From Rhodococcus sp. 105337 (lineage in GTDB: Bacteria > Actinomycetota > Actinomycetes > Mycobacteriales > Mycobacteriaceae), in assembly GCF_012844225.1 (NCBI RefSeq), contig NZ_JABAGQ010000001.1:434001-498000 (forward strand): 64,000 nucleotides of DNA, written 5' to 3'. Below are positions 1-64,000 of the stretch, in pieces. Each line of letters starts with the position of its first letter. Within the stretch, counting starts at the first letter, position 1. The position numbers were made by a program, and so were the translations under genes. The notes below the pieces were generated by a model that saw only the letters and a program-made list of their open reading frames with translations, was not told the origin of the DNA and did not search any database.

Positions 1-32
1 TTCTCACGCCGTCTCTCCCGCAATGACAGAGA

Positions 33-65
33 ACGGCCCCGTCACCGATGAGGTGACGGGGCCGT
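33..65 (-). terminator. Intrinsic-type hairpin after the secreted-protein gene
   Basis: A perfect 14-bp inverted repeat (33-46 and 52-65, 5-nt loop, GC-rich) lies 18 nt beyond the stop of the minus-strand gene that ends at 84. It has no long U tract, which is common for actinobacterial terminators. Confidence 0.75.
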
Positions 66-83
66 TGCCCTACGTGCAGAGTG

Positions 84-779
84 CTACTTCGCCCACTCGG
101 TGGTGCCGGGAGCCGCGAGGAGCGTCTCGACGACTGCGATGCCGGCGAAGACTGCTGTCGGACCGCCTGCGACGAAGGCTCCGATGGTGCCGCCGACGCC
201 TGCGCCGCCCGCGCACCCGAGGATGGTGCCTGCACCCGGAATGATGCTCCCGGGGATGGCTCCGACAACACACCCGATGATGGCGCCTGTGACGGTGCCG
301 ATCGCGGTCGCCATGCCCAGCTGCGACACGAAATTCTGCTGGGCCTTGAGGTTCTCGTCGGGCGACGCAACGTCCGACAGCTTCAGGCCGACAGGCGTGA
401 TCCCCATCGCGACCTTGTCTTCGGGCTCGACCGGCGTCGCCTTCGCCGGGTCGATGACCGGCGTGAGGGTCAGCGTCTTGCCGTCTTCGCTGATTTCACG
501 CTCGAACGGAAGCTGGAGATCGCCCAGCTGGACGGCGAGAGGCAGGCTGATGACGGCGTTTCCGTCGTTGTCCTGCAGTTCGACCTGCGTGCCGTCACCG
601 GAGATGGCGAACGAGCCCGCGTCGATCACGGTCACGACCGAGTCGCCCTCGGGCCGGACCTCGTAGTTGATCTTGTCTTCGGCCGACGGGGCGGCCGGAG
701 CTGCGTAGGAAGTGCCGGCCGTGATCCCCATAGCGGCGGCTGTCATCGTCGCGACGATGGCAAGCTTCTTGAGCTTCAT
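84..779 (-). CDS. Small secreted protein of unknown function
   Basis: A 231-residue protein that I do not assign to a characterised family. It begins with MKLKK, a hydrophobic stretch of about 15 residues and a cleavage site of the type SYA-APAAP near residue 26, so it is very probably exported by Sec. The middle is a charged beta-rich segment. The C-terminal third (about residues 130-215) is Gly/Ala-rich with repeated GAIIG, GAIPG and GAGTILG patterns, like the glycine-zipper or hydrophobic tails of small actinobacterial secreted proteins. The ATG at 779 is chosen because the signal peptide starts there; the frame stays open about 45 codons further upstream, but that extension lacks a signal sequence. 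It stands alone, with a hairpin behind it. Confidence 0.7.
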   Translation of the reverse strand: MKLKKLAIVATMTAAAMGITAGTSYAAPAAPSAEDKINYEVRPEGDSVVTVIDAGSFAISGDGTQVELQDNDGNAVISLPLAVQLGDLQLPFEREISEDGKTLTLTPVIDPAKATPVEPEDKVAMGITPVGLKLSDVASPDENLKAQQNFVSQLGMATAIGTVTGAIIGCVVGAIPGSIIPGAGTILGCAGGAGVGGTIGAFVAGGPTAVFAGIAVVETLLAAPGTTEWAK

Positions 780-1081
780 GTGATTCCGTTCTGTGACATG
801 GCGCACGCCCGAGGGACGCCCCCATTTTCCCTGTTCGCGTGGCACATCCAGACCCCCCGACGATGAACCCACTGTCCGGATGCCACGTCCGGGGCGAATC
901 ATAACCGACGTCACACCCCATTTGTTATATGAGTTGTTTCGCCCGTGACCCGGTCGGAGTCGACTTGCCCCGAGGGCTGTCGCGGCAAGAAAGGCGCGCA
1001 GTTAGGGGAGCCTGGCTAGATGAGGTGGAAGGTTTGACCACTAACGTGGCCGGGCACACACATCCCCGCTGCACGAACGTT

Positions 1082-1134
1082 GTTACCGGCTAGTAACCTG
1101 GCTCTGTTTCTCCACCAAGTTACCGGCCAGTAAC
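1082..1134. promoter_or_regulatory. Two near-identical palindromes upstream of etfD
   Basis: GTTACCGGCTAGTAAC (1082-1097) and GTTACCGGCCAGTAAC (1119-1134) share GTTAC/GTAAC arms around a CGGCYA centre and repeat at a 37-bp interval. They end about 70 bp before the etfD start, with a possible -10 (TATACC, 1161-1166) downstream. Two closely spaced dyads of this form look like a TetR- or GntR-type operator; a regulator of fatty-acid oxidation would fit the EtfD role, but that is inference. The rest of the 780-1204 gap holds no gene I can support, only the promoter region of the leftward secreted-protein gene. Confidence 0.6.
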
Positions 1135-1204
1135 TTAGCCTGCGTTACGATGCGGTGGTTTATACCAGGCGGCCCGGTGCTGCCCCCGACACGAAAGGCC
1201 ACGT

Positions 1205-4200
1205 ATGAATGCCCTGACGATCACGTTGGGCACGATCGGCGTGCTGCTCAGCCTCGTGTGTTGGTTCGCGTTCATCAGCGGCGCGTGGACGATGGTCAAG
1301 ACCATCCGGGTCGGCCAACCGGCCCCGGACCGGTGGCGCCCGTTCTTCCCGCGCTTCAAGCAGATGCTCGTCGAGTTCATCGCGCACACGAAGATGACCA
1401 AGTTCCGTACCGTCGGCTGGGCGCACTGGCTGGTCATGGTCGGTTTCATGCTCGGTGCCATCGTCTGGTTCGAGGCCTACGGCCAGACGTTCGACCCGAA
1501 CTTCCACTGGCCGATCATCGGCGACACGGCCGTCTACCACTTCATCGACGAGATCCTGGGCATCGGCACCGTGATCGGCATTCTGACGCTGATCACCATC
1601 CGCCAGCTCAACCACCCGCGTCAGCCCGGCCGGTTGTCGCGCTTCAGCGGCTCCAACTTCAAGGCCGCGTACTTCGTCGAGGCCGTCGTGCTCCTCGAGG
1701 GCCTCGGCATGATTCTGGTGAAGGCCGGCAAGATCGCGACCTACGGCGGTGGCCATATGAGCACCGACTTCTTCACGATGCAGGTCGCGCGGATCCTTCC
1801 CGAGAGCCCCGAACTGGTCTCGGTCTTCGCATTCGTCAAGCTGATGTCCGGCATGGTGTGGCTCTACATCGTCGGCCGCAACATCACGTGGGGTGTCGCA
1901 TGGCACCGCTTCTCGGCCTTCCTCAACATCTACTTCAAGCGTGAGGACGACGGCGGCGTCGCCCTCGGTGCCGCGAAGCCGATGATGTCGGGTGGCAAGC
2001 CTATCGACATGGAGGAAGCAGACCCGGACAAGGACACCTTCGGTGCCGGACGGATCGAGGACTTCACATGGAAGGGCTGGCTCGACTTCACCACGTGCAC
2101 CGAGTGCGGTCGCTGCCAATCGCAGTGCCCCGCCTGGAACACCGGTAAGCCGCTGTCGCCGAAGCTTCTGATCACGTCGCTGCGCGACCACGGCAACGCC
2201 AAGGCGCCGTACCTGCTGGCCGGTGGCCGCAAGGACATCGGCGGCGACGAGGTCGGGCTCGTGGACGCCGAGGGCAACGCCGACGAAGCTGCGCTCGCCA
2301 AGATTCCGGCGGGGGCACGCACGGAAGCGGAGCGCAAGCTCGTCGGTGACACCGAGGCGATGGTCGAGGCGGGCGAACTCGCGCCGATCATCGACACCGA
2401 AACGCTGTGGAGCTGCACCAACTGTGGTGCGTGCGTGGAGCAGTGCCCCGTGGACATCGAGCACGTCGACCACATCATCGACATGCGCCGCTACCAGGTA
2501 CTCATCGAGTCGGACTTCCCGTCCGAACTCGCGGGTCTGTTCAAGAACCTCGAGAACAAGGGCAACCCCTGGGGCCAGAACGCCAAGGACCGTCTCAACT
2601 GGATCAACGAGATGGAGTTCGACATCCCGGTCTTCGGCCAGGATGCGGATAGCTTCGAGGGCTACGACTACCTGTTCTGGGTCGGTTGCGCCGGTGCCTA
2701 CGAAGACCGCGCGAAGAAGACCACGAAGGCTGTCGCCGAGTTGCTCGCGACCGCCGGCGTGAAGTTCATGGTGCTCGGTGCCGACGAGACCTGCAGCGGT
2801 GACTCCGCTCGTCGCGCGGGCAACGAGTTCCTGTTCCAGCAGTTGGCGCAGCAGAACATCGAGACCCTCAACGGGGTGTTCGACGGCGTCGAGCAGAGCA
2901 AGCGCAAGATCGTCGTCACCTGTGCGCACTGCTTCAACACTCTGAACAACGAGTACCCGCAGGTCGGCGGCTCCTACGAGGTGGTTCACCACACGCAGCT
3001 GCTCAACCGGCTGGTCCGTGCGAAGAAGCTCGTGCAGGTGGCGCCCGTCAGCCAGGACGTCACGTACCACGATCCGTGCTTCCTCGGCCGGCACAACAAG
3101 GTGTACAACGCACCGCGTGAGCTGATGGAAGCCTCGGGCGCGAAGCTCGTCGAGATGCCGCGTCACGGCGAACGCTCGATGTGCTGTGGTGCCGGTGGTG
3201 CCCGCATGTGGATGGAAGAGCGCATCGGTAAGCGCATCAACATCGACCGCGTCGACGAGGCACTCAGCACGAACCCGGCGAAGATCGCGACGGGCTGCCC
3301 CTTCTGCCGCGTCATGCTCACCGACGGTGTCACCGCGCGGCAGGAAGAAGGCAAGGGCGAGGGTGTCGAGGTCATCGACGTCGCGCAGCTCATGCTCGAG
3401 TCCATCTCGCGCGTCGAGGCCGCGAAGCTCAGCGACAACCTGAAGGTCGTCCAACAGCCGAAGACTGCGGTCGAGGCCGAAGAGACCGCCGAAGAGGTCG
3501 AGAAAGAGCGCGTCGAGGAGGTCGAGGCGGCAGCCGCGGCACCTGCGGCTCCTAAGACCACCGGTGCTCCGAAGGCCGGCGGTCTGCAGATGAAGGGCGG
3601 TCTGAAGGGACCGGGCGCCAAGAAGACGGCGGCTCCCGCAGCAGCGGCCCCCGCGGCCGAGGCACCGGCGGCCGAGGCACCGGCTTCGGAAGCATCCGCA
3701 GCGCCGAAGGCCAAGCCGGGCGGACTGCAGATGAAGGGCGGCCTCAAGGGACCCGGAGCCAAGAAGGCAGCGGCTCCCGCAGCCACCGCGAAGACCGACG
3801 CCCCGGCAGCAGATGCTCCCGCGGCCGAGACAACGTCCGCGGATGCCCCCGCGATCCCGAAGGCCAAGCCCGGCGGACTGCAGATGAAGGGCGGCCTCAA
3901 GGGACCCGGAGCCAAGAAGGCAGCAGCACCGGCCGCACCCAAGGCAGACGCTGCACCGACAGCTCCCGCCGCGGACGCACCGGCAGCAGCAGCCGCACCG
4001 GCAACTGAGGCCACTGCGGCTCCCAAGGCGAAGCCCGGCGGACTGCAGATGAAGGGCGGCCTCAAGGCTCCCGGAGCCAAGAAGGCAGCAGCACCGGCCG
4101 CACCCGAGGCAGACGCTGCACCGGAGGCCCCCTCAGCCGAAACGCCCGCACCCGAGACGCCCGCGGCTCCTGCAGCCGAGGAGCCGAAGGTTGCGCCAGC

Positions 4201-4546
4201 TGAGGAGCCGAAGGGTACGGCAATCCCGAAGGCGAAGCCGGGGGGATTGCAGCTCAAGAGTGGACTGAAGGGCCCGGGCGCGAAGAAAGCGGCGCCGGCA
4301 CCCGAGACCACCTCTGAGCCGGCTGCGGAATCTGCTCCCGAGCCGACTGTCGACTCCGAGCCGGAGACGACCGAGCCGGTAACGGAGTCGGCGGCTACGG
4401 AGCCGGAGACGACGCCCGAAGCGCCGGAGTCGGAGACGACGCCCGAGGCGCCGAAGGCACCCGCTGCCGACGCACCGGCCCCGCCGAAGGCGAAGCCGGG
4501 CGGACTGCAGATCAAGGGCGGCATCAAGCCCCCCGGTCGCAGGTAA
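1205..4546 (+). CDS. etfD: EtfD-type membrane Fe-S electron-transfer-flavoprotein dehydrogenase with a long repeat tail
   Basis: Homologue of mycobacterial EtfD (Rv0338c), which passes electrons from acyl-CoA dehydrogenases, via ETF, to the respiratory chain. The 1113-residue protein has an N-terminal membrane part (about residues 1-240, several helices), then a two-cluster ferredoxin domain with CTECGRCQSQCP near residue 298 and CTNCGACVEQCP near 403. Two heterodisulfide-reductase-type cysteine-rich domains follow (CCG boxes; the second includes CCGAGGARMW and ends with CPFCRVML). After about residue 760 it continues for roughly 350 residues of Ala/Pro/Glu-rich linker carrying six Lys/Gly repeats, longer than I expect for the family. 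The ATG has a GAAAGG ribosome site (1193-1198). A strong terminator follows, so the gene is probably monocistronic. Confidence 0.9.
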   Translation: MNALTITLGTIGVLLSLVCWFAFISGAWTMVKTIRVGQPAPDRWRPFFPRFKQMLVEFIAHTKMTKFRTVGWAHWLVMVGFMLGAIVWFEAYGQTFDPNFHWPIIGDTAVYHFIDEILGIGTVIGILTLITIRQLNHPRQPGRLSRFSGSNFKAAYFVEAVVLLEGLGMILVKAGKIATYGGGHMSTDFFTMQVARILPESPELVSVFAFVKLMSGMVWLYIVGRNITWGVAWHRFSAFLNIYFKREDDGGVALGAAKPMMSGGKPIDMEEADPDKDTFGAGRIEDFTWKGWLDFTTCTECGRCQSQCPAWNTGKPLSPKLLITSLRDHGNAKAPYLLAGGRKDIGGDEVGLVDAEGNADEAALAKIPAGARTEAERKLVGDTEAMVEAGELAPIIDTETLWSCTNCGACVEQCPVDIEHVDHIIDMRRYQVLIESDFPSELAGLFKNLENKGNPWGQNAKDRLNWINEMEFDIPVFGQDADSFEGYDYLFWVGCAGAYEDRAKKTTKAVAELLATAGVKFMVLGADETCSGDSARRAGNEFLFQQLAQQNIETLNGVFDGVEQSKRKIVVTCAHCFNTLNNEYPQVGGSYEVVHHTQLLNRLVRAKKLVQVAPVSQDVTYHDPCFLGRHNKVYNAPRELMEASGAKLVEMPRHGERSMCCGAGGARMWMEERIGKRINIDRVDEALSTNPAKIATGCPFCRVMLTDGVTARQEEGKGEGVEVIDVAQLMLESISRVEAAKLSDNLKVVQQPKTAVEAEETAEEVEKERVEEVEAAAAAPAAPKTTGAPKAGGLQMKGGLKGPGAKKTAAPAAAAPAAEAPAAEAPASEASAAPKAKPGGLQMKGGLKGPGAKKAAAPAATAKTDAPAADAPAAETTSADAPAIPKAKPGGLQMKGGLKGPGAKKAAAPAAPKADAAPTAPAADAPAAAAAPATEATAAPKAKPGGLQMKGGLKAPGAKKAAAPAAPEADAAPEAPSAETPAPETPAAPAAEEPKVAPAEEPKGTAIPKAKPGGLQLKSGLKGPGAKKAAPAPETTSEPAAESAPEPTVDSEPETTEPVTESAATEPETTPEAPESETTPEAPKAPAADAPAPPKAKPGGLQIKGGIKPPGRR
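3571..4543 (+). repeat. Six-copy Lys/Gly repeat in the EtfD C-terminus
   Basis: The in-frame unit PGGLQMKGGLKGPGAKK recurs six times, spaced by Ala/Pro/Glu-rich linkers of 15 to 60 residues. Copies 1-4 keep GGLQMKGGLK, copy 5 reads GGLQLKSGLK, and copy 6 (GGLQIKGGIKPPGRR) forms the C-terminus. Codon use is also repetitive, so the DNA itself is a degenerate direct repeat and may vary in copy number by slippage. Confidence 0.9.
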
Positions 4547-4563
4547 GCAGCCCTGAAGTAAAC

Positions 4564-4607
4564 GCTCGCGGCCCTGGTGGACACACCACCAGGGCCGCGA
4601 GCTTTTT
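4564..4607. terminator. Strong intrinsic terminator between etfD and the esterase gene
   Basis: A perfect 17-bp GC-rich stem (4564-4580 and 4586-4602) with an ACACA loop is followed by TTTTT on the plus strand. It serves etfD and, being symmetrical, can also stop leftward transcription from the NRPS operon, whose last gene ends at 4650. Confidence 0.93.
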
Positions 4608-4649
4608 CGTTGAGGGCGGGATCAGCCGGTCTCGGCGTCCCGCGTCGTG

Positions 4650-5648
4650 TCAGTTCCCGAGCTCGAGTGACGCCGCCAATTGCGGCCACGAACGGTGGAG
4701 TTCGTCCTCCCAGTAACCCCATGAGTGCGTGCCGTTCTCACGGAAGTGGAAGGTGGCGGGGATATCGAGTTCTTCCAGCCGCTCGGCCAGCCGTTGGGTA
4801 CAGACGTTCGTTGCCGCCTCGATCACCCCCCCGATCACGACCTGCTCGTGCAGCGGCGGTGCCTGAGGGGTGCGTGGCAGTGCCGGGTTCTCGTGCGGTC
4901 CGGGCAACCCGTTTCCGTTCGAGATGTAGAGAGAGAGCCCCCGCAGCCCTTCGGCGTTGACCGTCGGGTCGTGCCGGGCCCACTCGTCGCCGTCGTACGG
5001 ACCCCACATGTTGCGAGCGTCGGTCTCGCCCATCACTTCGACGACGGTCCGGAGATACGCCTGGCCCACAGGATCGCTGGTTTGGGCACAGCCGCTGTAC
5101 GAGGCGACTCCTCGGTACAGTCCCGGCGCCTGGATCGCGAGGTCGAGCACCGACGTGCCTGCCATCGACAGTCCCGCGATTGCATTGACACCCGTGGTAC
5201 CGAGTGCGCGGTCGACCGCCGGGGGAAGCTCCTGGGTCAGAAACGTCTCCCACTTCGCGATACCCACGACCGGATCGTCACGCATCCAATCCGTGTAGTA
5301 GGTGAACATGCCCTGTGCGGGAATCACGACGTTCACGTTCTTGTCCGCGAGGAAGTCGAGGATCTTCGTCTGATTGAGCCAGTTCGCGCCGTCTTCGCCA
5401 CCGCCGGCCCCGTTCAGCAGGTACAGCGTCGGGCGCGGCACGCTGGTGTCGGCCGGGCGGATCAGCTGGAACGGGATCTCCCGGCCCATCGACTCCGAGT
5501 AGACGTGCATGTCGTAGCGGTTTCCTTCGACCTGCTCGACCCGCACCTCTTCCCCGCCGGGCAAGGCGGTGGCGGGTGCCCCCGCCAGGATGAGCGCCGA
5601 AGCCGCAATGACGCAGGCGCTACTTCGCCGCAGAACGTTCATGTTCAT
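4650..5648 (-). CDS. Secreted mycolyltransferase (antigen 85)-like esterase
   Basis: A 332-residue alpha/beta hydrolase of the esterase/mycolyltransferase family. A signal peptide (about residues 1-28, ending APATA-LPGG) places it outside the membrane. The nucleophile elbow is GLSMAG (Ser near 161) and the C-terminal catalytic His is in THSWGYW (near 310), as in antigen 85 proteins, which move mycolic acids onto trehalose or arabinogalactan. The ATG at 5648 is chosen because it overlaps the NRPS stop as ATGA, which points to translational coupling and to a role tied to the NRPS product. It could act as a mycolyltransferase, or as an esterase or acyltransferase on a lipopeptide; the substrate cannot be read from the sequence. 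Confidence 0.88.
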   Translation of the reverse strand: MNMNVLRRSSACVIAASALILAGAPATALPGGEEVRVEQVEGNRYDMHVYSESMGREIPFQLIRPADTSVPRPTLYLLNGAGGGEDGANWLNQTKILDFLADKNVNVVIPAQGMFTYYTDWMRDDPVVGIAKWETFLTQELPPAVDRALGTTGVNAIAGLSMAGTSVLDLAIQAPGLYRGVASYSGCAQTSDPVGQAYLRTVVEVMGETDARNMWGPYDGDEWARHDPTVNAEGLRGLSLYISNGNGLPGPHENPALPRTPQAPPLHEQVVIGGVIEAATNVCTQRLAERLEELDIPATFHFRENGTHSWGYWEDELHRSWPQLAASLELGN

Positions 5649-8600
5649 CTTGCTTGTTCGCCCTGTCGGTCGTGGTCGGATGGAGTTGCGAAGACAGTAC
5701 GCAGGCGAGGCCCCAGCACGGCAAGTGCCTCGGTCGAAGTCATGCGCCAGTGGGTGACCGGCACTGAATGGTCATGGATTCGCCCGCTCACGGCATCGGC
5801 CCAGCCTGCCGCCCCGCGGCTGTCGTCCTCGGCTGCGGTGAAATACACGACGTCACCGTCGAACCGTCCGGGCCGGTGACCGGCCGCCAGGACAACGTTG
5901 TGCCGGGCCGCGTCCATCAGCTGCCGCACGAGACGTTCGGTGTCCTCGGCCGGAGTGCCGGTGACGTCGGCGACCACCCGGACGATCCCGGCGAGATCCG
6001 CCGGTCCGTCACCGTCTCCGACAACGCCGAGTCCTGCGAGCAGGTCGCTCATCGGCATTTCCGGCTCCTCGGACGCGTCGGTGTCGGTGTCGGTGTCCGC
6101 GAAACTGTCGAGCATCACCAGTGTTTCCACTGCGCTGCCGGCGGCCTGGAGGTGCACCGCCATGGCGTGCGCGATGACACCTCCCAGCGACCATCCGAGC
6201 AGCCGGTACGGGCCCTCCGGCTGGATCCGGCGTATCTCGTCGACGTAGAGCGCCGCCAGGTCGTCGAGGGATTCAGGCCGGTCCTCGAGCGGGGTCTGCA
6301 CTCCGTACACGGGTACGGACGGGTCGATCTCCTGCGCGAGAGCGGTGTAGCACCACGACAATCCGACGATCGGATGCACGCAGAACACCGGGGGACGGTC
6401 GCCCTCCGCACGGATCGGGAGCAGCGTTCCGAACTCCGGACCGGACTCCCCGCCCTCGGCGATCTTCCGAGCCAGCGCTTCCACCGTCGAATGCGAGAAC
6501 AACGACGGCAACGGGACCGCGACGCCCAGCGCGTCGCGCAACTGCGCGACGAGCCTGGTCGCGACCAGGGAAGTGCCACCGAGCGCGAAGAAGTCGTCGT
6601 CCGCCCCCACCTGTGCGACACCGAGAATATCGGAGAAGGCGTCGGCCACAGCACGTTCGGTGTCGCCCGACGGGCGCCGGAACTCGCGTGCCCAAACCTC
6701 GGGCTGTCGCAGCGCTTTCCGATCGACCTTCCCGTTGGGTGTCGTCGGCAGCGCATCGAGCACGACGAACTGCGCCGGCACCATGTACGACGGCAGCACC
6801 CGGCCCAGTGTCTCCCGCAGTCGCTGCGTATCGAGTTCACCGGTGGGCACGACGTAACCGACGAGTTGTTCCGGCCACGCCACCACTACCCCGGCCGCAA
6901 CATCCTCGTGTGCGCGCAGCACCGAGTCGATTTCCCCGAGTTCGATCCGCTGGCCCCGCAGCTTGACCTGCATGTCGTTGCGGCCTACGTATTCGAGTTC
7001 GTGATGTGCGTTCCACCGCACCAGATCTCCCGTGCGGTACATCCTCGTCCCCGCACCGTCGAACGGGTTCGCCACGAACCTGTCGGCCGTCAGGTGTGCG
7101 CGTCCCGCATAGCCGCGGGCCAACTGGACACCCGAGAGATAAAGCTCGCCCACGACTCCCACCGGCACGGGATGCAGACGTGTGTCGAGCACCAGGGCAC
7201 CGGTGTTCCGAACGGGTGTACCGATGGGGACGCGCCCACCGCCGGAATCGGGATCGCTTCGGCGGTGCGTGGCCTGCATCGTCGTTTCGGTCGGGCCGTA
7301 CAGGTTGTGCACCCCGCACCCGAGCATCTTCCGCGCGCGGTCGGCCGTCGCACCCGACAGGGCCTCACCGCCGGCGAATACCAGCCGCAACGACGGAGTG
7401 GGCTCCTCCAGCACGTCGAGCACCGCGTCGAGCACGACCGGCACGAACTGCGCCACGGAGACCCCGAAATCCACCAGCGCACGCGCGAGGTACTGCGGGT
7501 CGCGGTGACCGTCCGGTGCCGCGACGACCATCCGCGCTCCACTGTGCAAGGGCCAGAACAGCTCCCACACCGATGCGTCGAACGTCAGCGGAGTCTTGAG
7601 CAGAACGGTGTCGGCAGCATCGGCGCCGAACTCCTCCTGCAACCAGTCCAGCTGGTTCACAGCCGACGCATGCGAGACCGCCACACCCTTCGGGCGCCCC
7701 GTCGAGCCCGACGTGAACAGCACGTACGCCGTGTTGTCCGGGCGCAGTGGACCCCGTCGCTCGGCATCCGAGATCGGCCCGTCCGGTACACCGCTCGCAT
7801 CGAATGTGCCGATATCGAACACCGTCCGATCCGTGCCCAGGTGGTGGCGCGAATCCGACAACACCAGTATCGGATCGGCGATCTCGAACACGTGGGAGAT
7901 CCGCTCGGCCGGTTGCCCGGGGTCGACGGGCACGTAGGCACCACCGGCGGCGACCACCGCGTGGACCGCGATCACCGCGTCGATCGATCGCTCCATCGCG
8001 ATGGCAACGTTCGTCTCCGGGCCCACACCCAGCGAAATAAGATGCCGGGCAAGCGTGTTGACTCTCGAAGCGAATCCCGCGTAGGAGTACGAAGTGCCTT
8101 CGACGGCGACGGCGACGGCGAGCGGCGTCGCCGCGGCCTGCGCGGCCGACCGATCCGGCAGGGTGGCGCCGGCCGGGTCGGTGCGCACCGCGGGGAGGCC
8201 CATCTCGTGTAGGGCCGCACGCTCCCGCGGCGCGAGCCATTCCAGATCGCCGACGGGAGTTTCGGGATCGCGCACTGCTGCGGTGAGGGTGCGGACGAAC
8301 CGGTCGGCGAATCCCGCGACGGTGGAAGCGTCGAAGAGGTCCGTGGCGTAGGTCCACGTCAGGTGGATACCGTCCGGAGTGCCGCCCTCCGAGAATGCTT
8401 CGTGCGCGGTGACCTGGAGATCGACCATCGCCTGGTTCAGATCGGCCTCGACGGGTTCGATGCGGACGCCACCGAGACGGAAATCGACGGGCTGCATGTT
8501 CTGCAGTGTCAGCATCACCTGGAAGAGCGGGTTACGCGCCTGCGAACGGGCCGGTGCGAGAACCTCGACGAGGCGCTCGAACGGCACGTCGGCGTGCGCG

Positions 8601-11600
8601 AACGCCTGCAGATCCGTTTCCCGCACCGAGCGGAGCAGGTCCGCGAACGACCGGCCCGGGTCGATGTCGGTACGCAGGACCAGCGTGTTGACGAACATCC
8701 CGATCAGATCGTCGAGTTCGGCTTCACCACGACCGGCAATCGGCGTACCGAGCGCGATGTCGGAGGTGCCGCTGAGCCGGGCGAGAGCGGACGCCAGGGC
8801 GCTGTGCAGCACCATGAAGAGCGTGGCGTGGTGTGTCCGCGCGAGCCCGAGCAGACCTCGGTGGAGCGACGCGTCGAGACCGACCGTGTGCGACGCACCC
8901 CGATGGGACGCCACCTGGGGACGCGGCCGATCCCAGGGCAATTCGAGCTGGTCCGGCAGCGACGCCAAAGCCTCGCTCCAGTACGAGATCTGCTTCGACA
9001 CCACGCTGTCCGGGTCGTCCTCGGAGCCGAGGATCTGCCGCTGCCAGAGGGTGTAGTCCGCGTACTGCACCGGCAGCGGAGCCCACGTGGGCGGCTGACC
9101 TCCGACGCGCGACGCGTACGCCGTCATCACATCCCGGGTGAGCGGTCCCATCGAGAATCCGTCACCCGCGATGTGGTGCACCACGAAGACCAGGATGTAT
9201 TCCTCCGGCCCGGCGCGGAACACCCGCACTCGTACCGGCACCTCCGCCGTCACGTCGAACCCCGCCGAGATCAATTCTCCGACGACGGCGAACACGTCGT
9301 CCGGATCGACCGGAACAGGCGTCGGATCGGCGTCCACCTCGGACAACGGCACGACCCGCTGGATACCCGCGCCGTCGGCCTCCGGGTACACGGTGCGCAG
9401 GATGTCGTGCCGCAGCAGCAGGTCCTCGACCGCTGCCTTCAGTGCTGCGTGGTCCAGGTCGCCCGACAACCGGAGCGCGACCGGGATGTTGTAGGTCGCG
9501 GCGCCGGGGTCGAACCGGTTGAGGAACCACATCCGCTGCTGCGCGAGCGACAGCGGAATGCGAGCGGGACGCTCCTGCACGACCAGCGCCGGGAGCGCTA
9601 CCCGTCCCATGTACTCCTGCGCTGCCGCGGCGAGCGCACCCACCGTGGGCTGTTCGAACAGGACGCGGAGGGGGATGTCCGCTCCGAGTTCCGACCCGAT
9701 CCGCGACATGACCCGCGTGGCGATCAGGGAGTTGCCGCCGAGGGCGAAGAAGTCGTCGTCGAGCCCGACCCGGTCGGCGCCGAGCAGTTCGGCGTAGACC
9801 GAGGCGACGGTCTGCTGGACCGCGTTTTCCGGTGCGCGGAATGCTCGCGTCTCGAAAGCCGGGACCGGCAGCGCTTTCCGGTCGAGTTTGCCGTTCGCGG
9901 TGATCGGCAGTGTGTCGAGCACGAGGATCTGCGCGGGCACCATGTAGGACGGCAGTTCGTCGGCGATCCGGTTGCGGAGCAGGTGCGTGTCGGCGGTATT
10001 GCCTTCGGTGGGGACGACGTAGCCGATGAGCCGGTCGCCGGTGCGGGCGTCGTTGTGCACCAGCACGACAGCCTGCGCGACCTCGTCGGTGCGGGTGAGG
10101 ACGGCTTCGATTTCACCGAGTTCGATGCGCAGGCCCCGCACCTGCACCTGGGCGTCGCGGCGGCCGACGAAGTCGAGCTCGCCAACGGCCGTACGCCGCA
10201 CCAGGTCTCCGGTGCGGTACATGAGCCCACCGGTGTAGGGGTTGGCGACGAAGCGGGACGCGGTCAGCTCGGGCCGGCGGTGGTAGCCGCGGGCCAGTCC
10301 GGCACCGGACAGGTACAACTCGCCGACGACACCGTCGGGCACGGGGTGCAGGCGGTCGTCGAGGACGACGGCCCCCGCACCGCGGATCGGCGCGCCGATG
10401 GTGATGACGTCGCCCGCACTCAGCGGCGCGGTCTCCGTGATGATGATGGTGGTTTCGGTGGGGCCGTAGCAGTTGACGAACCGGCACACGGAGCCGAACT
10501 TGGCAACCAGTTCGGGAGGGCACACGTCGCCGCCGACCATGACCGCTTCGAGGTCGGGCAGGTCGTCGGGTGTGACGGTACCGAGCGCGGCGGGCGCGGT
10601 GAGGATGTGCGTAACACGTTCTCGCCGCAGCAGATCCGACAGTTCGGCGCCACCGACGATCTCCGGCGGCGCGACGATCATCGTGGCACCGACGGAGAAC
10701 GCGGCGATCTGCTCGAACACCGAGGCGTCGAAGCTCGACGACGAGAACCGGAGCATCCTCGACGCGGAGCTCAGACCGAGTCCGGGGCGGTGTTCGCCGG
10801 TGAAGGCCGCCAGCCCGCGGTGCGTGACGACGACACCCTTCGGGGTGCCGGTCGATCCGGACGTGTAGATCATGTAGGCGGCGGACCCGGCCGCGGTCGT
10901 CCGCCGGATCGGCGCGTCGGAGTACCCGGCGGCGTCGTCGACGCGGAGCCACGAGATGTCGGTCGACGGTGCGTCACCGTGTGTGAGCCCGAGAAGCGCA
11001 CCGGAATCCGACAGCAGGTACGTGATGCGCGCGGCGGGCAGCGCGGGGTCGACCGGTACGAACGCCGCACCGGTCTTGGCCACGGCCCATAGTGCGATGA
11101 TCGCGTCGACCGACCGCGGGAACGACAGCGCCACGAACGTTTCCGGCGTTGCGCCGTGCTCGGCGAGCATGCGGGCGAGACGGTTGGACGCACGATCCAG
11201 CTCGGTGTACGTCAGGTGCCTGGCCCCGTCGGTGGCCGCGATGCCGTCCGGGTTCGCGGCGACACCCCCCGCGAAGATCTCCGGCAGCACGCGTACCGGC
11301 ACATCCGCGGGCACGGCGTGCCGGAGCGCACGGGCGGCATCGGCGTCCTCCATGAGCGGCACCTCGCCCACCGGCACGGCGGGGTTCTCGGTCACGGCGT
11401 CCAGCAGGCGCAGCCATCGCCGCGTCAAGGATTCCGCGGTACCGGCATCGAACAGGTCGGTCGCGTAGGTCAGCGACCCGGCGAGGCCGCCGTCGTCGTC
11501 GCGGAGGGTGAATTCGAGGTCCACCTTCGCGACATCGATACCCGGCTCGACGGGTTCGATCTCGAGGCCGGGTAGTTCGAGGACACCCGTGCCCTGGTTC

Positions 11601-14600
11601 TGGAGCGACAGTGTCACCTGGAACAGCGGCGCGTGGCTTTGCGAGCGGACAGGGTCGACGGCGTCGACGATCTGCTCGAACGGCACGTCGGCGTGCCCGA
11701 ACGCGGCGAGGTCGGCGTCGCGGGTCTGCTCGAGGGTCCGATCGAAGCCGGCGGCCGGGTCGAACCGGGTGCGCAGCACGAGGGTGTTGACGAACATGCC
11801 GACGACGTCGTCGAGCGCTGCCTCCCCGCGACCGGCGACGGGGGTGCCGACGCTGACGTCGTCGGTGTTGCCGAGCCGCGCGAGCAGCACGGACAGGGCG
11901 GCGTGGAGTGCCATGAAGCGCGTGGCGCCGTGTGCCCGGGCGAGGGCGTCGAGTGCGTCCACGGTGTCTGCACCGATGCCGAAGTCGGTGCGTGCGCCGC
12001 GTTGCGAGGCGACCGCCGGGCGGGGCCGGTCGGCGGGCACCTCGAGCACGGCCGGGACGTCGTCGAGTGCCTCGGTCCAGTAGGCGAGCTGACGCGCTGC
12101 AAGCGATCCGGCGTCGGCGGGGTCGCCCAGCACGGCGCGCTGCCACACCGCGAAATCGGCGTACTGCACAGCGAGCGGCGCCCACTGCGGAGCGGCGCCG
12201 GCGAGCCGGGCGCTGTAGGCGACGAGGATGTCGCGGGCCAGCGGCACGGTGGAGGCGCCGTCGGCGGCGATGTGGTGCACGACCACCACGAGCACGTGCT
12301 CGTCGGCTGAAGCCTGGAGCAGGGCGCCGCGAATCGGGACCTCGGTCGTGACGTCGAATCCGCGCGAGAGCACGGCGAGGATCTCGTCACGCTCGGTATC
12401 GGCGGTGAGCGGGCGCGGCGTCAGGTTCACCGGGGCGTCGTCGAGGACCACCTGGTGTGGACCGTCGGCGTCGGGGAAGACCGTCCGCAGGGTCTCGTGC
12501 CGCTGCACGACGTCGTGCACCGCGGCGCGCAGCGCGTCGTGGTCGAGTCGGCCGCGCAGTCGCACGGCGACGGGGACGTTGTAGACCGGCGACGTGGGAT
12601 CGAACCGGTTGATCAGCCACATCCGCTGCTGCGCCGGCGAGAGCGGAATGCGGTCGGGGCGGGGCCCGGCGACGAGCGGCGGGCGCGTGCCCGGCCCACT
12701 GTCACCGACGACGGCCGCCAGTGCGGCCACGGTCGGGTTCTCGAACACCGCGCGCACCCCGAGCGACGCGTCGAGTCGCGCAACCACACGGGTCGCCGAG
12801 AGGGAGTTACCGCCGAGGGCGAAGAAGTCGTCGTGCGCACCTGCCTGCTCGAGACCGAGCACGTCGGCGTACACCGCCGCGACCCGCCTTTCGGCGTCGG
12901 TACGCGGTGCGACGAACTGTGCGGCGGCGAAGACGGGTTCGGGCAGTGCCCGCAGATCGACCTTGCCCGCACCGGTGAGGGGGAAGGCGTCGACGACGGT
13001 GATCGCCGAGGGCACCATGTAGTCGGGCAGGGCGCGGGCAGCGTGAGCGGTCACCTCGGCGGCGACGATCGCGTGACCGGGTGCCGGCACCACGTAGGCC
13101 ACCACGGCGCCGGTTGCGGCGTGGGGCACGCTCACCGCAGCGTCGACGGACGGATGCCCGGACAGGACGGCGTCGATTTCGGACAGTTCGATTCGATGGC
13201 CGCGAACCTTCACCTGGAAGTCGTTGCGTCCCAGGTATTCCAGTGTCCCGTCCGCGGTCTTCCGGACGCGGTCGCCCGTTCGGTACATGAGTCCGCCACC
13301 GACGGGGTCGGCGACGAACCGCGTTGCGGTGAGCTCGGCGCGATCGTGGTAACCCCGCGCGAGCCCCGCACCGGATACGTACAGTTCGCCGGGCACTCCC
13401 GTGGGCGCCGGTTGCAGCCGGTCGTCGAGAACCATCGCGGACGTGCCGAGCACGGCACGGCCGATGCGCACCGGTTCTCCCGGCGTCATCGGACCGAAAT
13501 GCGTTGCCATGATGGTCGACTCGGTGGGACCGTAGGCGTTGAACATCGCCCGGCCCGGCGCCCATCGTGCCACCAGCGACGGTTCGCATGCCTCACCGCC
13601 GACGACGACCACCCGGACGTGCGGCAGCGTCTCGGGATCGAGTGTCGCCAGTGCCGCGGGCGTGAGGAAGAGGTGGGTCACGCCGGTGTCGGTGAGCACC
13701 GTCCCGAGTTCGGTGCCCCCGTAGATGCCGGTGGGGACGAGCACGAGGGTCGCTCCCCCACCGACCGCCATCAGCAGTTCGAGCAGCGACGCGTCGAAGC
13801 TGGGTGACGCGAATGCCGCGACGCGGTCACCGGGCCGCACGCCGTAGTGGCCTTGCTGCTCGGCGACGAATGCGGCGAGGCCGCGGTGGGTGACGACCAC
13901 GCCTTTGGGCACGCCTGTGGAACCGGAGGTGTAGATCAGGTAGGCGGGGTGGTCGGGGTGCGGTTCGCGCGCAGGGACGGGCCGGTCGTCGCCGGTCTGC
14001 GCGGCAGCGTCGAGCCACCGCACCTCGTCGGGCAGGGCCTTGCGGTGTGCGTCGGTGGTGAGACCGAGGCGCACACCCGAGTCGGTGAGCATGTGCTCGA
14101 TGCGAGCCGCCGGATAGGTCGGATCGACGGGCAGGAATGCGGCGCCGGTTCGGGCGACCGCCCAGACTGCGAGTACCGATTCCACCGAACGTTCCACGGC
14201 GACGGCAACGACCGTCTCGGGGCCTGCGCCGGCCCCGATCAGCGCGTGTGCGAGCGCTGAGGAGCGGCGGTCGAGTTCGCCGTAGGTGACGATGCGCGTC
14301 CCGGAGACGAGCGCGGGTGCGTCGGGATCGGCGGCAGCCTCGGCAAGTAGCTGCGGGAGCGTGCGTACGCCGACGGATTCGGGGCGGCGCAGCAGTTCGT
14401 CGTGCTCGGCGTGCGAGAGCAGGTCGAGGGAGCCGACGGAGGCATCCGGAGCTGCCACGGCCGACTCCAGCACCCGCACGTAGCGCTCGACCATCATTGC
14501 GGCGGTGGTGTCGTCGAACAGGTCGCGGGCGAAGGTCAGCGTGACGGTCGCGTGCCGCTCGTGCTCGGTAACGGCGAATTCGAGGTCGAACTTGGCGATC

Positions 14601-17600
14601 CCGAAATCGACTGGCAGCACCTCGATATCGAGACCGGGCAGCGTCACCGCACCCGGCTGCGGCACGTCGAGCGCGAGCACCGTCTGGAACAGCGGTTGGT
14701 GCGACGTCGAGCGCGCCGGGGCGAGTGCCTCGACGAGTTGCTCGAACGGGAGATCGGCGTGTGAGTACGCGGCAAGGTCGGTGTCGCGCACCGCGGTCAG
14801 GGCCGCTGCGAACGAGAACGAGGCATCGAACCGGGTGCGCAACGGGAGGGTGTTGACGAACATGCCCACCACGTCGTCGAGGTCACGATGGCCGCGACCG
14901 GCGACGGGCGTGCCGACGGTGACGTCGTAGGTCCCGCCGGTTCGGGAGAGCAGTACCGCAAGGGCGGTGTGCAGCACCATGAACAGCGATGCGTCGTGCG
15001 CCCTCGCCAGTTCTGCCGCGCGGCCATATACCGGTGCGGGCACGTCGACGGTGACCGTGCCGCCCCGGAACGAAGGGACCGCCGGTCGACGACGGTCGGC
15101 GCGCAGGTCCAAGACCTCAGGGGCATCGGCCAGGGCGTCCCGCCAGAAGGCGAGTTGACGGGCCGCCACCGAGTCGGGGTCGTCGGTGCTGCCGAGAAGT
15201 CCTTGCTGCCAGAGTGCGTAGTCGGCGTACCCGACCGGCAACGGCTCCCACGCCGGGACGCTGCCGGCGCTGCGTGCACCGTAGGCGGCGACCAGATCGC
15301 GGGCGAGCGCTTGCATCGACCAGCCGTCGATCGCGATGTGATGCACGACCAGAACGAGGACGTGCCGGTCGGCGTCTTCGCGGACGATATTCAGCGCGAG
15401 GGGAATCTCACGGGTGACGTCGAAACCGCGGGCGACGACCTCGAGGAGCCATTCGTCGAGCGTCCCGTGCAGGGCGTCGGCGTCGAGTGTGAGTGCATCG
15501 ATCACCTCGGCGGCCGGCAGGATCTCCTGCCGGGGACCGTCGCCGGTATCCGGGTAGCGGGTGCGCAGCGTCTCGTGCCGGTCCACGATGTCGGTGACCG
15601 CGGCGCGCAGCGCGTCGATGTCGAGCGTGCCGGTCAGGCGTAGCGCGACCGCCACGTTGTAGGCACCCGAGGCCGGGTCGAAGCGGTTGACGAACCACAT
15701 GCGCGCCTGCGCCGGTGAGAGCGGGATGTGTTCTGGGCGCGGCCCCGCGACGAGCGGCGGACCCGTCTGCCGGTCTTGTTGTCCGTCGATGAGACCGGAC
15801 AGTCCGGCCACCGTGGCGTTGTCGAACAGATCGCGGATCTGCAGGCGGGTGTCGAAGGTGTCGTCGAGGCGGGCGAGCAGCCTGGTCGCGGTCAGCGAGT
15901 TACCGCCGAGATCGAAGAAGTTCGCCGTCGCACCGAGGCCGTCGCGTCCGAGCACGTCGGCCACGATCGCCGCGACTGTCTCCTCGGTTGCGGTGGCCGG
16001 GGCGACGTACTCGGTGCCGGAGCCGAATTCCGGTGCGGGTAGGGCTTTGCGGTCGAGTTTGCCGTTGGAGGTCACCGGGAGCGCGTCGAGCACCATCGCG
16101 ACGGTGGGAACCATGTGCCGCGGGAGGCGCGCTGCGGCGTGCGCGAGGACGGCCTCGCTGTCCACGGCGCCGACCACGTACGCGACCAGGTGTTCCCCGG
16201 CTGCGTGGTCGCGATGCAGTGCGACCACGGCCTGAGCGACGGCGTCGTGGTCGAGTAGCGCGGACTCGATCTCTCCGAGTTCGATGCGCTGACCCCGGAG
16301 CTTCACCTGGAAGTCGCTGCGGCCCACGTACTCGAGGACGCCGTCGGCGCGCCACCGGACCACGTCGCCGGTGCGGTAGAGACGTGCTGGGCCGGACGGG
16401 TCGGCGACGAATCGCGCTGCCGTCAGGCCGGGTGCCGCGTGGTATCCGCGAGCGAGTTGCACTCCCCCGAGGTACAGCTCGCCCTCGACGCCCACCGGGA
16501 CCGGACGGAGGCGCGAGTCCAGCACGCGCACAGTCGTGTTCCAGACAGGTGCTCCGATGGGCACCGGGTTCTCCCCGGCCACCGTCGGATGAGCGGTGAC
16601 GTCGACCGCGGCTTCCGTCGGCCCGTACAGGTTGTGGAGGGGCACGCCGAGGCTCTCGGCGAACCGTGCGACGGTGGTGGCGGGTAGCGCCTCCCCACTG
16701 GTGAACACCTGCCGCATGCTGCCGCAGCGGCCGAGGTCGGCGCCGGCGAGGAAGACGTCGAGCATCGACGGCACGAAATGCAGTGTGGTGACGCCGTATT
16801 CGTCGATCACGCGAGAGAGGTAGCGCGGGTCGCGGTGCCCGTCCGGGCTCGCGAGCACCACCGAGGCACCGGTGAGCAACGGCCAGAACAGCTCCCACAC
16901 CGACACATCGAATGTCGCGGGAGTCTTCTGCAGCACCACATCGTCGGCCGTAAGCGGATAGGTGTCCTGCATCCACAGCAGGCGGTTGACGATGCTGCGG
17001 TGCGAGATGGCGACACCCTTGGGGCGTCCGGTGGACCCGGAGGTGAACAGCACGTAGGCCAGGTCGTCGGGGTGGAGCGGCGCACGGCGGTCGAGATCGG
17101 TGAGCGGAGCGTCGGAGAACCCGGCCGTGTCCGGCAGAGCGCTGAGCACCCGGGCGGGGGCAGCCGTATCGAGTACGTGTGCGGTGCGCGACGCGGGTTG
17201 TTCGGGGTCGATCGGCACGTAGGCGGCGCCGGCGGTGACGACGGCGTGGATCGCGGTGAACTGGTCGAGCGACCGCGGCATCGCGACGCCCACCAGGTCG
17301 CCGGGGCCGATGCCGTCGGCGACGAGGGCACGGGCGAGGCGGTTGACCCGCGACGCGAATTCCGAATACGGCAGTGCGGGAGCGCCCTCGACGAGGACGG
17401 CCCGCGTGTCGGGAGTCCGCTGCGCTTTCTGCGCAAGAAGGTCCACGAGCGTGGTGGGTGGCAGATCCCGATCCGGGCCGCGTTCGAATCCGGCGACGGT
17501 GTCTCGTTCGCCGGGCAGGAAGACGTCGACGTCCCCGACGTGCGTGTCGGGCCCGGTCGCCGCGGTCTCGAGTACTCCGACGAGGCGCCTCGCGATGCGG

Positions 17601-20600
17601 TCCACGGTGGCGCGGTCGAACAGGTCGGTGCGGTAGCGCACGCTCAGGCGCAACCTCGGTTCGAGGATCGCCATGACGGTGAGCGGGTAGTGCGTGGCGT
17701 CGCGGGCATCGATACCCGTGACGCGCATGCCGGCGAAGTCGGTGGTCTCGTCGAAACCGGCGCGGTCGACGGGGTACGACTCGAAGACGGTGAGGGTGTC
17801 GAACAGGGTGCCGGCACCGATGTTCTGCTGGATGCTGCCCAGACCCACGTGGTGATGGTCGAGCATCGACACCTGCGCGTCCTGCACGCTGCGCAGCACG
17901 TCGGCGACGGTGTCCCCGGGCTCGAACTCGACGCGCACCGGCACCGTGTTGATGAACAGGCCCAGCATGTTCTCCACACCGGGCAGTTCTGCGGGGCGGC
18001 CGGACACGGTCGCGCCGAAGACCACATCCGAACGCGTGAGCATCCGTTCCAGGACGAGCGCCCACGCGACCTGCACGACCGTGTTGACGGTGGTCCCGGT
18101 CTCACGCGACTGCTCGGTGAGCGCGGTGAGCAACTCGTCGGGCAGATCGACGTCGATCTCGCCGGGGTTGTCCTCGAAGGACGTCTCGGCGTTCGGCGCG
18201 ACGAGCGTCGGCTCGGTAACGCCGGCGAGCAACTCGCTCCACGCCTGGAGCGACCGGTCCGTGTCCTGCTCGCGCCACCATCGGAGATAGTCCCGGTACG
18301 GCGCGGGCTCGGGCAGCGCGTCCCGGGATATGTAGTGGGTGAGGATCTCTCGCACGAGAAGGGGCATCGACCACCCGTCGAGCACGAGGTGGTGGTTGGT
18401 CAGTACGAGCGTCGCGCGGTCGTCGGCGGTGCGGACGAGTACTGCCCGCAGCAGGGGCGGCCGGGCGGGGTCGAAGGGTGTTCCGCGCTCGGAGTCGAGT
18501 ATCTCGGCGGCTCCACCCGCACCGGCCCGCACCTCGCGCCACGGCACGGCGACGCGATCGAGCACGAGTTGCACCGGGTCCCCGTTCTCGTCGTGGACGA
18601 ACGCGGTGCGCAGGCCGGCGTGCCGGGCGACGACCGCGTCGACGGCGCTGCGCAGCCGGTCGCTGTCCACGGCACCGGCCAGTTCGAGGGTCAGTTGCGC
18701 GACGTAGACGTCGAGCGAGCCGGCGGCGAGCCGGGCGTGGAACAGCAACCCTGCCTGGAGCGGTGGGAGGGGCCAGATGTCGCGCACGGCCGGGTACTCG
18801 GCTTCCCACTGCTCGATCTGGCGCTGGCCCACGGCGACGAGCGGAACGTCGGACGGGGTCAGGCCACCCGCGTCGGGACGATCGAGGTGCGCGGCGAGAC
18901 CGGTGAGGGCGCTGCGCCACAGTTCGGCCAGTTCGGCGACGTCCTCGGAGGAGACCAGGCGCGGCACGTACGCGAACGACGCGGTGAGGTGTGGTCCGTC
19001 GGGACCGTCGACGACCATGGCGTTGATGTCGATCGCCGCTGCGGCGGCGAGCCCGGAGGTCCGGTTCGGATCGAGATCGAGGTCGTCGGGTACCCAGCCG
19101 ATCTCGCGGATCTCGTCGGGGATGTGACCCGAGGTGAGCCGGCCGAGGTAGTTGAACGAGAGCTGGGATGCGGGCAGATCCGCGAGCACCGTTCCGGTCT
19201 CGTCGTCGAGGTACCGCAGGATGCCGTAGCCGATACCGTGGTTCGGCACGGCGGCAAGCTGTTCCTTCACCGCTTTGACCGCGGCGGCCGCTGCGGATCC
19301 GCCGGCCAGGGCGTCGTCGAGGTCGCCGGTGACGGCGAGACGCACCGGGTAGGCACTGGTGAACCAGCCGACGGTGCGCGCAAGGTCTGCCGGGTCCGGC
19401 GTATCGAGATCGCGCCCGTGGCCTTCGAGGGTCAGCAGCAGCGAGCGCTCGGCACCGTCGTCCCAGCGTGCGGCCGCCAGCGCGAGGGCGGTGAGCAACC
19501 CGTCGGCGGCGCCGCTGCCGTAGAGCGCGGGCAGCCGGGTCAGGACGGCGTCGGTGACCGCCGGGTCGAGTGCGACGTCGATGCGCCGGGTGGCGGCGAG
19601 GGTGTCGACGTCCGGGTCGAGGGTGCCGATCCCGCGCAACGGACGGGCCCCGGTCAGCGTGCGCTGCCAGTAGACGAGTTCGTCGGCGAACGCGCCGTCG
19701 CGAGCGGCGTCGTGCAGGGCGTGCGCCCAGCGGCGGAAGGACGTACCGATCGGCGGGAGAACAGGCTCCTGGGCCGCCGCGACCTGCATCCAGGCCTGTC
19801 CGAGGTCGGGGAGCAGCACCCGCCAGGACACCCCGTCGACGACGAGGTGGTGCGCGACGAGCAGGAGTTTGCCCTGTGTATCGGCCGCGTCCACGTCGAA
19901 CCACACGGCCTGCAGCGTCACACCCGCGGCAGGATCGAGCGCCGCTGCGGCACTGTCGCATCGGGACGCGATCAGATCCTCGATGTCGTCGAGGTCCGCG
20001 ACGGGAACGCGCGTGACGAGGGTTCCGGGCTCGGCGGCGCCGGCACGGACCTCCCAGGTGTCGCCGCGCATCACCGAGCGCAGCATGTCGTGGCGGTCGA
20101 GCACGGCACCGAGTGCTGCGGACAGGTGTTCGGCGGTGAGGCCGGCGGGGGTGGTGACGAGTACCGCCTGCGCGAACGTGGAGTAGTCGCCGCGCCGGAG
20201 CATGTCGTGCACGATGGGCGTCAGCGGAATCTCGCCGGCACCGCCACCGGGCAGTTCTGCCATGACCGTGGTCGCCGACACCGCGGTGGCGACACGAGCC
20301 AGCGCGGCAATCGTCTTGTGCTCGAAAATCTGCCGTGCCGTGATGTGCAGCCCGACATCCTTGGCGCGGGCGGCGAACTGCATCGCCACGATGCTGTCGG
20401 CGCCGAGCGCGAACAGCGAATCGTCGACACCGACCCGTTCGACGTCGAGGAGCCCCACCGCGAGTTCGGCGAGTGCAATCTCCGAATCTGTCCGGGGCGC
20501 GCGGAATTCGGCCGACTCGAACCGTGGTGCCGGTAGGGCGGCGCGGTCGAGCTTGCCCGCGGGCGTCACCGGAATGTGGTCCAGTTCCATCAGCGCGGCG

Positions 20601-23362
20601 GGAATCATGTGCGACGGCAGCATCCGGCCGACGCCCTCGAGGAGCGTCGCTGCGTCGAAGAGGTGGTCCGATTCCATCCGCACGTACGAGATCGGCACGC
20701 TCGAGTGCCCGGTGTCGTGGACGACGGACGCCGCGTAGTCGACACCCGGTTGTTCGAGCAGTGCCGTGTCGATTTCACCGAGTTCGATGCGGAATCCGCG
20801 GATCTTCACCTGGAAGTCGGAGCGGCCCAGGAATTCGAGTTCGTGGTCGACGGTCCAGCGCACGTCGTCACCGGTGCGATAGAGGCGGCCACCGGGCTCG
20901 AACGGGTTGGCGACGAACCGGTCGGCGGTCTGTCCGGGCCGGGAGTGGTATCCCCGGGCCAGCGCAGGGCCCCCGAGATACAGCTCACCCACGAATCCCA
21001 CTGGGACGGGCCGCAATCTGCGGTCGAGGACCACGGCTTCGACACCGTCGAGCGGCCGCCCGATGGTGATCCGGTCACCCGAGTGCAGCGGGCTCCCCGC
21101 GGTGACCACGATGGTGGTTTCGGTCGGCCCGTAGCTGTTGGTGAACCGGCTGACGGCACCGAAACGCTCGACGAGGTCGGGGGTGCAGACGTCACCGCCC
21201 ACCACGACGGCGTCGAGAGCGTCGAGTCCGGTGGGGTCGACGGTGGTGAGCACGGTCGGCGCCGACACGATGTGGGTGACACGGCTGCTGCGCAACAGAT
21301 CGGCGAGATCCTGCCCGCCGAGGATGTGCGGCGGGGCGACCACCATCGCCGCGCCGGCGCTGAACGCCTGCAGCATCTCGAAGATCGATGCGTCGAAACT
21401 CGCCGACGAGAAACGCAACATCCTCGATTCGCGAGTGAGGCCGAGTTCCGGCCGAGCGTCGGCGTCGAACGCGGCGAGCCCGGAGTGGGTGACCACCACG
21501 CCCTTCGGTGTGCCGGTCGAACCGGAGGTGTAGATCATGTAGGCGGGATGCTCGGGCCTGGCCGCGACGACCGGCGGCGCATCCACAGCCGGATGCGCGT
21601 CGTCCGCGGCGAGCCAGCGCGGACCCGTGGGCAGGTGGGGTATCCGGTCCCGCGTGCTGATGCCGAGTCGCGCACCGGAGTCCCGGATCATGTACGCGAG
21701 ACGTTCCGCGGGCAGCGCCGGATCGATCGGCACGAACGCGGCGCCGGTCTTCGCCACTGCCCAGAGGGCGACCAGCGCTTCGACACTGCGTTCCATGCTC
21801 AGCACGACGAAAGTTTCGGGAACGGCGCCGGCGTCGGCGAGTACCCGGGCGAGCCGATCGGAGCGCTCGTCGAGGGCGCGGTAGGTCAGCGTCCGGTCGC
21901 CGTCGAGGACGGCGATGCCGTCGCGGTTGCGCCGCACCCCTTGCGCGAGAAGGTCCGGCAGCATCCGGACGGGGCGCGGCGGGCGGCCGCGGAACGGGAC
22001 GAGCGTGTCCCGCTCGTCCTCGTGGAGCACGTCGAGCGCGCCCACGGTGCCGTCGCATTCCGCGAAGTCGGCAAGGAACTCGATGAATCGGCTGTGGTGG
22101 GAGCGTAATTCGTCGATGGAGTACAGGTTCGGGTTGGCTTCGAGGTCGATGTGCGCCGGATCGCCGGGTTTGCTCGGGTAGATGTTGAGCGAGAGGTCTT
22201 CGACCGGTCCCGTGCTGACCACGTGGAGACGGCCGACGAGATCGCCGAGACGGATCTCCGTTCCGAACATCATGATGTTGACGGCGGGACCGAAGAAGCC
22301 GCGATCGGCTCCGCCCCTCCCGGTGTCGCGCCGCATGTCCTCGTGCCGGTACCGCTGATGACGCAGCGCTCCGGTGAGTTCGAGTTGCACGCGGGACGTG
22401 ATGTCGGGAGCGGTGTCCGCGGGGTCCACGCCCACTCGGATCGGCACGACGTTGGAGACCATGCCCCCGGATCGTCGCAACTTGACGGTCGTGCGTGCCG
22501 AGACCGGCAGGCTGAGCACGATGTCGGATTCACCTGTGACCCGGGCGAGGAACGCAGCGAAGGCAGCGATGACCACGCTCGTGAAGGTGGCCTGCTCGTC
22601 ACGGGCGATGACCCGTTCGATGGACGCCGCCACCTCGTCGGGCAGCGGCGCGCTGTAGCGGACCGGATTGGGGCCGACCGGCGCCGCCCGGCCGGAGAGG
22701 CCGATCGGGTGCGGCAGGTCGCGGACCCGCGCGGCCCAGTACTCCCGATCGGTCTCGAACCGGCCCGATTCGCGGTAGCGGTTCTCGTCGTCGACGATCT
22801 CGTGGAGCGCGCTGACGGGGAACGACGCGGGTTCGCGGCCCTCCTTGACGGCGGTGTACCGCTCGGCGATCCGGTTGACGAAGGTTGTGGCGCCGAATCC
22901 GTCCAGCGCGACGTGGTGGATCCGGGTGTAGACGAAGTACCGGGCCTCGGCGATGCGCAGAATCGCGCACACGATGAGCCGGTCCTCGAGCATGTCCAGC
23001 GGGGTGCGGTACTCGGCCCGCATCCACGCGATCGCAGCGGCCTCGGGATCGGGGCGCTCACGCAGGTCGAGGACGGTGGCCCGATCGTTGAGATCGGGAT
23101 CGATCACCTGGTAGGGCTGCCCGTCGTGCTCGAACAACCGGAGCATTCCGGTGCCGATTTCGCGACCGGTGGCCGCACCGGCGTCCGCGAACGCCTCGAC
23201 GTCGAGATCACCGTGGACGTCGATGTACTGGGCAATGGTGAGCGGAATGTCGCCGAGCAGATGCTGGGCGAACCAGATCCCGCGCTGCGCCGTCGAGAGT
23301 GGGAAGCCCACCTGAGGCTCGTCGTCGACGAGCACCGGTCCACGCGCATACTGCTGTTCCAC
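5645..23362 (-). CDS. Five-module non-ribosomal peptide synthetase with terminal thioesterase
   Basis: A 5905-residue single-chain NRPS. Domain order with rough residues: C1 20-450 (HHVALDG), A1 470-960, T1 near 990 (GADSI), E 1050-1480 (HHLVVDGVSWR, FNYLGR); C2 1510-1940, A2 1970-2450, T2 near 2487; C3 2545-2970, A3 2990-3480, T3 near 3519; C4 3570-3990, A4 4020-4500, T4 near 4544; C5 4600-5030, A5 5060-5550, T5 near 5595; TE 5650-5895 (GWSLGG). All carrier serines and HHxxxDG motifs are intact. Specificity codes read by eye: A1 DAFVVGSIVK, A2 DVWHFSLVDK (the EntF serine code), A3 DALFVGAIMK, A4 DAFLMGCIIK, A5 DAWQFGLMQK (nearest to glutamine codes I recall). C1 resembles the EntF/DhbF starter condensation domain, so the chain is probably N-acylated. 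Predicted product: acyl-D-X1-Ser-X3-X4-X5 with hydrophobic X1, X3 and X4. The start is GTG with GGGAG 4 nt upstream. No MbtH-like gene, phosphopantetheinyl transferase or exporter is nearby. Confidence 0.95.
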   Translation of the reverse strand: MEQQYARGPVLVDDEPQVGFPLSTAQRGIWFAQHLLGDIPLTIAQYIDVHGDLDVEAFADAGAATGREIGTGMLRLFEHDGQPYQVIDPDLNDRATVLDLRERPDPEAAAIAWMRAEYRTPLDMLEDRLIVCAILRIAEARYFVYTRIHHVALDGFGATTFVNRIAERYTAVKEGREPASFPVSALHEIVDDENRYRESGRFETDREYWAARVRDLPHPIGLSGRAAPVGPNPVRYSAPLPDEVAASIERVIARDEQATFTSVVIAAFAAFLARVTGESDIVLSLPVSARTTVKLRRSGGMVSNVVPIRVGVDPADTAPDITSRVQLELTGALRHQRYRHEDMRRDTGRGGADRGFFGPAVNIMMFGTEIRLGDLVGRLHVVSTGPVEDLSLNIYPSKPGDPAHIDLEANPNLYSIDELRSHHSRFIEFLADFAECDGTVGALDVLHEDERDTLVPFRGRPPRPVRMLPDLLAQGVRRNRDGIAVLDGDRTLTYRALDERSDRLARVLADAGAVPETFVVLSMERSVEALVALWAVAKTGAAFVPIDPALPAERLAYMIRDSGARLGISTRDRIPHLPTGPRWLAADDAHPAVDAPPVVAARPEHPAYMIYTSGSTGTPKGVVVTHSGLAAFDADARPELGLTRESRMLRFSSASFDASIFEMLQAFSAGAAMVVAPPHILGGQDLADLLRSSRVTHIVSAPTVLTTVDPTGLDALDAVVVGGDVCTPDLVERFGAVSRFTNSYGPTETTIVVTAGSPLHSGDRITIGRPLDGVEAVVLDRRLRPVPVGFVGELYLGGPALARGYHSRPGQTADRFVANPFEPGGRLYRTGDDVRWTVDHELEFLGRSDFQVKIRGFRIELGEIDTALLEQPGVDYAASVVHDTGHSSVPISYVRMESDHLFDAATLLEGVGRMLPSHMIPAALMELDHIPVTPAGKLDRAALPAPRFESAEFRAPRTDSEIALAELAVGLLDVERVGVDDSLFALGADSIVAMQFAARAKDVGLHITARQIFEHKTIAALARVATAVSATTVMAELPGGGAGEIPLTPIVHDMLRRGDYSTFAQAVLVTTPAGLTAEHLSAALGAVLDRHDMLRSVMRGDTWEVRAGAAEPGTLVTRVPVADLDDIEDLIASRCDSAAAALDPAAGVTLQAVWFDVDAADTQGKLLLVAHHLVVDGVSWRVLLPDLGQAWMQVAAAQEPVLPPIGTSFRRWAHALHDAARDGAFADELVYWQRTLTGARPLRGIGTLDPDVDTLAATRRIDVALDPAVTDAVLTRLPALYGSGAADGLLTALALAAARWDDGAERSLLLTLEGHGRDLDTPDPADLARTVGWFTSAYPVRLAVTGDLDDALAGGSAAAAAVKAVKEQLAAVPNHGIGYGILRYLDDETGTVLADLPASQLSFNYLGRLTSGHIPDEIREIGWVPDDLDLDPNRTSGLAAAAAIDINAMVVDGPDGPHLTASFAYVPRLVSSEDVAELAELWRSALTGLAAHLDRPDAGGLTPSDVPLVAVGQRQIEQWEAEYPAVRDIWPLPPLQAGLLFHARLAAGSLDVYVAQLTLELAGAVDSDRLRSAVDAVVARHAGLRTAFVHDENGDPVQLVLDRVAVPWREVRAGAGGAAEILDSERGTPFDPARPPLLRAVLVRTADDRATLVLTNHHLVLDGWSMPLLVREILTHYISRDALPEPAPYRDYLRWWREQDTDRSLQAWSELLAGVTEPTLVAPNAETSFEDNPGEIDVDLPDELLTALTEQSRETGTTVNTVVQVAWALVLERMLTRSDVVFGATVSGRPAELPGVENMLGLFINTVPVRVEFEPGDTVADVLRSVQDAQVSMLDHHHVGLGSIQQNIGAGTLFDTLTVFESYPVDRAGFDETTDFAGMRVTGIDARDATHYPLTVMAILEPRLRLSVRYRTDLFDRATVDRIARRLVGVLETAATGPDTHVGDVDVFLPGERDTVAGFERGPDRDLPPTTLVDLLAQKAQRTPDTRAVLVEGAPALPYSEFASRVNRLARALVADGIGPGDLVGVAMPRSLDQFTAIHAVVTAGAAYVPIDPEQPASRTAHVLDTAAPARVLSALPDTAGFSDAPLTDLDRRAPLHPDDLAYVLFTSGSTGRPKGVAISHRSIVNRLLWMQDTYPLTADDVVLQKTPATFDVSVWELFWPLLTGASVVLASPDGHRDPRYLSRVIDEYGVTTLHFVPSMLDVFLAGADLGRCGSMRQVFTSGEALPATTVARFAESLGVPLHNLYGPTEAAVDVTAHPTVAGENPVPIGAPVWNTTVRVLDSRLRPVPVGVEGELYLGGVQLARGYHAAPGLTAARFVADPSGPARLYRTGDVVRWRADGVLEYVGRSDFQVKLRGQRIELGEIESALLDHDAVAQAVVALHRDHAAGEHLVAYVVGAVDSEAVLAHAAARLPRHMVPTVAMVLDALPVTSNGKLDRKALPAPEFGSGTEYVAPATATEETVAAIVADVLGRDGLGATANFFDLGGNSLTATRLLARLDDTFDTRLQIRDLFDNATVAGLSGLIDGQQDRQTGPPLVAGPRPEHIPLSPAQARMWFVNRFDPASGAYNVAVALRLTGTLDIDALRAAVTDIVDRHETLRTRYPDTGDGPRQEILPAAEVIDALTLDADALHGTLDEWLLEVVARGFDVTREIPLALNIVREDADRHVLVLVVHHIAIDGWSMQALARDLVAAYGARSAGSVPAWEPLPVGYADYALWQQGLLGSTDDPDSVAARQLAFWRDALADAPEVLDLRADRRRPAVPSFRGGTVTVDVPAPVYGRAAELARAHDASLFMVLHTALAVLLSRTGGTYDVTVGTPVAGRGHRDLDDVVGMFVNTLPLRTRFDASFSFAAALTAVRDTDLAAYSHADLPFEQLVEALAPARSTSHQPLFQTVLALDVPQPGAVTLPGLDIEVLPVDFGIAKFDLEFAVTEHERHATVTLTFARDLFDDTTAAMMVERYVRVLESAVAAPDASVGSLDLLSHAEHDELLRRPESVGVRTLPQLLAEAAADPDAPALVSGTRIVTYGELDRRSSALAHALIGAGAGPETVVAVAVERSVESVLAVWAVARTGAAFLPVDPTYPAARIEHMLTDSGVRLGLTTDAHRKALPDEVRWLDAAAQTGDDRPVPAREPHPDHPAYLIYTSGSTGVPKGVVVTHRGLAAFVAEQQGHYGVRPGDRVAAFASPSFDASLLELLMAVGGGATLVLVPTGIYGGTELGTVLTDTGVTHLFLTPAALATLDPETLPHVRVVVVGGEACEPSLVARWAPGRAMFNAYGPTESTIMATHFGPMTPGEPVRIGRAVLGTSAMVLDDRLQPAPTGVPGELYVSGAGLARGYHDRAELTATRFVADPVGGGLMYRTGDRVRKTADGTLEYLGRNDFQVKVRGHRIELSEIDAVLSGHPSVDAAVSVPHAATGAVVAYVVPAPGHAIVAAEVTAHAARALPDYMVPSAITVVDAFPLTGAGKVDLRALPEPVFAAAQFVAPRTDAERRVAAVYADVLGLEQAGAHDDFFALGGNSLSATRVVARLDASLGVRAVFENPTVAALAAVVGDSGPGTRPPLVAGPRPDRIPLSPAQQRMWLINRFDPTSPVYNVPVAVRLRGRLDHDALRAAVHDVVQRHETLRTVFPDADGPHQVVLDDAPVNLTPRPLTADTERDEILAVLSRGFDVTTEVPIRGALLQASADEHVLVVVVHHIAADGASTVPLARDILVAYSARLAGAAPQWAPLAVQYADFAVWQRAVLGDPADAGSLAARQLAYWTEALDDVPAVLEVPADRPRPAVASQRGARTDFGIGADTVDALDALARAHGATRFMALHAALSVLLARLGNTDDVSVGTPVAGRGEAALDDVVGMFVNTLVLRTRFDPAAGFDRTLEQTRDADLAAFGHADVPFEQIVDAVDPVRSQSHAPLFQVTLSLQNQGTGVLELPGLEIEPVEPGIDVAKVDLEFTLRDDDGGLAGSLTYATDLFDAGTAESLTRRWLRLLDAVTENPAVPVGEVPLMEDADAARALRHAVPADVPVRVLPEIFAGGVAANPDGIAATDGARHLTYTELDRASNRLARMLAEHGATPETFVALSFPRSVDAIIALWAVAKTGAAFVPVDPALPAARITYLLSDSGALLGLTHGDAPSTDISWLRVDDAAGYSDAPIRRTTAAGSAAYMIYTSGSTGTPKGVVVTHRGLAAFTGEHRPGLGLSSASRMLRFSSSSFDASVFEQIAAFSVGATMIVAPPEIVGGAELSDLLRRERVTHILTAPAALGTVTPDDLPDLEAVMVGGDVCPPELVAKFGSVCRFVNCYGPTETTIIITETAPLSAGDVITIGAPIRGAGAVVLDDRLHPVPDGVVGELYLSGAGLARGYHRRPELTASRFVANPYTGGLMYRTGDLVRRTAVGELDFVGRRDAQVQVRGLRIELGEIEAVLTRTDEVAQAVVLVHNDARTGDRLIGYVVPTEGNTADTHLLRNRIADELPSYMVPAQILVLDTLPITANGKLDRKALPVPAFETRAFRAPENAVQQTVASVYAELLGADRVGLDDDFFALGGNSLIATRVMSRIGSELGADIPLRVLFEQPTVGALAAAAQEYMGRVALPALVVQERPARIPLSLAQQRMWFLNRFDPGAATYNIPVALRLSGDLDHAALKAAVEDLLLRHDILRTVYPEADGAGIQRVVPLSEVDADPTPVPVDPDDVFAVVGELISAGFDVTAEVPVRVRVFRAGPEEYILVFVVHHIAGDGFSMGPLTRDVMTAYASRVGGQPPTWAPLPVQYADYTLWQRQILGSEDDPDSVVSKQISYWSEALASLPDQLELPWDRPRPQVASHRGASHTVGLDASLHRGLLGLARTHHATLFMVLHSALASALARLSGTSDIALGTPIAGRGEAELDDLIGMFVNTLVLRTDIDPGRSFADLLRSVRETDLQAFAHADVPFERLVEVLAPARSQARNPLFQVMLTLQNMQPVDFRLGGVRIEPVEADLNQAMVDLQVTAHEAFSEGGTPDGIHLTWTYATDLFDASTVAGFADRFVRTLTAAVRDPETPVGDLEWLAPRERAALHEMGLPAVRTDPAGATLPDRSAAQAAATPLAVAVAVEGTSYSYAGFASRVNTLARHLISLGVGPETNVAIAMERSIDAVIAVHAVVAAGGAYVPVDPGQPAERISHVFEIADPILVLSDSRHHLGTDRTVFDIGTFDASGVPDGPISDAERRGPLRPDNTAYVLFTSGSTGRPKGVAVSHASAVNQLDWLQEEFGADAADTVLLKTPLTFDASVWELFWPLHSGARMVVAAPDGHRDPQYLARALVDFGVSVAQFVPVVLDAVLDVLEEPTPSLRLVFAGGEALSGATADRARKMLGCGVHNLYGPTETTMQATHRRSDPDSGGGRVPIGTPVRNTGALVLDTRLHPVPVGVVGELYLSGVQLARGYAGRAHLTADRFVANPFDGAGTRMYRTGDLVRWNAHHELEYVGRNDMQVKLRGQRIELGEIDSVLRAHEDVAAGVVVAWPEQLVGYVVPTGELDTQRLRETLGRVLPSYMVPAQFVVLDALPTTPNGKVDRKALRQPEVWAREFRRPSGDTERAVADAFSDILGVAQVGADDDFFALGGTSLVATRLVAQLRDALGVAVPLPSLFSHSTVEALARKIAEGGESGPEFGTLLPIRAEGDRPPVFCVHPIVGLSWCYTALAQEIDPSVPVYGVQTPLEDRPESLDDLAALYVDEIRRIQPEGPYRLLGWSLGGVIAHAMAVHLQAAGSAVETLVMLDSFADTDTDTDASEEPEMPMSDLLAGLGVVGDGDGPADLAGIVRVVADVTGTPAEDTERLVRQLMDAARHNVVLAAGHRPGRFDGDVVYFTAAEDDSRGAAGWADAVSGRIHDHSVPVTHWRMTSTEALAVLGPRLRTVFATPSDHDRQGEQAR

Positions 23363-23435
23363 TCGGCTCCCGACGCTGGTGAAAAAGATTCCGGATCGTT
23401 ATTCGGACAAGATCGTTCCGTAATATAGCTTCGCG

Positions 23436-24608
23436 TCAGTCCGAGAATCTGGCAAGGAGCAAATCTCGCTTCGGGGGGTGGATGTTGATGCGTGACAAAT
23501 CCCGGCCGTAATGCTCCAGCAACCGCTGATCCATGATCCGTCGCCAGAGCGGCGGGACCAGGGACAACACGATCAGGACCGCGTATCCGGCGGGAAGCTG
23601 AGGCGCGTCGGGCATGGAGCGCAGCGTCTGGTAGCGGCGCAGCGGGTTCGCGTGATGGTCGCTGTGCCGCTGGAGGTTGTAGAGGAAGACGTTCGAGCAG
23701 ACATGATTGCTGTTCCAGCTGTGCTCCGGAGCGACCCGTTCGTACCCGCCGCCGGGACGGCTCCGCCGCAGCAACCCGTAGTGCTCGATGTAGTTCGCGC
23801 CTTCGAGAAACATGATGGCAAGGGCTGCCTGCACTACCAGCCACGGTGCGATCGACCAGCCGAACACCGCGATGAGCGCCGCGTACAGCACTGTGCTCAT
23901 GAGCCAGGCACTGAGCACGTTGTTATGCCGCACATTCCACCACGAGAGGCCACGTCGCTTCAGCCGCGCGTTCTCGTACCGCACCGCCGAACCGAGACTG
24001 CCGAACACCGAACGCGGCAGGAATCGCCAGTACCCTTCACCGAAGCGTGCGGTCGCAGGATCCTCCGGTGTGGCAACCCTGATGTGGTGCCCGTGATTGT
24101 GCTCGACGTAGAAGTGGCCGTAGAAAGATTGGGCGAGCGCCACTTTCGCAAGGTTTCTTTCGATCGACGTGCGCTTGTGCCCGAGCTCGTGCGCTGCGTT
24201 GATGCCGACTCCGCCGACGATGCCCAGGGTCGCGGCCAGGGCGAACTTTTCGGCGCCGCCCATGGGCTGCGACACCCAGAGCCAGCAGCCGAAGACGAAC
24301 CCGGCGTACTGCAGCGGCAGGTAGAGGTACGTGCAGTACCGGTAGTACCGGTCGTTCTCGAGGGGTTTCATCACCTCGTCGGGCGGGTTGCCGGTGTCGA
24401 CCTTGGCAAGCGCATCGATCAGCGGGCAGATCACCGCGATGATGATGGCGCCGGTCGCCCAGAACACCCCGAGGTGGAAGTGCTGCACCAGAACGTAGGC
24501 GAGAAACGGGCTCAACGGGATCGCCAGTCCGTACAACCAGAGGTAGCGCTTCGGATCCCGCCATCGCGCACCCGAGCTTGCGCGCTCGGTGTCGCCCCCC
24601 ACGCTCAT
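23436..24608 (-). CDS. alkB: AlkB-type alkane 1-monooxygenase (membrane di-iron hydroxylase)
   Basis: A 390-residue integral-membrane hydroxylase that oxidises the terminal methyl group of alkanes, using electrons from rubredoxin. All AlkB signatures are present: HELGHK (140-145), EHNHGHH (169-175), NYIEHYG (272-278) and LQRHSDHHA (312-320), between predicted membrane helices. The ATG at 24608 is chosen for a GAGGTG ribosome site 3 nt upstream; an upstream in-frame start at 24662 has no such site. No rubredoxin, rubredoxin reductase or TetR (alkU) gene follows, unlike typical rhodococcal alkB operons. Instead, the NRPS starts 73 nt downstream on the same strand, so the two are probably cotranscribed. 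The substrate could be a free alkane or the fatty chain destined for the peptide. Confidence 0.92.
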   Translation of the reverse strand: MSVGGDTERASSGARWRDPKRYLWLYGLAIPLSPFLAYVLVQHFHLGVFWATGAIIIAVICPLIDALAKVDTGNPPDEVMKPLENDRYYRYCTYLYLPLQYAGFVFGCWLWVSQPMGGAEKFALAATLGIVGGVGINAAHELGHKRTSIERNLAKVALAQSFYGHFYVEHNHGHHIRVATPEDPATARFGEGYWRFLPRSVFGSLGSAVRYENARLKRRGLSWWNVRHNNVLSAWLMSTVLYAALIAVFGWSIAPWLVVQAALAIMFLEGANYIEHYGLLRRSRPGGGYERVAPEHSWNSNHVCSNVFLYNLQRHSDHHANPLRRYQTLRSMPDAPQLPAGYAVLIVLSLVPPLWRRIMDQRLLEHYGRDLSRINIHPPKRDLLLARFSD

Positions 24609-24805
24609 TCCCACCTCACACCGGTTCCGTCTCCGACGGCTTATCGAATCCCCACCGACCACAACGCGACTCGCACGCCGGATCGGCTACACAGTATCCA
24701 TGGGGCCAGATGTGCGGTGAGACCCGGATCGGCACCGGGAGCAGACACGGCGACGGCGCCGCACCCTGAGATGCGACGCCGCCGCTCGGTCAGCAGAGAT
24801 GCGCT

Positions 24806-25009
24806 TCAGATAGCGCGCACACCCTGGGCCTGCGGGCCCTTCTGACCCTGGCCGATCTCGAACTCGACGCGTGCTCCCTCGTCGAGCGACTTGAATCCCG
24901 AGCCCTGGATCTCGGAGTAATGAACGAAAACGTCCGCGCCCCCACCGTCCTGCTCGATGAATCCGAAGCCCTTTTCTGCGTTGAACCACTTGACAGTGCC
25001 CTGCGCCAT
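24806..25009 (-). CDS. cspA: Cold-shock protein (CspA family)
   Basis: A 67-residue single cold-shock domain: [14 protein letters not shown] carries RNP1, and DVFVHYSEI carries RNP2. It binds single-stranded RNA or DNA and acts as an RNA chaperone in the cytoplasm. Length and sequence match the family across the whole protein. The ATG has AGGAG at good spacing. A structured leader lies upstream. It ends about 200 nt before alkB starts on the same strand, so read-through into alkB is possible but not needed. Confidence 0.95.
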
Positions 25010-25029
25010 ACCACTTGCTCCTAATCTTC

Positions 25030-25052
25030 CCGTACGTCACCCCGACGTACGG
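25030..25052 (-). promoter_or_regulatory. Leader hairpin of the cold-shock gene
   Basis: A perfect 9-bp inverted repeat (25030-25038 and 25044-25052, 5-nt loop) lies just upstream of the ribosome site of cspA, in its untranslated leader. Structured leaders are usual in cold-shock mRNAs; a thermosensing role here is inference. Confidence 0.5.
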
Positions 25053-25174
25053 CCTTGCTGGAATCCCAATCATCGCACTTATCCGGACATTCGTCGCGGT
25101 GGATCCCGCCTTAATTCCGCGTGTCGGGAAAATGCGGATGAAATCGGTTTGCGGGACGGTGGCACCATAGAGGC

Positions 25175-26431
25175 GTGACTAACGAGGAACAGGGCCAGCT
25201 TCACCACCGCATGAGCCGCCGTCTGGAGCAGTCGTCCAAGCTCCAGAACGTGCTGTACGAGATCCGCGGACCGGTGCACGCGCATGCGGCACGGCTCGAA
25301 GCGGAGGGCAATCGCATCCTCAAGCTCAACATCGGCAACCCCGCACCCTTCGGGTTCGAGGCGCCGGACACGATCGTGCAGGACATGATCGGGTCGCTTC
25401 CGTATGCCCAGGGGTACTCGGAGTCCAAGGGCATCGCGCCGGCCCGGCGCGCGATCGTCACCCGCTACGAGCTGGTCCCGGGCTTCCCCAAGTTCGACAT
25501 CAACGACGTCTACCTCGGCAACGGCGTGTCCGAACTCATCACCATGACGATGCAGGCGCTGCTCGACGACGGCGACGAAGTGCTCATCCCCGCACCGGAC
25601 TACCCGCTGTGGACTGCGATGACATCGCTCGGCGGCGGCACACCCGTCCACTACCTGTGCGACGAGACCAACGGCTGGAATCCCGACATCGAGGACATCG
25701 AGTCGAAGATCACCGAGCGCACCAAGGCGATCGTGGTGATCAACCCGAACAACCCCACCGGCGCGGTGTACTCCCGCGAGGTGCTCGAGCAGATCGTGCG
25801 ACTGGCACGCAAGCACCAGCTGCTGCTTCTCGCCGACGAGATCTACGACAAGATCCTCTACGACGACGCCAAGCACGTCTCCCTGGCGACGCTCGCCCCC
25901 GACCTGCTGTGCATCACGTACAACGGGCTGTCGAAGGCGTACCGCGTCGCCGGCTACCGGTCGGGCTGGATGGTCATCACCGGCCCGAAGGACCACGCCG
26001 CCGGATTCCTCGAGGGCATCGATCTGCTCGCATCCACTCGCCTGTGCCCGAACGTTCCGGCCCAGCACGCCATCCAGGTGGCCCTGGGTGGCTACCAGAG
26101 CATCGACGACCTGGTGCTGCCCGGCGGGCGCCTGCTCGAGCAGCGGGACGTCGCGTGGGAGCGCCTGAACGCGATTCCGGGCGTGAGCTGCGTCAAGCCG
26201 CGCGGCGCGCTGTACGCGTTCCCCCGGCTCGACCCCGAGGTGTACGACATCCACGACGACGAGCAACTGGTCCAGGATCTGTTGTTGCAGGAGCGCATCC
26301 TGGTCACACAGGGCACGGGCTTCAACTGGCCCGCCCCGGACCACTTCCGCATCGTCACGCTGCCGTGGGCCCGGGACCTCTCCGTTGCGATCGAGCGGAT
26401 CGGCAACTTCCTCTCGAGCTACAAGCAGTAG
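25175..26431 (+). CDS. alaA: Pyridoxal-phosphate aminotransferase (AlaA/AspC type, Rv0337c homologue)
   Basis: A 418-residue fold-type-I aminotransferase that probably interconverts alanine/pyruvate with glutamate/2-oxoglutarate. Seen: the substrate-site region LNIGNPAPFGF near residue 50, NPNNPTGAVYS near 190, the DEIYDKILY aspartate/tyrosine pair near 220, and the pyridoxal-phosphate lysine in GLSKAYRVAGYRSGW near residue 252. The best homologue I know is M. tuberculosis Rv0337c, next to the etfD homologue Rv0338c; here the two are about 20 kb apart. The GTG at 25175 keeps a full N-terminus but has only AGAGG very close upstream; ATG at 25211 is an alternative. Confidence 0.88.
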   Translation: MTNEEQGQLHHRMSRRLEQSSKLQNVLYEIRGPVHAHAARLEAEGNRILKLNIGNPAPFGFEAPDTIVQDMIGSLPYAQGYSESKGIAPARRAIVTRYELVPGFPKFDINDVYLGNGVSELITMTMQALLDDGDEVLIPAPDYPLWTAMTSLGGGTPVHYLCDETNGWNPDIEDIESKITERTKAIVVINPNNPTGAVYSREVLEQIVRLARKHQLLLLADEIYDKILYDDAKHVSLATLAPDLLCITYNGLSKAYRVAGYRSGWMVITGPKDHAAGFLEGIDLLASTRLCPNVPAQHAIQVALGGYQSIDDLVLPGGRLLEQRDVAWERLNAIPGVSCVKPRGALYAFPRLDPEVYDIHDDEQLVQDLLLQERILVTQGTGFNWPAPDHFRIVTLPWARDLSVAIERIGNFLSSYKQ

Positions 26432-26663
26432 CGGCACGCCCGCGAAAGCGATCGTTGCGGAACGGTGACGCAGGGGCGCTAGAGGCGAAAGTCCCTGTTC
26501 GGTGCCCTCGGAGTCTGTTCGGACCTGGACGGTCCGTCCGATTCGTGAGGAGCGCCACAGAATCGCGGGCCCCGCGGACCCCCAAAAGCAAGTAGCTTGG
26601 ATTTCGGCACTCAGTGCCGGGCTCCCTGACCGACGCCATCCCCCCTGTGCGAGGTCAGGTGAC

Positions 26664-26696
26664 GGTGGCGGGGACACCCCCCTGCTCCCCGCCACC
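26664..26696 (+). terminator. GC-rich hairpin between the aminotransferase and yibE-like genes
   Basis: A perfect 10-bp stem (26664-26673 and 26687-26696) with a 13-nt C-rich loop lies 233 nt after the aminotransferase stop and 82 nt before the next gene. It is a likely factor-independent or pause terminator. I see no gene in the 26432-26777 interval. Confidence 0.5.
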
Positions 26697-26765
26697 CCCA
26701 GCCCACTGTCTTCGGTTCACTCCTCGTGGTCGGCCACCGCCTGCGCGTGTCGCGCGGCGGGTGGT

Positions 26766-26777
26766 TAGCCTGTGGCC
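26766..26777 (+). promoter_or_regulatory. Leaderless promoter of the yibE-like gene
   Basis: A -10 element TAGCCT (26766-26771) ends 6 nt before the GTG at 26778. TANNNT placed 6-7 nt before an ATG/GTG is the usual layout of leaderless actinobacterial transcripts. There is no ribosome site in front of this start, which supports the call. Confidence 0.6.
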
Positions 26778-28061
26778 GTGAGTCACGGACACGGACACGG
26801 CCACTTCGACGGACCTGCACCACTGGGCCCGCTCGCCGCGAAGATCGTCATCGGATTGCTGGTGGCCATCGGCGCCGTCGTCCTCCTCGGAACGGTGCTG
26901 CTCTGGCCGAGCAGTCAATCCATCGACGTTCCGGCCCCGTTCCAGACCACCGGCGGTGACGCAGTGGTCACCGAAGCCGGAACAGTGGTGGAGCAAGGTC
27001 CCGGCGCGTGCGGTAGCCCGTCGTCCGGGCGCGTGTTCCCCGGCGACCCGCTGCCCCCGCCCGTGGGCGGGGCCTACGAGTGCGAGCGCAGCATCATCGC
27101 GATCGAGTCCGGTCCCAACGCCGGCGCCTTCACCTTGCTCGAGGTGGTCCCTGGTCCCGGGCAGCCCGAATTTAGCACCGGCGACGACATCCGGATCGTC
27201 CGCCAGACCGACCCCACAGGTGCCACCCAGTACTCGTTCTACGACTTCGCGCGCGGCCTGCCACTGACCCTGATCATCGCGGCGTTCGCGATCGTCATCG
27301 TCGCCGTCGCCCGCTGGCGCGGCCTGCGGGCGCTCATCGGCCTCGGCGTCGCCTTCGCGGTGCTCGTGATGTTCATGCTCCCGGCCCTCCTCGACGGAAA
27401 ACCGGCCGTACCAGTCGCACTGGTCGGCGGGGCACTGATCCTCTACGCCGTGCTGTATCTCGCCCACGGGGTCAATCTCCGGACCAGTTCGGCGTTGCTC
27501 GGCACCCTCGCGTCGATGGCCCTCGCCGCATTGCTCTCGTACGTCGCGATCCGGATGACCCATCTGACGGGTCTGTCCGAAGAACAGAACACCGACGTCC
27601 AGATGTACATCGGCACCGTGTCGATCAGCGGCCTGCTGCTGGCAGGCTTCATCATCGGCTCGCTCGGTGTGCTCAACGACGTCACGATCACGCAGGCCTC
27701 GTCGGCGTTCGAACTGGCATCCCTGGATCCACGCGCGTCGCGCCGGGAGATCTTCGCGTCCGCGATGCGGGTCGGCCGCGACCACATCGCCAGCACCGTC
27801 TACACGCTCGTGCTCGCCTACGCGGGTGGTGCGCTGCCGCTGCTGCTGCTCTTCTCCGTCGCGGGCCGGTCGATCTCCGACGTGGTCACCGGCGACGCGG
27901 TGGCCGTCGAGATCGTGCGCGCATGCGTGGGCGGTATCGCGCTGGCGCTGTCGGTTCCCCTCACCACAGCGATCGCCGCCGTGCTGTCCCGGGCCGGAAG
28001 CCCGCCGGTCGCGCCGGGCCGGCACTCCCGCCCCAACGGGGGCGGGCAGCCGGGCCGGTAG
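26778..28061 (+). CDS. YibE/F-like integral membrane protein
   Basis: A 427-residue polytopic membrane protein of the YibE/F family, whose biochemical role is not established. It opens with a His/Gly run (SHGHGHGH), has one membrane helix (about 22-45), an extracytoplasmic domain of about 100 residues with a few cysteines, then six or seven helices. The helical half holds the family-typical stretch GSLGVLNDVTITQASS. The GTG at 26778 is preferred over the GTG at 26772 because of the leaderless promoter spacing. A short GC hairpin (28027-28046) lies at the very end of the gene, 2 nt before the convergent neighbour's stop. Confidence 0.85.
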   Translation: MSHGHGHGHFDGPAPLGPLAAKIVIGLLVAIGAVVLLGTVLLWPSSQSIDVPAPFQTTGGDAVVTEAGTVVEQGPGACGSPSSGRVFPGDPLPPPVGGAYECERSIIAIESGPNAGAFTLLEVVPGPGQPEFSTGDDIRIVRQTDPTGATQYSFYDFARGLPLTLIIAAFAIVIVAVARWRGLRALIGLGVAFAVLVMFMLPALLDGKPAVPVALVGGALILYAVLYLAHGVNLRTSSALLGTLASMALAALLSYVAIRMTHLTGLSEEQNTDVQMYIGTVSISGLLLAGFIIGSLGVLNDVTITQASSAFELASLDPRASRREIFASAMRVGRDHIASTVYTLVLAYAGGALPLLLLFSVAGRSISDVVTGDAVAVEIVRACVGGIALALSVPLTTAIAAVLSRAGSPPVAPGRHSRPNGGGQPGR

Positions 28062-28062
28062 G

Positions 28063-29490
28063 TCACAGACCGGGTACGCGGAGTTCCGGTAGCCGGGGCA
28101 GTTCGATCGTCGGGAGCGGCGGCAACGTCGGTACCGGAATGTTCAGGCCCGGGACCTGCGGTTCCGGAGTCGGTTCCGGCGACGGAGGCGGCGGTACCGG
28201 TCGCGGCTCGTAGGTGGTCGTGGGCGACTCGGTGGTGGTCGTGGGAGTGACCGTCGACGGTGACACAGCGGGCGCGGGCCGTGGCCGCGTCGACGACGTC
28301 GTGGGCTGATCGAACGACTGCGTAGGACTCGTCCCGCGGCCGTCCGCGGGCGCTCCGAACACGGAGTTCCCCGCGCTCAAGGCGATACCGATCACCGCGA
28401 CGACAGCCAGCGCCGACCCGGCCAGTCCGGCACCGGAGATCTGCTTGCCGCTGACCGAAGGTCCCCTCCACGACAGCGCGGACCACCACGGCTTCGCGTC
28501 GTCGTCGGTCTTCTCCGCAGGCTTCTCCGGCGGCGGCGAGGACACCGCCGCCTTGACCACCGGAATGCGGTCGGTGTCTTCGCTGACCGGCGCGGGACGC
28601 GGAGGCACGATTCGGGTGAGCGGACTGATCGGTTGCGACGACGGCGGCCGCGCAGCGACGATCGCACCGCCCTTGGCCAGGACGAGTTCGGGTTCGTGAG
28701 GCACGACCAGCGGCAGCTTCAGCCACGAGCGCAGCACTTCCTGGACCAGCGGCACGTGCGCGCCGCCCCCGAGCAGCACCACGGCCTCGGGATTGCGGTT
28801 CGAGCGGGCGATGACGTTGTGCACGAACTGCGCGGACGACTCGACGCACTGCGAGATCAGCGGGTCGAAGGTGTCGCGCGACAGGAACACCACACCGGCC
28901 GCTCCGGGAACCGCCACGGTATCGCTCTCGGAGAGCTTCTCTTTCGCCTGCCGGCACTGCGCCGACAATTCGTTGTCGGTGCTCGGGTCGTCGGGACGCC
29001 ACACGCCGTTGGTATCGAGCGCATGTTCGCGGATGGCTTTGTCGAAGACGCGGCCACCGATCGAGTCGGTCCGTTCGGCGAGGACCTGGCCGGCGCGCAG
29101 GTCGACCACGGTGACCGTCAGGCCCGCGTCGCCGAGGTCGTAGAAGACCGCCGTGTTGCTGCCCAGCTCGCCGGTCGCCTGCAGATAGGTCAAGGCCGCT
29201 TCGGGCTCGGACACGAGCGTGAAGCGGTCGAGCTTCTCGGCGGACAGTGCGGCACGCAGGCGTTCGGCCTGTGCCTGATCGCGGTAGACGAGCCCGACCG
29301 TCTCGATCGGATCGCCGGCCACGCCTGCCTGGAACAGCACGCCGAGCGTGCTCGCCGCGAGTCGCGCCGGGTCGTCCTTTCCGGTCTCCACGACCTGGAA
29401 TTGAAAACCCGCAGAGGGTGCGGTCCGATCCACCGGACGCACGATCCGGACGGCGCTTTCCCCCACGGTTACACCGAGAACCGAACTCAT
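28063..29490 (-). CDS. Hsp70-like actin-fold protein with membrane anchor and Pro/Thr-rich tail
   Basis: A 475-residue protein. Residues 1-300 resemble the Hsp70/actin nucleotide-binding fold: GVTVGESAVRIV at the N-terminus, YDLGDAGLTVTVVDL in the middle, IGGRVFDKAIR, and LLGGGAHVPLV near 265. The phosphate-1 loop (GVTVGESA) differs from the DnaK consensus GIDLGTTNS, so ATP hydrolysis is uncertain. There is no substrate-binding domain; instead a Pro-rich linker leads to one membrane helix (about 350-370) and a Pro/Thr/Ser-rich tail, presumably outside the membrane. ATG 29490 has AAGGCGG upstream; the frame is open further upstream without a plausible start. It is divergent from the phosphatase gene. 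A role in the cell envelope is inference. Confidence 0.78.
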   Translation of the reverse strand: MSSVLGVTVGESAVRIVRPVDRTAPSAGFQFQVVETGKDDPARLAASTLGVLFQAGVAGDPIETVGLVYRDQAQAERLRAALSAEKLDRFTLVSEPEAALTYLQATGELGSNTAVFYDLGDAGLTVTVVDLRAGQVLAERTDSIGGRVFDKAIREHALDTNGVWRPDDPSTDNELSAQCRQAKEKLSESDTVAVPGAAGVVFLSRDTFDPLISQCVESSAQFVHNVIARSNRNPEAVVLLGGGAHVPLVQEVLRSWLKLPLVVPHEPELVLAKGGAIVAARPPSSQPISPLTRIVPPRPAPVSEDTDRIPVVKAAVSSPPPEKPAEKTDDDAKPWWSALSWRGPSVSGKQISGAGLAGSALAVVAVIGIALSAGNSVFGAPADGRGTSPTQSFDQPTTSSTRPRPAPAVSPSTVTPTTTTESPTTTYEPRPVPPPPSPEPTPEPQVPGLNIPVPTLPPLPTIELPRLPELRVPGL

Positions 29491-29624
29491 GAGCCGCCTT
29501 CGACAGTTGGTCGCGCCAGCGGCGTTGTCTCTCCCCGGCGCCTTTCGAATCGCTCCGATGCTACCCAATGCCGGATACGACGCCAGGGCCGGTTCGTGGG
29601 ACAGCCCCTCGCGGCGGCGTCCCC

Positions 29625-29636
29625 TACGATCGGCGG
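29625..29636 (+). promoter_or_regulatory. Leaderless promoter of the phosphatase gene
   Basis: TACGAT (29625-29630) is followed after exactly 6 nt by the ATG at 29637, with no ribosome site: the same leaderless layout as in front of the yibE-like gene. Confidence 0.6.
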
Positions 29637-30152
29637 ATGCGGATTCTCTTCGTGTGCACCGGAAACATCTGTCGCTCGCCCACCGCCGAACGGTTGACCA
29701 CAGCATTTGCCGCCGAGTCGGGGCGGGACGACCTCGACGCCCACAGTGCGGGCACCAGGGCCGTGGTGGGACACGGCATGGAGCCCACCGCCGCGCTCGT
29801 GTTGCAGCAACTCGGGGGTGACCCGGAAGGATTCGTCGCGAGACGGCTGACTCCGGAAATCGCAGAGGACGCCGACCTCGTCCTCACGATGAGCGAACAG
29901 CATCGGGGCGACGTGATCACGCTCGCACCGCGGATGATGCGCGTGACGTTCACGCTGCCGGAAGCCGCGCGCGTGCAGCAGGCTTCGGGCGCCGCGTCCG
30001 TCGCAGAACTGGCAGAGGCCCGGGCACAGTTTCCTGCGTCCGGGCCGGAAGACATCGTCGACCCGATCGGTCGCGACGAGGAGACATTCGTCGCGGTCGG
30101 ATCGGAGATCGCCGACCTTCTGCTACCCCTGCTCGCCCGAATCCGGAGCTGA
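29637..30152 (+). CDS. Low-molecular-weight protein-tyrosine phosphatase (Wzb/PtpA type)
   Basis: A 171-residue cytoplasmic phosphatase. The catalytic loop CTGNICRS is at residues 7-14 (nucleophile Cys7, Arg13), and the general-acid region DIVDP is in the last third. Such enzymes remove phosphate from the tyrosine cluster of bacterial BY-kinases and so control polysaccharide export. Its last 30 bp overlap, tail to tail, the end of the BY-kinase gene, which makes the pairing likely. The ATG at 29637 is chosen from the leaderless promoter and because the catalytic loop then sits where the family has it; the upstream in-frame extension is unlike the family. Confidence 0.9.
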   Translation: MRILFVCTGNICRSPTAERLTTAFAAESGRDDLDAHSAGTRAVVGHGMEPTAALVLQQLGGDPEGFVARRLTPEIAEDADLVLTMSEQHRGDVITLAPRMMRVTFTLPEAARVQQASGAASVAELAEARAQFPASGPEDIVDPIGRDEETFVAVGSEIADLLLPLLARIRS

Positions 30153-31724
30153 ACCGGTGGCGGGGCGCGGTGGCGTGTGGACCGCAGGCCACGACTCCAG
30201 CGGTTGATGGTTTTCCTCGGAGTGGCGGCCCGCAGGCGCGACCGGCCCGGTCAGCTTTCTGCCGTTGCCCAGTGCGTGTCGAGGCGGGGCCGGCGGATCG
30301 ATGGCCGGGCCGGGGACCGCCGGATTTTCGACAGCCTGCTTGGGTGCCGCCCCTGCGGCGTGCGTCCTCTCGGCGTCGTAGTAGTACCGGTACTCGTACG
30401 ACGCGCCGCGTCCCTTCGTCGGAACCATGGTGAGAATCGTTCCGAGGAGTGTCGCGTCGACCGCTTTCAGATTGCCGATCGCACGGCCGAACTGGTCGCG
30501 GGTGGTCTTCCCGTACCGCGCGATGAGCAGAGCACCGTCGGCGATGCGTGTGAGAATCGCCGCGTCGGTGACGGGCAGCAACGGCGGCGCGTCGATGACG
30601 ACGTAGTCGAATCGGGACCGGAGATCGGTGACGACCTCCTCGGTCTGTGCCGATCCGAGCAACTCCGACGGGTTCGGCGGCAACGCACCGGCGGCAAGCA
30701 CCCACAGCGAGTCGAAGCGTGTCGACTGCAGCACGGCGTCGAGCGACGCCTGGTGCGCCAGAACCGTCGACAGCCCGGCATCGCCCAAGACACCGAGATA
30801 CTTCGACACCCGAGGCCGGCGGAGGTCGGCCTCGACGAGCACGACCGGCTTGCCCGCTTCCGCCAGTACGAGGGCGGTGTTGATGGCCGTTGTCGTCTTG
30901 CCTTCGGTCGGGACCGAACTGGTGAAGACCAGTACGCGGGGAGGGTTGTCCACCTCGAGGAACTGCAGGTTGGTGCGCAGTTCCCGGTATGCCTCGGCGT
31001 CACCGCTGTTCGAGTCGGCGAACGTGATGGCCGGCTCTTCGTGCCGCGCTTTCTCCATCGGAATGACGCCCACGACGCCCGTACCGGCGATCTCCTCGAT
31101 GGTGTTGCGGTCCTTGACGGTGTTGTCGAGCCGGTCGCGCAGCACAGCGAGCGCGATGCCGAGCAACAGTCCCACCGCGAGACCGAGCGCGACATTGCGG
31201 CTGGTCTTCGGGACGACCGGCGTCGACGGGGTGGCGGCGTACTGCTCGACGACGACCCTCGCGGTGGGTTCGCCACCCGATTCGGGTGTTTCGAGTTCAC
31301 GCGCCATGACCACGAATTCGTCCGACAGCGCGTTCGCGAGATCGCGAGCCCGCTCGGGCGATTCGTCGGTCAACGCGGTGTCGATGAGGACGGTGTCCGG
31401 TGTGGACGACGCCGTGACGCGGGCGGCGAGTTCGCCCGGCGTCATATCCGTGATGCCGAGTTCGTCGAGTGCCCGCTGGGCGAGGGTGGTACCGGCCAGC
31501 AATTCTGTGTAGGACGCCACGCGCTGCTGCGAGAACAGGTTGCCCTGGTAGATCTCCTGGACCGACGCGCCCGACGTCGTCGACACGAACAGTCGTGTCT
31601 TCGCTTCGTACTGCGGCGTCGTGAGCAGTGACACGGTGAGTGCGGCGAGCACCGCCACGATGGTCACCACCGCGATGATCTTCCAGCGCGCCTGAAGAAT
31701 TCGCACGTAGTCGTGAACTTCCAT
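30123..31724 (-). CDS. Polysaccharide co-polymerase/BY-family tyrosine kinase (Wzc/CpsCD fusion)
   Basis: A 533-residue membrane tyrosine kinase that controls chain length and export of exopolysaccharide. An N-terminal Wzz domain lies between two membrane helices (16-35 and 178-195). The cytoplasmic kinase follows, with Walker A SSVPTEGKTTT (269-279, Lys276), Walker A' VVLVEADLRRP (294-304) and Walker B YVVIDAP (374-380). A tyrosine cluster YEYRYYY (443-449) is the likely autophosphorylation site. Unusually, about 80 more Pro/Ala-rich residues follow it; in most BY-kinases the cluster is nearer the end. The ATG has GGGAG upstream. Its 3' end overlaps the tyrosine phosphatase gene by 30 bp. 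Confidence 0.93.
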   Translation of the reverse strand: MEVHDYVRILQARWKIIAVVTIVAVLAALTVSLLTTPQYEAKTRLFVSTTSGASVQEIYQGNLFSQQRVASYTELLAGTTLAQRALDELGITDMTPGELAARVTASSTPDTVLIDTALTDESPERARDLANALSDEFVVMARELETPESGGEPTARVVVEQYAATPSTPVVPKTSRNVALGLAVGLLLGIALAVLRDRLDNTVKDRNTIEEIAGTGVVGVIPMEKARHEEPAITFADSNSGDAEAYRELRTNLQFLEVDNPPRVLVFTSSVPTEGKTTTAINTALVLAEAGKPVVLVEADLRRPRVSKYLGVLGDAGLSTVLAHQASLDAVLQSTRFDSLWVLAAGALPPNPSELLGSAQTEEVVTDLRSRFDYVVIDAPPLLPVTDAAILTRIADGALLIARYGKTTRDQFGRAIGNLKAVDATLLGTILTMVPTKGRGASYEYRYYYDAERTHAAGAAPKQAVENPAVPGPAIDPPAPPRHALGNGRKLTGPVAPAGRHSEENHQPLESWPAVHTPPRPATGSAPDSGEQG

Positions 31725-31744
31725 CAGGCGGTCTCCCTCGTTGC

Positions 31745-32236
31745 GGTGACAGCGCGCGGGCGCCTTATCGGCGACGTAGAGGTTTCCGAGATCGGCTGCA
31801 GCACCGAATAATTCGATGTCGCCGTCATAGCGCTAGCACAGGCGGTACGGGCACTCCGGCTCCGCACGGCGGACCCCCTCGAGACAGTGAGCGGCAACAT
31901 CGCGGAACACATCCGGAGGTCCCTGTTGCGCCAGGTCGCGACCTGGTCCGGTCGCCTGCACCTCGTACAGGGGGCGCGCGCCGAGATAGGGTGCGAGCCC
32001 GGCGTGCATCCACGACAGGCCGCTCACGGGGCGCACACAGAGGACCGGTGGGGGTCGAGCCGCTCGAGAACTGCTTCGACATCCTGCGGTGCCCTGTGGC
32101 CCGCGGGCGAACGAGTACACCGCGCAATTCCGCGTCGTGCGCCGAAATGAACAGAATGTACGAATTCAATTCCTTGCGCATACCAGAGACCCCGCCGGCT
32201 CGAGGACAGCGGAAACGTTGCACCGCACTCCGTCAC
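31745..32236 (-). pseudogene. Decayed NRPS remnant: condensation-domain start joined to thioesterase pieces
   Basis: Reading leftward from a GTG at 32236, the frame gives FPLSSSRRGLWYAQ, matching the first motif of a condensation domain (the large NRPS here has FPLSTAQRGIWFAQ). A short stretch (PQDVEAVLERLD) resembles the end of a carrier domain. After a frame change near 32040, the next frame reads PVLCVRPVSGLSW, AGLAPYLGARPLYEVQA and RRAEPECPYRL, clearly the N-terminal third of an NRPS thioesterase (the large NRPS has PVFCVHPIVGLSW and QPEGPYRLLG). A stop comes at 31833, where the GWSLGG nucleophile region should follow. Beyond it RYDGDIELFGAAADL matches a later thioesterase segment (RFDGDVVYFTAAEDD). 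It looks like a synthetase gene that lost almost its whole middle. Nothing else is evident in the 31725-32435 gap except the promoter region of the next gene. Confidence 0.72.
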
Positions 32237-32435
32237 CTGCCCGATATGACAGATCCGATGTCGCCGAGCGAGTTACACCATGATCATCCCCGCTCGAACT
32301 GCCCGGATCACCCGACTCTCATGTCTCGATCGATATCCGAAGTGTACTTACGGATAACGATCGGTACCACGTGAATGAACGGCCGATAGAAAGTCCGGTT
32401 ATCGTCAGTATCGGAACCAGTGAAGGGGTTCGAAT

Positions 32436-34268
32436 GTGAACGATGCTACCCGTGAGCCGGAATCGGCCGATCCGGGTCGGCGCAGAGTTCGCCACCGCCC
32501 GTCCGACGAGGAAATCGGTGCTCGACACAAAAAGCGTCGGCGAGTCCGGATCGGTGGCGGCGCGGCGCTTCTCGTCGCCGTCGGCTTCGCCGGCTGGCTG
32601 GGATACGAGGGGCTGCAGGCGAGATCGGACCTCGAGACGGCCCAGGACTTCGCGATGCAGGCCAAAGACGCACTGCTGTCTGGAGATACCCAGAAGGCAT
32701 CACGAGCAGCCGACGACGCCGATCGATATGCGCAAAACGCCCAGAATTCCGTCGATTCAGTTCCCTGGCGACTTTCTTCCGCTGTTCCGCTCATAGGAGA
32801 TCCGCTCGACTCCACCCGTCAGATGACCGCGATCGTGAGCGGCCTGACGCAGGACGTTCTGCTGCCGGCGGTGGACGCGGGCAGTGCGGTGGCACCCGAT
32901 CAGTTGATTCTCGACGGCGCCCGGATCAACCTCACGGCACTGCGTGACGCCGCACCCGTCCTCGAAACCACCGCGGCCACGATCACCGATCTCGACGCGC
33001 AGGCCCAGGCGGTCGACAGCACCTACGTCGGGCCGATCGAGGACGCGCGCGTGCAACTCCAGGACCAAGTGTCCGAATTGTCTGGGCTGCTGAACAATAC
33101 GGCTACCGCCGCAAACATCGCGCCGGCAATGCTCGGCGCGGATGGGCCACGGAGTTACTTCGTCGGCTTCCAGACCAATGCCGAGGCCCGAGGCACGGGT
33201 GGTCTGCTGGGTGGCTTCGGAGTAGCAAGAGCGGTCGACGGTGCCGTCAGCCTCGCTGACGTCACGAGCAACCGCGAGTTCCGATTCGACTACGCACCCA
33301 TCGATCTCGGACCTGAATTCCAACAAGCATACGGTGGCAGCCGCCCCACGCAAGACTTCCGTAACAGCAACATCAGCAGTCATTTCCCTTACGCCGGACA
33401 GATCTGGCAGTCGATGTGGCAGCAGGAAACCGGCGAAAAGGTCGACGGCGCAATCGCCACCGACCCCGTCGCGCTGAGTTACGTCCTCGATGCGGTGGGC
33501 GACGTGACCTTGCCGGACGGGGAGACGATCACAGCAGACAATGTCGTGGAGTTGACGGAGTCGACCGCGTACACGCGGTTCGGTGACGATCAGGCTGCGC
33601 GTAAGAACTATCTGGAGACTGTCGCGCAGACAGTTGTGCAGAAACTGGCCGGCAGCATTTCGCGTCCCCAGGCACTTCTCGAAGCACTCGGTCGCGCCGC
33701 AGTAGAGGGACGTCTCGCCGTCTGGAGTTCAGTACCGGAAGAACAGGAAGTGCTGGCGACATTTCCCCTCGGACAGGTGGTTCCCGACGATCCCGCCCCC
33801 TACGCCGGCGTGGTGATCAACAACCTCGGGGGCAACAAACTCGACTACTACCTGGAGCGAGAGATCCTGTATACCGCCGGACCGTGCGAAGGCGAGACCC
33901 GCGATTCGTCCGTCACGGTGCGCCTCACCAACACCCTCCCCGCAGGTGACTACACCGATTACGTCGCGGGAATGTTCGACAATCCGGTCGGCGCACCCGT
34001 GGGCACCAACCTTTCGGATGTGGGATTACTTGCTACGCAGGGTGCCACGCTGAAAAAGGTGACCGTCGACGGCACCCCGGCCTTCGGATTCGGAGGCAAG
34101 GAACGCGGGCACCCGAAGTTCAGCGTGCAGGTGCCGGTGCGCTCCGGGGAAACGGTCGAAGTTGTCTATGAACTCGCTGAGCCGGTCGCTCCCGGCGAAC
34201 CGCGTGTACCGCTACAGCCGTTGGTCGATCGGCCAGACGTCAAGGTCCATGCGCCACCTTGCAATTGA
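32436..34268 (+). CDS. DUF4012 membrane-anchored envelope protein of the polysaccharide locus
   Basis: A 610-residue protein of the DUF4012 family, often found in actinobacterial exopolysaccharide loci but without a proven reaction. A basic cytoplasmic N-terminus (residues 1-38) and one membrane helix (about 40-58) lead to a long extracytoplasmic part. That part starts with a helical region rich in Ala/Asp/Gln (about 60-220) and continues with the conserved core, including GADGPRSYFVGFQTNAE and RGTGGLLGGFG. The start is a GTG behind AAGGGG. The next gene, a glycosyltransferase, begins 44 nt downstream, so they form a two-gene rightward operon facing the main leftward one. Confidence 0.85.
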   Translation: MNDATREPESADPGRRRVRHRPSDEEIGARHKKRRRVRIGGGAALLVAVGFAGWLGYEGLQARSDLETAQDFAMQAKDALLSGDTQKASRAADDADRYAQNAQNSVDSVPWRLSSAVPLIGDPLDSTRQMTAIVSGLTQDVLLPAVDAGSAVAPDQLILDGARINLTALRDAAPVLETTAATITDLDAQAQAVDSTYVGPIEDARVQLQDQVSELSGLLNNTATAANIAPAMLGADGPRSYFVGFQTNAEARGTGGLLGGFGVARAVDGAVSLADVTSNREFRFDYAPIDLGPEFQQAYGGSRPTQDFRNSNISSHFPYAGQIWQSMWQQETGEKVDGAIATDPVALSYVLDAVGDVTLPDGETITADNVVELTESTAYTRFGDDQAARKNYLETVAQTVVQKLAGSISRPQALLEALGRAAVEGRLAVWSSVPEEQEVLATFPLGQVVPDDPAPYAGVVINNLGGNKLDYYLEREILYTAGPCEGETRDSSVTVRLTNTLPAGDYTDYVAGMFDNPVGAPVGTNLSDVGLLATQGATLKKVTVDGTPAFGFGGKERGHPKFSVQVPVRSGETVEVVYELAEPVAPGEPRVPLQPLVDRPDVKVHAPPCN

Positions 34269-34312
34269 GGTCGATTGCACCTCTCGCGAACCTGCGGAGA
34301 TGGGAGAGCATC

Positions 34313-35419
34313 ATGAAGAAGTCAGTCGTCATCATCGGTACCCGCGGGTACCCCAGCTATTACGGCGGGTTCGAGACTCTGGTCAGGAACCTCGCGCCTT
34401 TCCTTTCCGCGAAGGGCTGGGAGGTGACGGTTTACGGCCGTGAAGGTGCGACCAACGACCATGACTCCGGGCGTGATCCGGCTGTCAGGGCCGTAAACAC
34501 CAGGGGCATCGATTCGAAGTCGCTCAGCACGCTCTCGTACGGACTCACTTCCAGCATCCACGCAGCGGTTACCCGTCCCGACGTCGCACTGGTCATGAAC
34601 GTGGCAAACGGATATTGGCTTCCGATTCTCAAGGCGCGCCGCATCCCCACCGTAGTGAACGTCGACGGCATCGAATGGGACCGTGCGAAGTGGGGTAAGA
34701 AGGCAAGAACCGCGTTCAAGCTGGGTGCCCACCTCACCGCGAAGTTCGGCGACCGGATCGTCGTCGACTCACACGAGATCGAAAGGCGCTGGTGGGAGGA
34801 CTTCCACCGCAGCGGGGACTTCATCCCCTATGGAGGCTCCGACCCGGGACCATTGCAATCGGTCGACGGTCTCACCCCGGGAGGATACGCGTTGATGGTG
34901 GCGCGGTTTGTGGAAGAAAACACGGTCGACGCGTTCTTCGAAGCTGCGGAGGACATCTCCACGGATTGGGAAGTGGTGATCGTCGGGTCATCGGGTTACG
35001 GAGGGGAACTCGATCTACGAGCAGAGCGGCTGTCGAAAAACTCTTCCCGAATCCACTGGACGGGACATATAAGCGACGACCAGAGGTTGTTCTCGCTGTG
35101 GCAGAACGCAGGAGCATACTTTCACGGACACAGCGTCGGCGGAACCAACCCGGCGTTGGTGCAGGCGATGGCTTGTGGCGCTCCGATCGTCGCACGGGAC
35201 ACTGTATTCAACCGTGAGGTGCTGGGTGAATCCGGACAATTCGTTTCGCCCACACCGAGCGCGATCACCGCCTCGATTCGCTCGCTGCTCGGTGACACCG
35301 ACCGGCAGGCCGAGTTGCGCAGAAGTGCGCGAGACCGCCAGGCAGCGGAGTACACATGGGACATCGTGTGTAAGGCATATGAGACATCACTCCTCGATGC
35401 CTTGTTCTCGACGTTGTAG
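34313..35419 (+). CDS. DUF1972-type glycosyltransferase (rhamnosyltransferase-like)
   Basis: A 368-residue GT-B glycosyltransferase. The N-terminal motif IGTRGYPSYYGGFET (about residues 6-20) is diagnostic for the DUF1972 family, which includes WchF/Cps2T-type rhamnosyltransferases that add the second sugar of a capsule repeat. The C-terminal donor site has GHSVGGTNPALVQAM, where related GT4 enzymes have EGxGxxxxEAM. The ATG at 34313 is chosen for GGGAG about 10 nt upstream; an in-frame start at 34259 would overlap the DUF4012 gene and adds unrelated sequence. It probably acts on the lipid-linked sugar made by the phosphotransferase at 42.8-44.3 kb. Confidence 0.85.
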   Translation: MKKSVVIIGTRGYPSYYGGFETLVRNLAPFLSAKGWEVTVYGREGATNDHDSGRDPAVRAVNTRGIDSKSLSTLSYGLTSSIHAAVTRPDVALVMNVANGYWLPILKARRIPTVVNVDGIEWDRAKWGKKARTAFKLGAHLTAKFGDRIVVDSHEIERRWWEDFHRSGDFIPYGGSDPGPLQSVDGLTPGGYALMVARFVEENTVDAFFEAAEDISTDWEVVIVGSSGYGGELDLRAERLSKNSSRIHWTGHISDDQRLFSLWQNAGAYFHGHSVGGTNPALVQAMACGAPIVARDTVFNREVLGESGQFVSPTPSAITASIRSLLGDTDRQAELRRSARDRQAAEYTWDIVCKAYETSLLDALFSTL

Positions 35420-35643
35420 GGGCGCCGCGTGTCCGGTTCCGGAGATTCCCGACTTCTGGGAGTAACACAGCACCCACCAACCCGGCCACGACAATCAAAA
35501 AGACTGCCAGGTTAATTCGGGTTGACTACCACCTAATTCTGAAGGACCTCTTGATTGTCCACACGTTCCAGTCACCGATCGATAACGAATCACGACGCCA
35601 GCGTTCAACCAACGATCTCGACCACGAACCCTGACGGCGGAAA

Positions 35644-36786
35644 TCATGCCGACACCTCCGCAACTATCCCAAGCATCCTCGATGAACGCGCTTGTACGCT
35701 GAAGGAAGACAGATCAAGGTCTTCGTTACTCACAACTGACCCGAGCCCTTGGAATGCGTCAGACCATGCCGAACGCTCAACAACGAGGATCTGTTCACCC
35801 GCAGCATTGGCCATCCGTCCAAGATGTACCGCGGGCGTGACAACCACCTTCACACCACAAGCCAAGTAATCGACCAGCTTCATCAGCGACGAAGATTTCA
35901 CATACTCCGACTCCCTGAACGGTATCATCCCGACAGCGGAGGCCTTGAGAATGCGCAGGACATCTTCGTAATCGACGTTCCCAAGCTTATGCAGGTTCGG
36001 TGCATCACCGATCTCGCATAGCCGAGGTCCGCCGCCCGCTACGATGAACAACCAATCCGGGTTGGACTTGACAGTGTTGTTCAACAGATCGAAATCGATT
36101 CTTTCATTTATCCCTCCAGCATAGACAGCTACTCGGGTTCGGTGCCCACCCGGGTCTATCGAAGCGATCCGCTCGAGGTCCACGCCGTTTTCAGCACAGT
36201 AAGTAAACACACCGAACATTTCGAACTCGTCACGTAACGCTGGCGAAACCACGAACGTGGCGTCGGCCGCATCAGCGGTCCGCAATACATATTTCAGGTG
36301 CTGCCGACTACGCCGATCATGGCGGCGGTTTGCACTCGGATCCCAGTGCCTGTCGATTACGTCGAAAATCCGAAAACGCCAGGTTTCGAGTGACACAATC
36401 TCGGGGAAGAACCACCAGTAGGCAAGGAGTCCAGGGTTCACAATGTCATATCTCCTGATCATCGCACGCACAACATGTAGCAGATAAATTGATACAACTT
36501 TTCGCCACCATGTCGGGAAGGCAAGCGGAACAAAATCGAACAACCGTGGAAGCGTCACCACATGGAGATTTCGGTCGATCGTACAATATGTCGAGCGCCA
36601 GTTCCTGAACGAGACCGCAGTACGAAGTAGGTCTCTCGGATCCCGGCGCGGCCTCTGCGTTGAACGACACAGGTACCATACGTCGAGCGTCTTGGAGAGT
36701 TCGCGGGTCATTTGAAGTGAGGTTTGGTTGGCTTTCGATTCGAATGGAATGCCCCCCAACACAATTATCGATTCACCCGGATACAT
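35644..36786 (-). CDS. Glycosyltransferase (GT4-like) of the polysaccharide operon
   Basis: A 380-residue GT-B-type glycosyltransferase with weak family identity. Seen: an N-terminal Rossmann start (SIIVLGGIPFESKANQ), an aromatic-rich membrane-associated region (about 95-150), and a C-terminal donor domain with VAVYAGGINERIDF, WLFIVAGGGPRL and MKLVDYLACGVKVV. The layout resembles cytosolic enzymes acting on lipid-linked sugars. ATG 36786 has a good AAGGAAGG site. It overlaps the end of the flippase gene by 14 nt and is the last gene of the leftward operon. The 35420-35643 gap behind it has no gene I can support. Confidence 0.82.
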   Translation of the reverse strand: MYPGESIIVLGGIPFESKANQTSLQMTRELSKTLDVWYLCRSTQRPRRDPRDLLRTAVSFRNWRSTYCTIDRNLHVVTLPRLFDFVPLAFPTWWRKVVSIYLLHVVRAMIRRYDIVNPGLLAYWWFFPEIVSLETWRFRIFDVIDRHWDPSANRRHDRRSRQHLKYVLRTADAADATFVVSPALRDEFEMFGVFTYCAENGVDLERIASIDPGGHRTRVAVYAGGINERIDFDLLNNTVKSNPDWLFIVAGGGPRLCEIGDAPNLHKLGNVDYEDVLRILKASAVGMIPFRESEYVKSSSLMKLVDYLACGVKVVVTPAVHLGRMANAAGEQILVVERSAWSDAFQGLGSVVSNEDLDLSSFSVQARSSRMLGIVAEVSA

Positions 36787-37957
36787 TCGACCTTCCTTTC
36801 CTCGATACCCGCAGAGCACACAAAAGCGCAAGAAAGAGCGACTCCGATATCAAGAGGGAGATCGCGGATGAAGTTGCGCCCCCACGAGCCAGCGCAATAA
36901 GAGAAACAATCTGCACGATCAGCGCCACGACGTAGAACGTCGTGGTCCGACCATACGCGCCCTCGGCAACGAGCGACGTAAGAACTACAGTCGCCCCATA
37001 AGCCAGCGGAATTTGAAGTGACAAAACCATGAGCGCCGGGGCGGACGCCCCCGCCTCGCCCCCGTAAACGAACTCCAAGATCGACTCTCCGGAGATGAAC
37101 ACGACCAAGGGCACGAAGATGGAAGCGCCTACCGTTACTAGAAATACACGAAGAATGCTGTATTCGTGCCGGACGAACAACGGCAACAAGACCGTCTGCA
37201 AGATATTTGCGGGGATGAGCAGCAACATCTGGATTCGCAGGGCCGTCGACAAGATGACAAATTCTGATTCAGCGAGTAAATACGATCCCCCGATCGTAAG
37301 GCAGGAAGCATAGGCGTGCACAACCAGAGCCTGAACGATCAACCACCTCGACGCATACATCCAATCGGGGCGGATTTTCGGGGTCAGCGAAGTAAAGTAC
37401 AAGCGAAGCGAACCGTGCGACAGCCACACTATTGCCAAGAATGCCGCCAGAGAACCAGCTGAATACGCAAAGGCAGCGAACAGCGTTGGTGTAACAGAGA
37501 GGATTGCGATCCCAAGACCAGCTGTGACCACCGCCGAAGTCACTCGCCCCAGAGCGAGCGCTGACATGTTACCGCGCGCTTGGAGCAGATAAGTCGGCGC
37601 TGCAGCCGCGCCGAGCGGCGCCAGGACCAATGCCAGTGTCATACCGACGCCGGCGTTCATGCAAGATATCGGGACGACGATCGCGAGACCGATCATGGCG
37701 AGGACCAACTGGACCGAAGAGGTTTCGCGTACAACCACCCGCACCCGATCGCCCGCGGCGATACGCCGGACCGCGTGTGCAGTCAAACCCGCGTCTCCGA
37801 CCACAGTGGCGTACATCAGAAGGGACTGCGCAACGCTCAGGTGCGCGAGTTCCGTCAGCCCGACCCGCCTCGCGAAATACGCTGTGAAGGCAAAGAGAGC
37901 GAGTTTACTTACTGCTTCCCCGAAACCCAGCGCGAAACTACCTCGCAGTATCCTCAC
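36773..37957 (-). CDS. wzx: Wzx-type polysaccharide flippase
   Basis: A 394-residue protein with about twelve membrane helices, of the MOP (polysaccharide transport) superfamily. The opening GSFALGFGEAVSKLALFAFTAYFARRVG is typical of Wzx/RfbX flippases, which move the lipid-linked repeat unit across the membrane; this reading rests on topology and context rather than on catalytic motifs. The start is a GTG that overlaps the stop of the polymerase gene (GTGA), so translation is coupled. The gene is visibly less GC-rich than the flanks of the window. Confidence 0.82.
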   Translation of the reverse strand: MRILRGSFALGFGEAVSKLALFAFTAYFARRVGLTELAHLSVAQSLLMYATVVGDAGLTAHAVRRIAAGDRVRVVVRETSSVQLVLAMIGLAIVVPISCMNAGVGMTLALVLAPLGAAAAPTYLLQARGNMSALALGRVTSAVVTAGLGIAILSVTPTLFAAFAYSAGSLAAFLAIVWLSHGSLRLYFTSLTPKIRPDWMYASRWLIVQALVVHAYASCLTIGGSYLLAESEFVILSTALRIQMLLLIPANILQTVLLPLFVRHEYSILRVFLVTVGASIFVPLVVFISGESILEFVYGGEAGASAPALMVLSLQIPLAYGATVVLTSLVAEGAYGRTTTFYVVALIVQIVSLIALARGGATSSAISLLISESLFLALLCALRVSRKGRSNVSG

Positions 37958-39363
37958 GTCGCGGCCTTACGACCCGGATTGTTGTTTCCGGGTTTCCTCC
38001 TCGAATCGCCGCGCCCGCCGTTCGCCGCTGCAAGCCCGACCAACATCCAGGTCTCCAAAAGCCACAGGACACTCGTACCTATCGATATGGTCGTGTATGC
38101 GACCAATATCGCCGTGGCGACGCCGAAACCGATGGCCCTGCCGGCGCGCCTCCACACCGCAAACACAACCATCGAAACAACCAGCAGGGTGATTATTCCC
38201 CCGTCGTACAACAGCTGCAAAGGCAGATTACCGAGATACGACGGACGCATCATATCCGGCACGGTCGGATCGAGGTGTCGCTGTCCGAACGAGTTGAATC
38301 CCGACCCGAAAACAAAGTTCTCCGTCGATGACGAGATATCGCTCCACGCAACCTTCCAACTGGTGTAACGAACAATCTCGGTCCCGCCGGAGAAATCCAG
38401 CCCGGTAGCGAATTTTGCGAGCCCGGGATCATATCTGGTCGCAAGCGACAACCCGATCCAGCATACGACGCCCACGAATGCAGCAGAAGCAATGATCCTA
38501 CCTCGCGTGAAACCGAGAATCGCCAGGGCTAGGACAAACGCCAGAAGCGCACCGCGCGTGTGCGTTGCGAGAATGGCAACAGGAGCAAGGAAGAGCATCG
38601 CAATGCGCAGACGAGAACTGAATTGGCGGAGCGGATCAGCTATGCAGATAACAGACCAGATACACACCAGGCCACCGAGAATATTCGCCTCGATGCTGAG
38701 CACATATACTGCGTAGCCGCCATACGCCGGATCGAATTGCGCACCGATGCTGTAGCCGGAAATATTCGACAGACCGTACAGAAGTATCGCAGTCAGCGCG
38801 ACAGCAAAGTTCACCCACACTGCCGATCGGACGATGAGTCCGATGAAATCAGGGTTGACGGATATCCAGAATGCAGCCGTAGCGCACACCGCCATCCAGG
38901 CGAGGGTCGAAATCGATTTACCGACGTCTACCGAATGGAGTATCGAGACAACCGCGAGGTACGCGATCCAAAGGTATACGACAAGAAATAGATTGAGCTG
39001 GAACCTGGGGATTTTTCGTCGTTGTACGATATCGCCGAGTATCGAAATGAGAGCGGCTGCTCCGACTACGATCTCAGGACGCACGCTCGTCGGGCCGATC
39101 TCAGCGACCGGACGGGTGACGAACATTGCGAGGACGAGGCCGATCGCAAGGTACCGCCGGTTCGCCGCGAGGAATACGACCAGCAGACCACCGCCGACCA
39201 TGAGGACGGCCCCGAGACCCGTGAAAGCCGCGGCCGCCCCACCACCGATTGCGACCACAACGACGCCCGAAATGGTGGGGATGTTCTCGGGGCGACCTCG
39301 CCGTACTGGAAGCGCGCGCGCAATTCGGGAGGTCGTAGACTTCCGATCCGCTCGAGGTTCCAC
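37954..39363 (-). CDS. wzy: O-antigen-polymerase/ligase-like membrane protein (Wzy)
   Basis: A 469-residue protein with ten or more membrane helices and a large extracytoplasmic loop in the C-terminal half (about residues 315-385), the usual plan of Wzy polymerases and O-antigen ligases. The segment FGSGFNSFGQRHLDP in that loop resembles the conserved region of the O-antigen ligase/polymerase family. It would join repeat units outside the membrane. The start is a GTG at 39363 with GGTGA nearby, 87 nt after the upstream glycosyltransferase gene. The flippase gene follows with a 4-nt overlap. Wzy proteins vary greatly, so the polymerase call leans on context. Confidence 0.8.
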   Translation of the reverse strand: MEPRADRKSTTSRIARALPVRRGRPENIPTISGVVVVAIGGGAAAAFTGLGAVLMVGGGLLVVFLAANRRYLAIGLVLAMFVTRPVAEIGPTSVRPEIVVGAAALISILGDIVQRRKIPRFQLNLFLVVYLWIAYLAVVSILHSVDVGKSISTLAWMAVCATAAFWISVNPDFIGLIVRSAVWVNFAVALTAILLYGLSNISGYSIGAQFDPAYGGYAVYVLSIEANILGGLVCIWSVICIADPLRQFSSRLRIAMLFLAPVAILATHTRGALLAFVLALAILGFTRGRIIASAAFVGVVCWIGLSLATRYDPGLAKFATGLDFSGGTEIVRYTSWKVAWSDISSSTENFVFGSGFNSFGQRHLDPTVPDMMRPSYLGNLPLQLLYDGGIITLLVVSMVVFAVWRRAGRAIGFGVATAILVAYTTISIGTSVLWLLETWMLVGLAAANGGRGDSRRKPGNNNPGRKAAT

Positions 39364-39450
39364 CAGATCACCTATTGCTCGCCGATGCGACCCGGGCGGA
39401 GACGGCGAACAGTGATCCCGCCCGTCCGATGGAGTGACTTCGCTGCTTGT

Positions 39451-40557
39451 TCATCCGCCTCCCGCCTTCGTCCGCCCACTGGTAGCCGACTCCGCTGACG
39501 CGATGACGTCACAGACGACACACTCGCGAACCTCCCTCGAAAACTTCTTCAGAACCGATTCCCGAGGCGGCAAGTCTTGCCACCGTCCGCGGTTCACAAG
39601 CGCGGTTCGGATGAACGCCGCGAGGCCCTCTACGGAGGGCATTTCAAGAACGGACATTGCCCCTACGAGCGGCAGGACCTCGGCAGCACCGCCCTCCAGG
39701 TGCCCCAAAGTATGAATCCCTGACGCCCATGCTTCGAGCGGCACCAACCCGAAAGACTCTGGGCGCGTGGGGAAACAAGCCACAGCGTCGACGACTCCCT
39801 CAAGACTCTGCACGCCGTCGACCTCCCCGACGTACGTGATGCGCCGGTCGGTTGCCGCCTCATCGATTATCGCTGCCAAGTGATGTTCCTGGCCGGGGAA
39901 CGGTCCACCCGCGAGAACGAGGGTCATCTCCATATCGCGAAGTGCAGGACGCCGAAGGGCGCGGACAACCTCCAGATGTCCCTTGCGCCCATTCGTGCGT
40001 CCGACAACTGCGATCGCGGGTCTGCAACCGGTAGTTTTCGCCGAGAGCGAGTTGACCGAGTCCGGGGAGAAAATCGGATAGGTAACAGATATTCTGTCCG
40101 CTGATATACCGCCCTTCGACATCCACGCCTTGGCAGCCTCGCTGCACGCTGTGATCGGGAAGCTTCCGGCACGCAACAGCCAAAGCAATACGACGCCTAC
40201 CGCCCCTCCTTGAATCTCGTGGACCGATACGTAGAAGCTCTGCCTCCGAAGCACCAGGAGTGGGATATAACTTGCCAATGCGAGTGTCCAGACGACTACG
40301 AGATCTGCTCCGCGTATTACCGCCGGCATCCGCGGATTCCCAATTGTTTTCAGCGACTGGGCACGACGGAGTACTTGGAGTTCACGATCAACGACAACGT
40401 GTGCACCGAGCGTCGTAAGCTTCTCCGTCAGAGGGCCTTTCATCGGTAGCACAACCGCTACATCCCACGCGTTCGAGAGAAAAATCGATACCTCGTCCAA
40501 CAGCACTCTGCTCGCGCCGTATATGTCGTTGCTACCGTGCAGGAAAGTCACCTTCAT
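39451..40557 (-). CDS. Glycosyltransferase family 4 protein
   Basis: A 368-residue GT-B enzyme. The N-terminus (MKVTFLHGSNDIYGASRVLL) fits an acceptor-side Rossmann fold, and the C-terminal domain has AIAVVGRTNGRKGHLEVVRA and FPTRPESFGLVPLEAWASG, the GT4 donor site with the conserved acidic residue. It would add one sugar to the growing repeat. ATG 40557 forms ATGA with the stop of the preceding glycosyltransferase gene, which fixes the start; an upstream in-frame start at 40659 would overlap that gene by about 100 nt. Confidence 0.86.
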   Translation of the reverse strand: MKVTFLHGSNDIYGASRVLLDEVSIFLSNAWDVAVVLPMKGPLTEKLTTLGAHVVVDRELQVLRRAQSLKTIGNPRMPAVIRGADLVVVWTLALASYIPLLVLRRQSFYVSVHEIQGGAVGVVLLWLLRAGSFPITACSEAAKAWMSKGGISADRISVTYPIFSPDSVNSLSAKTTGCRPAIAVVGRTNGRKGHLEVVRALRRPALRDMEMTLVLAGGPFPGQEHHLAAIIDEAATDRRITYVGEVDGVQSLEGVVDAVACFPTRPESFGLVPLEAWASGIHTLGHLEGGAAEVLPLVGAMSVLEMPSVEGLAAFIRTALVNRGRWQDLPPRESVLKKFSREVRECVVCDVIASAESATSGRTKAGGG

Positions 40558-41621
40558 GATCCGACTTCCTTCACCAATAGGCGCCATCGGTCTCGGAATT
40601 GTTCTGGCCCCGTAGAAACCCCTGCCCGCTCGATCGATCTCGCACGTGAGGATTCCCATGCCGGCCCGTCGCAGATACTGATCATGGACTCGAGCAGTCT
40701 TGCCTCGTCAGCAGCGTAGTCACACCCGGAAGCGGGATCCCCGCCCATTACCTCGGCTAGAGCGCCCCGGGCAGTATGTACAACCGGTAATCCGTGGGAT
40801 GCGGCCTCCAGAGCGGGGAGGCAGAAACCCTCGTCGAGAGACGCCACTATCAGACAGAACGCGTTGTCGTACAGATCAGATAGGTGTCGGCTGCTGATTC
40901 CCCTGACGACCTCGATCCATTCATGCTCCGGATCCGCACGGCCGATCGCGCGTTGCACGGCGGACTCTGCGTTGCCCGGCCGCGCAACCAGTGTCAAACC
41001 GAAGTCGATGCCGCTGATACGGCGTGCTGTCGACACGGTATTGACAGCGATATCCAGCCTTTTATGCCGGTCGGTGGACGCCACCGCGAGTACGGTCGGC
41101 TTTCGCATGCGTTCTTCGTAGCCGGGAAGGTTCGCGTTCGGCCGGATAGGTTGCGTCGGCCAGGGTATAACGACGACGCTGGTTCCCGGCCATCGTGCGA
41201 GTATCCGGTTCTCACTGTGCTCAGACGGCGTGACCACTACGCGGGCGGCACGAACCGAGATGCCGAAGGCCATCCTCGCGTACACGTTGTAACCCCGGTC
41301 GAAAAGTGCCGGGTGATCCAGAACCATCGTGTCGTGCATGATGACGATCGAGGGAAGATGTCGCGCGCCCAACCCCGTGTTGGCGCAGTGCACGATGCAA
41401 GAAGCATCGACTTTACTTGCAGTCCTCGGAGTGTGGACGAAGTCCCACCTGAGCATTCCCGCCAATCGCCCGACCCTGGACTTCGGTTCTCTGCCGATTG
41501 TCATCCGGTACACATCGGTGCCGCCATCGGCGAGTGCACGGGCCACCTGTGTAGCCCCAATGCTCGAACCGCTGACCCCTCGTGCGCCGATGAAGTCGTT
41601 CAGAACCACGATCATCGTCAT
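40554..41621 (-). CDS. Glycosyltransferase family 4 protein
   Basis: A 355-residue GT-B enzyme, second in a run of three coupled glycosyltransferase genes. GARGVSGSSIGATQVARAL at the N-terminus, VLAVASTDRHKRLDIAV in the linker to the donor domain, and DEGFCLPALEAASHGLPVV at the donor site are typical of GT4 (the EX7E motif is EGFCLPALE). ATG 41621 overlaps the stop of the upstream gene as ATGA, and its own stop overlaps the next gene the same way. Confidence 0.87.
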   Translation of the reverse strand: MTMIVVLNDFIGARGVSGSSIGATQVARALADGGTDVYRMTIGREPKSRVGRLAGMLRWDFVHTPRTASKVDASCIVHCANTGLGARHLPSIVIMHDTMVLDHPALFDRGYNVYARMAFGISVRAARVVVTPSEHSENRILARWPGTSVVVIPWPTQPIRPNANLPGYEERMRKPTVLAVASTDRHKRLDIAVNTVSTARRISGIDFGLTLVARPGNAESAVQRAIGRADPEHEWIEVVRGISSRHLSDLYDNAFCLIVASLDEGFCLPALEAASHGLPVVHTARGALAEVMGGDPASGCDYAADEARLLESMISICDGPAWESSRARSIERAGVSTGPEQFRDRWRLLVKEVGS

Positions 41622-42667
41622 CCCCCCGAAGCCAGTCGGTAGGAGCGTGCAAGCGCTTCGGCAAGAGTGCGGTCGGACAATTTCCCTGCCTGAACGAGAG
41701 CGAGTCTACGATATTTACTGAGGCGATCTCGGTCTTCGACAAGGTTCACGACCTTGTCGGCAAAATGGCAAACAGCATCGCGGGGCATCGAACCGAGTAG
41801 ATCCTGTTCCGCCCACGGTATGGGGTCGTCCACCAAGAATTCTTCGAGTCCGATCATCTCCTCCACTGACGTGTTCCGGAACGCCAGGACGGGGCAACCG
41901 CATGCCATAGCCTCGATAGGAGGCAAACCCTGACCCTCGTAGGCACTGGGATAAATGAAACAAATCGACGCGGAATACAAGTCGCGGAGCCCCGCGTCGC
42001 TCAACTCTCCGACTACCGTGCAATCCGGGAACTCGTGTGCCCTTATTCCCCGACCGGCGATTCTGACCTGGATCTCCGATTTTCTGAGTTGTTTCGCGAT
42101 CTGCTGAATCCAGTGATAGCGCTTCCTGTCATCCCGGGACCTCTGGTCGACGAGTGCACAGGCATAAGCAACCGGACTGTCAGCCCGCCCGCTCGGACCA
42201 CGACGAAATGCCGCACTCACCGGGATCGGAGCCGTCACAATCTTCTCCGGCGCGACGCCCAACCTGTCTGCGATGCGACTCGCCGTATAAATCGAGTTTG
42301 CAACGACGACATCGCATCTCGTAGCTTGGGAGTGGTAGAAGTCGGTCTTCACGCCCCGCTTCGTATATCCGTAGAGGTCCAAGGGAATTATGTCCTGTAT
42401 CGAACACACCCACGGACGCGTCTTGATCAGTGGAAGATGCGTCACGGTCGTCGAGTGGAACAACGAGACCTTCCTCAACTGCCCCAAGGTAAGCACGTGA
42501 TCCAGCAAAGAGTTCGCCGGCACTCGATAGTGAGATGTGGAGACCGGAACGACCTCCACACCGCGTATCCCTTGCGCCGCCGCTCTTATTTCCACGGTAT
42601 ATCTTCCAAGGCCGCGGTCACTACCGGGTTGCACGAGTGCGCCGACATCAAGCCCGATTCGCGTCAC
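41618..42667 (-). CDS. Glycosyltransferase family 4 protein
   Basis: A 349-residue GT-B enzyme with IGLDVGALVQPGSDRGLGRY at the N-terminus, VANSIYTASRIADRLGV in the middle and SAYEGQGLPPIEAMACGCP at the donor site; the two glutamates fit the EX7E motif. The GTG at 42667 is preferred because GGGAGGGGG lies about 10 nt upstream; an alternative GTG at 42694 has no ribosome site. The stop overlaps the next glycosyltransferase start as ATGA. It is preceded by 108 nt without a gene, then by the phosphotransferase. Confidence 0.86.
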   Translation of the reverse strand: MTRIGLDVGALVQPGSDRGLGRYTVEIRAAAQGIRGVEVVPVSTSHYRVPANSLLDHVLTLGQLRKVSLFHSTTVTHLPLIKTRPWVCSIQDIIPLDLYGYTKRGVKTDFYHSQATRCDVVVANSIYTASRIADRLGVAPEKIVTAPIPVSAAFRRGPSGRADSPVAYACALVDQRSRDDRKRYHWIQQIAKQLRKSEIQVRIAGRGIRAHEFPDCTVVGELSDAGLRDLYSASICFIYPSAYEGQGLPPIEAMACGCPVLAFRNTSVEEMIGLEEFLVDDPIPWAEQDLLGSMPRDAVCHFADKVVNLVEDRDRLSKYRRLALVQAGKLSDRTLAEALARSYRLASGG

Positions 42668-42775
42668 GATGGCAGTACCCCCTCCCGTTTGCACGGCTGA
42701 TGCACTGGTACTTCGCCCTCGGTCACGACCGACTCATTCGCCACTTCACCCTCGCCCGGCTTTCGCTGCCCCCTC

Positions 42776-44314
42776 TCAGTACGCACCTTCGCTCACCAGC
42801 ACAGCCTTGACCGTCTTTCCGATGATCAGTACATCGTTGACCATCGACCAGTTCTCGACATACGAGAGATCCAGCCGCACTGCCTCATCCCACGACAGGG
42901 ACGACCGCCCGCTGACCTGCCACAGTCCCGTCAGTCCCGGCCGCACCAGCAGTCGTCGGCGGACTCGGCCGTCGTACCCTTCCACCTCACGACGCAGCGG
43001 TGGGCGCGGCCCGACGACGCTCATTTCGCCGCGCACCACGTTGATGAACTGAGGCAACTCATCGACGCTGAAGCGTCGAATAATCCGCCCCACGCGCGTC
43101 ACCCTCGGGTCGTCGCGCATCTTGAACAGAAGTCCGGATCCTTCGCTCCGATCGAGCAACGCCGGGATCTGTTCGTCGGCGTCGATCACCATCGAGCGGA
43201 ACTTGATCATCGCGAACGGTAGTCCATCCATCCCGATGCGCTCGGCTCTGTAGAACACCGGGCCCTTGTCGTCGAGCCGGATCGCCAGCGCTACCAACGC
43301 GAACACCGGACTCAGCACGACCAGCACGGCCGACGAAAACGCGAGATCGAACAACCGCTTCCCGCTGCGCTTGGCACCGTGGTACCGCGGCTTCTCCACA
43401 TGGATCAGCGGCAGGCCGGCAACAGGGCGCATTTCCAGGCGCGGCCCGGCGACGTCCACTACCCCGGTGGCAACGACAAGATCGGCTTCGAGCGGTTCGA
43501 GCATCCATACGAGGTCTTGAATGCCTTCGTGCCCGAGAGTTTCGGTGGCAGTCACGGCCACGGTGTCGGCACCGGAGATCTTCAGCGCCTCGACCACCGA
43601 CGATTCGTCGCCGTAGATGGGGATACAGCGTCCGCCGACATCGATATCCTCCCCGGGCACCCCTGAGTACCGGGGGACGCACACGCCGACGACATGGTAC
43701 CCGTCGGTTTTCTTGCGCTCGAATGTCTGCGCCATGTGCCGAACGGCACGGGCACCCCCGACGACCAGCACGCGCGTGCTGAACTGACCCGACCGACGTT
43801 TGCGCCAAACAGCCTTACGCCACAACCATCGACTGAGCAGTAGGGTCATCAAGCCCGCCGGCAGTGCGATCGCCAGATACCCGCGGGCAAGCTCCATCCG
43901 GAAGACGAGCGCCAAAATGGCGACGATGCCGAACAACCGGAGGGTGCTTGCGATGACGCGCTGGTACTCGTCGAAGCCGGAACCCACGACTCGCCGGGAC
44001 CGCGTGCGGAAACCGGCGAGAACGATGATCCAGGCAGCTGCCAACGCGACGGAGACCAGTGTGTAGTCGAGGGCGTGGACGGTATCCACAGTCAGCAAGC
44101 TGTCGTGGCCGAATCGGACCACGTGCGCCGAAACGACCGCGAGAACCACGATCACGGCGTCGGTCCAGAACAGCCGGCGCACGTATGCGCGTTGCCAGCT
44201 CCGCCGTTCTGCCGATGAACCGCCTCTGGGATCGCCGGTGCGCACCTGTTCGCGACGTACCGCGCGCCGATCGAGAGTAGCTGCGGACCGTCGCTTTTCG
44301 GGTACCGCGGTCAT
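42776..44314 (-). CDS. Polyprenyl glycosylphosphotransferase (WbaP/WcaJ type), initiating enzyme
   Basis: A 512-residue membrane enzyme that starts repeat-unit synthesis by moving a sugar-1-phosphate onto undecaprenyl phosphate. About four N-terminal helices (70-190), a Rossmann-like middle (VLVVGGARAVRHMAQ) and the C-terminal catalytic domain are all present. Catalytic-domain motifs: KRLFDLAFSSAVLVVLSP (membrane re-entrant helix), MIKFRSM, DELPQFINVVRGEMSVVGP and RPGLTGLWQVSGRS. The ATG at 44314 has AAGG upstream; an upstream in-frame start at 44383 is less supported. It is the first gene of the leftward polysaccharide operon. Confidence 0.93.
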   Translation of the reverse strand: MTAVPEKRRSAATLDRRAVRREQVRTGDPRGGSSAERRSWQRAYVRRLFWTDAVIVVLAVVSAHVVRFGHDSLLTVDTVHALDYTLVSVALAAAWIIVLAGFRTRSRRVVGSGFDEYQRVIASTLRLFGIVAILALVFRMELARGYLAIALPAGLMTLLLSRWLWRKAVWRKRRSGQFSTRVLVVGGARAVRHMAQTFERKKTDGYHVVGVCVPRYSGVPGEDIDVGGRCIPIYGDESSVVEALKISGADTVAVTATETLGHEGIQDLVWMLEPLEADLVVATGVVDVAGPRLEMRPVAGLPLIHVEKPRYHGAKRSGKRLFDLAFSSAVLVVLSPVFALVALAIRLDDKGPVFYRAERIGMDGLPFAMIKFRSMVIDADEQIPALLDRSEGSGLLFKMRDDPRVTRVGRIIRRFSVDELPQFINVVRGEMSVVGPRPPLRREVEGYDGRVRRRLLVRPGLTGLWQVSGRSSLSWDEAVRLDLSYVENWSMVNDVLIIGKTVKAVLVSEGAY

Positions 44315-45160
44315 CGTGCCTTCGTCCTCATACGTGTCTCCTCCCCGAGACAACCGTCGACCCCGAACTCGGGTCCGAGACAACCATCGGCCGGGAACGA
44401 GTCAGGCAAACCACCCCGAATGCCCATGCGAAACGCCGTAGACCATCCACTACTGCTCCGTGTCGCTGGGGTAACTATAACGTCACTTGCAGCTCGTAGC
44501 ATCTGAGAGCAGTTTGATTCCCGGCCTTGCTATTGCCCATTCTTCGCTAATGGTGCGGATTGCGATCTTGCATCTGCGACCACCCAGCCACACAGGTAAC
44601 ACACACGGCCACAGCGGTACTGAATCCCCGCATGTGCGGTGAAACTACGCGAAGACCCCCGCAGCCGTCTGTGTTGCGGAGTCGAGAGGGTTTTCGCGGG
44701 CAATTTCCGAATTTGTCCGATGGGCTTCGACAGATTGCCCTCACCCGGCGTCTGTGTCTCGGCGTAAGCGCTTCTGAACGAACGGGAGATCGGGTTGGTG
44801 CCGGTAAAGGCTCAGACAGAGGAGAGCTCGTCATCCGGAGCTCATCGGGGGGTGCGTAACTGCCCCGAAGATCGGGATACGAATCGTCCGTTACCGACAA
44901 ATCGCGATGTTCGGGCGTATGTAATCTGAACGGATGAACTTCGTCCGCAATGCCCTGGAGGAGCGTAACGAGAAGAACGAGGCGCTGGATACACGGTGTG
45001 TCGCAAGTGAATCCCGGGGGGTTCGGGAGCGGCCGGTCTCGGGGAGGAGACTCGGATGGGGGCGGGGCGTCGGTCGAGGCCCTTCGGGGCTCACGACGCC
45101 GGTCTTGGTTGTCGGTGACGCCCGGGGCGGTGCGCCACATGACACAGGCCTCCGACCGCC
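44315..45160. other. Long gene-poor interval upstream of the polysaccharide operon
   Basis: About 850 bp without a coding region I can support. Open frames on both strands here have low-complexity Arg/Gly/Pro translations and no ribosome sites. The part just upstream of 44314 presumably holds the operon promoter; TTATAGT on the minus strand near 44475 is a possible -10, but no convincing -35 accompanies it. No tRNA, riboswitch or transposase remnant was recognised. Confidence 0.5.
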
Positions 45161-45199
45161 GACGCGGTACACGTCCAGGCCGTAGGCGTGTACCGCGTC
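45161..45199 (-). terminator. Long perfect hairpin downstream of the SDR gene
   Basis: A perfect 13-bp inverted repeat (GACGCGGTACACG at 45161-45173, its complement at 45187-45199; 13-nt loop) starts 48 nt beyond the stop of the SDR gene. It has no U tract. It is a likely terminator, though a protein-binding dyad cannot be excluded. Confidence 0.55.
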
Positions 45200-45246
45200 G
45201 CCTCGGTGCGCCCGCGACCATGTCGACGGGCAACTCGAGGAAGTGG

Positions 45247-46167
45247 CTACGGGGACGGCATCCCACCGTTGACGTGGATCGTCGATCCCACCACGTAACT
45301 CGATTCGGGCGACGCCAGGAACACATACGCCGGCGCCAGTTCGGTGGGCTGCCCCGCGCGCCCCAGGGGTGTGTTCTGCCCGAACTCGGGAAGTTCCTCT
45401 TTCGGCTGTCCATCGGAAGGTTGCAGCGGTGTCCAGATCGGACCCGGCGCGACGGCGTTGACGCGGATACCCTTGCCGGCGAGCTGGTGTGCCAGGCCCT
45501 TCGTGAAGTTGTTGATCGCCGCCTTGGTGGAGGCATAATCCATCAGCGTCGGCGACGGCATGTACGCGACGATCGACGTGGTGTTGATGATGGTGCTCCC
45601 GGCCTCCAGATGCGCGAGCGCGGCGCGAGTGGTCCGGAACATCGCGAGGATATTCGTTTCGAACGTCTCCTCGAGTTGCTCGTCGGGCAGCTCTTCGAGA
45701 CCGGTCGTCGCGATCTGCTTGCCCGCGTTGTTGACGAGGATGTCGAGTCCGCCGAGATGTTCGGCCGCGTCATCCACCACGCTGCGGCAGAAACGAGCGT
45801 CCGTCATGTCGCCACCCAGCGTCACCGCCTTCCGGCCGCTCTCCGAGATGATGCGGGCGACGTTCTCCGCGTCGGATTTTTCCTCGGGCAGATGTGAGAT
45901 CGCGACGTCGGCGCCCTCGCGCGCGAACGCGATCGCCACAGCCGCACCGATTCCGGAATCACCGCCGGTCACGAGCGCTTTGCGCCCTTTCAGGCGACCG
46001 GTGCCGCGGTACGAGAACTCGCCGATGTCGGCTCGTGGCTCGAGCTCGGATTCGTGTCCCGGTTCCGGCTGATGTTGCTCCGGGGGCGTGATCGACGGGT
46101 AGCGAGTCACGGGGTCCTGGAAGCGGAGTTGATCGGTCCGCGTTGTGTGGGCGTCCTCTTCAGCCAT
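45247..46167 (-). CDS. Stress-type short-chain dehydrogenase/reductase (YghA/GSP39-like)
   Basis: A 306-residue SDR, longer than the usual 250 because of a polar N-terminal extension of about 55 residues (RYPSITPPEQHQPEPG), which is characteristic of the YghA/YhdF/general-stress-protein-39 group. The NAD(P) site is TGGDSGIG near residue 67; NNAG near 146; the catalytic Tyr-x3-Lys is in MDYASTKAA. It is a probable aldehyde/alcohol oxidoreductase with unknown substrate. The ATG has AGGAAGG upstream. The NhaA fusion gene ends 88 nt upstream on the same strand. Confidence 0.88.
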   Translation of the reverse strand: MAEEDAHTTRTDQLRFQDPVTRYPSITPPEQHQPEPGHESELEPRADIGEFSYRGTGRLKGRKALVTGGDSGIGAAVAIAFAREGADVAISHLPEEKSDAENVARIISESGRKAVTLGGDMTDARFCRSVVDDAAEHLGGLDILVNNAGKQIATTGLEELPDEQLEETFETNILAMFRTTRAALAHLEAGSTIINTTSIVAYMPSPTLMDYASTKAAINNFTKGLAHQLAGKGIRVNAVAPGPIWTPLQPSDGQPKEELPEFGQNTPLGRAGQPTELAPAYVFLASPESSYVVGSTIHVNGGMPSP

Positions 46168-46255
46168 CAGTACCTTCCTGAGCTATTCGGATGCTGGTCC
46201 GCACGTCGGCTTCCCTCTGTATGCGCACCCAAACCTCGCGCGCGTGCGGAGTCGG

Positions 46256-48109
46256 TCAGACTTCGCGCGCTTCTTCGAGTCTGCTGATCAAGGTCGCCGC
46301 GTCGAACGGCCCGGTGTGCAAGGGAAGACCCGTGCCGGTGGCTCCGAGGTAGAACGTGGGTGTCCCGGACAGGTTGCTGGTCGCGGCGTCGAGATCGTCG
46401 TCGTCGACTCGGTGCCGGTAGCGGTCCAACCGCAGATCCTCGTCGAATCGGTCCATGTCGAGGCCCAGTCGCTCGGCGTAGTCGTAGATCTCCTCTTCGG
46501 ACAGGGCGTCGCTGTGGGCGAAGAGGAGGTCGTGCATCTCCCAGAACTTGCCCTGCGCCGCGGCCGCCTCGGAGGCCTCGGCTGCGAAACGCGCGTGCGG
46601 ATGCACCGCATCGAGCGGGAAGTGCCGGAAGACGTACCGGAGGTCGTCACCGAAGTGTGTGCGTACTTCCTGGATGCCCCCGGTGGCCCTGGTGCAGAAC
46701 GGGCACTCGAAATCGGCGTACTCCACAAGCGTGAGCGGTGCGTTGTCCGGTCCCCTCACGTGATCTCGGCCCGGATCGACCGGACGCAACAGCACAAGTC
46801 CGGTGACCCCGTCGGTGGGGCGGCGGTGATCTGCCAAACGGAACAGCGCCCAGCCCGATCCGGTCGCGAGCACGGCTGCGACGAGTACACCGAGGCGCGC
46901 ATCGTTGGCCGCCTCGGGCGATTCGAACGCCAGGTCCACGATGAACAGGGAGATGGTGAATCCGATGCCCGCAAGTGCTGCGCCACCGCTGACCTGAGCG
47001 AGAGTCAAGCCCGGCGGCAGGCTTCCGGGCCGCAGACGGGAGAACACTGCGGTGGCTGCGGTGATCCCGACCAGCTTGCCCACCACCAGACCGAGAACGA
47101 CACCCCACGTGATCGGTGAGACGATCGCGTCGCCGATCGTCTCGCCGGTGATCACCACACCGGCGTTCGCGAGAGCGAAGATCGGCACCACGAGAAAGGC
47201 TGTATACGGCTGATAGAACCGGAGCAACCGCTCGTTGACGGACACCGCGCGGAGAACACCGAGTTGCGCCGCGCGCGCATAGTCGGGATTGGGTGATTGG
47301 CGGAATGCCCGCGTGAGCTGACCCGCCCGTTCCACCTCGGCGCGCCGCGGCGGATAGATGGGAAGGATCAGCGCGATCAGTACACCGGCAAGGGTGGGAT
47401 GCACGCCCGACTCGTAGAAGGCCACCCACGTTGCGGCCGCGACGAGGAAGTAGGCGACGCCGCGCCACACTTCGAGCCGGCGGAACTGCATGATCAACAG
47501 CAAACCCGCGAAGCCGAGCAGCAGGTACCCGAGTCTCAGCTGCTCGGTGTAGAAGAACCCGATGATGGCGAGCGCACCGATGTCGTCGGCCACCGCGAGC
47601 GCGAGGATGAACACCCGCAACCGGGCCGGGCACCGTGGTCCGACGAGCGCGAGCGCGCCCAGCACGAACGCCGTGTCGGTGGAGACCACCACGCCCCACG
47701 CACCCGCAGCCTCCCCGCTGGGGTTGAGCAACAGGTAGAGCACGGCAGGCAACGCGAGACCGGCAACGGCGGCTACCAGTGGGACAGCGGCCCGTGTGCG
47801 ATCGGTGAGCTCTCCGATGGTGAGTTCCCGCTTCACTTCCAGACCGACGACGAAGAAGAACAAGGTCATCAGGCCGTCGTTCACCCAGTCCTTCAAGTCG
47901 AGGGTGATGGCGTAATCCCCGATCCGGATGCTCAGCGGGGTGTGCCAGAACGCCTCGTAGGAATCTCCCAGGTTTGCCCAGACAAGCGCCACGACCGTGG
48001 CGGCGAGCAGGAATCCCGCCGCCAGCGTGTCGTCGTCGGTGCCGTCACGGATGCCGGCGAGCAGCCTGGACACCCGACGAAGATTCGTGGGATTCTCGTC
48101 GACCGTCAT
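46256..48109 (-). CDS. nhaA: Na+/H+ antiporter NhaA fused to a DsbA-like thioredoxin domain
   Basis: A 617-residue fusion. Residues 1-415 form an NhaA antiporter of about twelve helices, with the ion-binding pair in [14 protein letters not shown] (near 178) and [19 protein letters not shown] in helix II. Residues 440-617 are a DsbA/thioredoxin-fold domain with CPFC near 470 and a cis-proline loop GTPTFYLG. NhaA extrudes sodium in exchange for protons. The attached oxidoreductase would lie in the cytoplasm if the NhaA topology is standard. Such fusions are known in actinobacteria, but their purpose is unclear. The ATG has GAGGG upstream. Confidence 0.9.
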
Positions 48110-48238
48110 CTGCCCTCACTTCGAAGTCCGTTCCGAGTCTCCCGCGGAACACTCCAACGCCCCCTCGAAAGCGTAAAGACGACGGCGCGACATGGCAGGG
48201 TACGAAACAGACACCGGTAGCGAGCGATAAGGATGCCC

Positions 48239-49144
48239 ATGACCGACCGGACCGAGCGCGCAGCAGTCGGCGACCTCGAATTGGCCTACGAGACGTTCGG
48301 CGACGCGGACGCCCCTCCCCTTGTACTCATCATGGGTCTCGCCACCCAGATGCTCGCGTGGGAGGACGAATTCTGCGGACTGCTGGCCGGGCACGGTTTC
48401 CACGTGATCCGCTTCGACAACCGCGACATCGGATTGTCGAGTCACCTCGACGAGGCCGGAGTTCCCGACCTGGGTGCGCTGCTGGGTGGACAGAGCACGC
48501 CCGCACCGCCGTACACGCTGGTGGACATGGCCGAGGACACGGCGGGGTTGCTCGACGCGCTCGGTGTCGAGTCCGCGCACATCGTCGGTGCGTCGATGGG
48601 GGGCATGATCGCCCAGCAACTCGCGATCGATCACCCCGGACGGGTGCGGAGCCTGACATCGATCATGTCCACTCCGTCGCGGGAGGTGGGACGGACGCGA
48701 CCGGAGGCGACAGCGGCCCTGTTCCTTCCGCAGCCGACCGACCCGGACAGCGCCGCCGAACGGTCTCTTCAGGTGTACCGGGTGATCGGTTCGCCCGGAT
48801 ACCCACTCGACGAGTCGCGTGTCGCCGACGTCGGGCGGCGCTCGTTCCTCCGGGGTCACGACGCCGCCGGTGTGGCGCGCCAGTTCGCCGCGATCCTGGT
48901 CTCTCCCGACCGCACTCCGGGACTACGCGACCTGACGATCCCGACCTTGGTGATCCACGGCGAAGACGATCCGCTCGTCGAGGTGGACGGCGGAATCGCG
49001 ACTGCCGACGCCGTTCCGGGAGCCCGCCTGGTGGTGGTTCCGGGCATGGGCCACAACCTGCCCCCGCAAGTGTGGCCACAGGTCACCGGCGAAATCGTCG
49101 GCCATGCACGGGCGGCAGAGAAGGGCTCCGCTGCTCGCGCGTGA
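48239..49144 (+). CDS. Alpha/beta hydrolase (RdmC/prolyl-aminopeptidase-like)
   Basis: A 301-residue cytoplasmic alpha/beta hydrolase. LVLIMGLATQMLAW is the oxyanion-hole region, GASMGGMIAQQ the nucleophile elbow, HGEDDPLV supplies the acid and GMGHNLP the histidine. The N-terminal half (RFDNRDIGLSSHLDEAG) resembles RdmC-type esterases and proline iminopeptidases; the substrate is not evident. The ATG at 48239 is preferred over the one at 48233 because AAGG (48229-48232) is then 6 nt away. It is divergent from nhaA across 123 nt. Confidence 0.85.
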   Translation: MTDRTERAAVGDLELAYETFGDADAPPLVLIMGLATQMLAWEDEFCGLLAGHGFHVIRFDNRDIGLSSHLDEAGVPDLGALLGGQSTPAPPYTLVDMAEDTAGLLDALGVESAHIVGASMGGMIAQQLAIDHPGRVRSLTSIMSTPSREVGRTRPEATAALFLPQPTDPDSAAERSLQVYRVIGSPGYPLDESRVADVGRRSFLRGHDAAGVARQFAAILVSPDRTPGLRDLTIPTLVIHGEDDPLVEVDGGIATADAVPGARLVVVPGMGHNLPPQVWPQVTGEIVGHARAAEKGSAARA

Positions 49145-49174
49145 CGACGGTGCGCCGCGGGAATGCCGAAAGGC

Positions 49175-49723
49175 TCAGAGCGGCTTCAGGAACGAGAAGA
49201 ATTCCGGCGTGTGCACCTGGCGGAGACGGGTGAGCTTGCGGTACGAGATCAGCCATACGCCATCGACTTTGGTGTAACGCTCGTGGTAGTGACCCCACCC
49301 GTGCAGCGATTCTTCGGTGCCGGCGTTGTCCCACCACAACCGGTCTTCCATCGCCCAGATACCGCGGGCGGTGGTGTCGGATTCCAGCACGATCTCGGGG
49401 CAGTGCCCGTGATGCGCGGAGGTCACCTTCACCGGGCCGTCGAGCAGGTTGCTGATGGCACGCGTCAGTGCCGTACGCCCCACCACACGGCCCGATTCAC
49501 CGTCGGTGCTGGGGCGTTTGTCGCCGGGCAGGCCCTGCCACGTTTCGCTGACGACATCCTCGGTGTGCAAGGTGGGGTAGTACTCCCACTGCTTGTTGTC
49601 CATCACACGGAGCCGGGCGGCGAAGACCCGCTCGATCTCCCGGATGGCGAGAAGCTGCTCTGCGGCACCGAGGGTAACCCCTGCTGATTCCGAAGCGAGG
49701 TTTTGTGATTCGCTCTGCGACAA
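49175..49723 (-). CDS. NTF2/SnoaL-like protein, catabolic cluster
   Basis: A 182-residue SnoaL-like (NTF2-fold) protein. An N-terminal helix (LLAIREIERVFAARLRVMD) is followed by a cone-shaped beta-sheet region with HTEDVVSETWQG, SAHHGHCPEIVLES and WGHYHERYTKVDGVWLISY, typical of the family. Relatives act as small dehydratases, isomerases or ring-hydroxylating subunits; no reaction can be assigned. The start is a TTG at 49723, supported by GGAGG 7 nt upstream. It follows the next NTF2-like gene after 21 nt, in one operon divergent from the flavin oxygenase. Confidence 0.75.
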   Translation of the reverse strand: MSQSESQNLASESAGVTLGAAEQLLAIREIERVFAARLRVMDNKQWEYYPTLHTEDVVSETWQGLPGDKRPSTDGESGRVVGRTALTRAISNLLDGPVKVTSAHHGHCPEIVLESDTTARGIWAMEDRLWWDNAGTEESLHGWGHYHERYTKVDGVWLISYRKLTRLRQVHTPEFFSFLKPL

Positions 49724-49744
49724 GATATATCCTCCGGTCGGGCG

Positions 49745-50230
49745 TCAGCGGGATGCTCGCGCGAGCAACTCGCGTGCTGCGGCGCTACCGTCGAGCAGCC
49801 GGGCGGTGCGGCGCGTGATCTTCCAGGTTCCGTCGATGCGCGCCAGTTCGAAGCGGTTGGCCGTGACGCGCCAGACGCGGAAGGAATCGGCATCGAGGTT
49901 GCGGCGCAGCAACAGTGAATGACAGGTCGCGACGGCCGTGTCGCCGTCGACCCGGATGTGGACGGGATCGAGAAGGTGGCCGCAGCCCTCGTTGATGTAG
50001 TCCTGGTGGGGACGGGTGCGGACCATCTCGGTAATCGCGTCGCGGCCCTCCATCACCCGGATGTCGATGTCGTAGACGGCATCTTCGGCCCACAATTCAC
50101 CGACGGCGTCGGCGTCACCGGCGTCGACAGCGGGCCCGTACGCCGACAGCACCTCCTGGATCGCTGCCTTGTCCTCGAGTGCCTGGACACGCTCGAGCAG
50201 GGAAGCCACCAGAGCTGCGGTGTCGGTCAT
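49745..50230 (-). CDS. NTF2/SnoaL-like protein, catabolic cluster
   Basis: A 161-residue SnoaL-like protein. ALEDKAAIQEVLSAYGPAVDAGD is the usual first helix pair, ELWAEDAVYDID follows, and the sheet region includes HLLDPVHIRVDGDTAVATCHS. It could be a dehydratase or isomerase, or a partner of the neighbouring oxygenases. ATG 50230 has AAGGAGC; an upstream in-frame start at 50404 would run through the divergent promoter region. It is the first gene of a two-gene leftward operon. The 237-nt interval to the oxygenase gene holds the divergent promoters, and I see no copy of the TTGATC dyad there. Confidence 0.78.
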   Translation of the reverse strand: MTDTAALVASLLERVQALEDKAAIQEVLSAYGPAVDAGDADAVGELWAEDAVYDIDIRVMEGRDAITEMVRTRPHQDYINEGCGHLLDPVHIRVDGDTAVATCHSLLLRRNLDADSFRVWRVTANRFELARIDGTWKITRRTARLLDGSAAARELLARASR

Positions 50231-50467
50231 CTTGCTCCTTCGGACGGTGCGGGCACGGACGGCCGGTGCGTTGTCCTCGTTGTACCGCGACCCCGCAGGT
50301 CGCGCAGTTGCTGTCCCGTTCAACGGAAACATCGATGCGGGTGGGTGTGGTCCCTGCCACTGTTCGGGGTAGCGCATCGGCACACTGTGTGCGCCGGTCC
50401 CCACCCCTCATCGGGACACCACCCCACCGCTCGGCTTCCACAGCCGATACCCAGGAAGAGTCACGCC

Positions 50468-51640
50468 ATGGGCCACGTTTTGGACAGAATCATGCAGCAC
50501 GCGGACGAGATCCGCGCCGAAGGCGTCGAGGGCGACAAGCTCATGCGCCTGACCGACACGACCGCGAAGCACCTGCGCGAGTCCGGCATCATCCGCACGT
50601 TCCAGCCCAAGGAGTACGGCGGATTCGAAGGTCACCCCCGTGAGGCCGCCGAGACCGTGATGGCGCTCGGCGCGCTGGACGGCGCGACGGGCTGGGTCGC
50701 CGGCATCGTGGGTGTCCACCCGTGGGAGCTCGCATTCTTCGATCCGAAGGCCCAGGAGGAGATCTGGGGTGCCGACAACGACATGTGGATGGCGTCGCCG
50801 TATGCGCCCATGGGTGTCGCGGTGCCGGTCGACGGCGGTTACATCCTCAACGGGCGCTGGGCATTCTCGTCCGGCACGGATCACTGCGGATGGATCATGA
50901 TCGGAGCGGCGGTCGGAGACAAGGACGGCAACCGCACCGACAAGGTCCTCCATGTCGTGCTTCCCCGCTCCGATTACGAGATCGACCAGGACAGCTGGAA
51001 CGTCATCGGCCTGCGCGGCACGGGCTCGAAGGACCTGATCATCAAGGACGCCTTCATCCCCGAGCACCGCACCCTCGACGCGGAGATCGTGCTCAGCGGC
51101 AACGGCTGGCGTCACGCCGGGCGCGACGAGCCGCTGTACAAGTTCCCGTTCTCCTACATCTTCCCGCTCGGCATCACGTCGTCGCTCATCGGCATGACCG
51201 AAGGCGCGCTCGCCTGCTACATCGCGGCCCAGAAGGAGCGGGTCCAGGTCACCGGCGTCCCGATCAAGGAAGACCCCTACGTTCTCTTCGCGATCAGCGA
51301 GGCCGCATCCGAGATCTCCGCCTCGCGACTGGCTCTGCTCGAGACCGTCGACCGCTTCTGGGACAAGACCGACCGCGGTGAAGAGATCAGCTTCGAGGAG
51401 CGGGCAATCGGCCGGCGCACCCAGATCTCGGCGGCGTGGCGTGCAGTGCGTGCGATGGACGAGGTCTTCGCCCGCGCCGGCGGTGCGGCCGTCCACTTGA
51501 AGACGCCGATGCAGCGTTTCTGGCGCGACGCGCACGTCGGCTTGACCCACGCCATTCACGTGCCCGGCATGATCTACCACTCGGCCGCCCTCACCCAGCT
51601 CGGCGGCGAGCCGCAGGGCGCATACCGCGCAATGATCTGA
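50468..51640 (+). CDS. HsaA-like flavin-dependent monooxygenase (group D, acyl-CoA dehydrogenase fold)
   Basis: A 390-residue oxygenase of the acyl-CoA-dehydrogenase fold. It closely resembles HsaA, which hydroxylates a phenolic seco-steroid in cholesterol breakdown: SPYAPMGVAVPVDGGY, FSSGTDHCGW, VIGLRGTGSKDLIIKDAFIP and the C-terminal PMQRFWRDAHVG. Such enzymes need a separate flavin reductase (HsaB), which is not in the window. The ATG at 50468 has AGGAAGAG upstream. The extradiol dioxygenase starts 30 nt after it, so hydroxylation to a catechol followed by ring cleavage is the natural reading. The substrate may be a steroid or another phenol. Confidence 0.85.
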   Translation: MGHVLDRIMQHADEIRAEGVEGDKLMRLTDTTAKHLRESGIIRTFQPKEYGGFEGHPREAAETVMALGALDGATGWVAGIVGVHPWELAFFDPKAQEEIWGADNDMWMASPYAPMGVAVPVDGGYILNGRWAFSSGTDHCGWIMIGAAVGDKDGNRTDKVLHVVLPRSDYEIDQDSWNVIGLRGTGSKDLIIKDAFIPEHRTLDAEIVLSGNGWRHAGRDEPLYKFPFSYIFPLGITSSLIGMTEGALACYIAAQKERVQVTGVPIKEDPYVLFAISEAASEISASRLALLETVDRFWDKTDRGEEISFEERAIGRRTQISAAWRAVRAMDEVFARAGGAAVHLKTPMQRFWRDAHVGLTHAIHVPGMIYHSAALTQLGGEPQGAYRAMI

Positions 51641-51670
51641 TCCACCTACTACTTTCGAGGAACAACTGAC

Positions 51671-52582
51671 ATGACAGAGTTACGGGGTCTCGGTTACCTC
51701 AGGATTCAGACACAGGACGTGCCGCGCTGGCGCGAACTGCTGCTCGACGGCCTCGGTATGGCCGAGGGTTCCGGTCCCGAGCAGGACGGGTTCTACGCAC
51801 GCGTCGACGAGCGTCGCTCCCGCATCCAGGTGCTGCCCGGCGATTCGGACAAGGCACTGGCCGTGGGCTGGGAAGTACGCGACGAGTTCGCACTCGAGCG
51901 TGTGCGTGAAGCGGTCGAGAAGTCCGGCCGGACGGTGGAGGTGCTCTCCCACAAGGAGGCCACCTACATCGACGCGGAAGGTGCCATCGCGTTCGAGGAT
52001 CCGTCCGGTACGCGCCTCGAGGTGTTCTTCGGCCCGGTTCTCGACCACAGCCCCGTGGTCACCCGATTCGCGGGACGCTGGGTCACCGGACGCCACGGCC
52101 TCGGTCACGTGGTGCTGCCCTCGGCGAACTTCGCCGAGACGTACGAGTTCTACACGCAGGTACTCGGATTCCTGCCGCGCGGTTCGATCCGGCTCGACGA
52201 GGACGGCCTCGTCCGCGTGCGCTTCCTCGGCATCAACGAGCGCCACCACAGCCTCGCGCTGTGCCCGGCGCCGCCGAACGAAGAGCCCGGGCTCGTGCAC
52301 CTGATGACCGAGGTCGACACCCTCGACGCAGTGGGTCAGGCCCTCGATCGGGTCAACCGCATGGACTTCTCGATCTCCTCGACGCTGGGCCGCCACACCA
52401 ACGACAAGATGATCTCGTTCTACGTCCGCGCACCGGGCGGATGGGATCTCGAGTTCGGTACCGAAGGCATGCTGGTCGACGAACGGTTCTACACGTCCGA
52501 GGAGATCACCGCCGACGCGTACTGGGGCCACGACCAAACCGGCTCCGAGCCGCTGAAGGCGTTCGCACCGCCCGCCGGATAG
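51671..52582 (+). CDS. Type I extradiol (catechol) dioxygenase, HsaC/BphC-like
   Basis: A 303-residue two-domain vicinal-oxygen-chelate dioxygenase that opens catechol rings next to the hydroxyls with Fe(II) and O2. The iron ligands sit where BphC has them: His near 146 (HGLGHVV), His near 210 (LVHLMTE) and Glu near 260 (WDLEFG). Second-sphere residues are also kept: NERHHSLAL, GRHTNDKMISFYVRAP. It is cotranscribed with the HsaA-like oxygenase and ends at a hairpin terminator. No ring-fission-product hydrolase (HsaD) is adjacent. ATG behind GAGGAAC. Confidence 0.9.
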   Translation: MTELRGLGYLRIQTQDVPRWRELLLDGLGMAEGSGPEQDGFYARVDERRSRIQVLPGDSDKALAVGWEVRDEFALERVREAVEKSGRTVEVLSHKEATYIDAEGAIAFEDPSGTRLEVFFGPVLDHSPVVTRFAGRWVTGRHGLGHVVLPSANFAETYEFYTQVLGFLPRGSIRLDEDGLVRVRFLGINERHHSLALCPAPPNEEPGLVHLMTEVDTLDAVGQALDRVNRMDFSISSTLGRHTNDKMISFYVRAPGGWDLEFGTEGMLVDERFYTSEEITADAYWGHDQTGSEPLKAFAPPAG

Positions 52583-52616
52583 CGCGGGTCAACGTACCCC
52601 GCAAGCACACTCGCTC

Positions 52617-52648
52617 AGAAGCGCCGCGACATCCGTCGCGCCGCTTCT
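52617..52648 (+). terminator. Hairpin terminator after the dioxygenase gene
   Basis: A 14-bp stem with one central mismatch (52617-52630 and 52635-52648, ATCC loop) lies 35 nt after the dioxygenase stop and before the first IclR gene. Confidence 0.7.
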
Positions 52649-52688
52649 GTGCATCCGATCGCCTCCGCGTTACAGTCGTACCCATCCA

Positions 52689-52704
52689 TTGATCAACCGA
52701 TCAA
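52689..52704. promoter_or_regulatory. TTGATC-N4-GATCAA dyad, copy 1
   Basis: TTGATCAACCGATCAA is a perfect inverted repeat with a 4-nt centre, 32 nt before the start of the first IclR gene. The same arms and spacing recur at 53454-53469 and 55112-55127, each in front of a regulator gene. Confidence 0.75.
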
Positions 52705-52736
52705 CACGCTCCGCATTCCGTTCCGAGGAGGGCGTT

Positions 52737-53402
52737 GTGCCCGACGTATCCGACAGTCCCCAGTCCGTCCTGGGACGAGTCACTCTTCTGCTCGAACCGT
52801 TCCGCACCGCCGAGGGCCTGACCCTCACCGAGTTGGCCCAGCGCACAGGGTTTCCGCGCTCGACGACCCACCGGATGCTGCTGCAACTGGTGAAGGCCGG
52901 CTGGATCAGCCGCACCGGCACCACGTACCGCCTCGGCCCCAAGATGATCGAACTCGGCGCCCAGGCCCGCGAACGCGATCGGATCTACAAAGCCGCTCTA
53001 CCCGCGATGTACGACCTTCAGACCCAGACCGGCCTCGCGGTCCACTTGGCCGTCCTGGACGGCGACAGCCTGCTCTATCTGGAGAAGATCGGCGGGCGCT
53101 GGGCCACCGAAATACCGTCCCACGTCGGCCAACGTCGCCCGACGCACGAGACGGCGGCGGGCATCGCCCTGCTGCGCCACCGGGACGGCGCACCATCGGA
53201 CCACATCCACTCCGAATGCTTCCTGTACTCCGAGGGCGTGGTTCGCGGCGGGAATCCGGTCCGCTGCGTGGCCGCGGCCTTCGATGCGGGCTGCGGGGAG
53301 ATTGCCGCACTGTCGCTGGCCGGCCCTCAGGGGCGCATTCCCGAGGGTGCGAGCCGGTTGGTGCGTAGCGCCGCCGACGCGGTGTCGGCACTCCTGACCT
53401 GA
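52737..53402 (+). CDS. IclR-family transcriptional regulator (short form)
   Basis: A 221-residue IclR regulator. The winged helix-turn-helix spans about residues 15-70 (LTLTELAQRTGFPRSTTHRML) and an effector domain follows (ALPAMYDLQTQTGLAVHLAVLDG). The effector domain is about 30 residues shorter than in the neighbouring paralogue: the helix-rich insert before the last strands is missing, so ligand binding may differ. The GTG at 52737 is chosen because GAGGAGG lies 5 nt upstream; an upstream TTG would fall inside the operator. Confidence 0.87.
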   Translation: MPDVSDSPQSVLGRVTLLLEPFRTAEGLTLTELAQRTGFPRSTTHRMLLQLVKAGWISRTGTTYRLGPKMIELGAQARERDRIYKAALPAMYDLQTQTGLAVHLAVLDGDSLLYLEKIGGRWATEIPSHVGQRRPTHETAAGIALLRHRDGAPSDHIHSECFLYSEGVVRGGNPVRCVAAAFDAGCGEIAALSLAGPQGRIPEGASRLVRSAADAVSALLT

Positions 53403-53452
53403 AGAAACCTCTTCACGAGAACATGCTGCCCTGCTACTGTCTTCTTCGGTTG

Positions 53453-53470
53453 ATTGATCGATCGATCAAT
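53453..53470. promoter_or_regulatory. TTGATC-N4-GATCAA dyad, copy 2
   Basis: ATTGATCGATCGATCAAT is a perfect 18-bp palindrome lying between the two IclR genes and ending 38 nt before the second. Its core equals copies 1 and 3. Confidence 0.78.
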
Positions 53471-53508
53471 ACCGGTGGGCCGGCGTGCCCTATCGATATG
53501 GAGGTTTC

Positions 53509-54267
53509 GTGAGGAACTGTGACGGCTTCCCCGCGGCTGTCGTCGACCGCGTCGCCGGACTGCTCGATGCGTTCCAGACCAACAACAAACTCACCCTGTC
53601 CGAATTATCTTCTCGGACAGGGCTACCGAGGTCGTCGGCACATCGGCTCCTCACCCAGTTGATGGAGTTCGGCTGGGTTCGGCGAGAGGGCCACTCGTAT
53701 GCTCTCGGCCGCACCGTCTTCGAATGGGGCGCACTCGCGCAGCACCACGACGGACTGCACCGCGCCGCACACCCGGTTCTCCACGAACTGCACGCCGTGA
53801 CGGGACTGGTGGTCCACCTCGCAGTCCTCGACGGCAGCGAAGTGCGCTACCTGGACAAGGTAGGCCGGGAATCGGTACCCGTCCCGTCGCGCATCGGGGG
53901 ACGTCAACCGGCTTTCCGGACTGCCTTGGGTAAGGCACTCATCGCGCACACCCGGTTCGACCCCGCCGGGACGTCCACCGCGGAGCAACTCGCTCCGCCG
54001 GTGGGTATCGACGCAGCACGGCTGCGCAACGAGATCGCGTGGATCCGGGAGCGGCATGTGGCCCACGAGCGCGGCGAATCGATTCCCGGAATCGCGTGCG
54101 TCGCAGCACCGATCGGCGACGGGCGCACCTACATAGGTGCCGTGTCCGTCACCGGTGCCGCCGACAAGGTGGACGCCGTCCACCTCACGACGCCGGTTCG
54201 AGTGGCTGCCCGCACGATCTGGCGCAGCCTCTCCCGGACCACCACCCCACAACGCCGCGTGGGGTGA
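53509..54267 (+). CDS. IclR-family transcriptional regulator
   Basis: A 252-residue IclR regulator with the usual plan: winged helix-turn-helix (LTLSELSSRTGLPRSSAHRLL) and a full effector domain (LHELHAVTGLVVHLAVLDG, then GIACVAAPIGDGRTYIGAVSVTG). It is clearly paralogous to the regulator just upstream, probably by tandem duplication. The GTG at 53509 is preferred over the GTG at 53485 because GGAGG lies 4 nt before it. It likely controls the catabolic genes nearby in response to a pathway intermediate; which of the three regulators binds the shared dyad is not evident. Confidence 0.88.
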   Translation: MRNCDGFPAAVVDRVAGLLDAFQTNNKLTLSELSSRTGLPRSSAHRLLTQLMEFGWVRREGHSYALGRTVFEWGALAQHHDGLHRAAHPVLHELHAVTGLVVHLAVLDGSEVRYLDKVGRESVPVPSRIGGRQPAFRTALGKALIAHTRFDPAGTSTAEQLAPPVGIDAARLRNEIAWIRERHVAHERGESIPGIACVAAPIGDGRTYIGAVSVTGAADKVDAVHLTTPVRVAARTIWRSLSRTTTPQRRVG

Positions 54268-54287
54268 ATGCGAGGCACACCGCGCCG

Positions 54288-55076
54288 TTACCGCACCAGC
54301 GCTTGCCCTCCGTCGACAGGCAGCGAGTGACCGGTGATGTATCGCGCGGCGTCGCTGCACAGAAACACCACCGCCGGGCCGATGTCGGTTTCCGGGTCGC
54401 CGAGCCGGCCGAGGGGCACGGTGTCGAGGTACCCCGCGGCGGCGTCGGGATCAGCGCGGGCCCACTCTTCCATCGGCTGCGAATTCGCGAGCGGCAGAAT
54501 CGCGTTGACGCGGATACCGTCGCCGGCCCATTCGCACGCCGCGGTGCGGGTCAGTACCCGGACGGCTTCTTTCGCCGCGGCGTATCCGCCGGTGCCCGAA
54601 GGGTTCCACCGGATTCCGGCCGCCGACCCGAGGTTGACGACGGCCCCGTGCCCGCGCAGGTAGGGGTGGCACGTGCGCATCATCCGCCACGTCGCCGTAG
54701 GACCCGACTCCATGCACTCCCGGTATGTCGCTTCGTCCAGGTCGAGCAGTGGCCCGGGCGCCGGGGTCTGGGCATTGTTGACCAGCACGGTGATTCCGCC
54801 GAAACGTTCGGCGACAGCCGGAACGAGCCGCGCGACCGCCTCGGCGTCGGTCACGTCGCACACGTAGGGCTGCGCCACACCGCCCCGGCGGGTGATGTCG
54901 TCGGCGACCGATTCGAGTGTTCGTGCCGTGCGCCCGACCACGGCGACCTGCGCACCGGCGGCAGCGAGTGCAAGGGCGATGCCGCGGCCGATGCCCTGCC
55001 CGGCACCCGTGACGAGAGCTGTTTCGCCGGCCAGAACCGTGTTCGGGACCGGTGCGACCGTCTGCGAGGTTGTCAT
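54288..55076 (-). CDS. Short-chain dehydrogenase/reductase, catabolic cluster
   Basis: A 262-residue classical SDR: TGAGQGIG for NAD(P), NNAQ in place of NNAG, the catalytic serine in NLGSAAG, and Tyr/Lys in GYAAAKEA. It probably oxidises or reduces a hydroxyl/keto group of the cluster's substrate; a hydroxysteroid or hydroxyacyl substrate fits the context. ATG 55076 has AGGAG 5 nt upstream; an upstream in-frame start at 55196 would read through the operator shared with the TetR gene. It is divergent from the TetR gene and convergent with the second IclR gene. Confidence 0.87.
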   Translation of the reverse strand: MTTSQTVAPVPNTVLAGETALVTGAGQGIGRGIALALAAAGAQVAVVGRTARTLESVADDITRRGGVAQPYVCDVTDAEAVARLVPAVAERFGGITVLVNNAQTPAPGPLLDLDEATYRECMESGPTATWRMMRTCHPYLRGHGAVVNLGSAAGIRWNPSGTGGYAAAKEAVRVLTRTAACEWAGDGIRVNAILPLANSQPMEEWARADPDAAAGYLDTVPLGRLGDPETDIGPAVVFLCSDAARYITGHSLPVDGGQALVR

Positions 55077-55104
55077 ACATACTCCTGGTGAGCGTGAGGG
55101 ATGG

Positions 55105-55134
55105 GACCTCATTGATCGTTTGATCAATGAGGTC
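55105..55134. promoter_or_regulatory. TTGATC-N4-GATCAA dyad, copy 3, in the SDR/TetR divergent promoter
   Basis: A 13-bp perfect inverted repeat (GACCTCATTGATC at 55105-55117, its complement at 55122-55134) with a GTTT centre. It is the longest of the three copies and sits between the divergent SDR and TetR starts, where autoregulation by the TetR protein is expected. Confidence 0.82.
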
Positions 55135-55186
55135 TGGCACAATGGCCTGCCGAGGTACGCCGGTGCCCGACGGCAGGAGGCTCGAA

Positions 55187-55774
55187 GTGGATCCACACGA
55201 ACGCAAAAGGCAGATCCTCGACCGGTCGGCCGAGATCTTCTCCCGGAAAGGTGTCACGGCGACCACGATTCGCGAGATCGGCGACGCTGTCGGTGTGTAC
55301 TCCGGGGCGCTCTACCACTACTTCCCGTCGAAGGAAGCGATCGTCACCGAACTCATCCGTGAGTATCTGGAAGACCTCACGGCGCGCTGCGCCGAGGTGA
55401 CGGAGCGCAACCTGCCCCCCGTCGAACGACTCGAAGCACTCGCCGAGATCGCACTGGCGACCAGCGAGCAGTACCACGGGGCGACGTCCATCTGGCGACG
55501 CGAAGGCGAGTACATGCGCGAACGCGTCGTCGAAGCCGACATGGTCGAGACGGCCGACGCCATGCAAGTCGCGTGGCGCGAGGCGATCGCCGACGGCGTC
55601 GCCGACGGCACGTTCCGTTCGGATATCGACCCGGAAGTGTTCCGGGAACTGCTCTACGACGCCGTCTGGCACGCGTCGCGCTGGTTCCGGTCCGGTCCCG
55701 ACGCGACGACAGCCGATCTGGCGCGCACCGTGATCTCGGTATTCGTCGACGGCCTGCGACGTCGACACAACTGA
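55187..55774 (+). CDS. TetR-family regulator, KstR2-like
   Basis: A 195-residue TetR regulator. The DNA-binding domain occupies about residues 8-55 (TTIREIGDAVGVYSGALYHYF) and the ligand domain follows. Overall arrangement and motifs such as GALYHYFPSKE and WRREGEYMRE recall KstR2, a cholesterol-ring-degradation regulator, but its known operator (AAGCAAG-NN-CTTGCTT) is different from the dyad here. The GTG at 55187 is chosen for GGAGG 6 nt upstream; starts further left would fall inside the operator. It is the best candidate for binding the dyad beside its own gene. Confidence 0.87.
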   Translation: MDPHERKRQILDRSAEIFSRKGVTATTIREIGDAVGVYSGALYHYFPSKEAIVTELIREYLEDLTARCAEVTERNLPPVERLEALAEIALATSEQYHGATSIWRREGEYMRERVVEADMVETADAMQVAWREAIADGVADGTFRSDIDPEVFRELLYDAVWHASRWFRSGPDATTADLARTVISVFVDGLRRRHN

Positions 55775-55803
55775 GCCGTCCCACCCGGCGGGTGGGACGG
55801 CTC
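55773..55803. terminator. Bidirectional terminator between tetR and kshA
   Basis: A perfect 14-bp stem (55773-55786 and 55790-55803) with a 3-nt loop overlaps the last base of the TetR stop codon and ends 6 nt before the kshA stop on the other strand. Confidence 0.82.
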
Positions 55804-55809
55804 CGGCTG

Positions 55810-56946
55810 TTACTCCCCTGTGGCGGAGAGGTTCTCCTCGACTTCCTTGTGCCACGACTCGAGGGCACGACTCGTGTCGACCTCGAACTCGAAGCGCTGG
55901 GTCATCTCGGGAGTGACCTCCTCGACATCGACGTAGAACTGGCTGTACCAGCGCCGCAACTGATACACCGGGCCGTCTTCTTCGGTCAGGAGCGGGTTCT
56001 CGATACGCGTCTTGTGCTTCCAGATCTCGATGTCCTGCTGGAACTGCTCTTCGAGACCGTCGGTGAACAGCGTCGCCATCTCCGACATCTGCTCGTCGGT
56101 CATACCGTCGATCTTCTTGACGATCGTGCCGAACTGCAGGACGAAGGAGTTCGACGTCACCGGGTAGTGGCAGTTGATGAGCTTGGACTCGATGGTCTTA
56201 CCTTCGGACACGGTGTAGATCGTGTCCAGCATGAAGGACGGACCGTAGTAGAAGGCGTCCGAGATCGTCTGTGCCTCGGGAAGATCCATCTGGACGCCGG
56301 TCTTGATGTCGTCGCGCCCGTACGAACGCATGTGCTGGCCGGCGATGTGGCCGTCGAAGACGTTCTTGAAGTACTCGGGCATCTGGAAGTGCACGTAGAA
56401 GAAGTGCGCCATGTCGACCACGTTGTCGACGATCTCACGGCAGTGCGAGCCCTCCACGTGGATCGTCGTCCAGGTCCAGTCGGACCACTGCCCGTCCTCG
56501 TAGCCTTCGATCTCGGGGATCGCGAGTTCCGGCGTCGGCTCGGTGCCCTGCGGGCAGTTCCACACGAAGAGCACGCCGTTGCGCTCCATCGTCGTCCACT
56601 TCTTGGTGCGCGCCACCTTCGGGGTGCGGCGCGCGTAAGGCACTGCCTCGCAGCGGCCTTCACCGTTCCAGCGCCAGTCGTGGAACGGGCAGGCGATGGT
56701 GTCGCCCTTGATCTCGCCGCGCGCGAGATTGCCGCCCATGTGCCGGCAGTACGAGTCCAGCACGTGAAGTGTTCCGGAGGTGTCGGCGAAGACCACCAGG
56801 TCGGTGCCGAACACCTTGACCTGGTGCGGCTTTCCGTCGCGGAACGACTTGGCGAGGCCGATACAGTGCCATCCTCGCGCGAATCGGGTGGGGTTGGTGC
56901 CGGTGTCGATATTGCGGATCTCGATACGATCCTGCTGGACGGTCAT
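55810..56946 (-). CDS. kshA: KshA: oxygenase component of 3-ketosteroid 9-alpha-hydroxylase
   Basis: A 378-residue Rieske non-heme-iron oxygenase. Rieske ligands Cys67, His69, Cys86 and His89 (CRHM, CPFHDW) and mononuclear iron ligands His181 and His186 (NVVDMAHFFYVH) match the positions known for rhodococcal KshA; an Asp near 305 is the likely third ligand. The enzyme 9-alpha-hydroxylates 3-ketosteroids, which leads to opening of ring B, and needs the reductase KshB, not in this window. The ATG at 56946 has GGAGA upstream. A small Cys-containing protein gene precedes it by 55 nt. Rhodococci carry several kshA paralogues; which steroid this one prefers is not readable. Confidence 0.9.
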   Translation of the reverse strand: MTVQQDRIEIRNIDTGTNPTRFARGWHCIGLAKSFRDGKPHQVKVFGTDLVVFADTSGTLHVLDSYCRHMGGNLARGEIKGDTIACPFHDWRWNGEGRCEAVPYARRTPKVARTKKWTTMERNGVLFVWNCPQGTEPTPELAIPEIEGYEDGQWSDWTWTTIHVEGSHCREIVDNVVDMAHFFYVHFQMPEYFKNVFDGHIAGQHMRSYGRDDIKTGVQMDLPEAQTISDAFYYGPSFMLDTIYTVSEGKTIESKLINCHYPVTSNSFVLQFGTIVKKIDGMTDEQMSEMATLFTDGLEEQFQQDIEIWKHKTRIENPLLTEEDGPVYQLRRWYSQFYVDVEEVTPEMTQRFEFEVDTSRALESWHKEVEENLSATGE

Positions 56947-57001
56947 TCTGGTCTCCAAGAGGTGTACGGGCGGAGCGAGCGGAATCTGACAGACACGGTG
57001 G

Positions 57002-57280
57002 TCACCGGGCTGCGGTGACGGTGTCCTCGGAAGCGAGGGGCCGGACGGACGGTTCGACCCTCGTGGTCGCGCGGAGCTTTCCCTCCGACACCGCCTCGTC
57101 GACCGTGCAATCCAATGCTGCACACCGCATGACGTATGCGGCGGGATCGAGATCACGAGCTGCCGCGATTTCGTGGCAGGCCGCGCGGGCGGAGTCGGTC
57201 CACTGGATGCTCGTATGAGCGGGGCTGTATTTCGCGACGTGTACGCGGGCCGCACAGGCGCGACAGTCGAGCGACTGCAT
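57002..57280 (-). CDS. Small Cys-containing protein upstream of kshA
   Basis: A 92-residue protein of unknown function. It starts MQSLDCRACAARVHVAKYSP with a CxxC pair, has HTSIQWTDSARAACHEI (another Cys-His), and later CAALDC; the spacing suggests a zinc or Fe-S site. It is the first gene of a two-gene operon with kshA. From memory, mycobacteria have a small hypothetical protein beside kshA (Rv3527), so a conserved accessory role in steroid oxidation is possible but unproven. ATG 57280 has AAGGG about 10 nt upstream; an upstream in-frame start at 57340 lacks a site. Confidence 0.7.
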   Translation of the reverse strand: MQSLDCRACAARVHVAKYSPAHTSIQWTDSARAACHEIAAARDLDPAAYVMRCAALDCTVDEAVSEGKLRATTRVEPSVRPLASEDTVTAAR

Positions 57281-57454
57281 CAAGGCGTTTCCCTTCCTCG
57301 GATACCGCGAGAGTAGGAAGGCAGCTGTGGCGGCGGCCACATCGATTCAGCCCAGTGGAACGCCACGCCGGGCAGGACGTCATCGGTGACGGGACGACCC
57401 GGCGATCGTTACGCTCCGCAGGCCAGCCGAACTCGTCTCCGCGAAGGAACGAAC

Positions 57455-58237
57455 ATGACCGAGCCGATCCTGCTCACCGCACAACACGGGTCCACCCGTG
57501 TGCTCACGTTCCACCGCCCGCAACAGCGCAACGCACTGAGCTCCGCCCTCATCGAGGTACTGCGCACGGAACTCGCGGCGGCGGACGCCGACGAGGCGAC
57601 CGACGTCGTCGTCCTGACCGGCACCGACCCCGCGTTCTGTGCGGGACTGGATCTGCGCGAACTCGGCGGCTCCGGCGGCAACCTGGGCCGCCTGTCGGAC
57701 GACGGCATCCCCGTCGGCCATCCGTGGCGACCACTGTCGAAACCCGTGATCGGCGCGATCAACGGTGCCGCCATCACCGGCGGGCTCGAGATGGCACTGG
57801 CGTGCGATTTCCTCATTGCCTCCGAACGCGCACGGTTCGCCGACACTCACGCGCGCGTCGGGGTGCTTCCCGGCTGGGGACTGACCTCCCGGCTTCCCGC
57901 CGCCGTGGGCGGCGCGTTCGCACGTCGCATGAGCCTCTCGGGAGACTTCGTCGACGCCGAGACAGCTCTGCGAGTCGGATTGGTGACCGAGGTGGTGGAG
58001 CACGACCGGCTTCTCGGCGCCGCTCTGGATCTGGCCGCGACCATCGCGGGCAACGACCGGGTGGGCGTGCGGACACTGCTCGCGTCGTACCGCCGAGCGG
58101 AGGAGCATGTCGCCTCTCCGGCACTGCAGGTGGAGAACGAGACGTCGCGGCAGTGGATGGAGAACTTCACGCCGGAACGTGTTGCCGAGCGCCGCGACGA
58201 TGTCATCGGACGCGGGCGCGCCCAGAACGCTCCCTAG
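57455..58237 (+). CDS. Enoyl-CoA hydratase/isomerase (crotonase family)
   Basis: A 260-residue crotonase-fold protein. The oxyanion-hole segments are present: GTDPAFCAGLDLRELG near residue 60 and NGAAITGGLEMALACDF near 105. In the second active-site loop, hydratase-type glutamates are replaced in part (RVGVLPGWGLTSRLP), as in several mycobacterial EchA proteins, so the exact reaction (hydration, isomerisation or ring opening) is open. ATG 57455 has GAAGGAA. It is divergent from the kshA operon and shares its stop region with the convergent WYL regulator gene. Confidence 0.85.
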   Translation: MTEPILLTAQHGSTRVLTFHRPQQRNALSSALIEVLRTELAAADADEATDVVVLTGTDPAFCAGLDLRELGGSGGNLGRLSDDGIPVGHPWRPLSKPVIGAINGAAITGGLEMALACDFLIASERARFADTHARVGVLPGWGLTSRLPAAVGGAFARRMSLSGDFVDAETALRVGLVTEVVEHDRLLGAALDLAATIAGNDRVGVRTLLASYRRAEEHVASPALQVENETSRQWMENFTPERVAERRDDVIGRGRAQNAP

Positions 58238-58959
58238 CTGTTCGCTCCGGAACCCTCGGTCGTCTCGCCTCGTCCGTTCACGGGCCTGGCTGTCGCTGGG
58301 GGAACGCCGATCTCGTCGAGGTGATGGCCGCTGCAGGCGATCCTGGTTGCAGCAGCGTGCTCGATACGGGACACCAGGAACCACCGCATGGCGCTGCGCA
58401 GCCTGCACCACCCGATCAGGTACCACTGGCCGTTCGTGGAGGCGAACATGACCGGCTCGACATCCCGGGTGGTCGTGTCGCCGTCACGCGCGGTGTAGCG
58501 GATACGCACCACCCGTTGCTCGGCCATCGCTTCCTCGAGCGCCGACTTGACCGCGCGAAGAGGAGGTGGAGGCGAGTTGACCCAGACGCGACCGGCCAGC
58601 GCATCGGCCTTCGTCCGGGTCTGCGGATCGAGTACGTCCATGATCTTCCGAACGCCCGCCGCGGCGAGATCGGCGTAGGGGGCATCGGGTGCGGCAGAGA
58701 CTGCCGCGAGGAGCGCGACGGCCTGCACGGGGGTGAGGCTGACCGGGGGCAGGGTGCCTCGGGCGACCAGCCCGTAGCCGCCGCCGGGGCCCGGGCGCGA
58801 CCAGATCGGCGCGCCGCTGTTCTCGAGTGCGGTGAGGTCTCTCTTGACCGTCCGCACGGATACGCCGAACTCCTGTGCCAGTCGGTCGGCAGTGCATCCA
58901 CGCGGTCCGCTGCGTCGCAGCATCTCGGACAGAGCGTGGAGTCGCTCCGCCCTCTTCAC
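58234..58959 (-). CDS. WYL-domain transcriptional regulator with DeoR-type HTH
   Basis: A 241-residue regulator: an N-terminal helix-turn-helix (TADRLAQEFGVSVRTVKRDL) and a WYL domain with NGQWYLIGWCRLRSAMRWFLVSRI. WYL proteins sense small ligands or nucleic acids. The gene is divergent from a two-gene hydrolase operon, which it probably controls. The start is a GTG with GGGGTAGGA nearby. Its stop (CTA on the plus strand) and the stop of the enoyl-CoA hydratase gene share the four bases CTAG at 58234-58237. Confidence 0.87.
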   Translation of the reverse strand: MKRAERLHALSEMLRRSGPRGCTADRLAQEFGVSVRTVKRDLTALENSGAPIWSRPGPGGGYGLVARGTLPPVSLTPVQAVALLAAVSAAPDAPYADLAAAGVRKIMDVLDPQTRTKADALAGRVWVNSPPPPLRAVKSALEEAMAEQRVVRIRYTARDGDTTTRDVEPVMFASTNGQWYLIGWCRLRSAMRWFLVSRIEHAAATRIACSGHHLDEIGVPPATARPVNGRGETTEGSGANS

Positions 58960-58981
58960 GTCCTACCCCGGCAGAAAATCA

Positions 58982-58998
58982 TGTCAAAAATGGTGACA
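58982..58998. promoter_or_regulatory. TGTCA-N7-TGACA dyad in the WYL/hydrolase divergent promoter
   Basis: TGTCA (58982-58986) and TGACA (58994-58998) form a short inverted repeat between the divergent WYL and hydrolase genes. On the minus strand it includes TTTGACA, so it may be part of a -35 element, an operator, or both. Confidence 0.4.
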
Positions 58999-59032
58999 CA
59001 CCGTTGTCCTGCCGGCGCGAGAGCATCGTGGT

Positions 59033-59809
59033 GTGACGAACAACGCGAGTAGCCCGACCATCATCCTGATCGCCGGCCATTGGCTGGGGTCCTGGGCATG
59101 GGACGAGGTGCTGGAACATCTGAACGCCGACGGCCTGCGATCCATCCCGATGACGCTTCCCGGCCTCGATGAGTGGGACGCCGACAGGGCGTCCAGGACG
59201 CTCGACGACCAGGCGGTCGCGATCGAACAGACCATGATCCGGGCTGGGGCTTCCGAGGCGCAGCCGGTGGTGATCGTGGCGCACAGCGGAGCCAACGCGC
59301 CGGTAAGCCTGGTGCTCGATCGGCATCCTGAGCTTGTCCGCCGAGTGGTGTGGGTCGACAGTGGGCCGGTCGCGTCCGGCAGTGTGTTCGCCCCGGATGT
59401 GCCCGCGGGTCCGGACGAATTTCCCCTGCCCCCCTTCGCCTCGCTCGGGGAGCAGGCCAGCCTCGAGGGCCTGACCGCCGAGGTTCTCGAACGCTTTCGG
59501 GCCAAGGCCGTTCCGGAACCCGGTCCGGTGTTACGCGGGCTGGTGACGCTCACCAACGATGCGCGTCGGGCGGTCCCGACCACTCTGGTGTGCTGTTCGA
59601 TCCCGAGCGCGCAGGTAATGAAGTTGGCCGACGCGGGTCATCCCATGTTCGCCGAGGTGTCGAAGCTCGCCCACGTCGATGTCGTCGACCTTCCGACCGG
59701 GCATTGGCCCATGTGGAGCCGCCCCGGCGATCTCGCGCATATCCTCGCCGCAGCAGCGACTTCCCCGGCAGGCGACCACACAGCACAGCGGAACCGGACA
59801 CGTCGATGA
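59033..59809 (+). CDS. Alpha/beta hydrolase (salicylate-esterase-like group)
   Basis: A 258-residue alpha/beta hydrolase. IILIAGHWLGSWAWDEVL is the oxyanion region, VAHSGANAP holds the nucleophile serine and LPTGHWPMW the histidine near the C-terminus, a plan shared with plant MES-type and bacterial small esterases. The GTG at 59033 has no clear ribosome site and may be translated from a leaderless or very short leader. It is the first gene of a rightward pair divergent from the WYL regulator; the second hydrolase follows after 54 nt. Confidence 0.82.
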   Translation: MTNNASSPTIILIAGHWLGSWAWDEVLEHLNADGLRSIPMTLPGLDEWDADRASRTLDDQAVAIEQTMIRAGASEAQPVVIVAHSGANAPVSLVLDRHPELVRRVVWVDSGPVASGSVFAPDVPAGPDEFPLPPFASLGEQASLEGLTAEVLERFRAKAVPEPGPVLRGLVTLTNDARRAVPTTLVCCSIPSAQVMKLADAGHPMFAEVSKLAHVDVVDLPTGHWPMWSRPGDLAHILAAAATSPAGDHTAQRNRTRR

Positions 59810-59863
59810 GTTTCCGGGCGGCACCGAGTCGACACGGGTACATCCGGATCGAAGGAGCCTCCC

Positions 59864-60742
59864 ATGACCCAGCCCGACACCCGCACGCTCGATGTCCCCG
59901 GAGCATCGCTCGTCTACGACGTGCGACCCGCGTCCGGCGAGCAGCGGTTTCCCACCCTGATCCTCGCCGCATCGCCGATGGATGCCGGTGCGTTCGGCAC
60001 CTTGGCCTCGTACTTCCCCGACCGGACGGTGGTGACCTACGACCCGCGCGGCACCGGGCGTGGCGTGCGCACCGACACCACCGTCGACTCGACGCCGCGG
60101 CTGCACGCCGACGATCTGGTTGCGCTGATCGACGCGCTGGGAACCGGACCGGTCGACCTGTTCGCGACCAGCGGTGGCGCAGTGAACGCGCTGGAACTGG
60201 TCTCGGGCAACCCCGAACTCGTGCGCACCCTCGTGGCACACGAACCCCCGATTGCGGGCATCCTCCCCGACCGCGACGGGCTGGTGGCGGCGTGCGCCGA
60301 CATCCACGACACCTACCTGCGCAGCGGGATGGGGCCGGCGATGGCGAAGTTCATCACGCTGGTCGGGTGGAAAGGTGAACTGTCGGACGCCTACTTCGAG
60401 GCGCCCGCCCCTGATCCGTCCGCCTTCGGTCTCCCCACCGAGGACGACGGCACGCGTGACGACCCGCTGGTAGGTCAGAACATCCTCTCGTGCACGGGCT
60501 ACGAACCGGATTTCGATGTTCTTTCCGCCGCGTCCACCCGGATCGTCCCCGCAGCCGGGCGCGAGTCCGCCGAGGAGATGGCAGGGCGGGGTGGGGCAGC
60601 CCTCGCGGCACGACTCGGAACGGAGGTGACGTGGTTCCCCGGAAACCACGGTGGGTTCCTCGGCGACGAGTACGGAAGGCCCGGTGAGCCCGAGGGGTTC
60701 GCCGCCGTGCTCAGAGAGGTACTGCAGCCTGCTCGGGTGTAG
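59864..60742 (+). CDS. Alpha/beta hydrolase
   Basis: A 292-residue alpha/beta hydrolase. TVVTYDPRGTGRG is the usual strand-4 signature, DLFATSGGAVNALEL carries the nucleophile serine and FPGNHGGFLGDE the histidine. It resembles TipD/haloperoxidase-like soluble hydrolases; the substrate is unknown. ATG 59864 has a strong GAAGGAG. It ends 12 nt before a large hairpin. Confidence 0.85.
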   Translation: MTQPDTRTLDVPGASLVYDVRPASGEQRFPTLILAASPMDAGAFGTLASYFPDRTVVTYDPRGTGRGVRTDTTVDSTPRLHADDLVALIDALGTGPVDLFATSGGAVNALELVSGNPELVRTLVAHEPPIAGILPDRDGLVAACADIHDTYLRSGMGPAMAKFITLVGWKGELSDAYFEAPAPDPSAFGLPTEDDGTRDDPLVGQNILSCTGYEPDFDVLSAASTRIVPAAGRESAEEMAGRGGAALAARLGTEVTWFPGNHGGFLGDEYGRPGEPEGFAAVLREVLQPARV

Positions 60743-60752
60743 GCGCTTTGCG

Positions 60753-62738
60753 TCAGTTGCGGTCGTCGGACAGGCGGGACGACGACCGCAACTGCCACGG
60801 CACGCTGGTGACCATGACACCGGGCTGGAACAGCAACCGGCTCTTGAGCCGCAGCGCACTCTGGTTGTGCAGCAACTGTTCCCACCAATACCCCATGACG
60901 TATTCGGGAACGAAGACGGTGACCACTTCCCGCGGTGAATCGCCTCGGCGTCGCTTGACGTAATCGAGTACGGGCCGGGTGATCTCCCGGTACGGCGAGT
61001 CGATGACCTTCAGCGGCACATCGATGTCGCTCTCCTCCCAGGCGTGGACGAGCCGGCGGGTTTCCTCGTCGTCGACGTTGACGGTCACCGCTTCGAGCGT
61101 GTCCGGGTTCGTCGCGCGGGCGTAGGCGAGCGCGCGGAGGGTGGGCCGATGAAGTTGCGACACCAGCACGATCGAATGAGTTCGGCTGGGAAGCACGCCG
61201 TCCCACTGACCGCGCTCGAGTTCCACCGCGACCCGCGCGTAGTGGCGGTGGATCGCACGCATCACGAGGAACACGGCCACCATCGCGACGATGGCGATCC
61301 ATGCGCCGGCCACGAACTTGGTGACCAGCACGATCACGAGCACGGTCGCGGTCATCGCGAGACCCACCGAGTTCACGATCCGGGAACGGTGCATGTGGCG
61401 TCGTTCCTGTGGATCGGTTTCGGTGGCCAGATGCCGGGTCCAGTGCTTGATCATGCCCATCTGACTGAGCGTGAACGAGACGAACACTCCGACGATGTAG
61501 AGCTGGACGAGCTTGGTGACCTCGGCGTCGAATGCCCACACCAAAGCTATGGCCGCGGCGGCGAGCAGGACGATGCCGTTACTGAACGCGAGCCGGTCCC
61601 CGCGGGTGCGCAGCTGACTCGGAAGGTGTCGGTCCTGCGCGAGCACCGACGCCAGCACGGGGAACCCGTTGAACGCGGTGTTGGCGGCGAGCACCAGAAT
61701 CAGTGCCGTGACTCCGGTGACGAGGTAGAAACCGATCGGGAGCCCCGAGAACACCGTCTCGGCGATCTGGGCGACCATCGTCTTCTGCCGGTAGCCTTCC
61801 GGTGTTCCGGTGAGCTGGGTCGCGGGGTCCTCCGCGATCACCACACCCAGCCGCTCCGCGAGCACGATCATGCCCATGAACAACGTGATCGCGATCGCAC
61901 CCAACATCAGCAATGTCGTCGCAGCGTTGCGGGACTTCGGTTTCCGGAACGCGGGGACCCCGTTGCTGATCGCCTCCACACCCGTCAGTGCCGCGCACCC
62001 GGACGAGAATGCCCGCGCGATCAGGAACACGAACGCAAGGCCTGCGAGGTGCGACTGCTCCGCATGCAATTCGAAGTTCGACGAGGGCGCGCGCAGGTCG
62101 GTGTGGAGGACGAAGATCCGGATCAGGCCCCACAGGACCATCGCGCCGAGACACACGATGAACGCGTAGGCAGGTATCGCGAACGCCACGCCGGCTTCCC
62201 GCAGTCCTCGCAGGTTGACGGCGGTGAGGATCACGATGGCAGCCGTCGCGAACAGCACCTTGTGATGGTCGATGAAGGGAACGGCCGAACCGATGTTCTG
62301 TGCGGCGGACGAGATCGAGACCGCAACGGTGAGCACGTAGTCGACGATCAGCGCGCTTCCCACCGTCAGGCCGGCCGTGACCCCGAGGTTCTTCGTGGCA
62401 ACCTCGTAGTCGCCGCCCCCGGAGGGATAGGCGTGCACGTTCTGCCGGTAACTGGTGACCACCACGGCCATCACGACCGCGACCGCGATGCCGATCCACG
62501 ACGAGAACGCGTAGGCAGACAACCCAGCGATGGACAGGACGAGAAAGATCTCTTCCGGCGCGTACGCGACCGAGGACAATGCGTCGGAGGCGAAGACCGG
62601 CAACGCAATCCGCTTGGGCAACAACGTGTGACCGAGGGCGTCGCTGCGCAGCGGCTGTCCCAGGAGTACCCGCTTGGCGGTGCCGGAGGGTGCGGCGTGG
62701 AGGTTCGCGACGCTCCGCGCGTGGTCAGCCGGAGACAT
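60753..62738 (-). CDS. KimA-like APC-superfamily potassium transporter
   Basis: A 661-residue transporter with about twelve helices (residues 45-480) and a cytoplasmic C-terminal domain. ALPVFASDALSSVAYAPEE at the first helix and VTSYRQNVHAYPSGGGDYE are typical of the KimA group of high-affinity K+ importers, which in firmicutes are inhibited by cyclic di-AMP. The C-terminal domain (HSIVLVSQLHRPTLRALAYAR) resembles a universal-stress-like regulatory fold. The gene overlaps the upstream K+ channel gene by 14 nt, so both act in one potassium module. A general amino-acid permease role is less likely, given this pairing. Confidence 0.8.
   Translation of the reverse strand: MSPADHARSVANLHAAPSGTAKRVLLGQPLRSDALGHTLLPKRIALPVFASDALSSVAYAPEEIFLVLSIAGLSAYAFSSWIGIAVAVVMAVVVTSYRQNVHAYPSGGGDYEVATKNLGVTAGLTVGSALIVDYVLTVAVSISSAAQNIGSAVPFIDHHKVLFATAAIVILTAVNLRGLREAGVAFAIPAYAFIVCLGAMVLWGLIRIFVLHTDLRAPSSNFELHAEQSHLAGLAFVFLIARAFSSGCAALTGVEAISNGVPAFRKPKSRNAATTLLMLGAIAITLFMGMIVLAERLGVVIAEDPATQLTGTPEGYRQKTMVAQIAETVFSGLPIGFYLVTGVTALILVLAANTAFNGFPVLASVLAQDRHLPSQLRTRGDRLAFSNGIVLLAAAAIALVWAFDAEVTKLVQLYIVGVFVSFTLSQMGMIKHWTRHLATETDPQERRHMHRSRIVNSVGLAMTATVLVIVLVTKFVAGAWIAIVAMVAVFLVMRAIHRHYARVAVELERGQWDGVLPSRTHSIVLVSQLHRPTLRALAYARATNPDTLEAVTVNVDDEETRRLVHAWEESDIDVPLKVIDSPYREITRPVLDYVKRRRGDSPREVVTVFVPEYVMGYWWEQLLHNQSALRLKSRLLFQPGVMVTSVPWQLRSSSRLSDDRN
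60754..60794. terminator. Bidirectional hairpin between the hydrolase pair and the potassium operon
   Basis: A perfect 14-bp inverted repeat (60754-60767 and 60781-60794, 13-nt loop) starts 12 nt after the hydrolase stop. It lies within the last codons of the convergent transporter gene, so it most likely ends rightward transcription. Confidence 0.75.
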
Positions 62739-63807
62739 GACGCAGATACAACAGGCGGTCGCCGCCGCGAAGGACGTCGACGTCGGCCGTGCCGACCCGC
62801 AGCAGCCGCCCGTCGCGTTCGATGCCGACGACGAGGTCGGTCAGGCTACGAGGTGACACTCCCGCTTCCTCGGGCGTGATGTTCCGTTCGGCCATGGCGA
62901 ATCCCTCTTCGGGTGTGAGCAGGTCGTCGATCATCTCCACCACGTTGGGGGTGGTTCTGGCGACGCCGAGCAGCCGGCCGGCGGTTTCGGCCGAGACGAC
63001 CACGGTGTCGGCGCCCGACTGCCGCAGGAGGTGGGTGTTCTCCACCTCGCGGGCCGCCACGACGATGCGCGCGGCGCCGGACAGTTGCCGGGCTGTGAGG
63101 GTGATCAGGACGGCGGTGTCGTCGCGGTCGGTCGCGATGACAACAGCCGACGCTCGCTGGACTCCCGCCAGGCGCAGCACATCCGAGCGACTCGCCGTGC
63201 CCTGGACCGTCACCAGGCCCTGTCGGCCGGCAGCATCGATCACAGAACGGGCAACGTCCACCACCACGATTTCCGACAACCCGATCCCGTCGCTGATCAT
63301 CGCGTCGACGGCTGTGCGCCCCTTGGTGCCGTAACCGACCACGACGTAGTGGTTGCGCACGCGCCGCCGCCACCGCTGGATGCGATGGACCTGACGGGAG
63401 TTCTCCGTCAGGGCCGCCAGGGTGGTGCCGACCAGGATGATGAGGAAGAGGATGCGCAGTGGTGTGATCACCAGTGCGTTGAGTGCGCGCGCACCGGGGG
63501 TGACAGGCGAGATGTCGCCGTAGCCGGTGGTCGACAGCGACACACTGGCGTAGTAGATGCAGTCCATCAACGAGAGAGGATTGCCCTGGGTGTCCCGGAA
63601 ACCGCTCCGCCCGATGTACACCACCACGACCGCCACCGTGAGCACCACGATCGCATAGGCGATCCGGCGCGCGATTTCCCACGTCGGGCTCACGAAGACG
63701 TGGGGTACGCGCACGGTACCGACCAATGTGAACGCCGGTCGCTCGGGTGTTCGTCCCGATCGGCTCGGCCGAGCACGCAGGCTTCCGGCCACTCCGGCTC
63801 CCGTCAT
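62725..63807 (-). CDS. Potassium channel with RCK/TrkA-N domain
   Basis: A 360-residue two-helix K+ channel. Helix 1 (about 45-65), the pore with selectivity filter TTGYGD near residue 95, helix 2 (about 112-132), then an RCK domain with VVVGYGTKGRTAVDAM for nucleotide binding and a TrkA-C-like end. It would gate K+ flow by ligand or redox state. Its start is an ATG with only a weak ribosome site (GAGTGA). The transporter gene begins 14 nt before its stop, so the pair is cotranscribed and probably coupled. Confidence 0.9.
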   Translation of the reverse strand: MTGAGVAGSLRARPSRSGRTPERPAFTLVGTVRVPHVFVSPTWEIARRIAYAIVVLTVAVVVVYIGRSGFRDTQGNPLSLMDCIYYASVSLSTTGYGDISPVTPGARALNALVITPLRILFLIILVGTTLAALTENSRQVHRIQRWRRRVRNHYVVVGYGTKGRTAVDAMISDGIGLSEIVVVDVARSVIDAAGRQGLVTVQGTASRSDVLRLAGVQRASAVVIATDRDDTAVLITLTARQLSGAARIVVAAREVENTHLLRQSGADTVVVSAETAGRLLGVARTTPNVVEMIDDLLTPEEGFAMAERNITPEEAGVSPRSLTDLVVGIERDGRLLRVGTADVDVLRGGDRLLYLRHVSG

Positions 63808-63893
63808 GTCACTCGCGCGGGGATGCAGAATTGCAGAGTACGCCCGTCCACGGACGGCGCAATAGCGTTCGACGGGGAGATGGTGGCAATATG

Positions 63894-63911
63894 ATTCTCA
63901 TGAATGAGAAT
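63894..63911. promoter_or_regulatory. Fur/Zur-like palindrome over the start of the last gene
   Basis: ATTCTCATGAATGAGAAT is an inverted repeat with 8-bp arms and a 2-nt centre, AT-rich against a GC-rich background. It overlaps the ATG at 63900 and a TATGAT -10-like element (63890-63895), a position that would block transcription when bound. The sequence resembles metal-responsive Fur-family boxes; zinc or iron control is inference. Confidence 0.6.
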
Positions 63912-64000
63912 GGAATTTCTAGCGACGGTTCGTCACTGCTGGTGATGAGTCAGCACGCCTTCTCGTCCGACTTCGGCCTGCTCTCACGGCTCGTCACGAA
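63900..64000 (+). CDS. Partial gene at the right edge, function unknown
   Basis: An open frame from ATG 63900 (or 63891) to the end of the window, beginning MNENGISSDGSSLLVMSQ and continuing HAFSSDFGLLSRLVT. Only about 33 residues are visible, too few to name a family. The palindrome over its start suggests a metal-regulated, leaderless or short-leader gene. Its existence is supported mainly by the promoter context and the uninterrupted frame. Confidence 0.45.
   Translation, partial: MNENGISSDGSSLLVMSQHAFSSDFGLLSRLVT

Follow-up and report, generated by a model that had tools for sequence, protein, structure and literature searches.

A resident alkB5 gene and an adjacent NRPS–esterase cassette as two probable units at one Rhodococcus site

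The alkB, nonribosomal peptide synthetase (NRPS) and esterase genes that follow one another in the window (the whole 64-kb stretch of DNA analysed here) are probably two units lying side by side: a resident alkB5 gene, and an NRPS–esterase cassette whose esterase would act on an acylated pentapeptide. The initial annotation had read the three genes as a single functional trio. In a sample of 18 genomes of the genus (G000–G017, the window's own included), an alkB5 orthologue was found in every genome at 71–100% identity. The window-type NRPS stood beside it in 11 and was absent beside it in 7, meaning that alkB and the NRPS are not rare neighbours within the genus and that the three genes are nevertheless not kept and lost together. 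The trio does not appear to be the unit, because alkB outlives the cassette, its gene backbone exists without the cassette, and alkB has a separate known function. To judge from the gene comparisons, the NRPS and esterase look like the unit, with alkB mainly a neighbour.

Gene layout and the identity of alkB

The coordinates were re-derived, and the proposed order of alkB, 73-nt gap, five-module NRPS, ATGA overlap, esterase and hairpin held throughout (Table 1). The ATG start at 24608 gives alkB its 390 aa; the longest frame starts from GTG 24662. The ATGA overlap joins the NRPS stop to the esterase start. The hairpin, read from 4602 to 4564, begins 47 nt past the esterase stop and is common to the convergent gene at 1205–4546 (+), with the better T-run on the + strand. 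This convergent iron-sulfur gene was seen in 15 of the 18 genus regions, those of G007, G010 and G017 ending too early. A sigma-70-like search of 23300–25200 found no site where 0.3 were expected, a consensus that says little for an actinobacterium. Two other gene groups were noted in the window. Exopolysaccharide-type genes (Wzz, Wzy_C, a polysaccharide synthesis protein, several glycosyltransferases, a sugar transferase and DUF4012) lie at 30123–44383, and a steroid- or aromatic-degradation set (a BphC-like dioxygenase, an IclR regulator, a short-chain dehydrogenase and a KshA-type Rieske oxygenase) at 51671–57255.

Table 1. Features of the alkB–NRPS–esterase site, in window coordinates
Feature	Coordinates	Strand	Basis or remark
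Aminotransferase, class I/II, divergent; part of the AlkB5 backbone	25175..26431	+	Also adjoins sister-genus alkB in 3/3
Cold-shock protein gene, 67 aa, upstream of alkB	24806..25009	-	PF00313; adjoins alkB5 in 18/18 genus genomes
alkB, fits published AlkB5 type, 390 aa	23436..24608	-	Pfam, motifs, PDB matches, context as in PMC11854999
alkB–NRPS gap, 73 nt	23363..23435	-	Sequence differs between clades of the genus
NRPS, five modules, 5905 aa, GTG start, terminal TE	5645..23362	-	Single frame, 5905 codons
Starter-type condensation domain, limits approximate	22013..23317	-	Best PDB matches
Adenylation domain 2, limits approximate	16057..17437	-	Code DVWHFSLVDK
Adenylation domain 5, limits approximate	6727..8107	-	Code DAWQFGLMQK
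TE domain, NRPS end	5648..6490	-	GWSLGG near 6196
MytC-like mycoloyltransferase-family esterase, 332 aa, predicted secreted (signal peptide by eye)	4650..5648	-	PF00756; triad S161/E277/H308
Hairpin, 17 pairs (14 G-C), bidirectional terminator-like	4564..4602	both	
4Fe-4S / CCG-domain gene, convergent; other border of the site	1205..4546	+	Pfam

AlkB belongs to Pfam FA_desaturase, and its best PDB matches, 8f6t and 8sbb, are both alkane 1-monooxygenases and run near full length. The four AlkB histidine/HYG motifs are complete in the window protein and in 18/18 genus genomes. Orthologues in the 17 other genus genomes are 71–93% identical, and the next matches, at 69–70%, come from another genus (301 family genomes drawn). 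With an aminotransferase and a cold-shock gene upstream and an NRPS downstream, the window gene fits the published AlkB5 type by motifs and context. One sentence of a 2025 paper states that AlkB5 is followed downstream by AbiEi or an NRPS, and the available text of that paper also gives this type as normally without rubredoxin genes (PMC11854999). No rubredoxin-like ORF was found by motif anywhere in the window, in line with the earlier remark that alkB lacks this usual companion. A second AlkB is present in 18/18 genus genomes, and a motif search placed a rubredoxin-like ORF immediately after the genome's second alkB. AlkB5, as a long-chain alkane hydroxylase, would have to borrow its rubredoxin from elsewhere in the genome.

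A function for this type has been published. AlkB1 of Rhodococcus sp. CH91 is AlkB5 by assignment in PMC11854999. According to the part of PMC10304049 available, this AbiEi version has no flanking rubredoxin genes and serves growth on C16–C36 alkanes, which a knock-out and heterologous expression in Pseudomonas fluorescens showed; on such alkanes induction of the gene is roughly 2- to 3.5-fold. In the same source, R. coprophilus NCTC10994 is one of the strains listed as having an alkB region like that of CH91 (AbiEi downstream). NZ_BDAM01000010.1, titled R. coprophilus NBRC 100603, has an NRPS at the site; the two strains may be different species.

The alkB5 site across the genus

A starter C domain (61–100% identity) lies directly behind alkB in eight genomes (G000, G002, G005, G009, G010, G011, G012 and G013, the G010 site being cut by the contig end), whereas in three (G001, G004, G017) one esterase gene comes between alkB and this domain. 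The distance from the alkB stop to the start of the match to this first C domain (C1) is 121–141 nt in eight genomes, and 1.4–1.6 kb, with the esterase gene in between, in G001, G004 and G017. Six genomes (G003, G006, G007, G008, G015, G016) have no such NRPS at the site, their best starter-C matches (47–50%) lying elsewhere. In these six an AbiEi-like gene comes next after alkB, behind an insertion sequence and front-cut in G006 and reversed in G016. G014 is rearranged: alkB is followed by an esterase gene, next come genes of exopolysaccharide type (by eye), and a shortened NRPS of related sequence (46% starter C, 57% TE) comes last. In 10/18 genomes (G004, G005, G006, G007, G008, G009, G013, G014, G015, G017), four of which are without the window-type NRPS, a further same-strand NRPS frame of 6,262–6,359 codons ends about 8–12 kb upstream of alkB; no such match was found near alkB in G000 and G002.

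The far border of the cassette was located through AbiEi. This gene lies behind the esterase in six NRPS-bearing genomes (G004, G005, G009, G011, G012, G013). It was not found in the examined stretches of G000, G001, G002 and G014, one of which is the window's genome, so the AbiEi-side border is invisible in these four; the G010 and G017 sequences stop short of it. The AbiEi leaders of G004, G005 and G013 share 60–66 identical positions of 93–98 aligned bp with the empty sites of G003 and G015, and 36–41 of 45–55 bp with that of G008. This likeness exceeded all 500 shuffles in 9/9 comparisons. Since the leaders are alike with and without the cassette, the NRPS and esterase occupy the interval from the alkB stop to the AbiEi leader.

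Two observations bear on the order of events. In another genus, g22 (G063, G108, G120), the aminotransferase, AlkB (69–70%) and the iron-sulfur gene are adjacent in 3/3 genomes, with AbiEi in 2/3; at E 1e-12 neither the starter C nor the TE, the esterase or the cold-shock protein had a match in these stretches. Within the genus, G006 still has 82 of the 85 bp that lie between alkB and the NRPS start in G005, followed by an IS4/5-type transposase where the NRPS would begin and then the front-cut AbiEi (L066, ~14700–16290). Judging from this remnant, the G006 site is a deletion scar. The sister-genus backbone without an NRPS and the G006 remnant followed by a transposase together argue for a later arrival of the NRPS and for its repeated loss. 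The groups {G005, G009, G013}, {G000, G002}, {G004, G017} and {G010, G011, G012} recur in both the starter-C and the alkB trees, which hold NRPS-bearing genomes only. Parsimony gave 6 changes, or 7 losses if the NRPS is ancestral, on a midpoint-rooted combined tree of two proteins in which G014 was scored absent despite its rearranged related NRPS. Separate recent gains of the NRPS are less likely, given the recurring groups in both trees and the G006 scar. The simplest history thus seems to be that the NRPS–esterase cassette entered between resident alkB5 and AbiEi in the genus ancestor; since then its NRPS would have come to range from 5 to 13 modules, and several lineages would have lost the cassette but kept alkB5.

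The NRPS and its esterase partner

By motifs the NRPS reads Cs-A-T-E / C-A-T / C-A-T / C-A-T / C-A-T-TE. The best PDB matches of its first C domain are 7c1k, 7c1h, 7c1p, ObiF1, CDA PSI and EntF, whose C domains we take to be of the starter class, acting on acyl or aryl starters; the starter-C type assigned earlier is borne out by these closest matches. Aryl-acid starters (EntF, ObiF1) belong to the same starter class as acyl ones. No acyl-CoA ligase was found among the subset of window ORFs scanned with Pfam. The codes of A domains 1–5 are DAFVVGSIVK, DVWHFSLVDK, DALFVGAIMK, DAFLMGCIIK and DAWQFGLMQK, the last letter being supplied by convention and firm assignments being made for exact Ser and Thr codes only. 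The module 2 code equals the classical serine code, and the module 5 code resembles that for glutamine.

The assembly line at this one site varies widely in length. In a single frame it has 5 modules (G000, G002), 6 (G004), 7 (G012), 8 (G011), 9 (G013), 11 (G005) or 13 (G009), the last with 13 carrier domains and a changed motif in the thirteenth A domain. The G001 NRPS is split over two frames, which together gave 6 A domains, and that of G017 has at least 5 modules up to the contig end. Open frames at the site are as long as 12,307 (G005), 14,398 (G009) and 10,177 (G013) codons, where the window has 5,905. All the site's NRPSs keep the starter C, first A code, E and TE, the first A code of G001 excepted; the later modules are variable, many of them of DAWQFGL type. 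The fixed site with its 5 to 13 modules is a natural series for the growth and shrinkage of NRPS assembly lines.

The best PDB match of the esterase is Cmt1 (MytC; 4H18, 8QHF) at E 2.5e-76, spanning residues 35–330 of 332, followed by PS1 (7.5e-42) and Ag85A (9e-28). Entries 4H18 and 8QHF are named MytC, with triad S189/E310/H341, in the available text of PMC11927696. These three residues align onto the triad listed in Table 1, giving the Ser-Glu-His triad of the mycoloyltransferase family.

Association of the two genes was counted within 2.5 kb behind the TE, with 90/90 thioesterase matches set against 133 esterase matches. The first 87 of the latter extend down to E 5e-94; the 46 weaker ones comprise 13 on a TE contig, the nearest 259 kb away, and 33 on no TE contig (lists read by eye). 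Of the 23 pairs counted, 21, spread over 14/18 genomes, have both genes on one strand, and 2 are on opposite strands (G008, G016). Ten of the same-strand pairs lie at the alkB site and 11 elsewhere; the G017 pair is on a contig other than that of alkB and is presumed continuous with the alkB-site NRPS. Uniform placement would give 0.1 same-strand pairs against the 21 observed, related genomes not being independent. Among seven genomes of other genera, read by eye, three had 4 same-strand pairs between them (G144 with two, G042 and G283 with one apiece), and 3 opposite-strand pairs were also seen (G144, G283, G063). Among the matches listed, none of these pairs is beside an AlkB match, and the NRPS relatives in the 7 genomes are not beside the best AlkB match. 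The suggested coupling of NRPS and esterase is seen again at sites other than that of alkB and outside the genus. The NRPS relative of G063 (59% starter C, 52% TE) is not followed by the esterase, which argues against a strict rule. Spacing varies as well: the esterase of G005, G009 and G013 shares just 48–50% identity and is separated from the NRPS by about 1 kb that carries a lipase gene on the other strand, and G001 has two genes in this interval. The lipase-like gene (secreted, class 2, opposite strand; Pfam on the G005 copy only) lies between NRPS and esterase in G005 (L083), G009 (L085), G013 (L088) and G001 (L079), or just behind the esterase in G011 (L086).

In the two-unit reading, the NRPS would place an acyl chain on a D-residue and then add Ser, two further residues and a Gln-like residue before the TE releases the peptide. 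The esterase, predicted to be exported, would most likely act on this peptide beyond the membrane through the acyl-transfer mechanism of a serine hydrolase, like MytC. MytC of Corynebacterium glutamicum mycoloylates polypeptide serines (PMC11927696, available text). The window enzyme could plausibly load mycolate, as presumed donor, onto the peptide serine, and the peptide would then be held in the mycomembrane; family resemblance and gene pairing are what suggest this mycoloylation. The serine code was found in module 2 of 6/11 NRPS-bearing genomes and not in G001, G005, G009 and G013, so the serine–mycolate idea does not fit all, and serine as a universal acceptor is not supported.

The esterase might instead be an ordinary hydrolase or a trehalose-mycolate enzyme, placed after the NRPS for regulation or self-protection. 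Members of the mycoloyltransferase family differ in acceptor, which sequence alone cannot tell, and lipase genes also lie in the cassette in some species. With 5 to 10 esterase paralogues per genus genome at E 1e-50, a trehalose-mycolate role is possible by sequence. (Two more MytC-like esterase genes, 58–59% identical to that of the window, lie in tandem at G000:C1:244638-246933.) However, the closest solved relative is MytC and not PS1 or Ag85, and the pairing recurs with different NRPSs, and we consider this explanation unlikely, though the strongest of the alternatives.

If the enzyme does act on the peptide, mycoloylation would extend from proteins to nonribosomal peptides, and the pairing would provide a genomic marker for such products. 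A wider proposal, which we put forward as speculative and doubtful, is that Rhodococcus and its relatives use a dedicated MytC-like enzyme to mycoloylate nonribosomal lipopeptides on Ser/Thr outside the cell, giving covalently mycolated mycomembrane components, and that one such synthetase has diversified at one chromosomal site into forms of 5 to 13 modules.

Links to alkB and comparison with known systems

A regulatory link between alkB and the NRPS through the tight gap is possible. Read-through from alkB into the NRPS may occur and would couple its expression to growth on alkanes. In the fuller form of this idea the cassette uses the alkane-induced alkB5 promoter to make a surface-active lipopeptide on alkanes, AlkB itself having no chemical role. 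The short distance from the alkB stop to the C1 match in eight genomes, the empty sigma-70-like search of the window's gap and the alkane induction of CH91 alkB5 (PMC10304049, available text) are consistent with this. On the other side, the gap sequence is not conserved between clades, and the 1.4–1.6 kb with an esterase gene separates alkB from the NRPS in G001, G004 and G017. Coupling of regulation as the whole explanation is rather improbable.

Very improbable is a single pathway in which AlkB makes or end-hydroxylates the acyl chain, the starter C attaches it and the esterase finishes the product: the shared strand, the 73-nt gap with no promoter-like site found and the adjacency in 11/18 genomes speak for it, but alkB5 persists without the NRPS in 7/18, the sister-genus backbone has none, intergenic DNA differs between clades with a second esterase intervening in three genomes, the NRPS relatives of 7 other-genus genomes lie elsewhere than the best AlkB match among the matches listed, and an AlkB5 that has no NRPS beside it supports growth on alkanes (PMC10304049, available text). 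AlkB as an acyl-chain enzyme was accordingly dropped as the leading reading on the presence/absence, sister-genus and published knock-out evidence.

The trio had also been thought to have no described counterpart. This holds in part: the alkB–NRPS adjacency is already in PMC11854999, and no mention of an esterase with it was found, that word being absent from the paper's main text. No word begins with 'esterase' or 'alkane' in the available text of PMC5550956, and neither word occurs in that of PMC11433410. In open-licence full texts, the NRPS/MytC-like mycoloyltransferase pairing was not found described, and neither a mycolyltransferase with an NRPS cluster in Rhodococcus nor AlkB-like enzymes in lipopeptide clusters gave a useful match. 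The alkB link, whose neighbourhood is already in print (PMC11854999), dissolves under comparison, and what remains is the recurrent NRPS/MytC-like pairing.

The two units resemble three known systems, as far as the available parts of the cited texts describe them. The alkB region is like that of AlkB5 of the R. rhodochrous clade (PMC11854999; CH91 AlkB1, PMC10304049) in its upstream aminotransferase and cold-shock genes, AbiEi or NRPS downstream, missing rubredoxin gene and four motifs; no difference from the published context was found, and the window is its NRPS version. Rhodococcal NRPSs mostly begin with a C-starter domain (PMC5550956), and the window NRPS, with its N-terminal starter C, is like those of the C-starter lipopeptide clusters described there. 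Unlike those clusters, the cassette here occupies one fixed site, varies from 5 to 13 modules and has a trailing MytC-like esterase. Finally, the esterase is like MytC (Cmt1) of C. glutamicum (PMC11927696) in its near full-length match and equal triad positions, but it is encoded directly after an NRPS, with stop and start overlapping.
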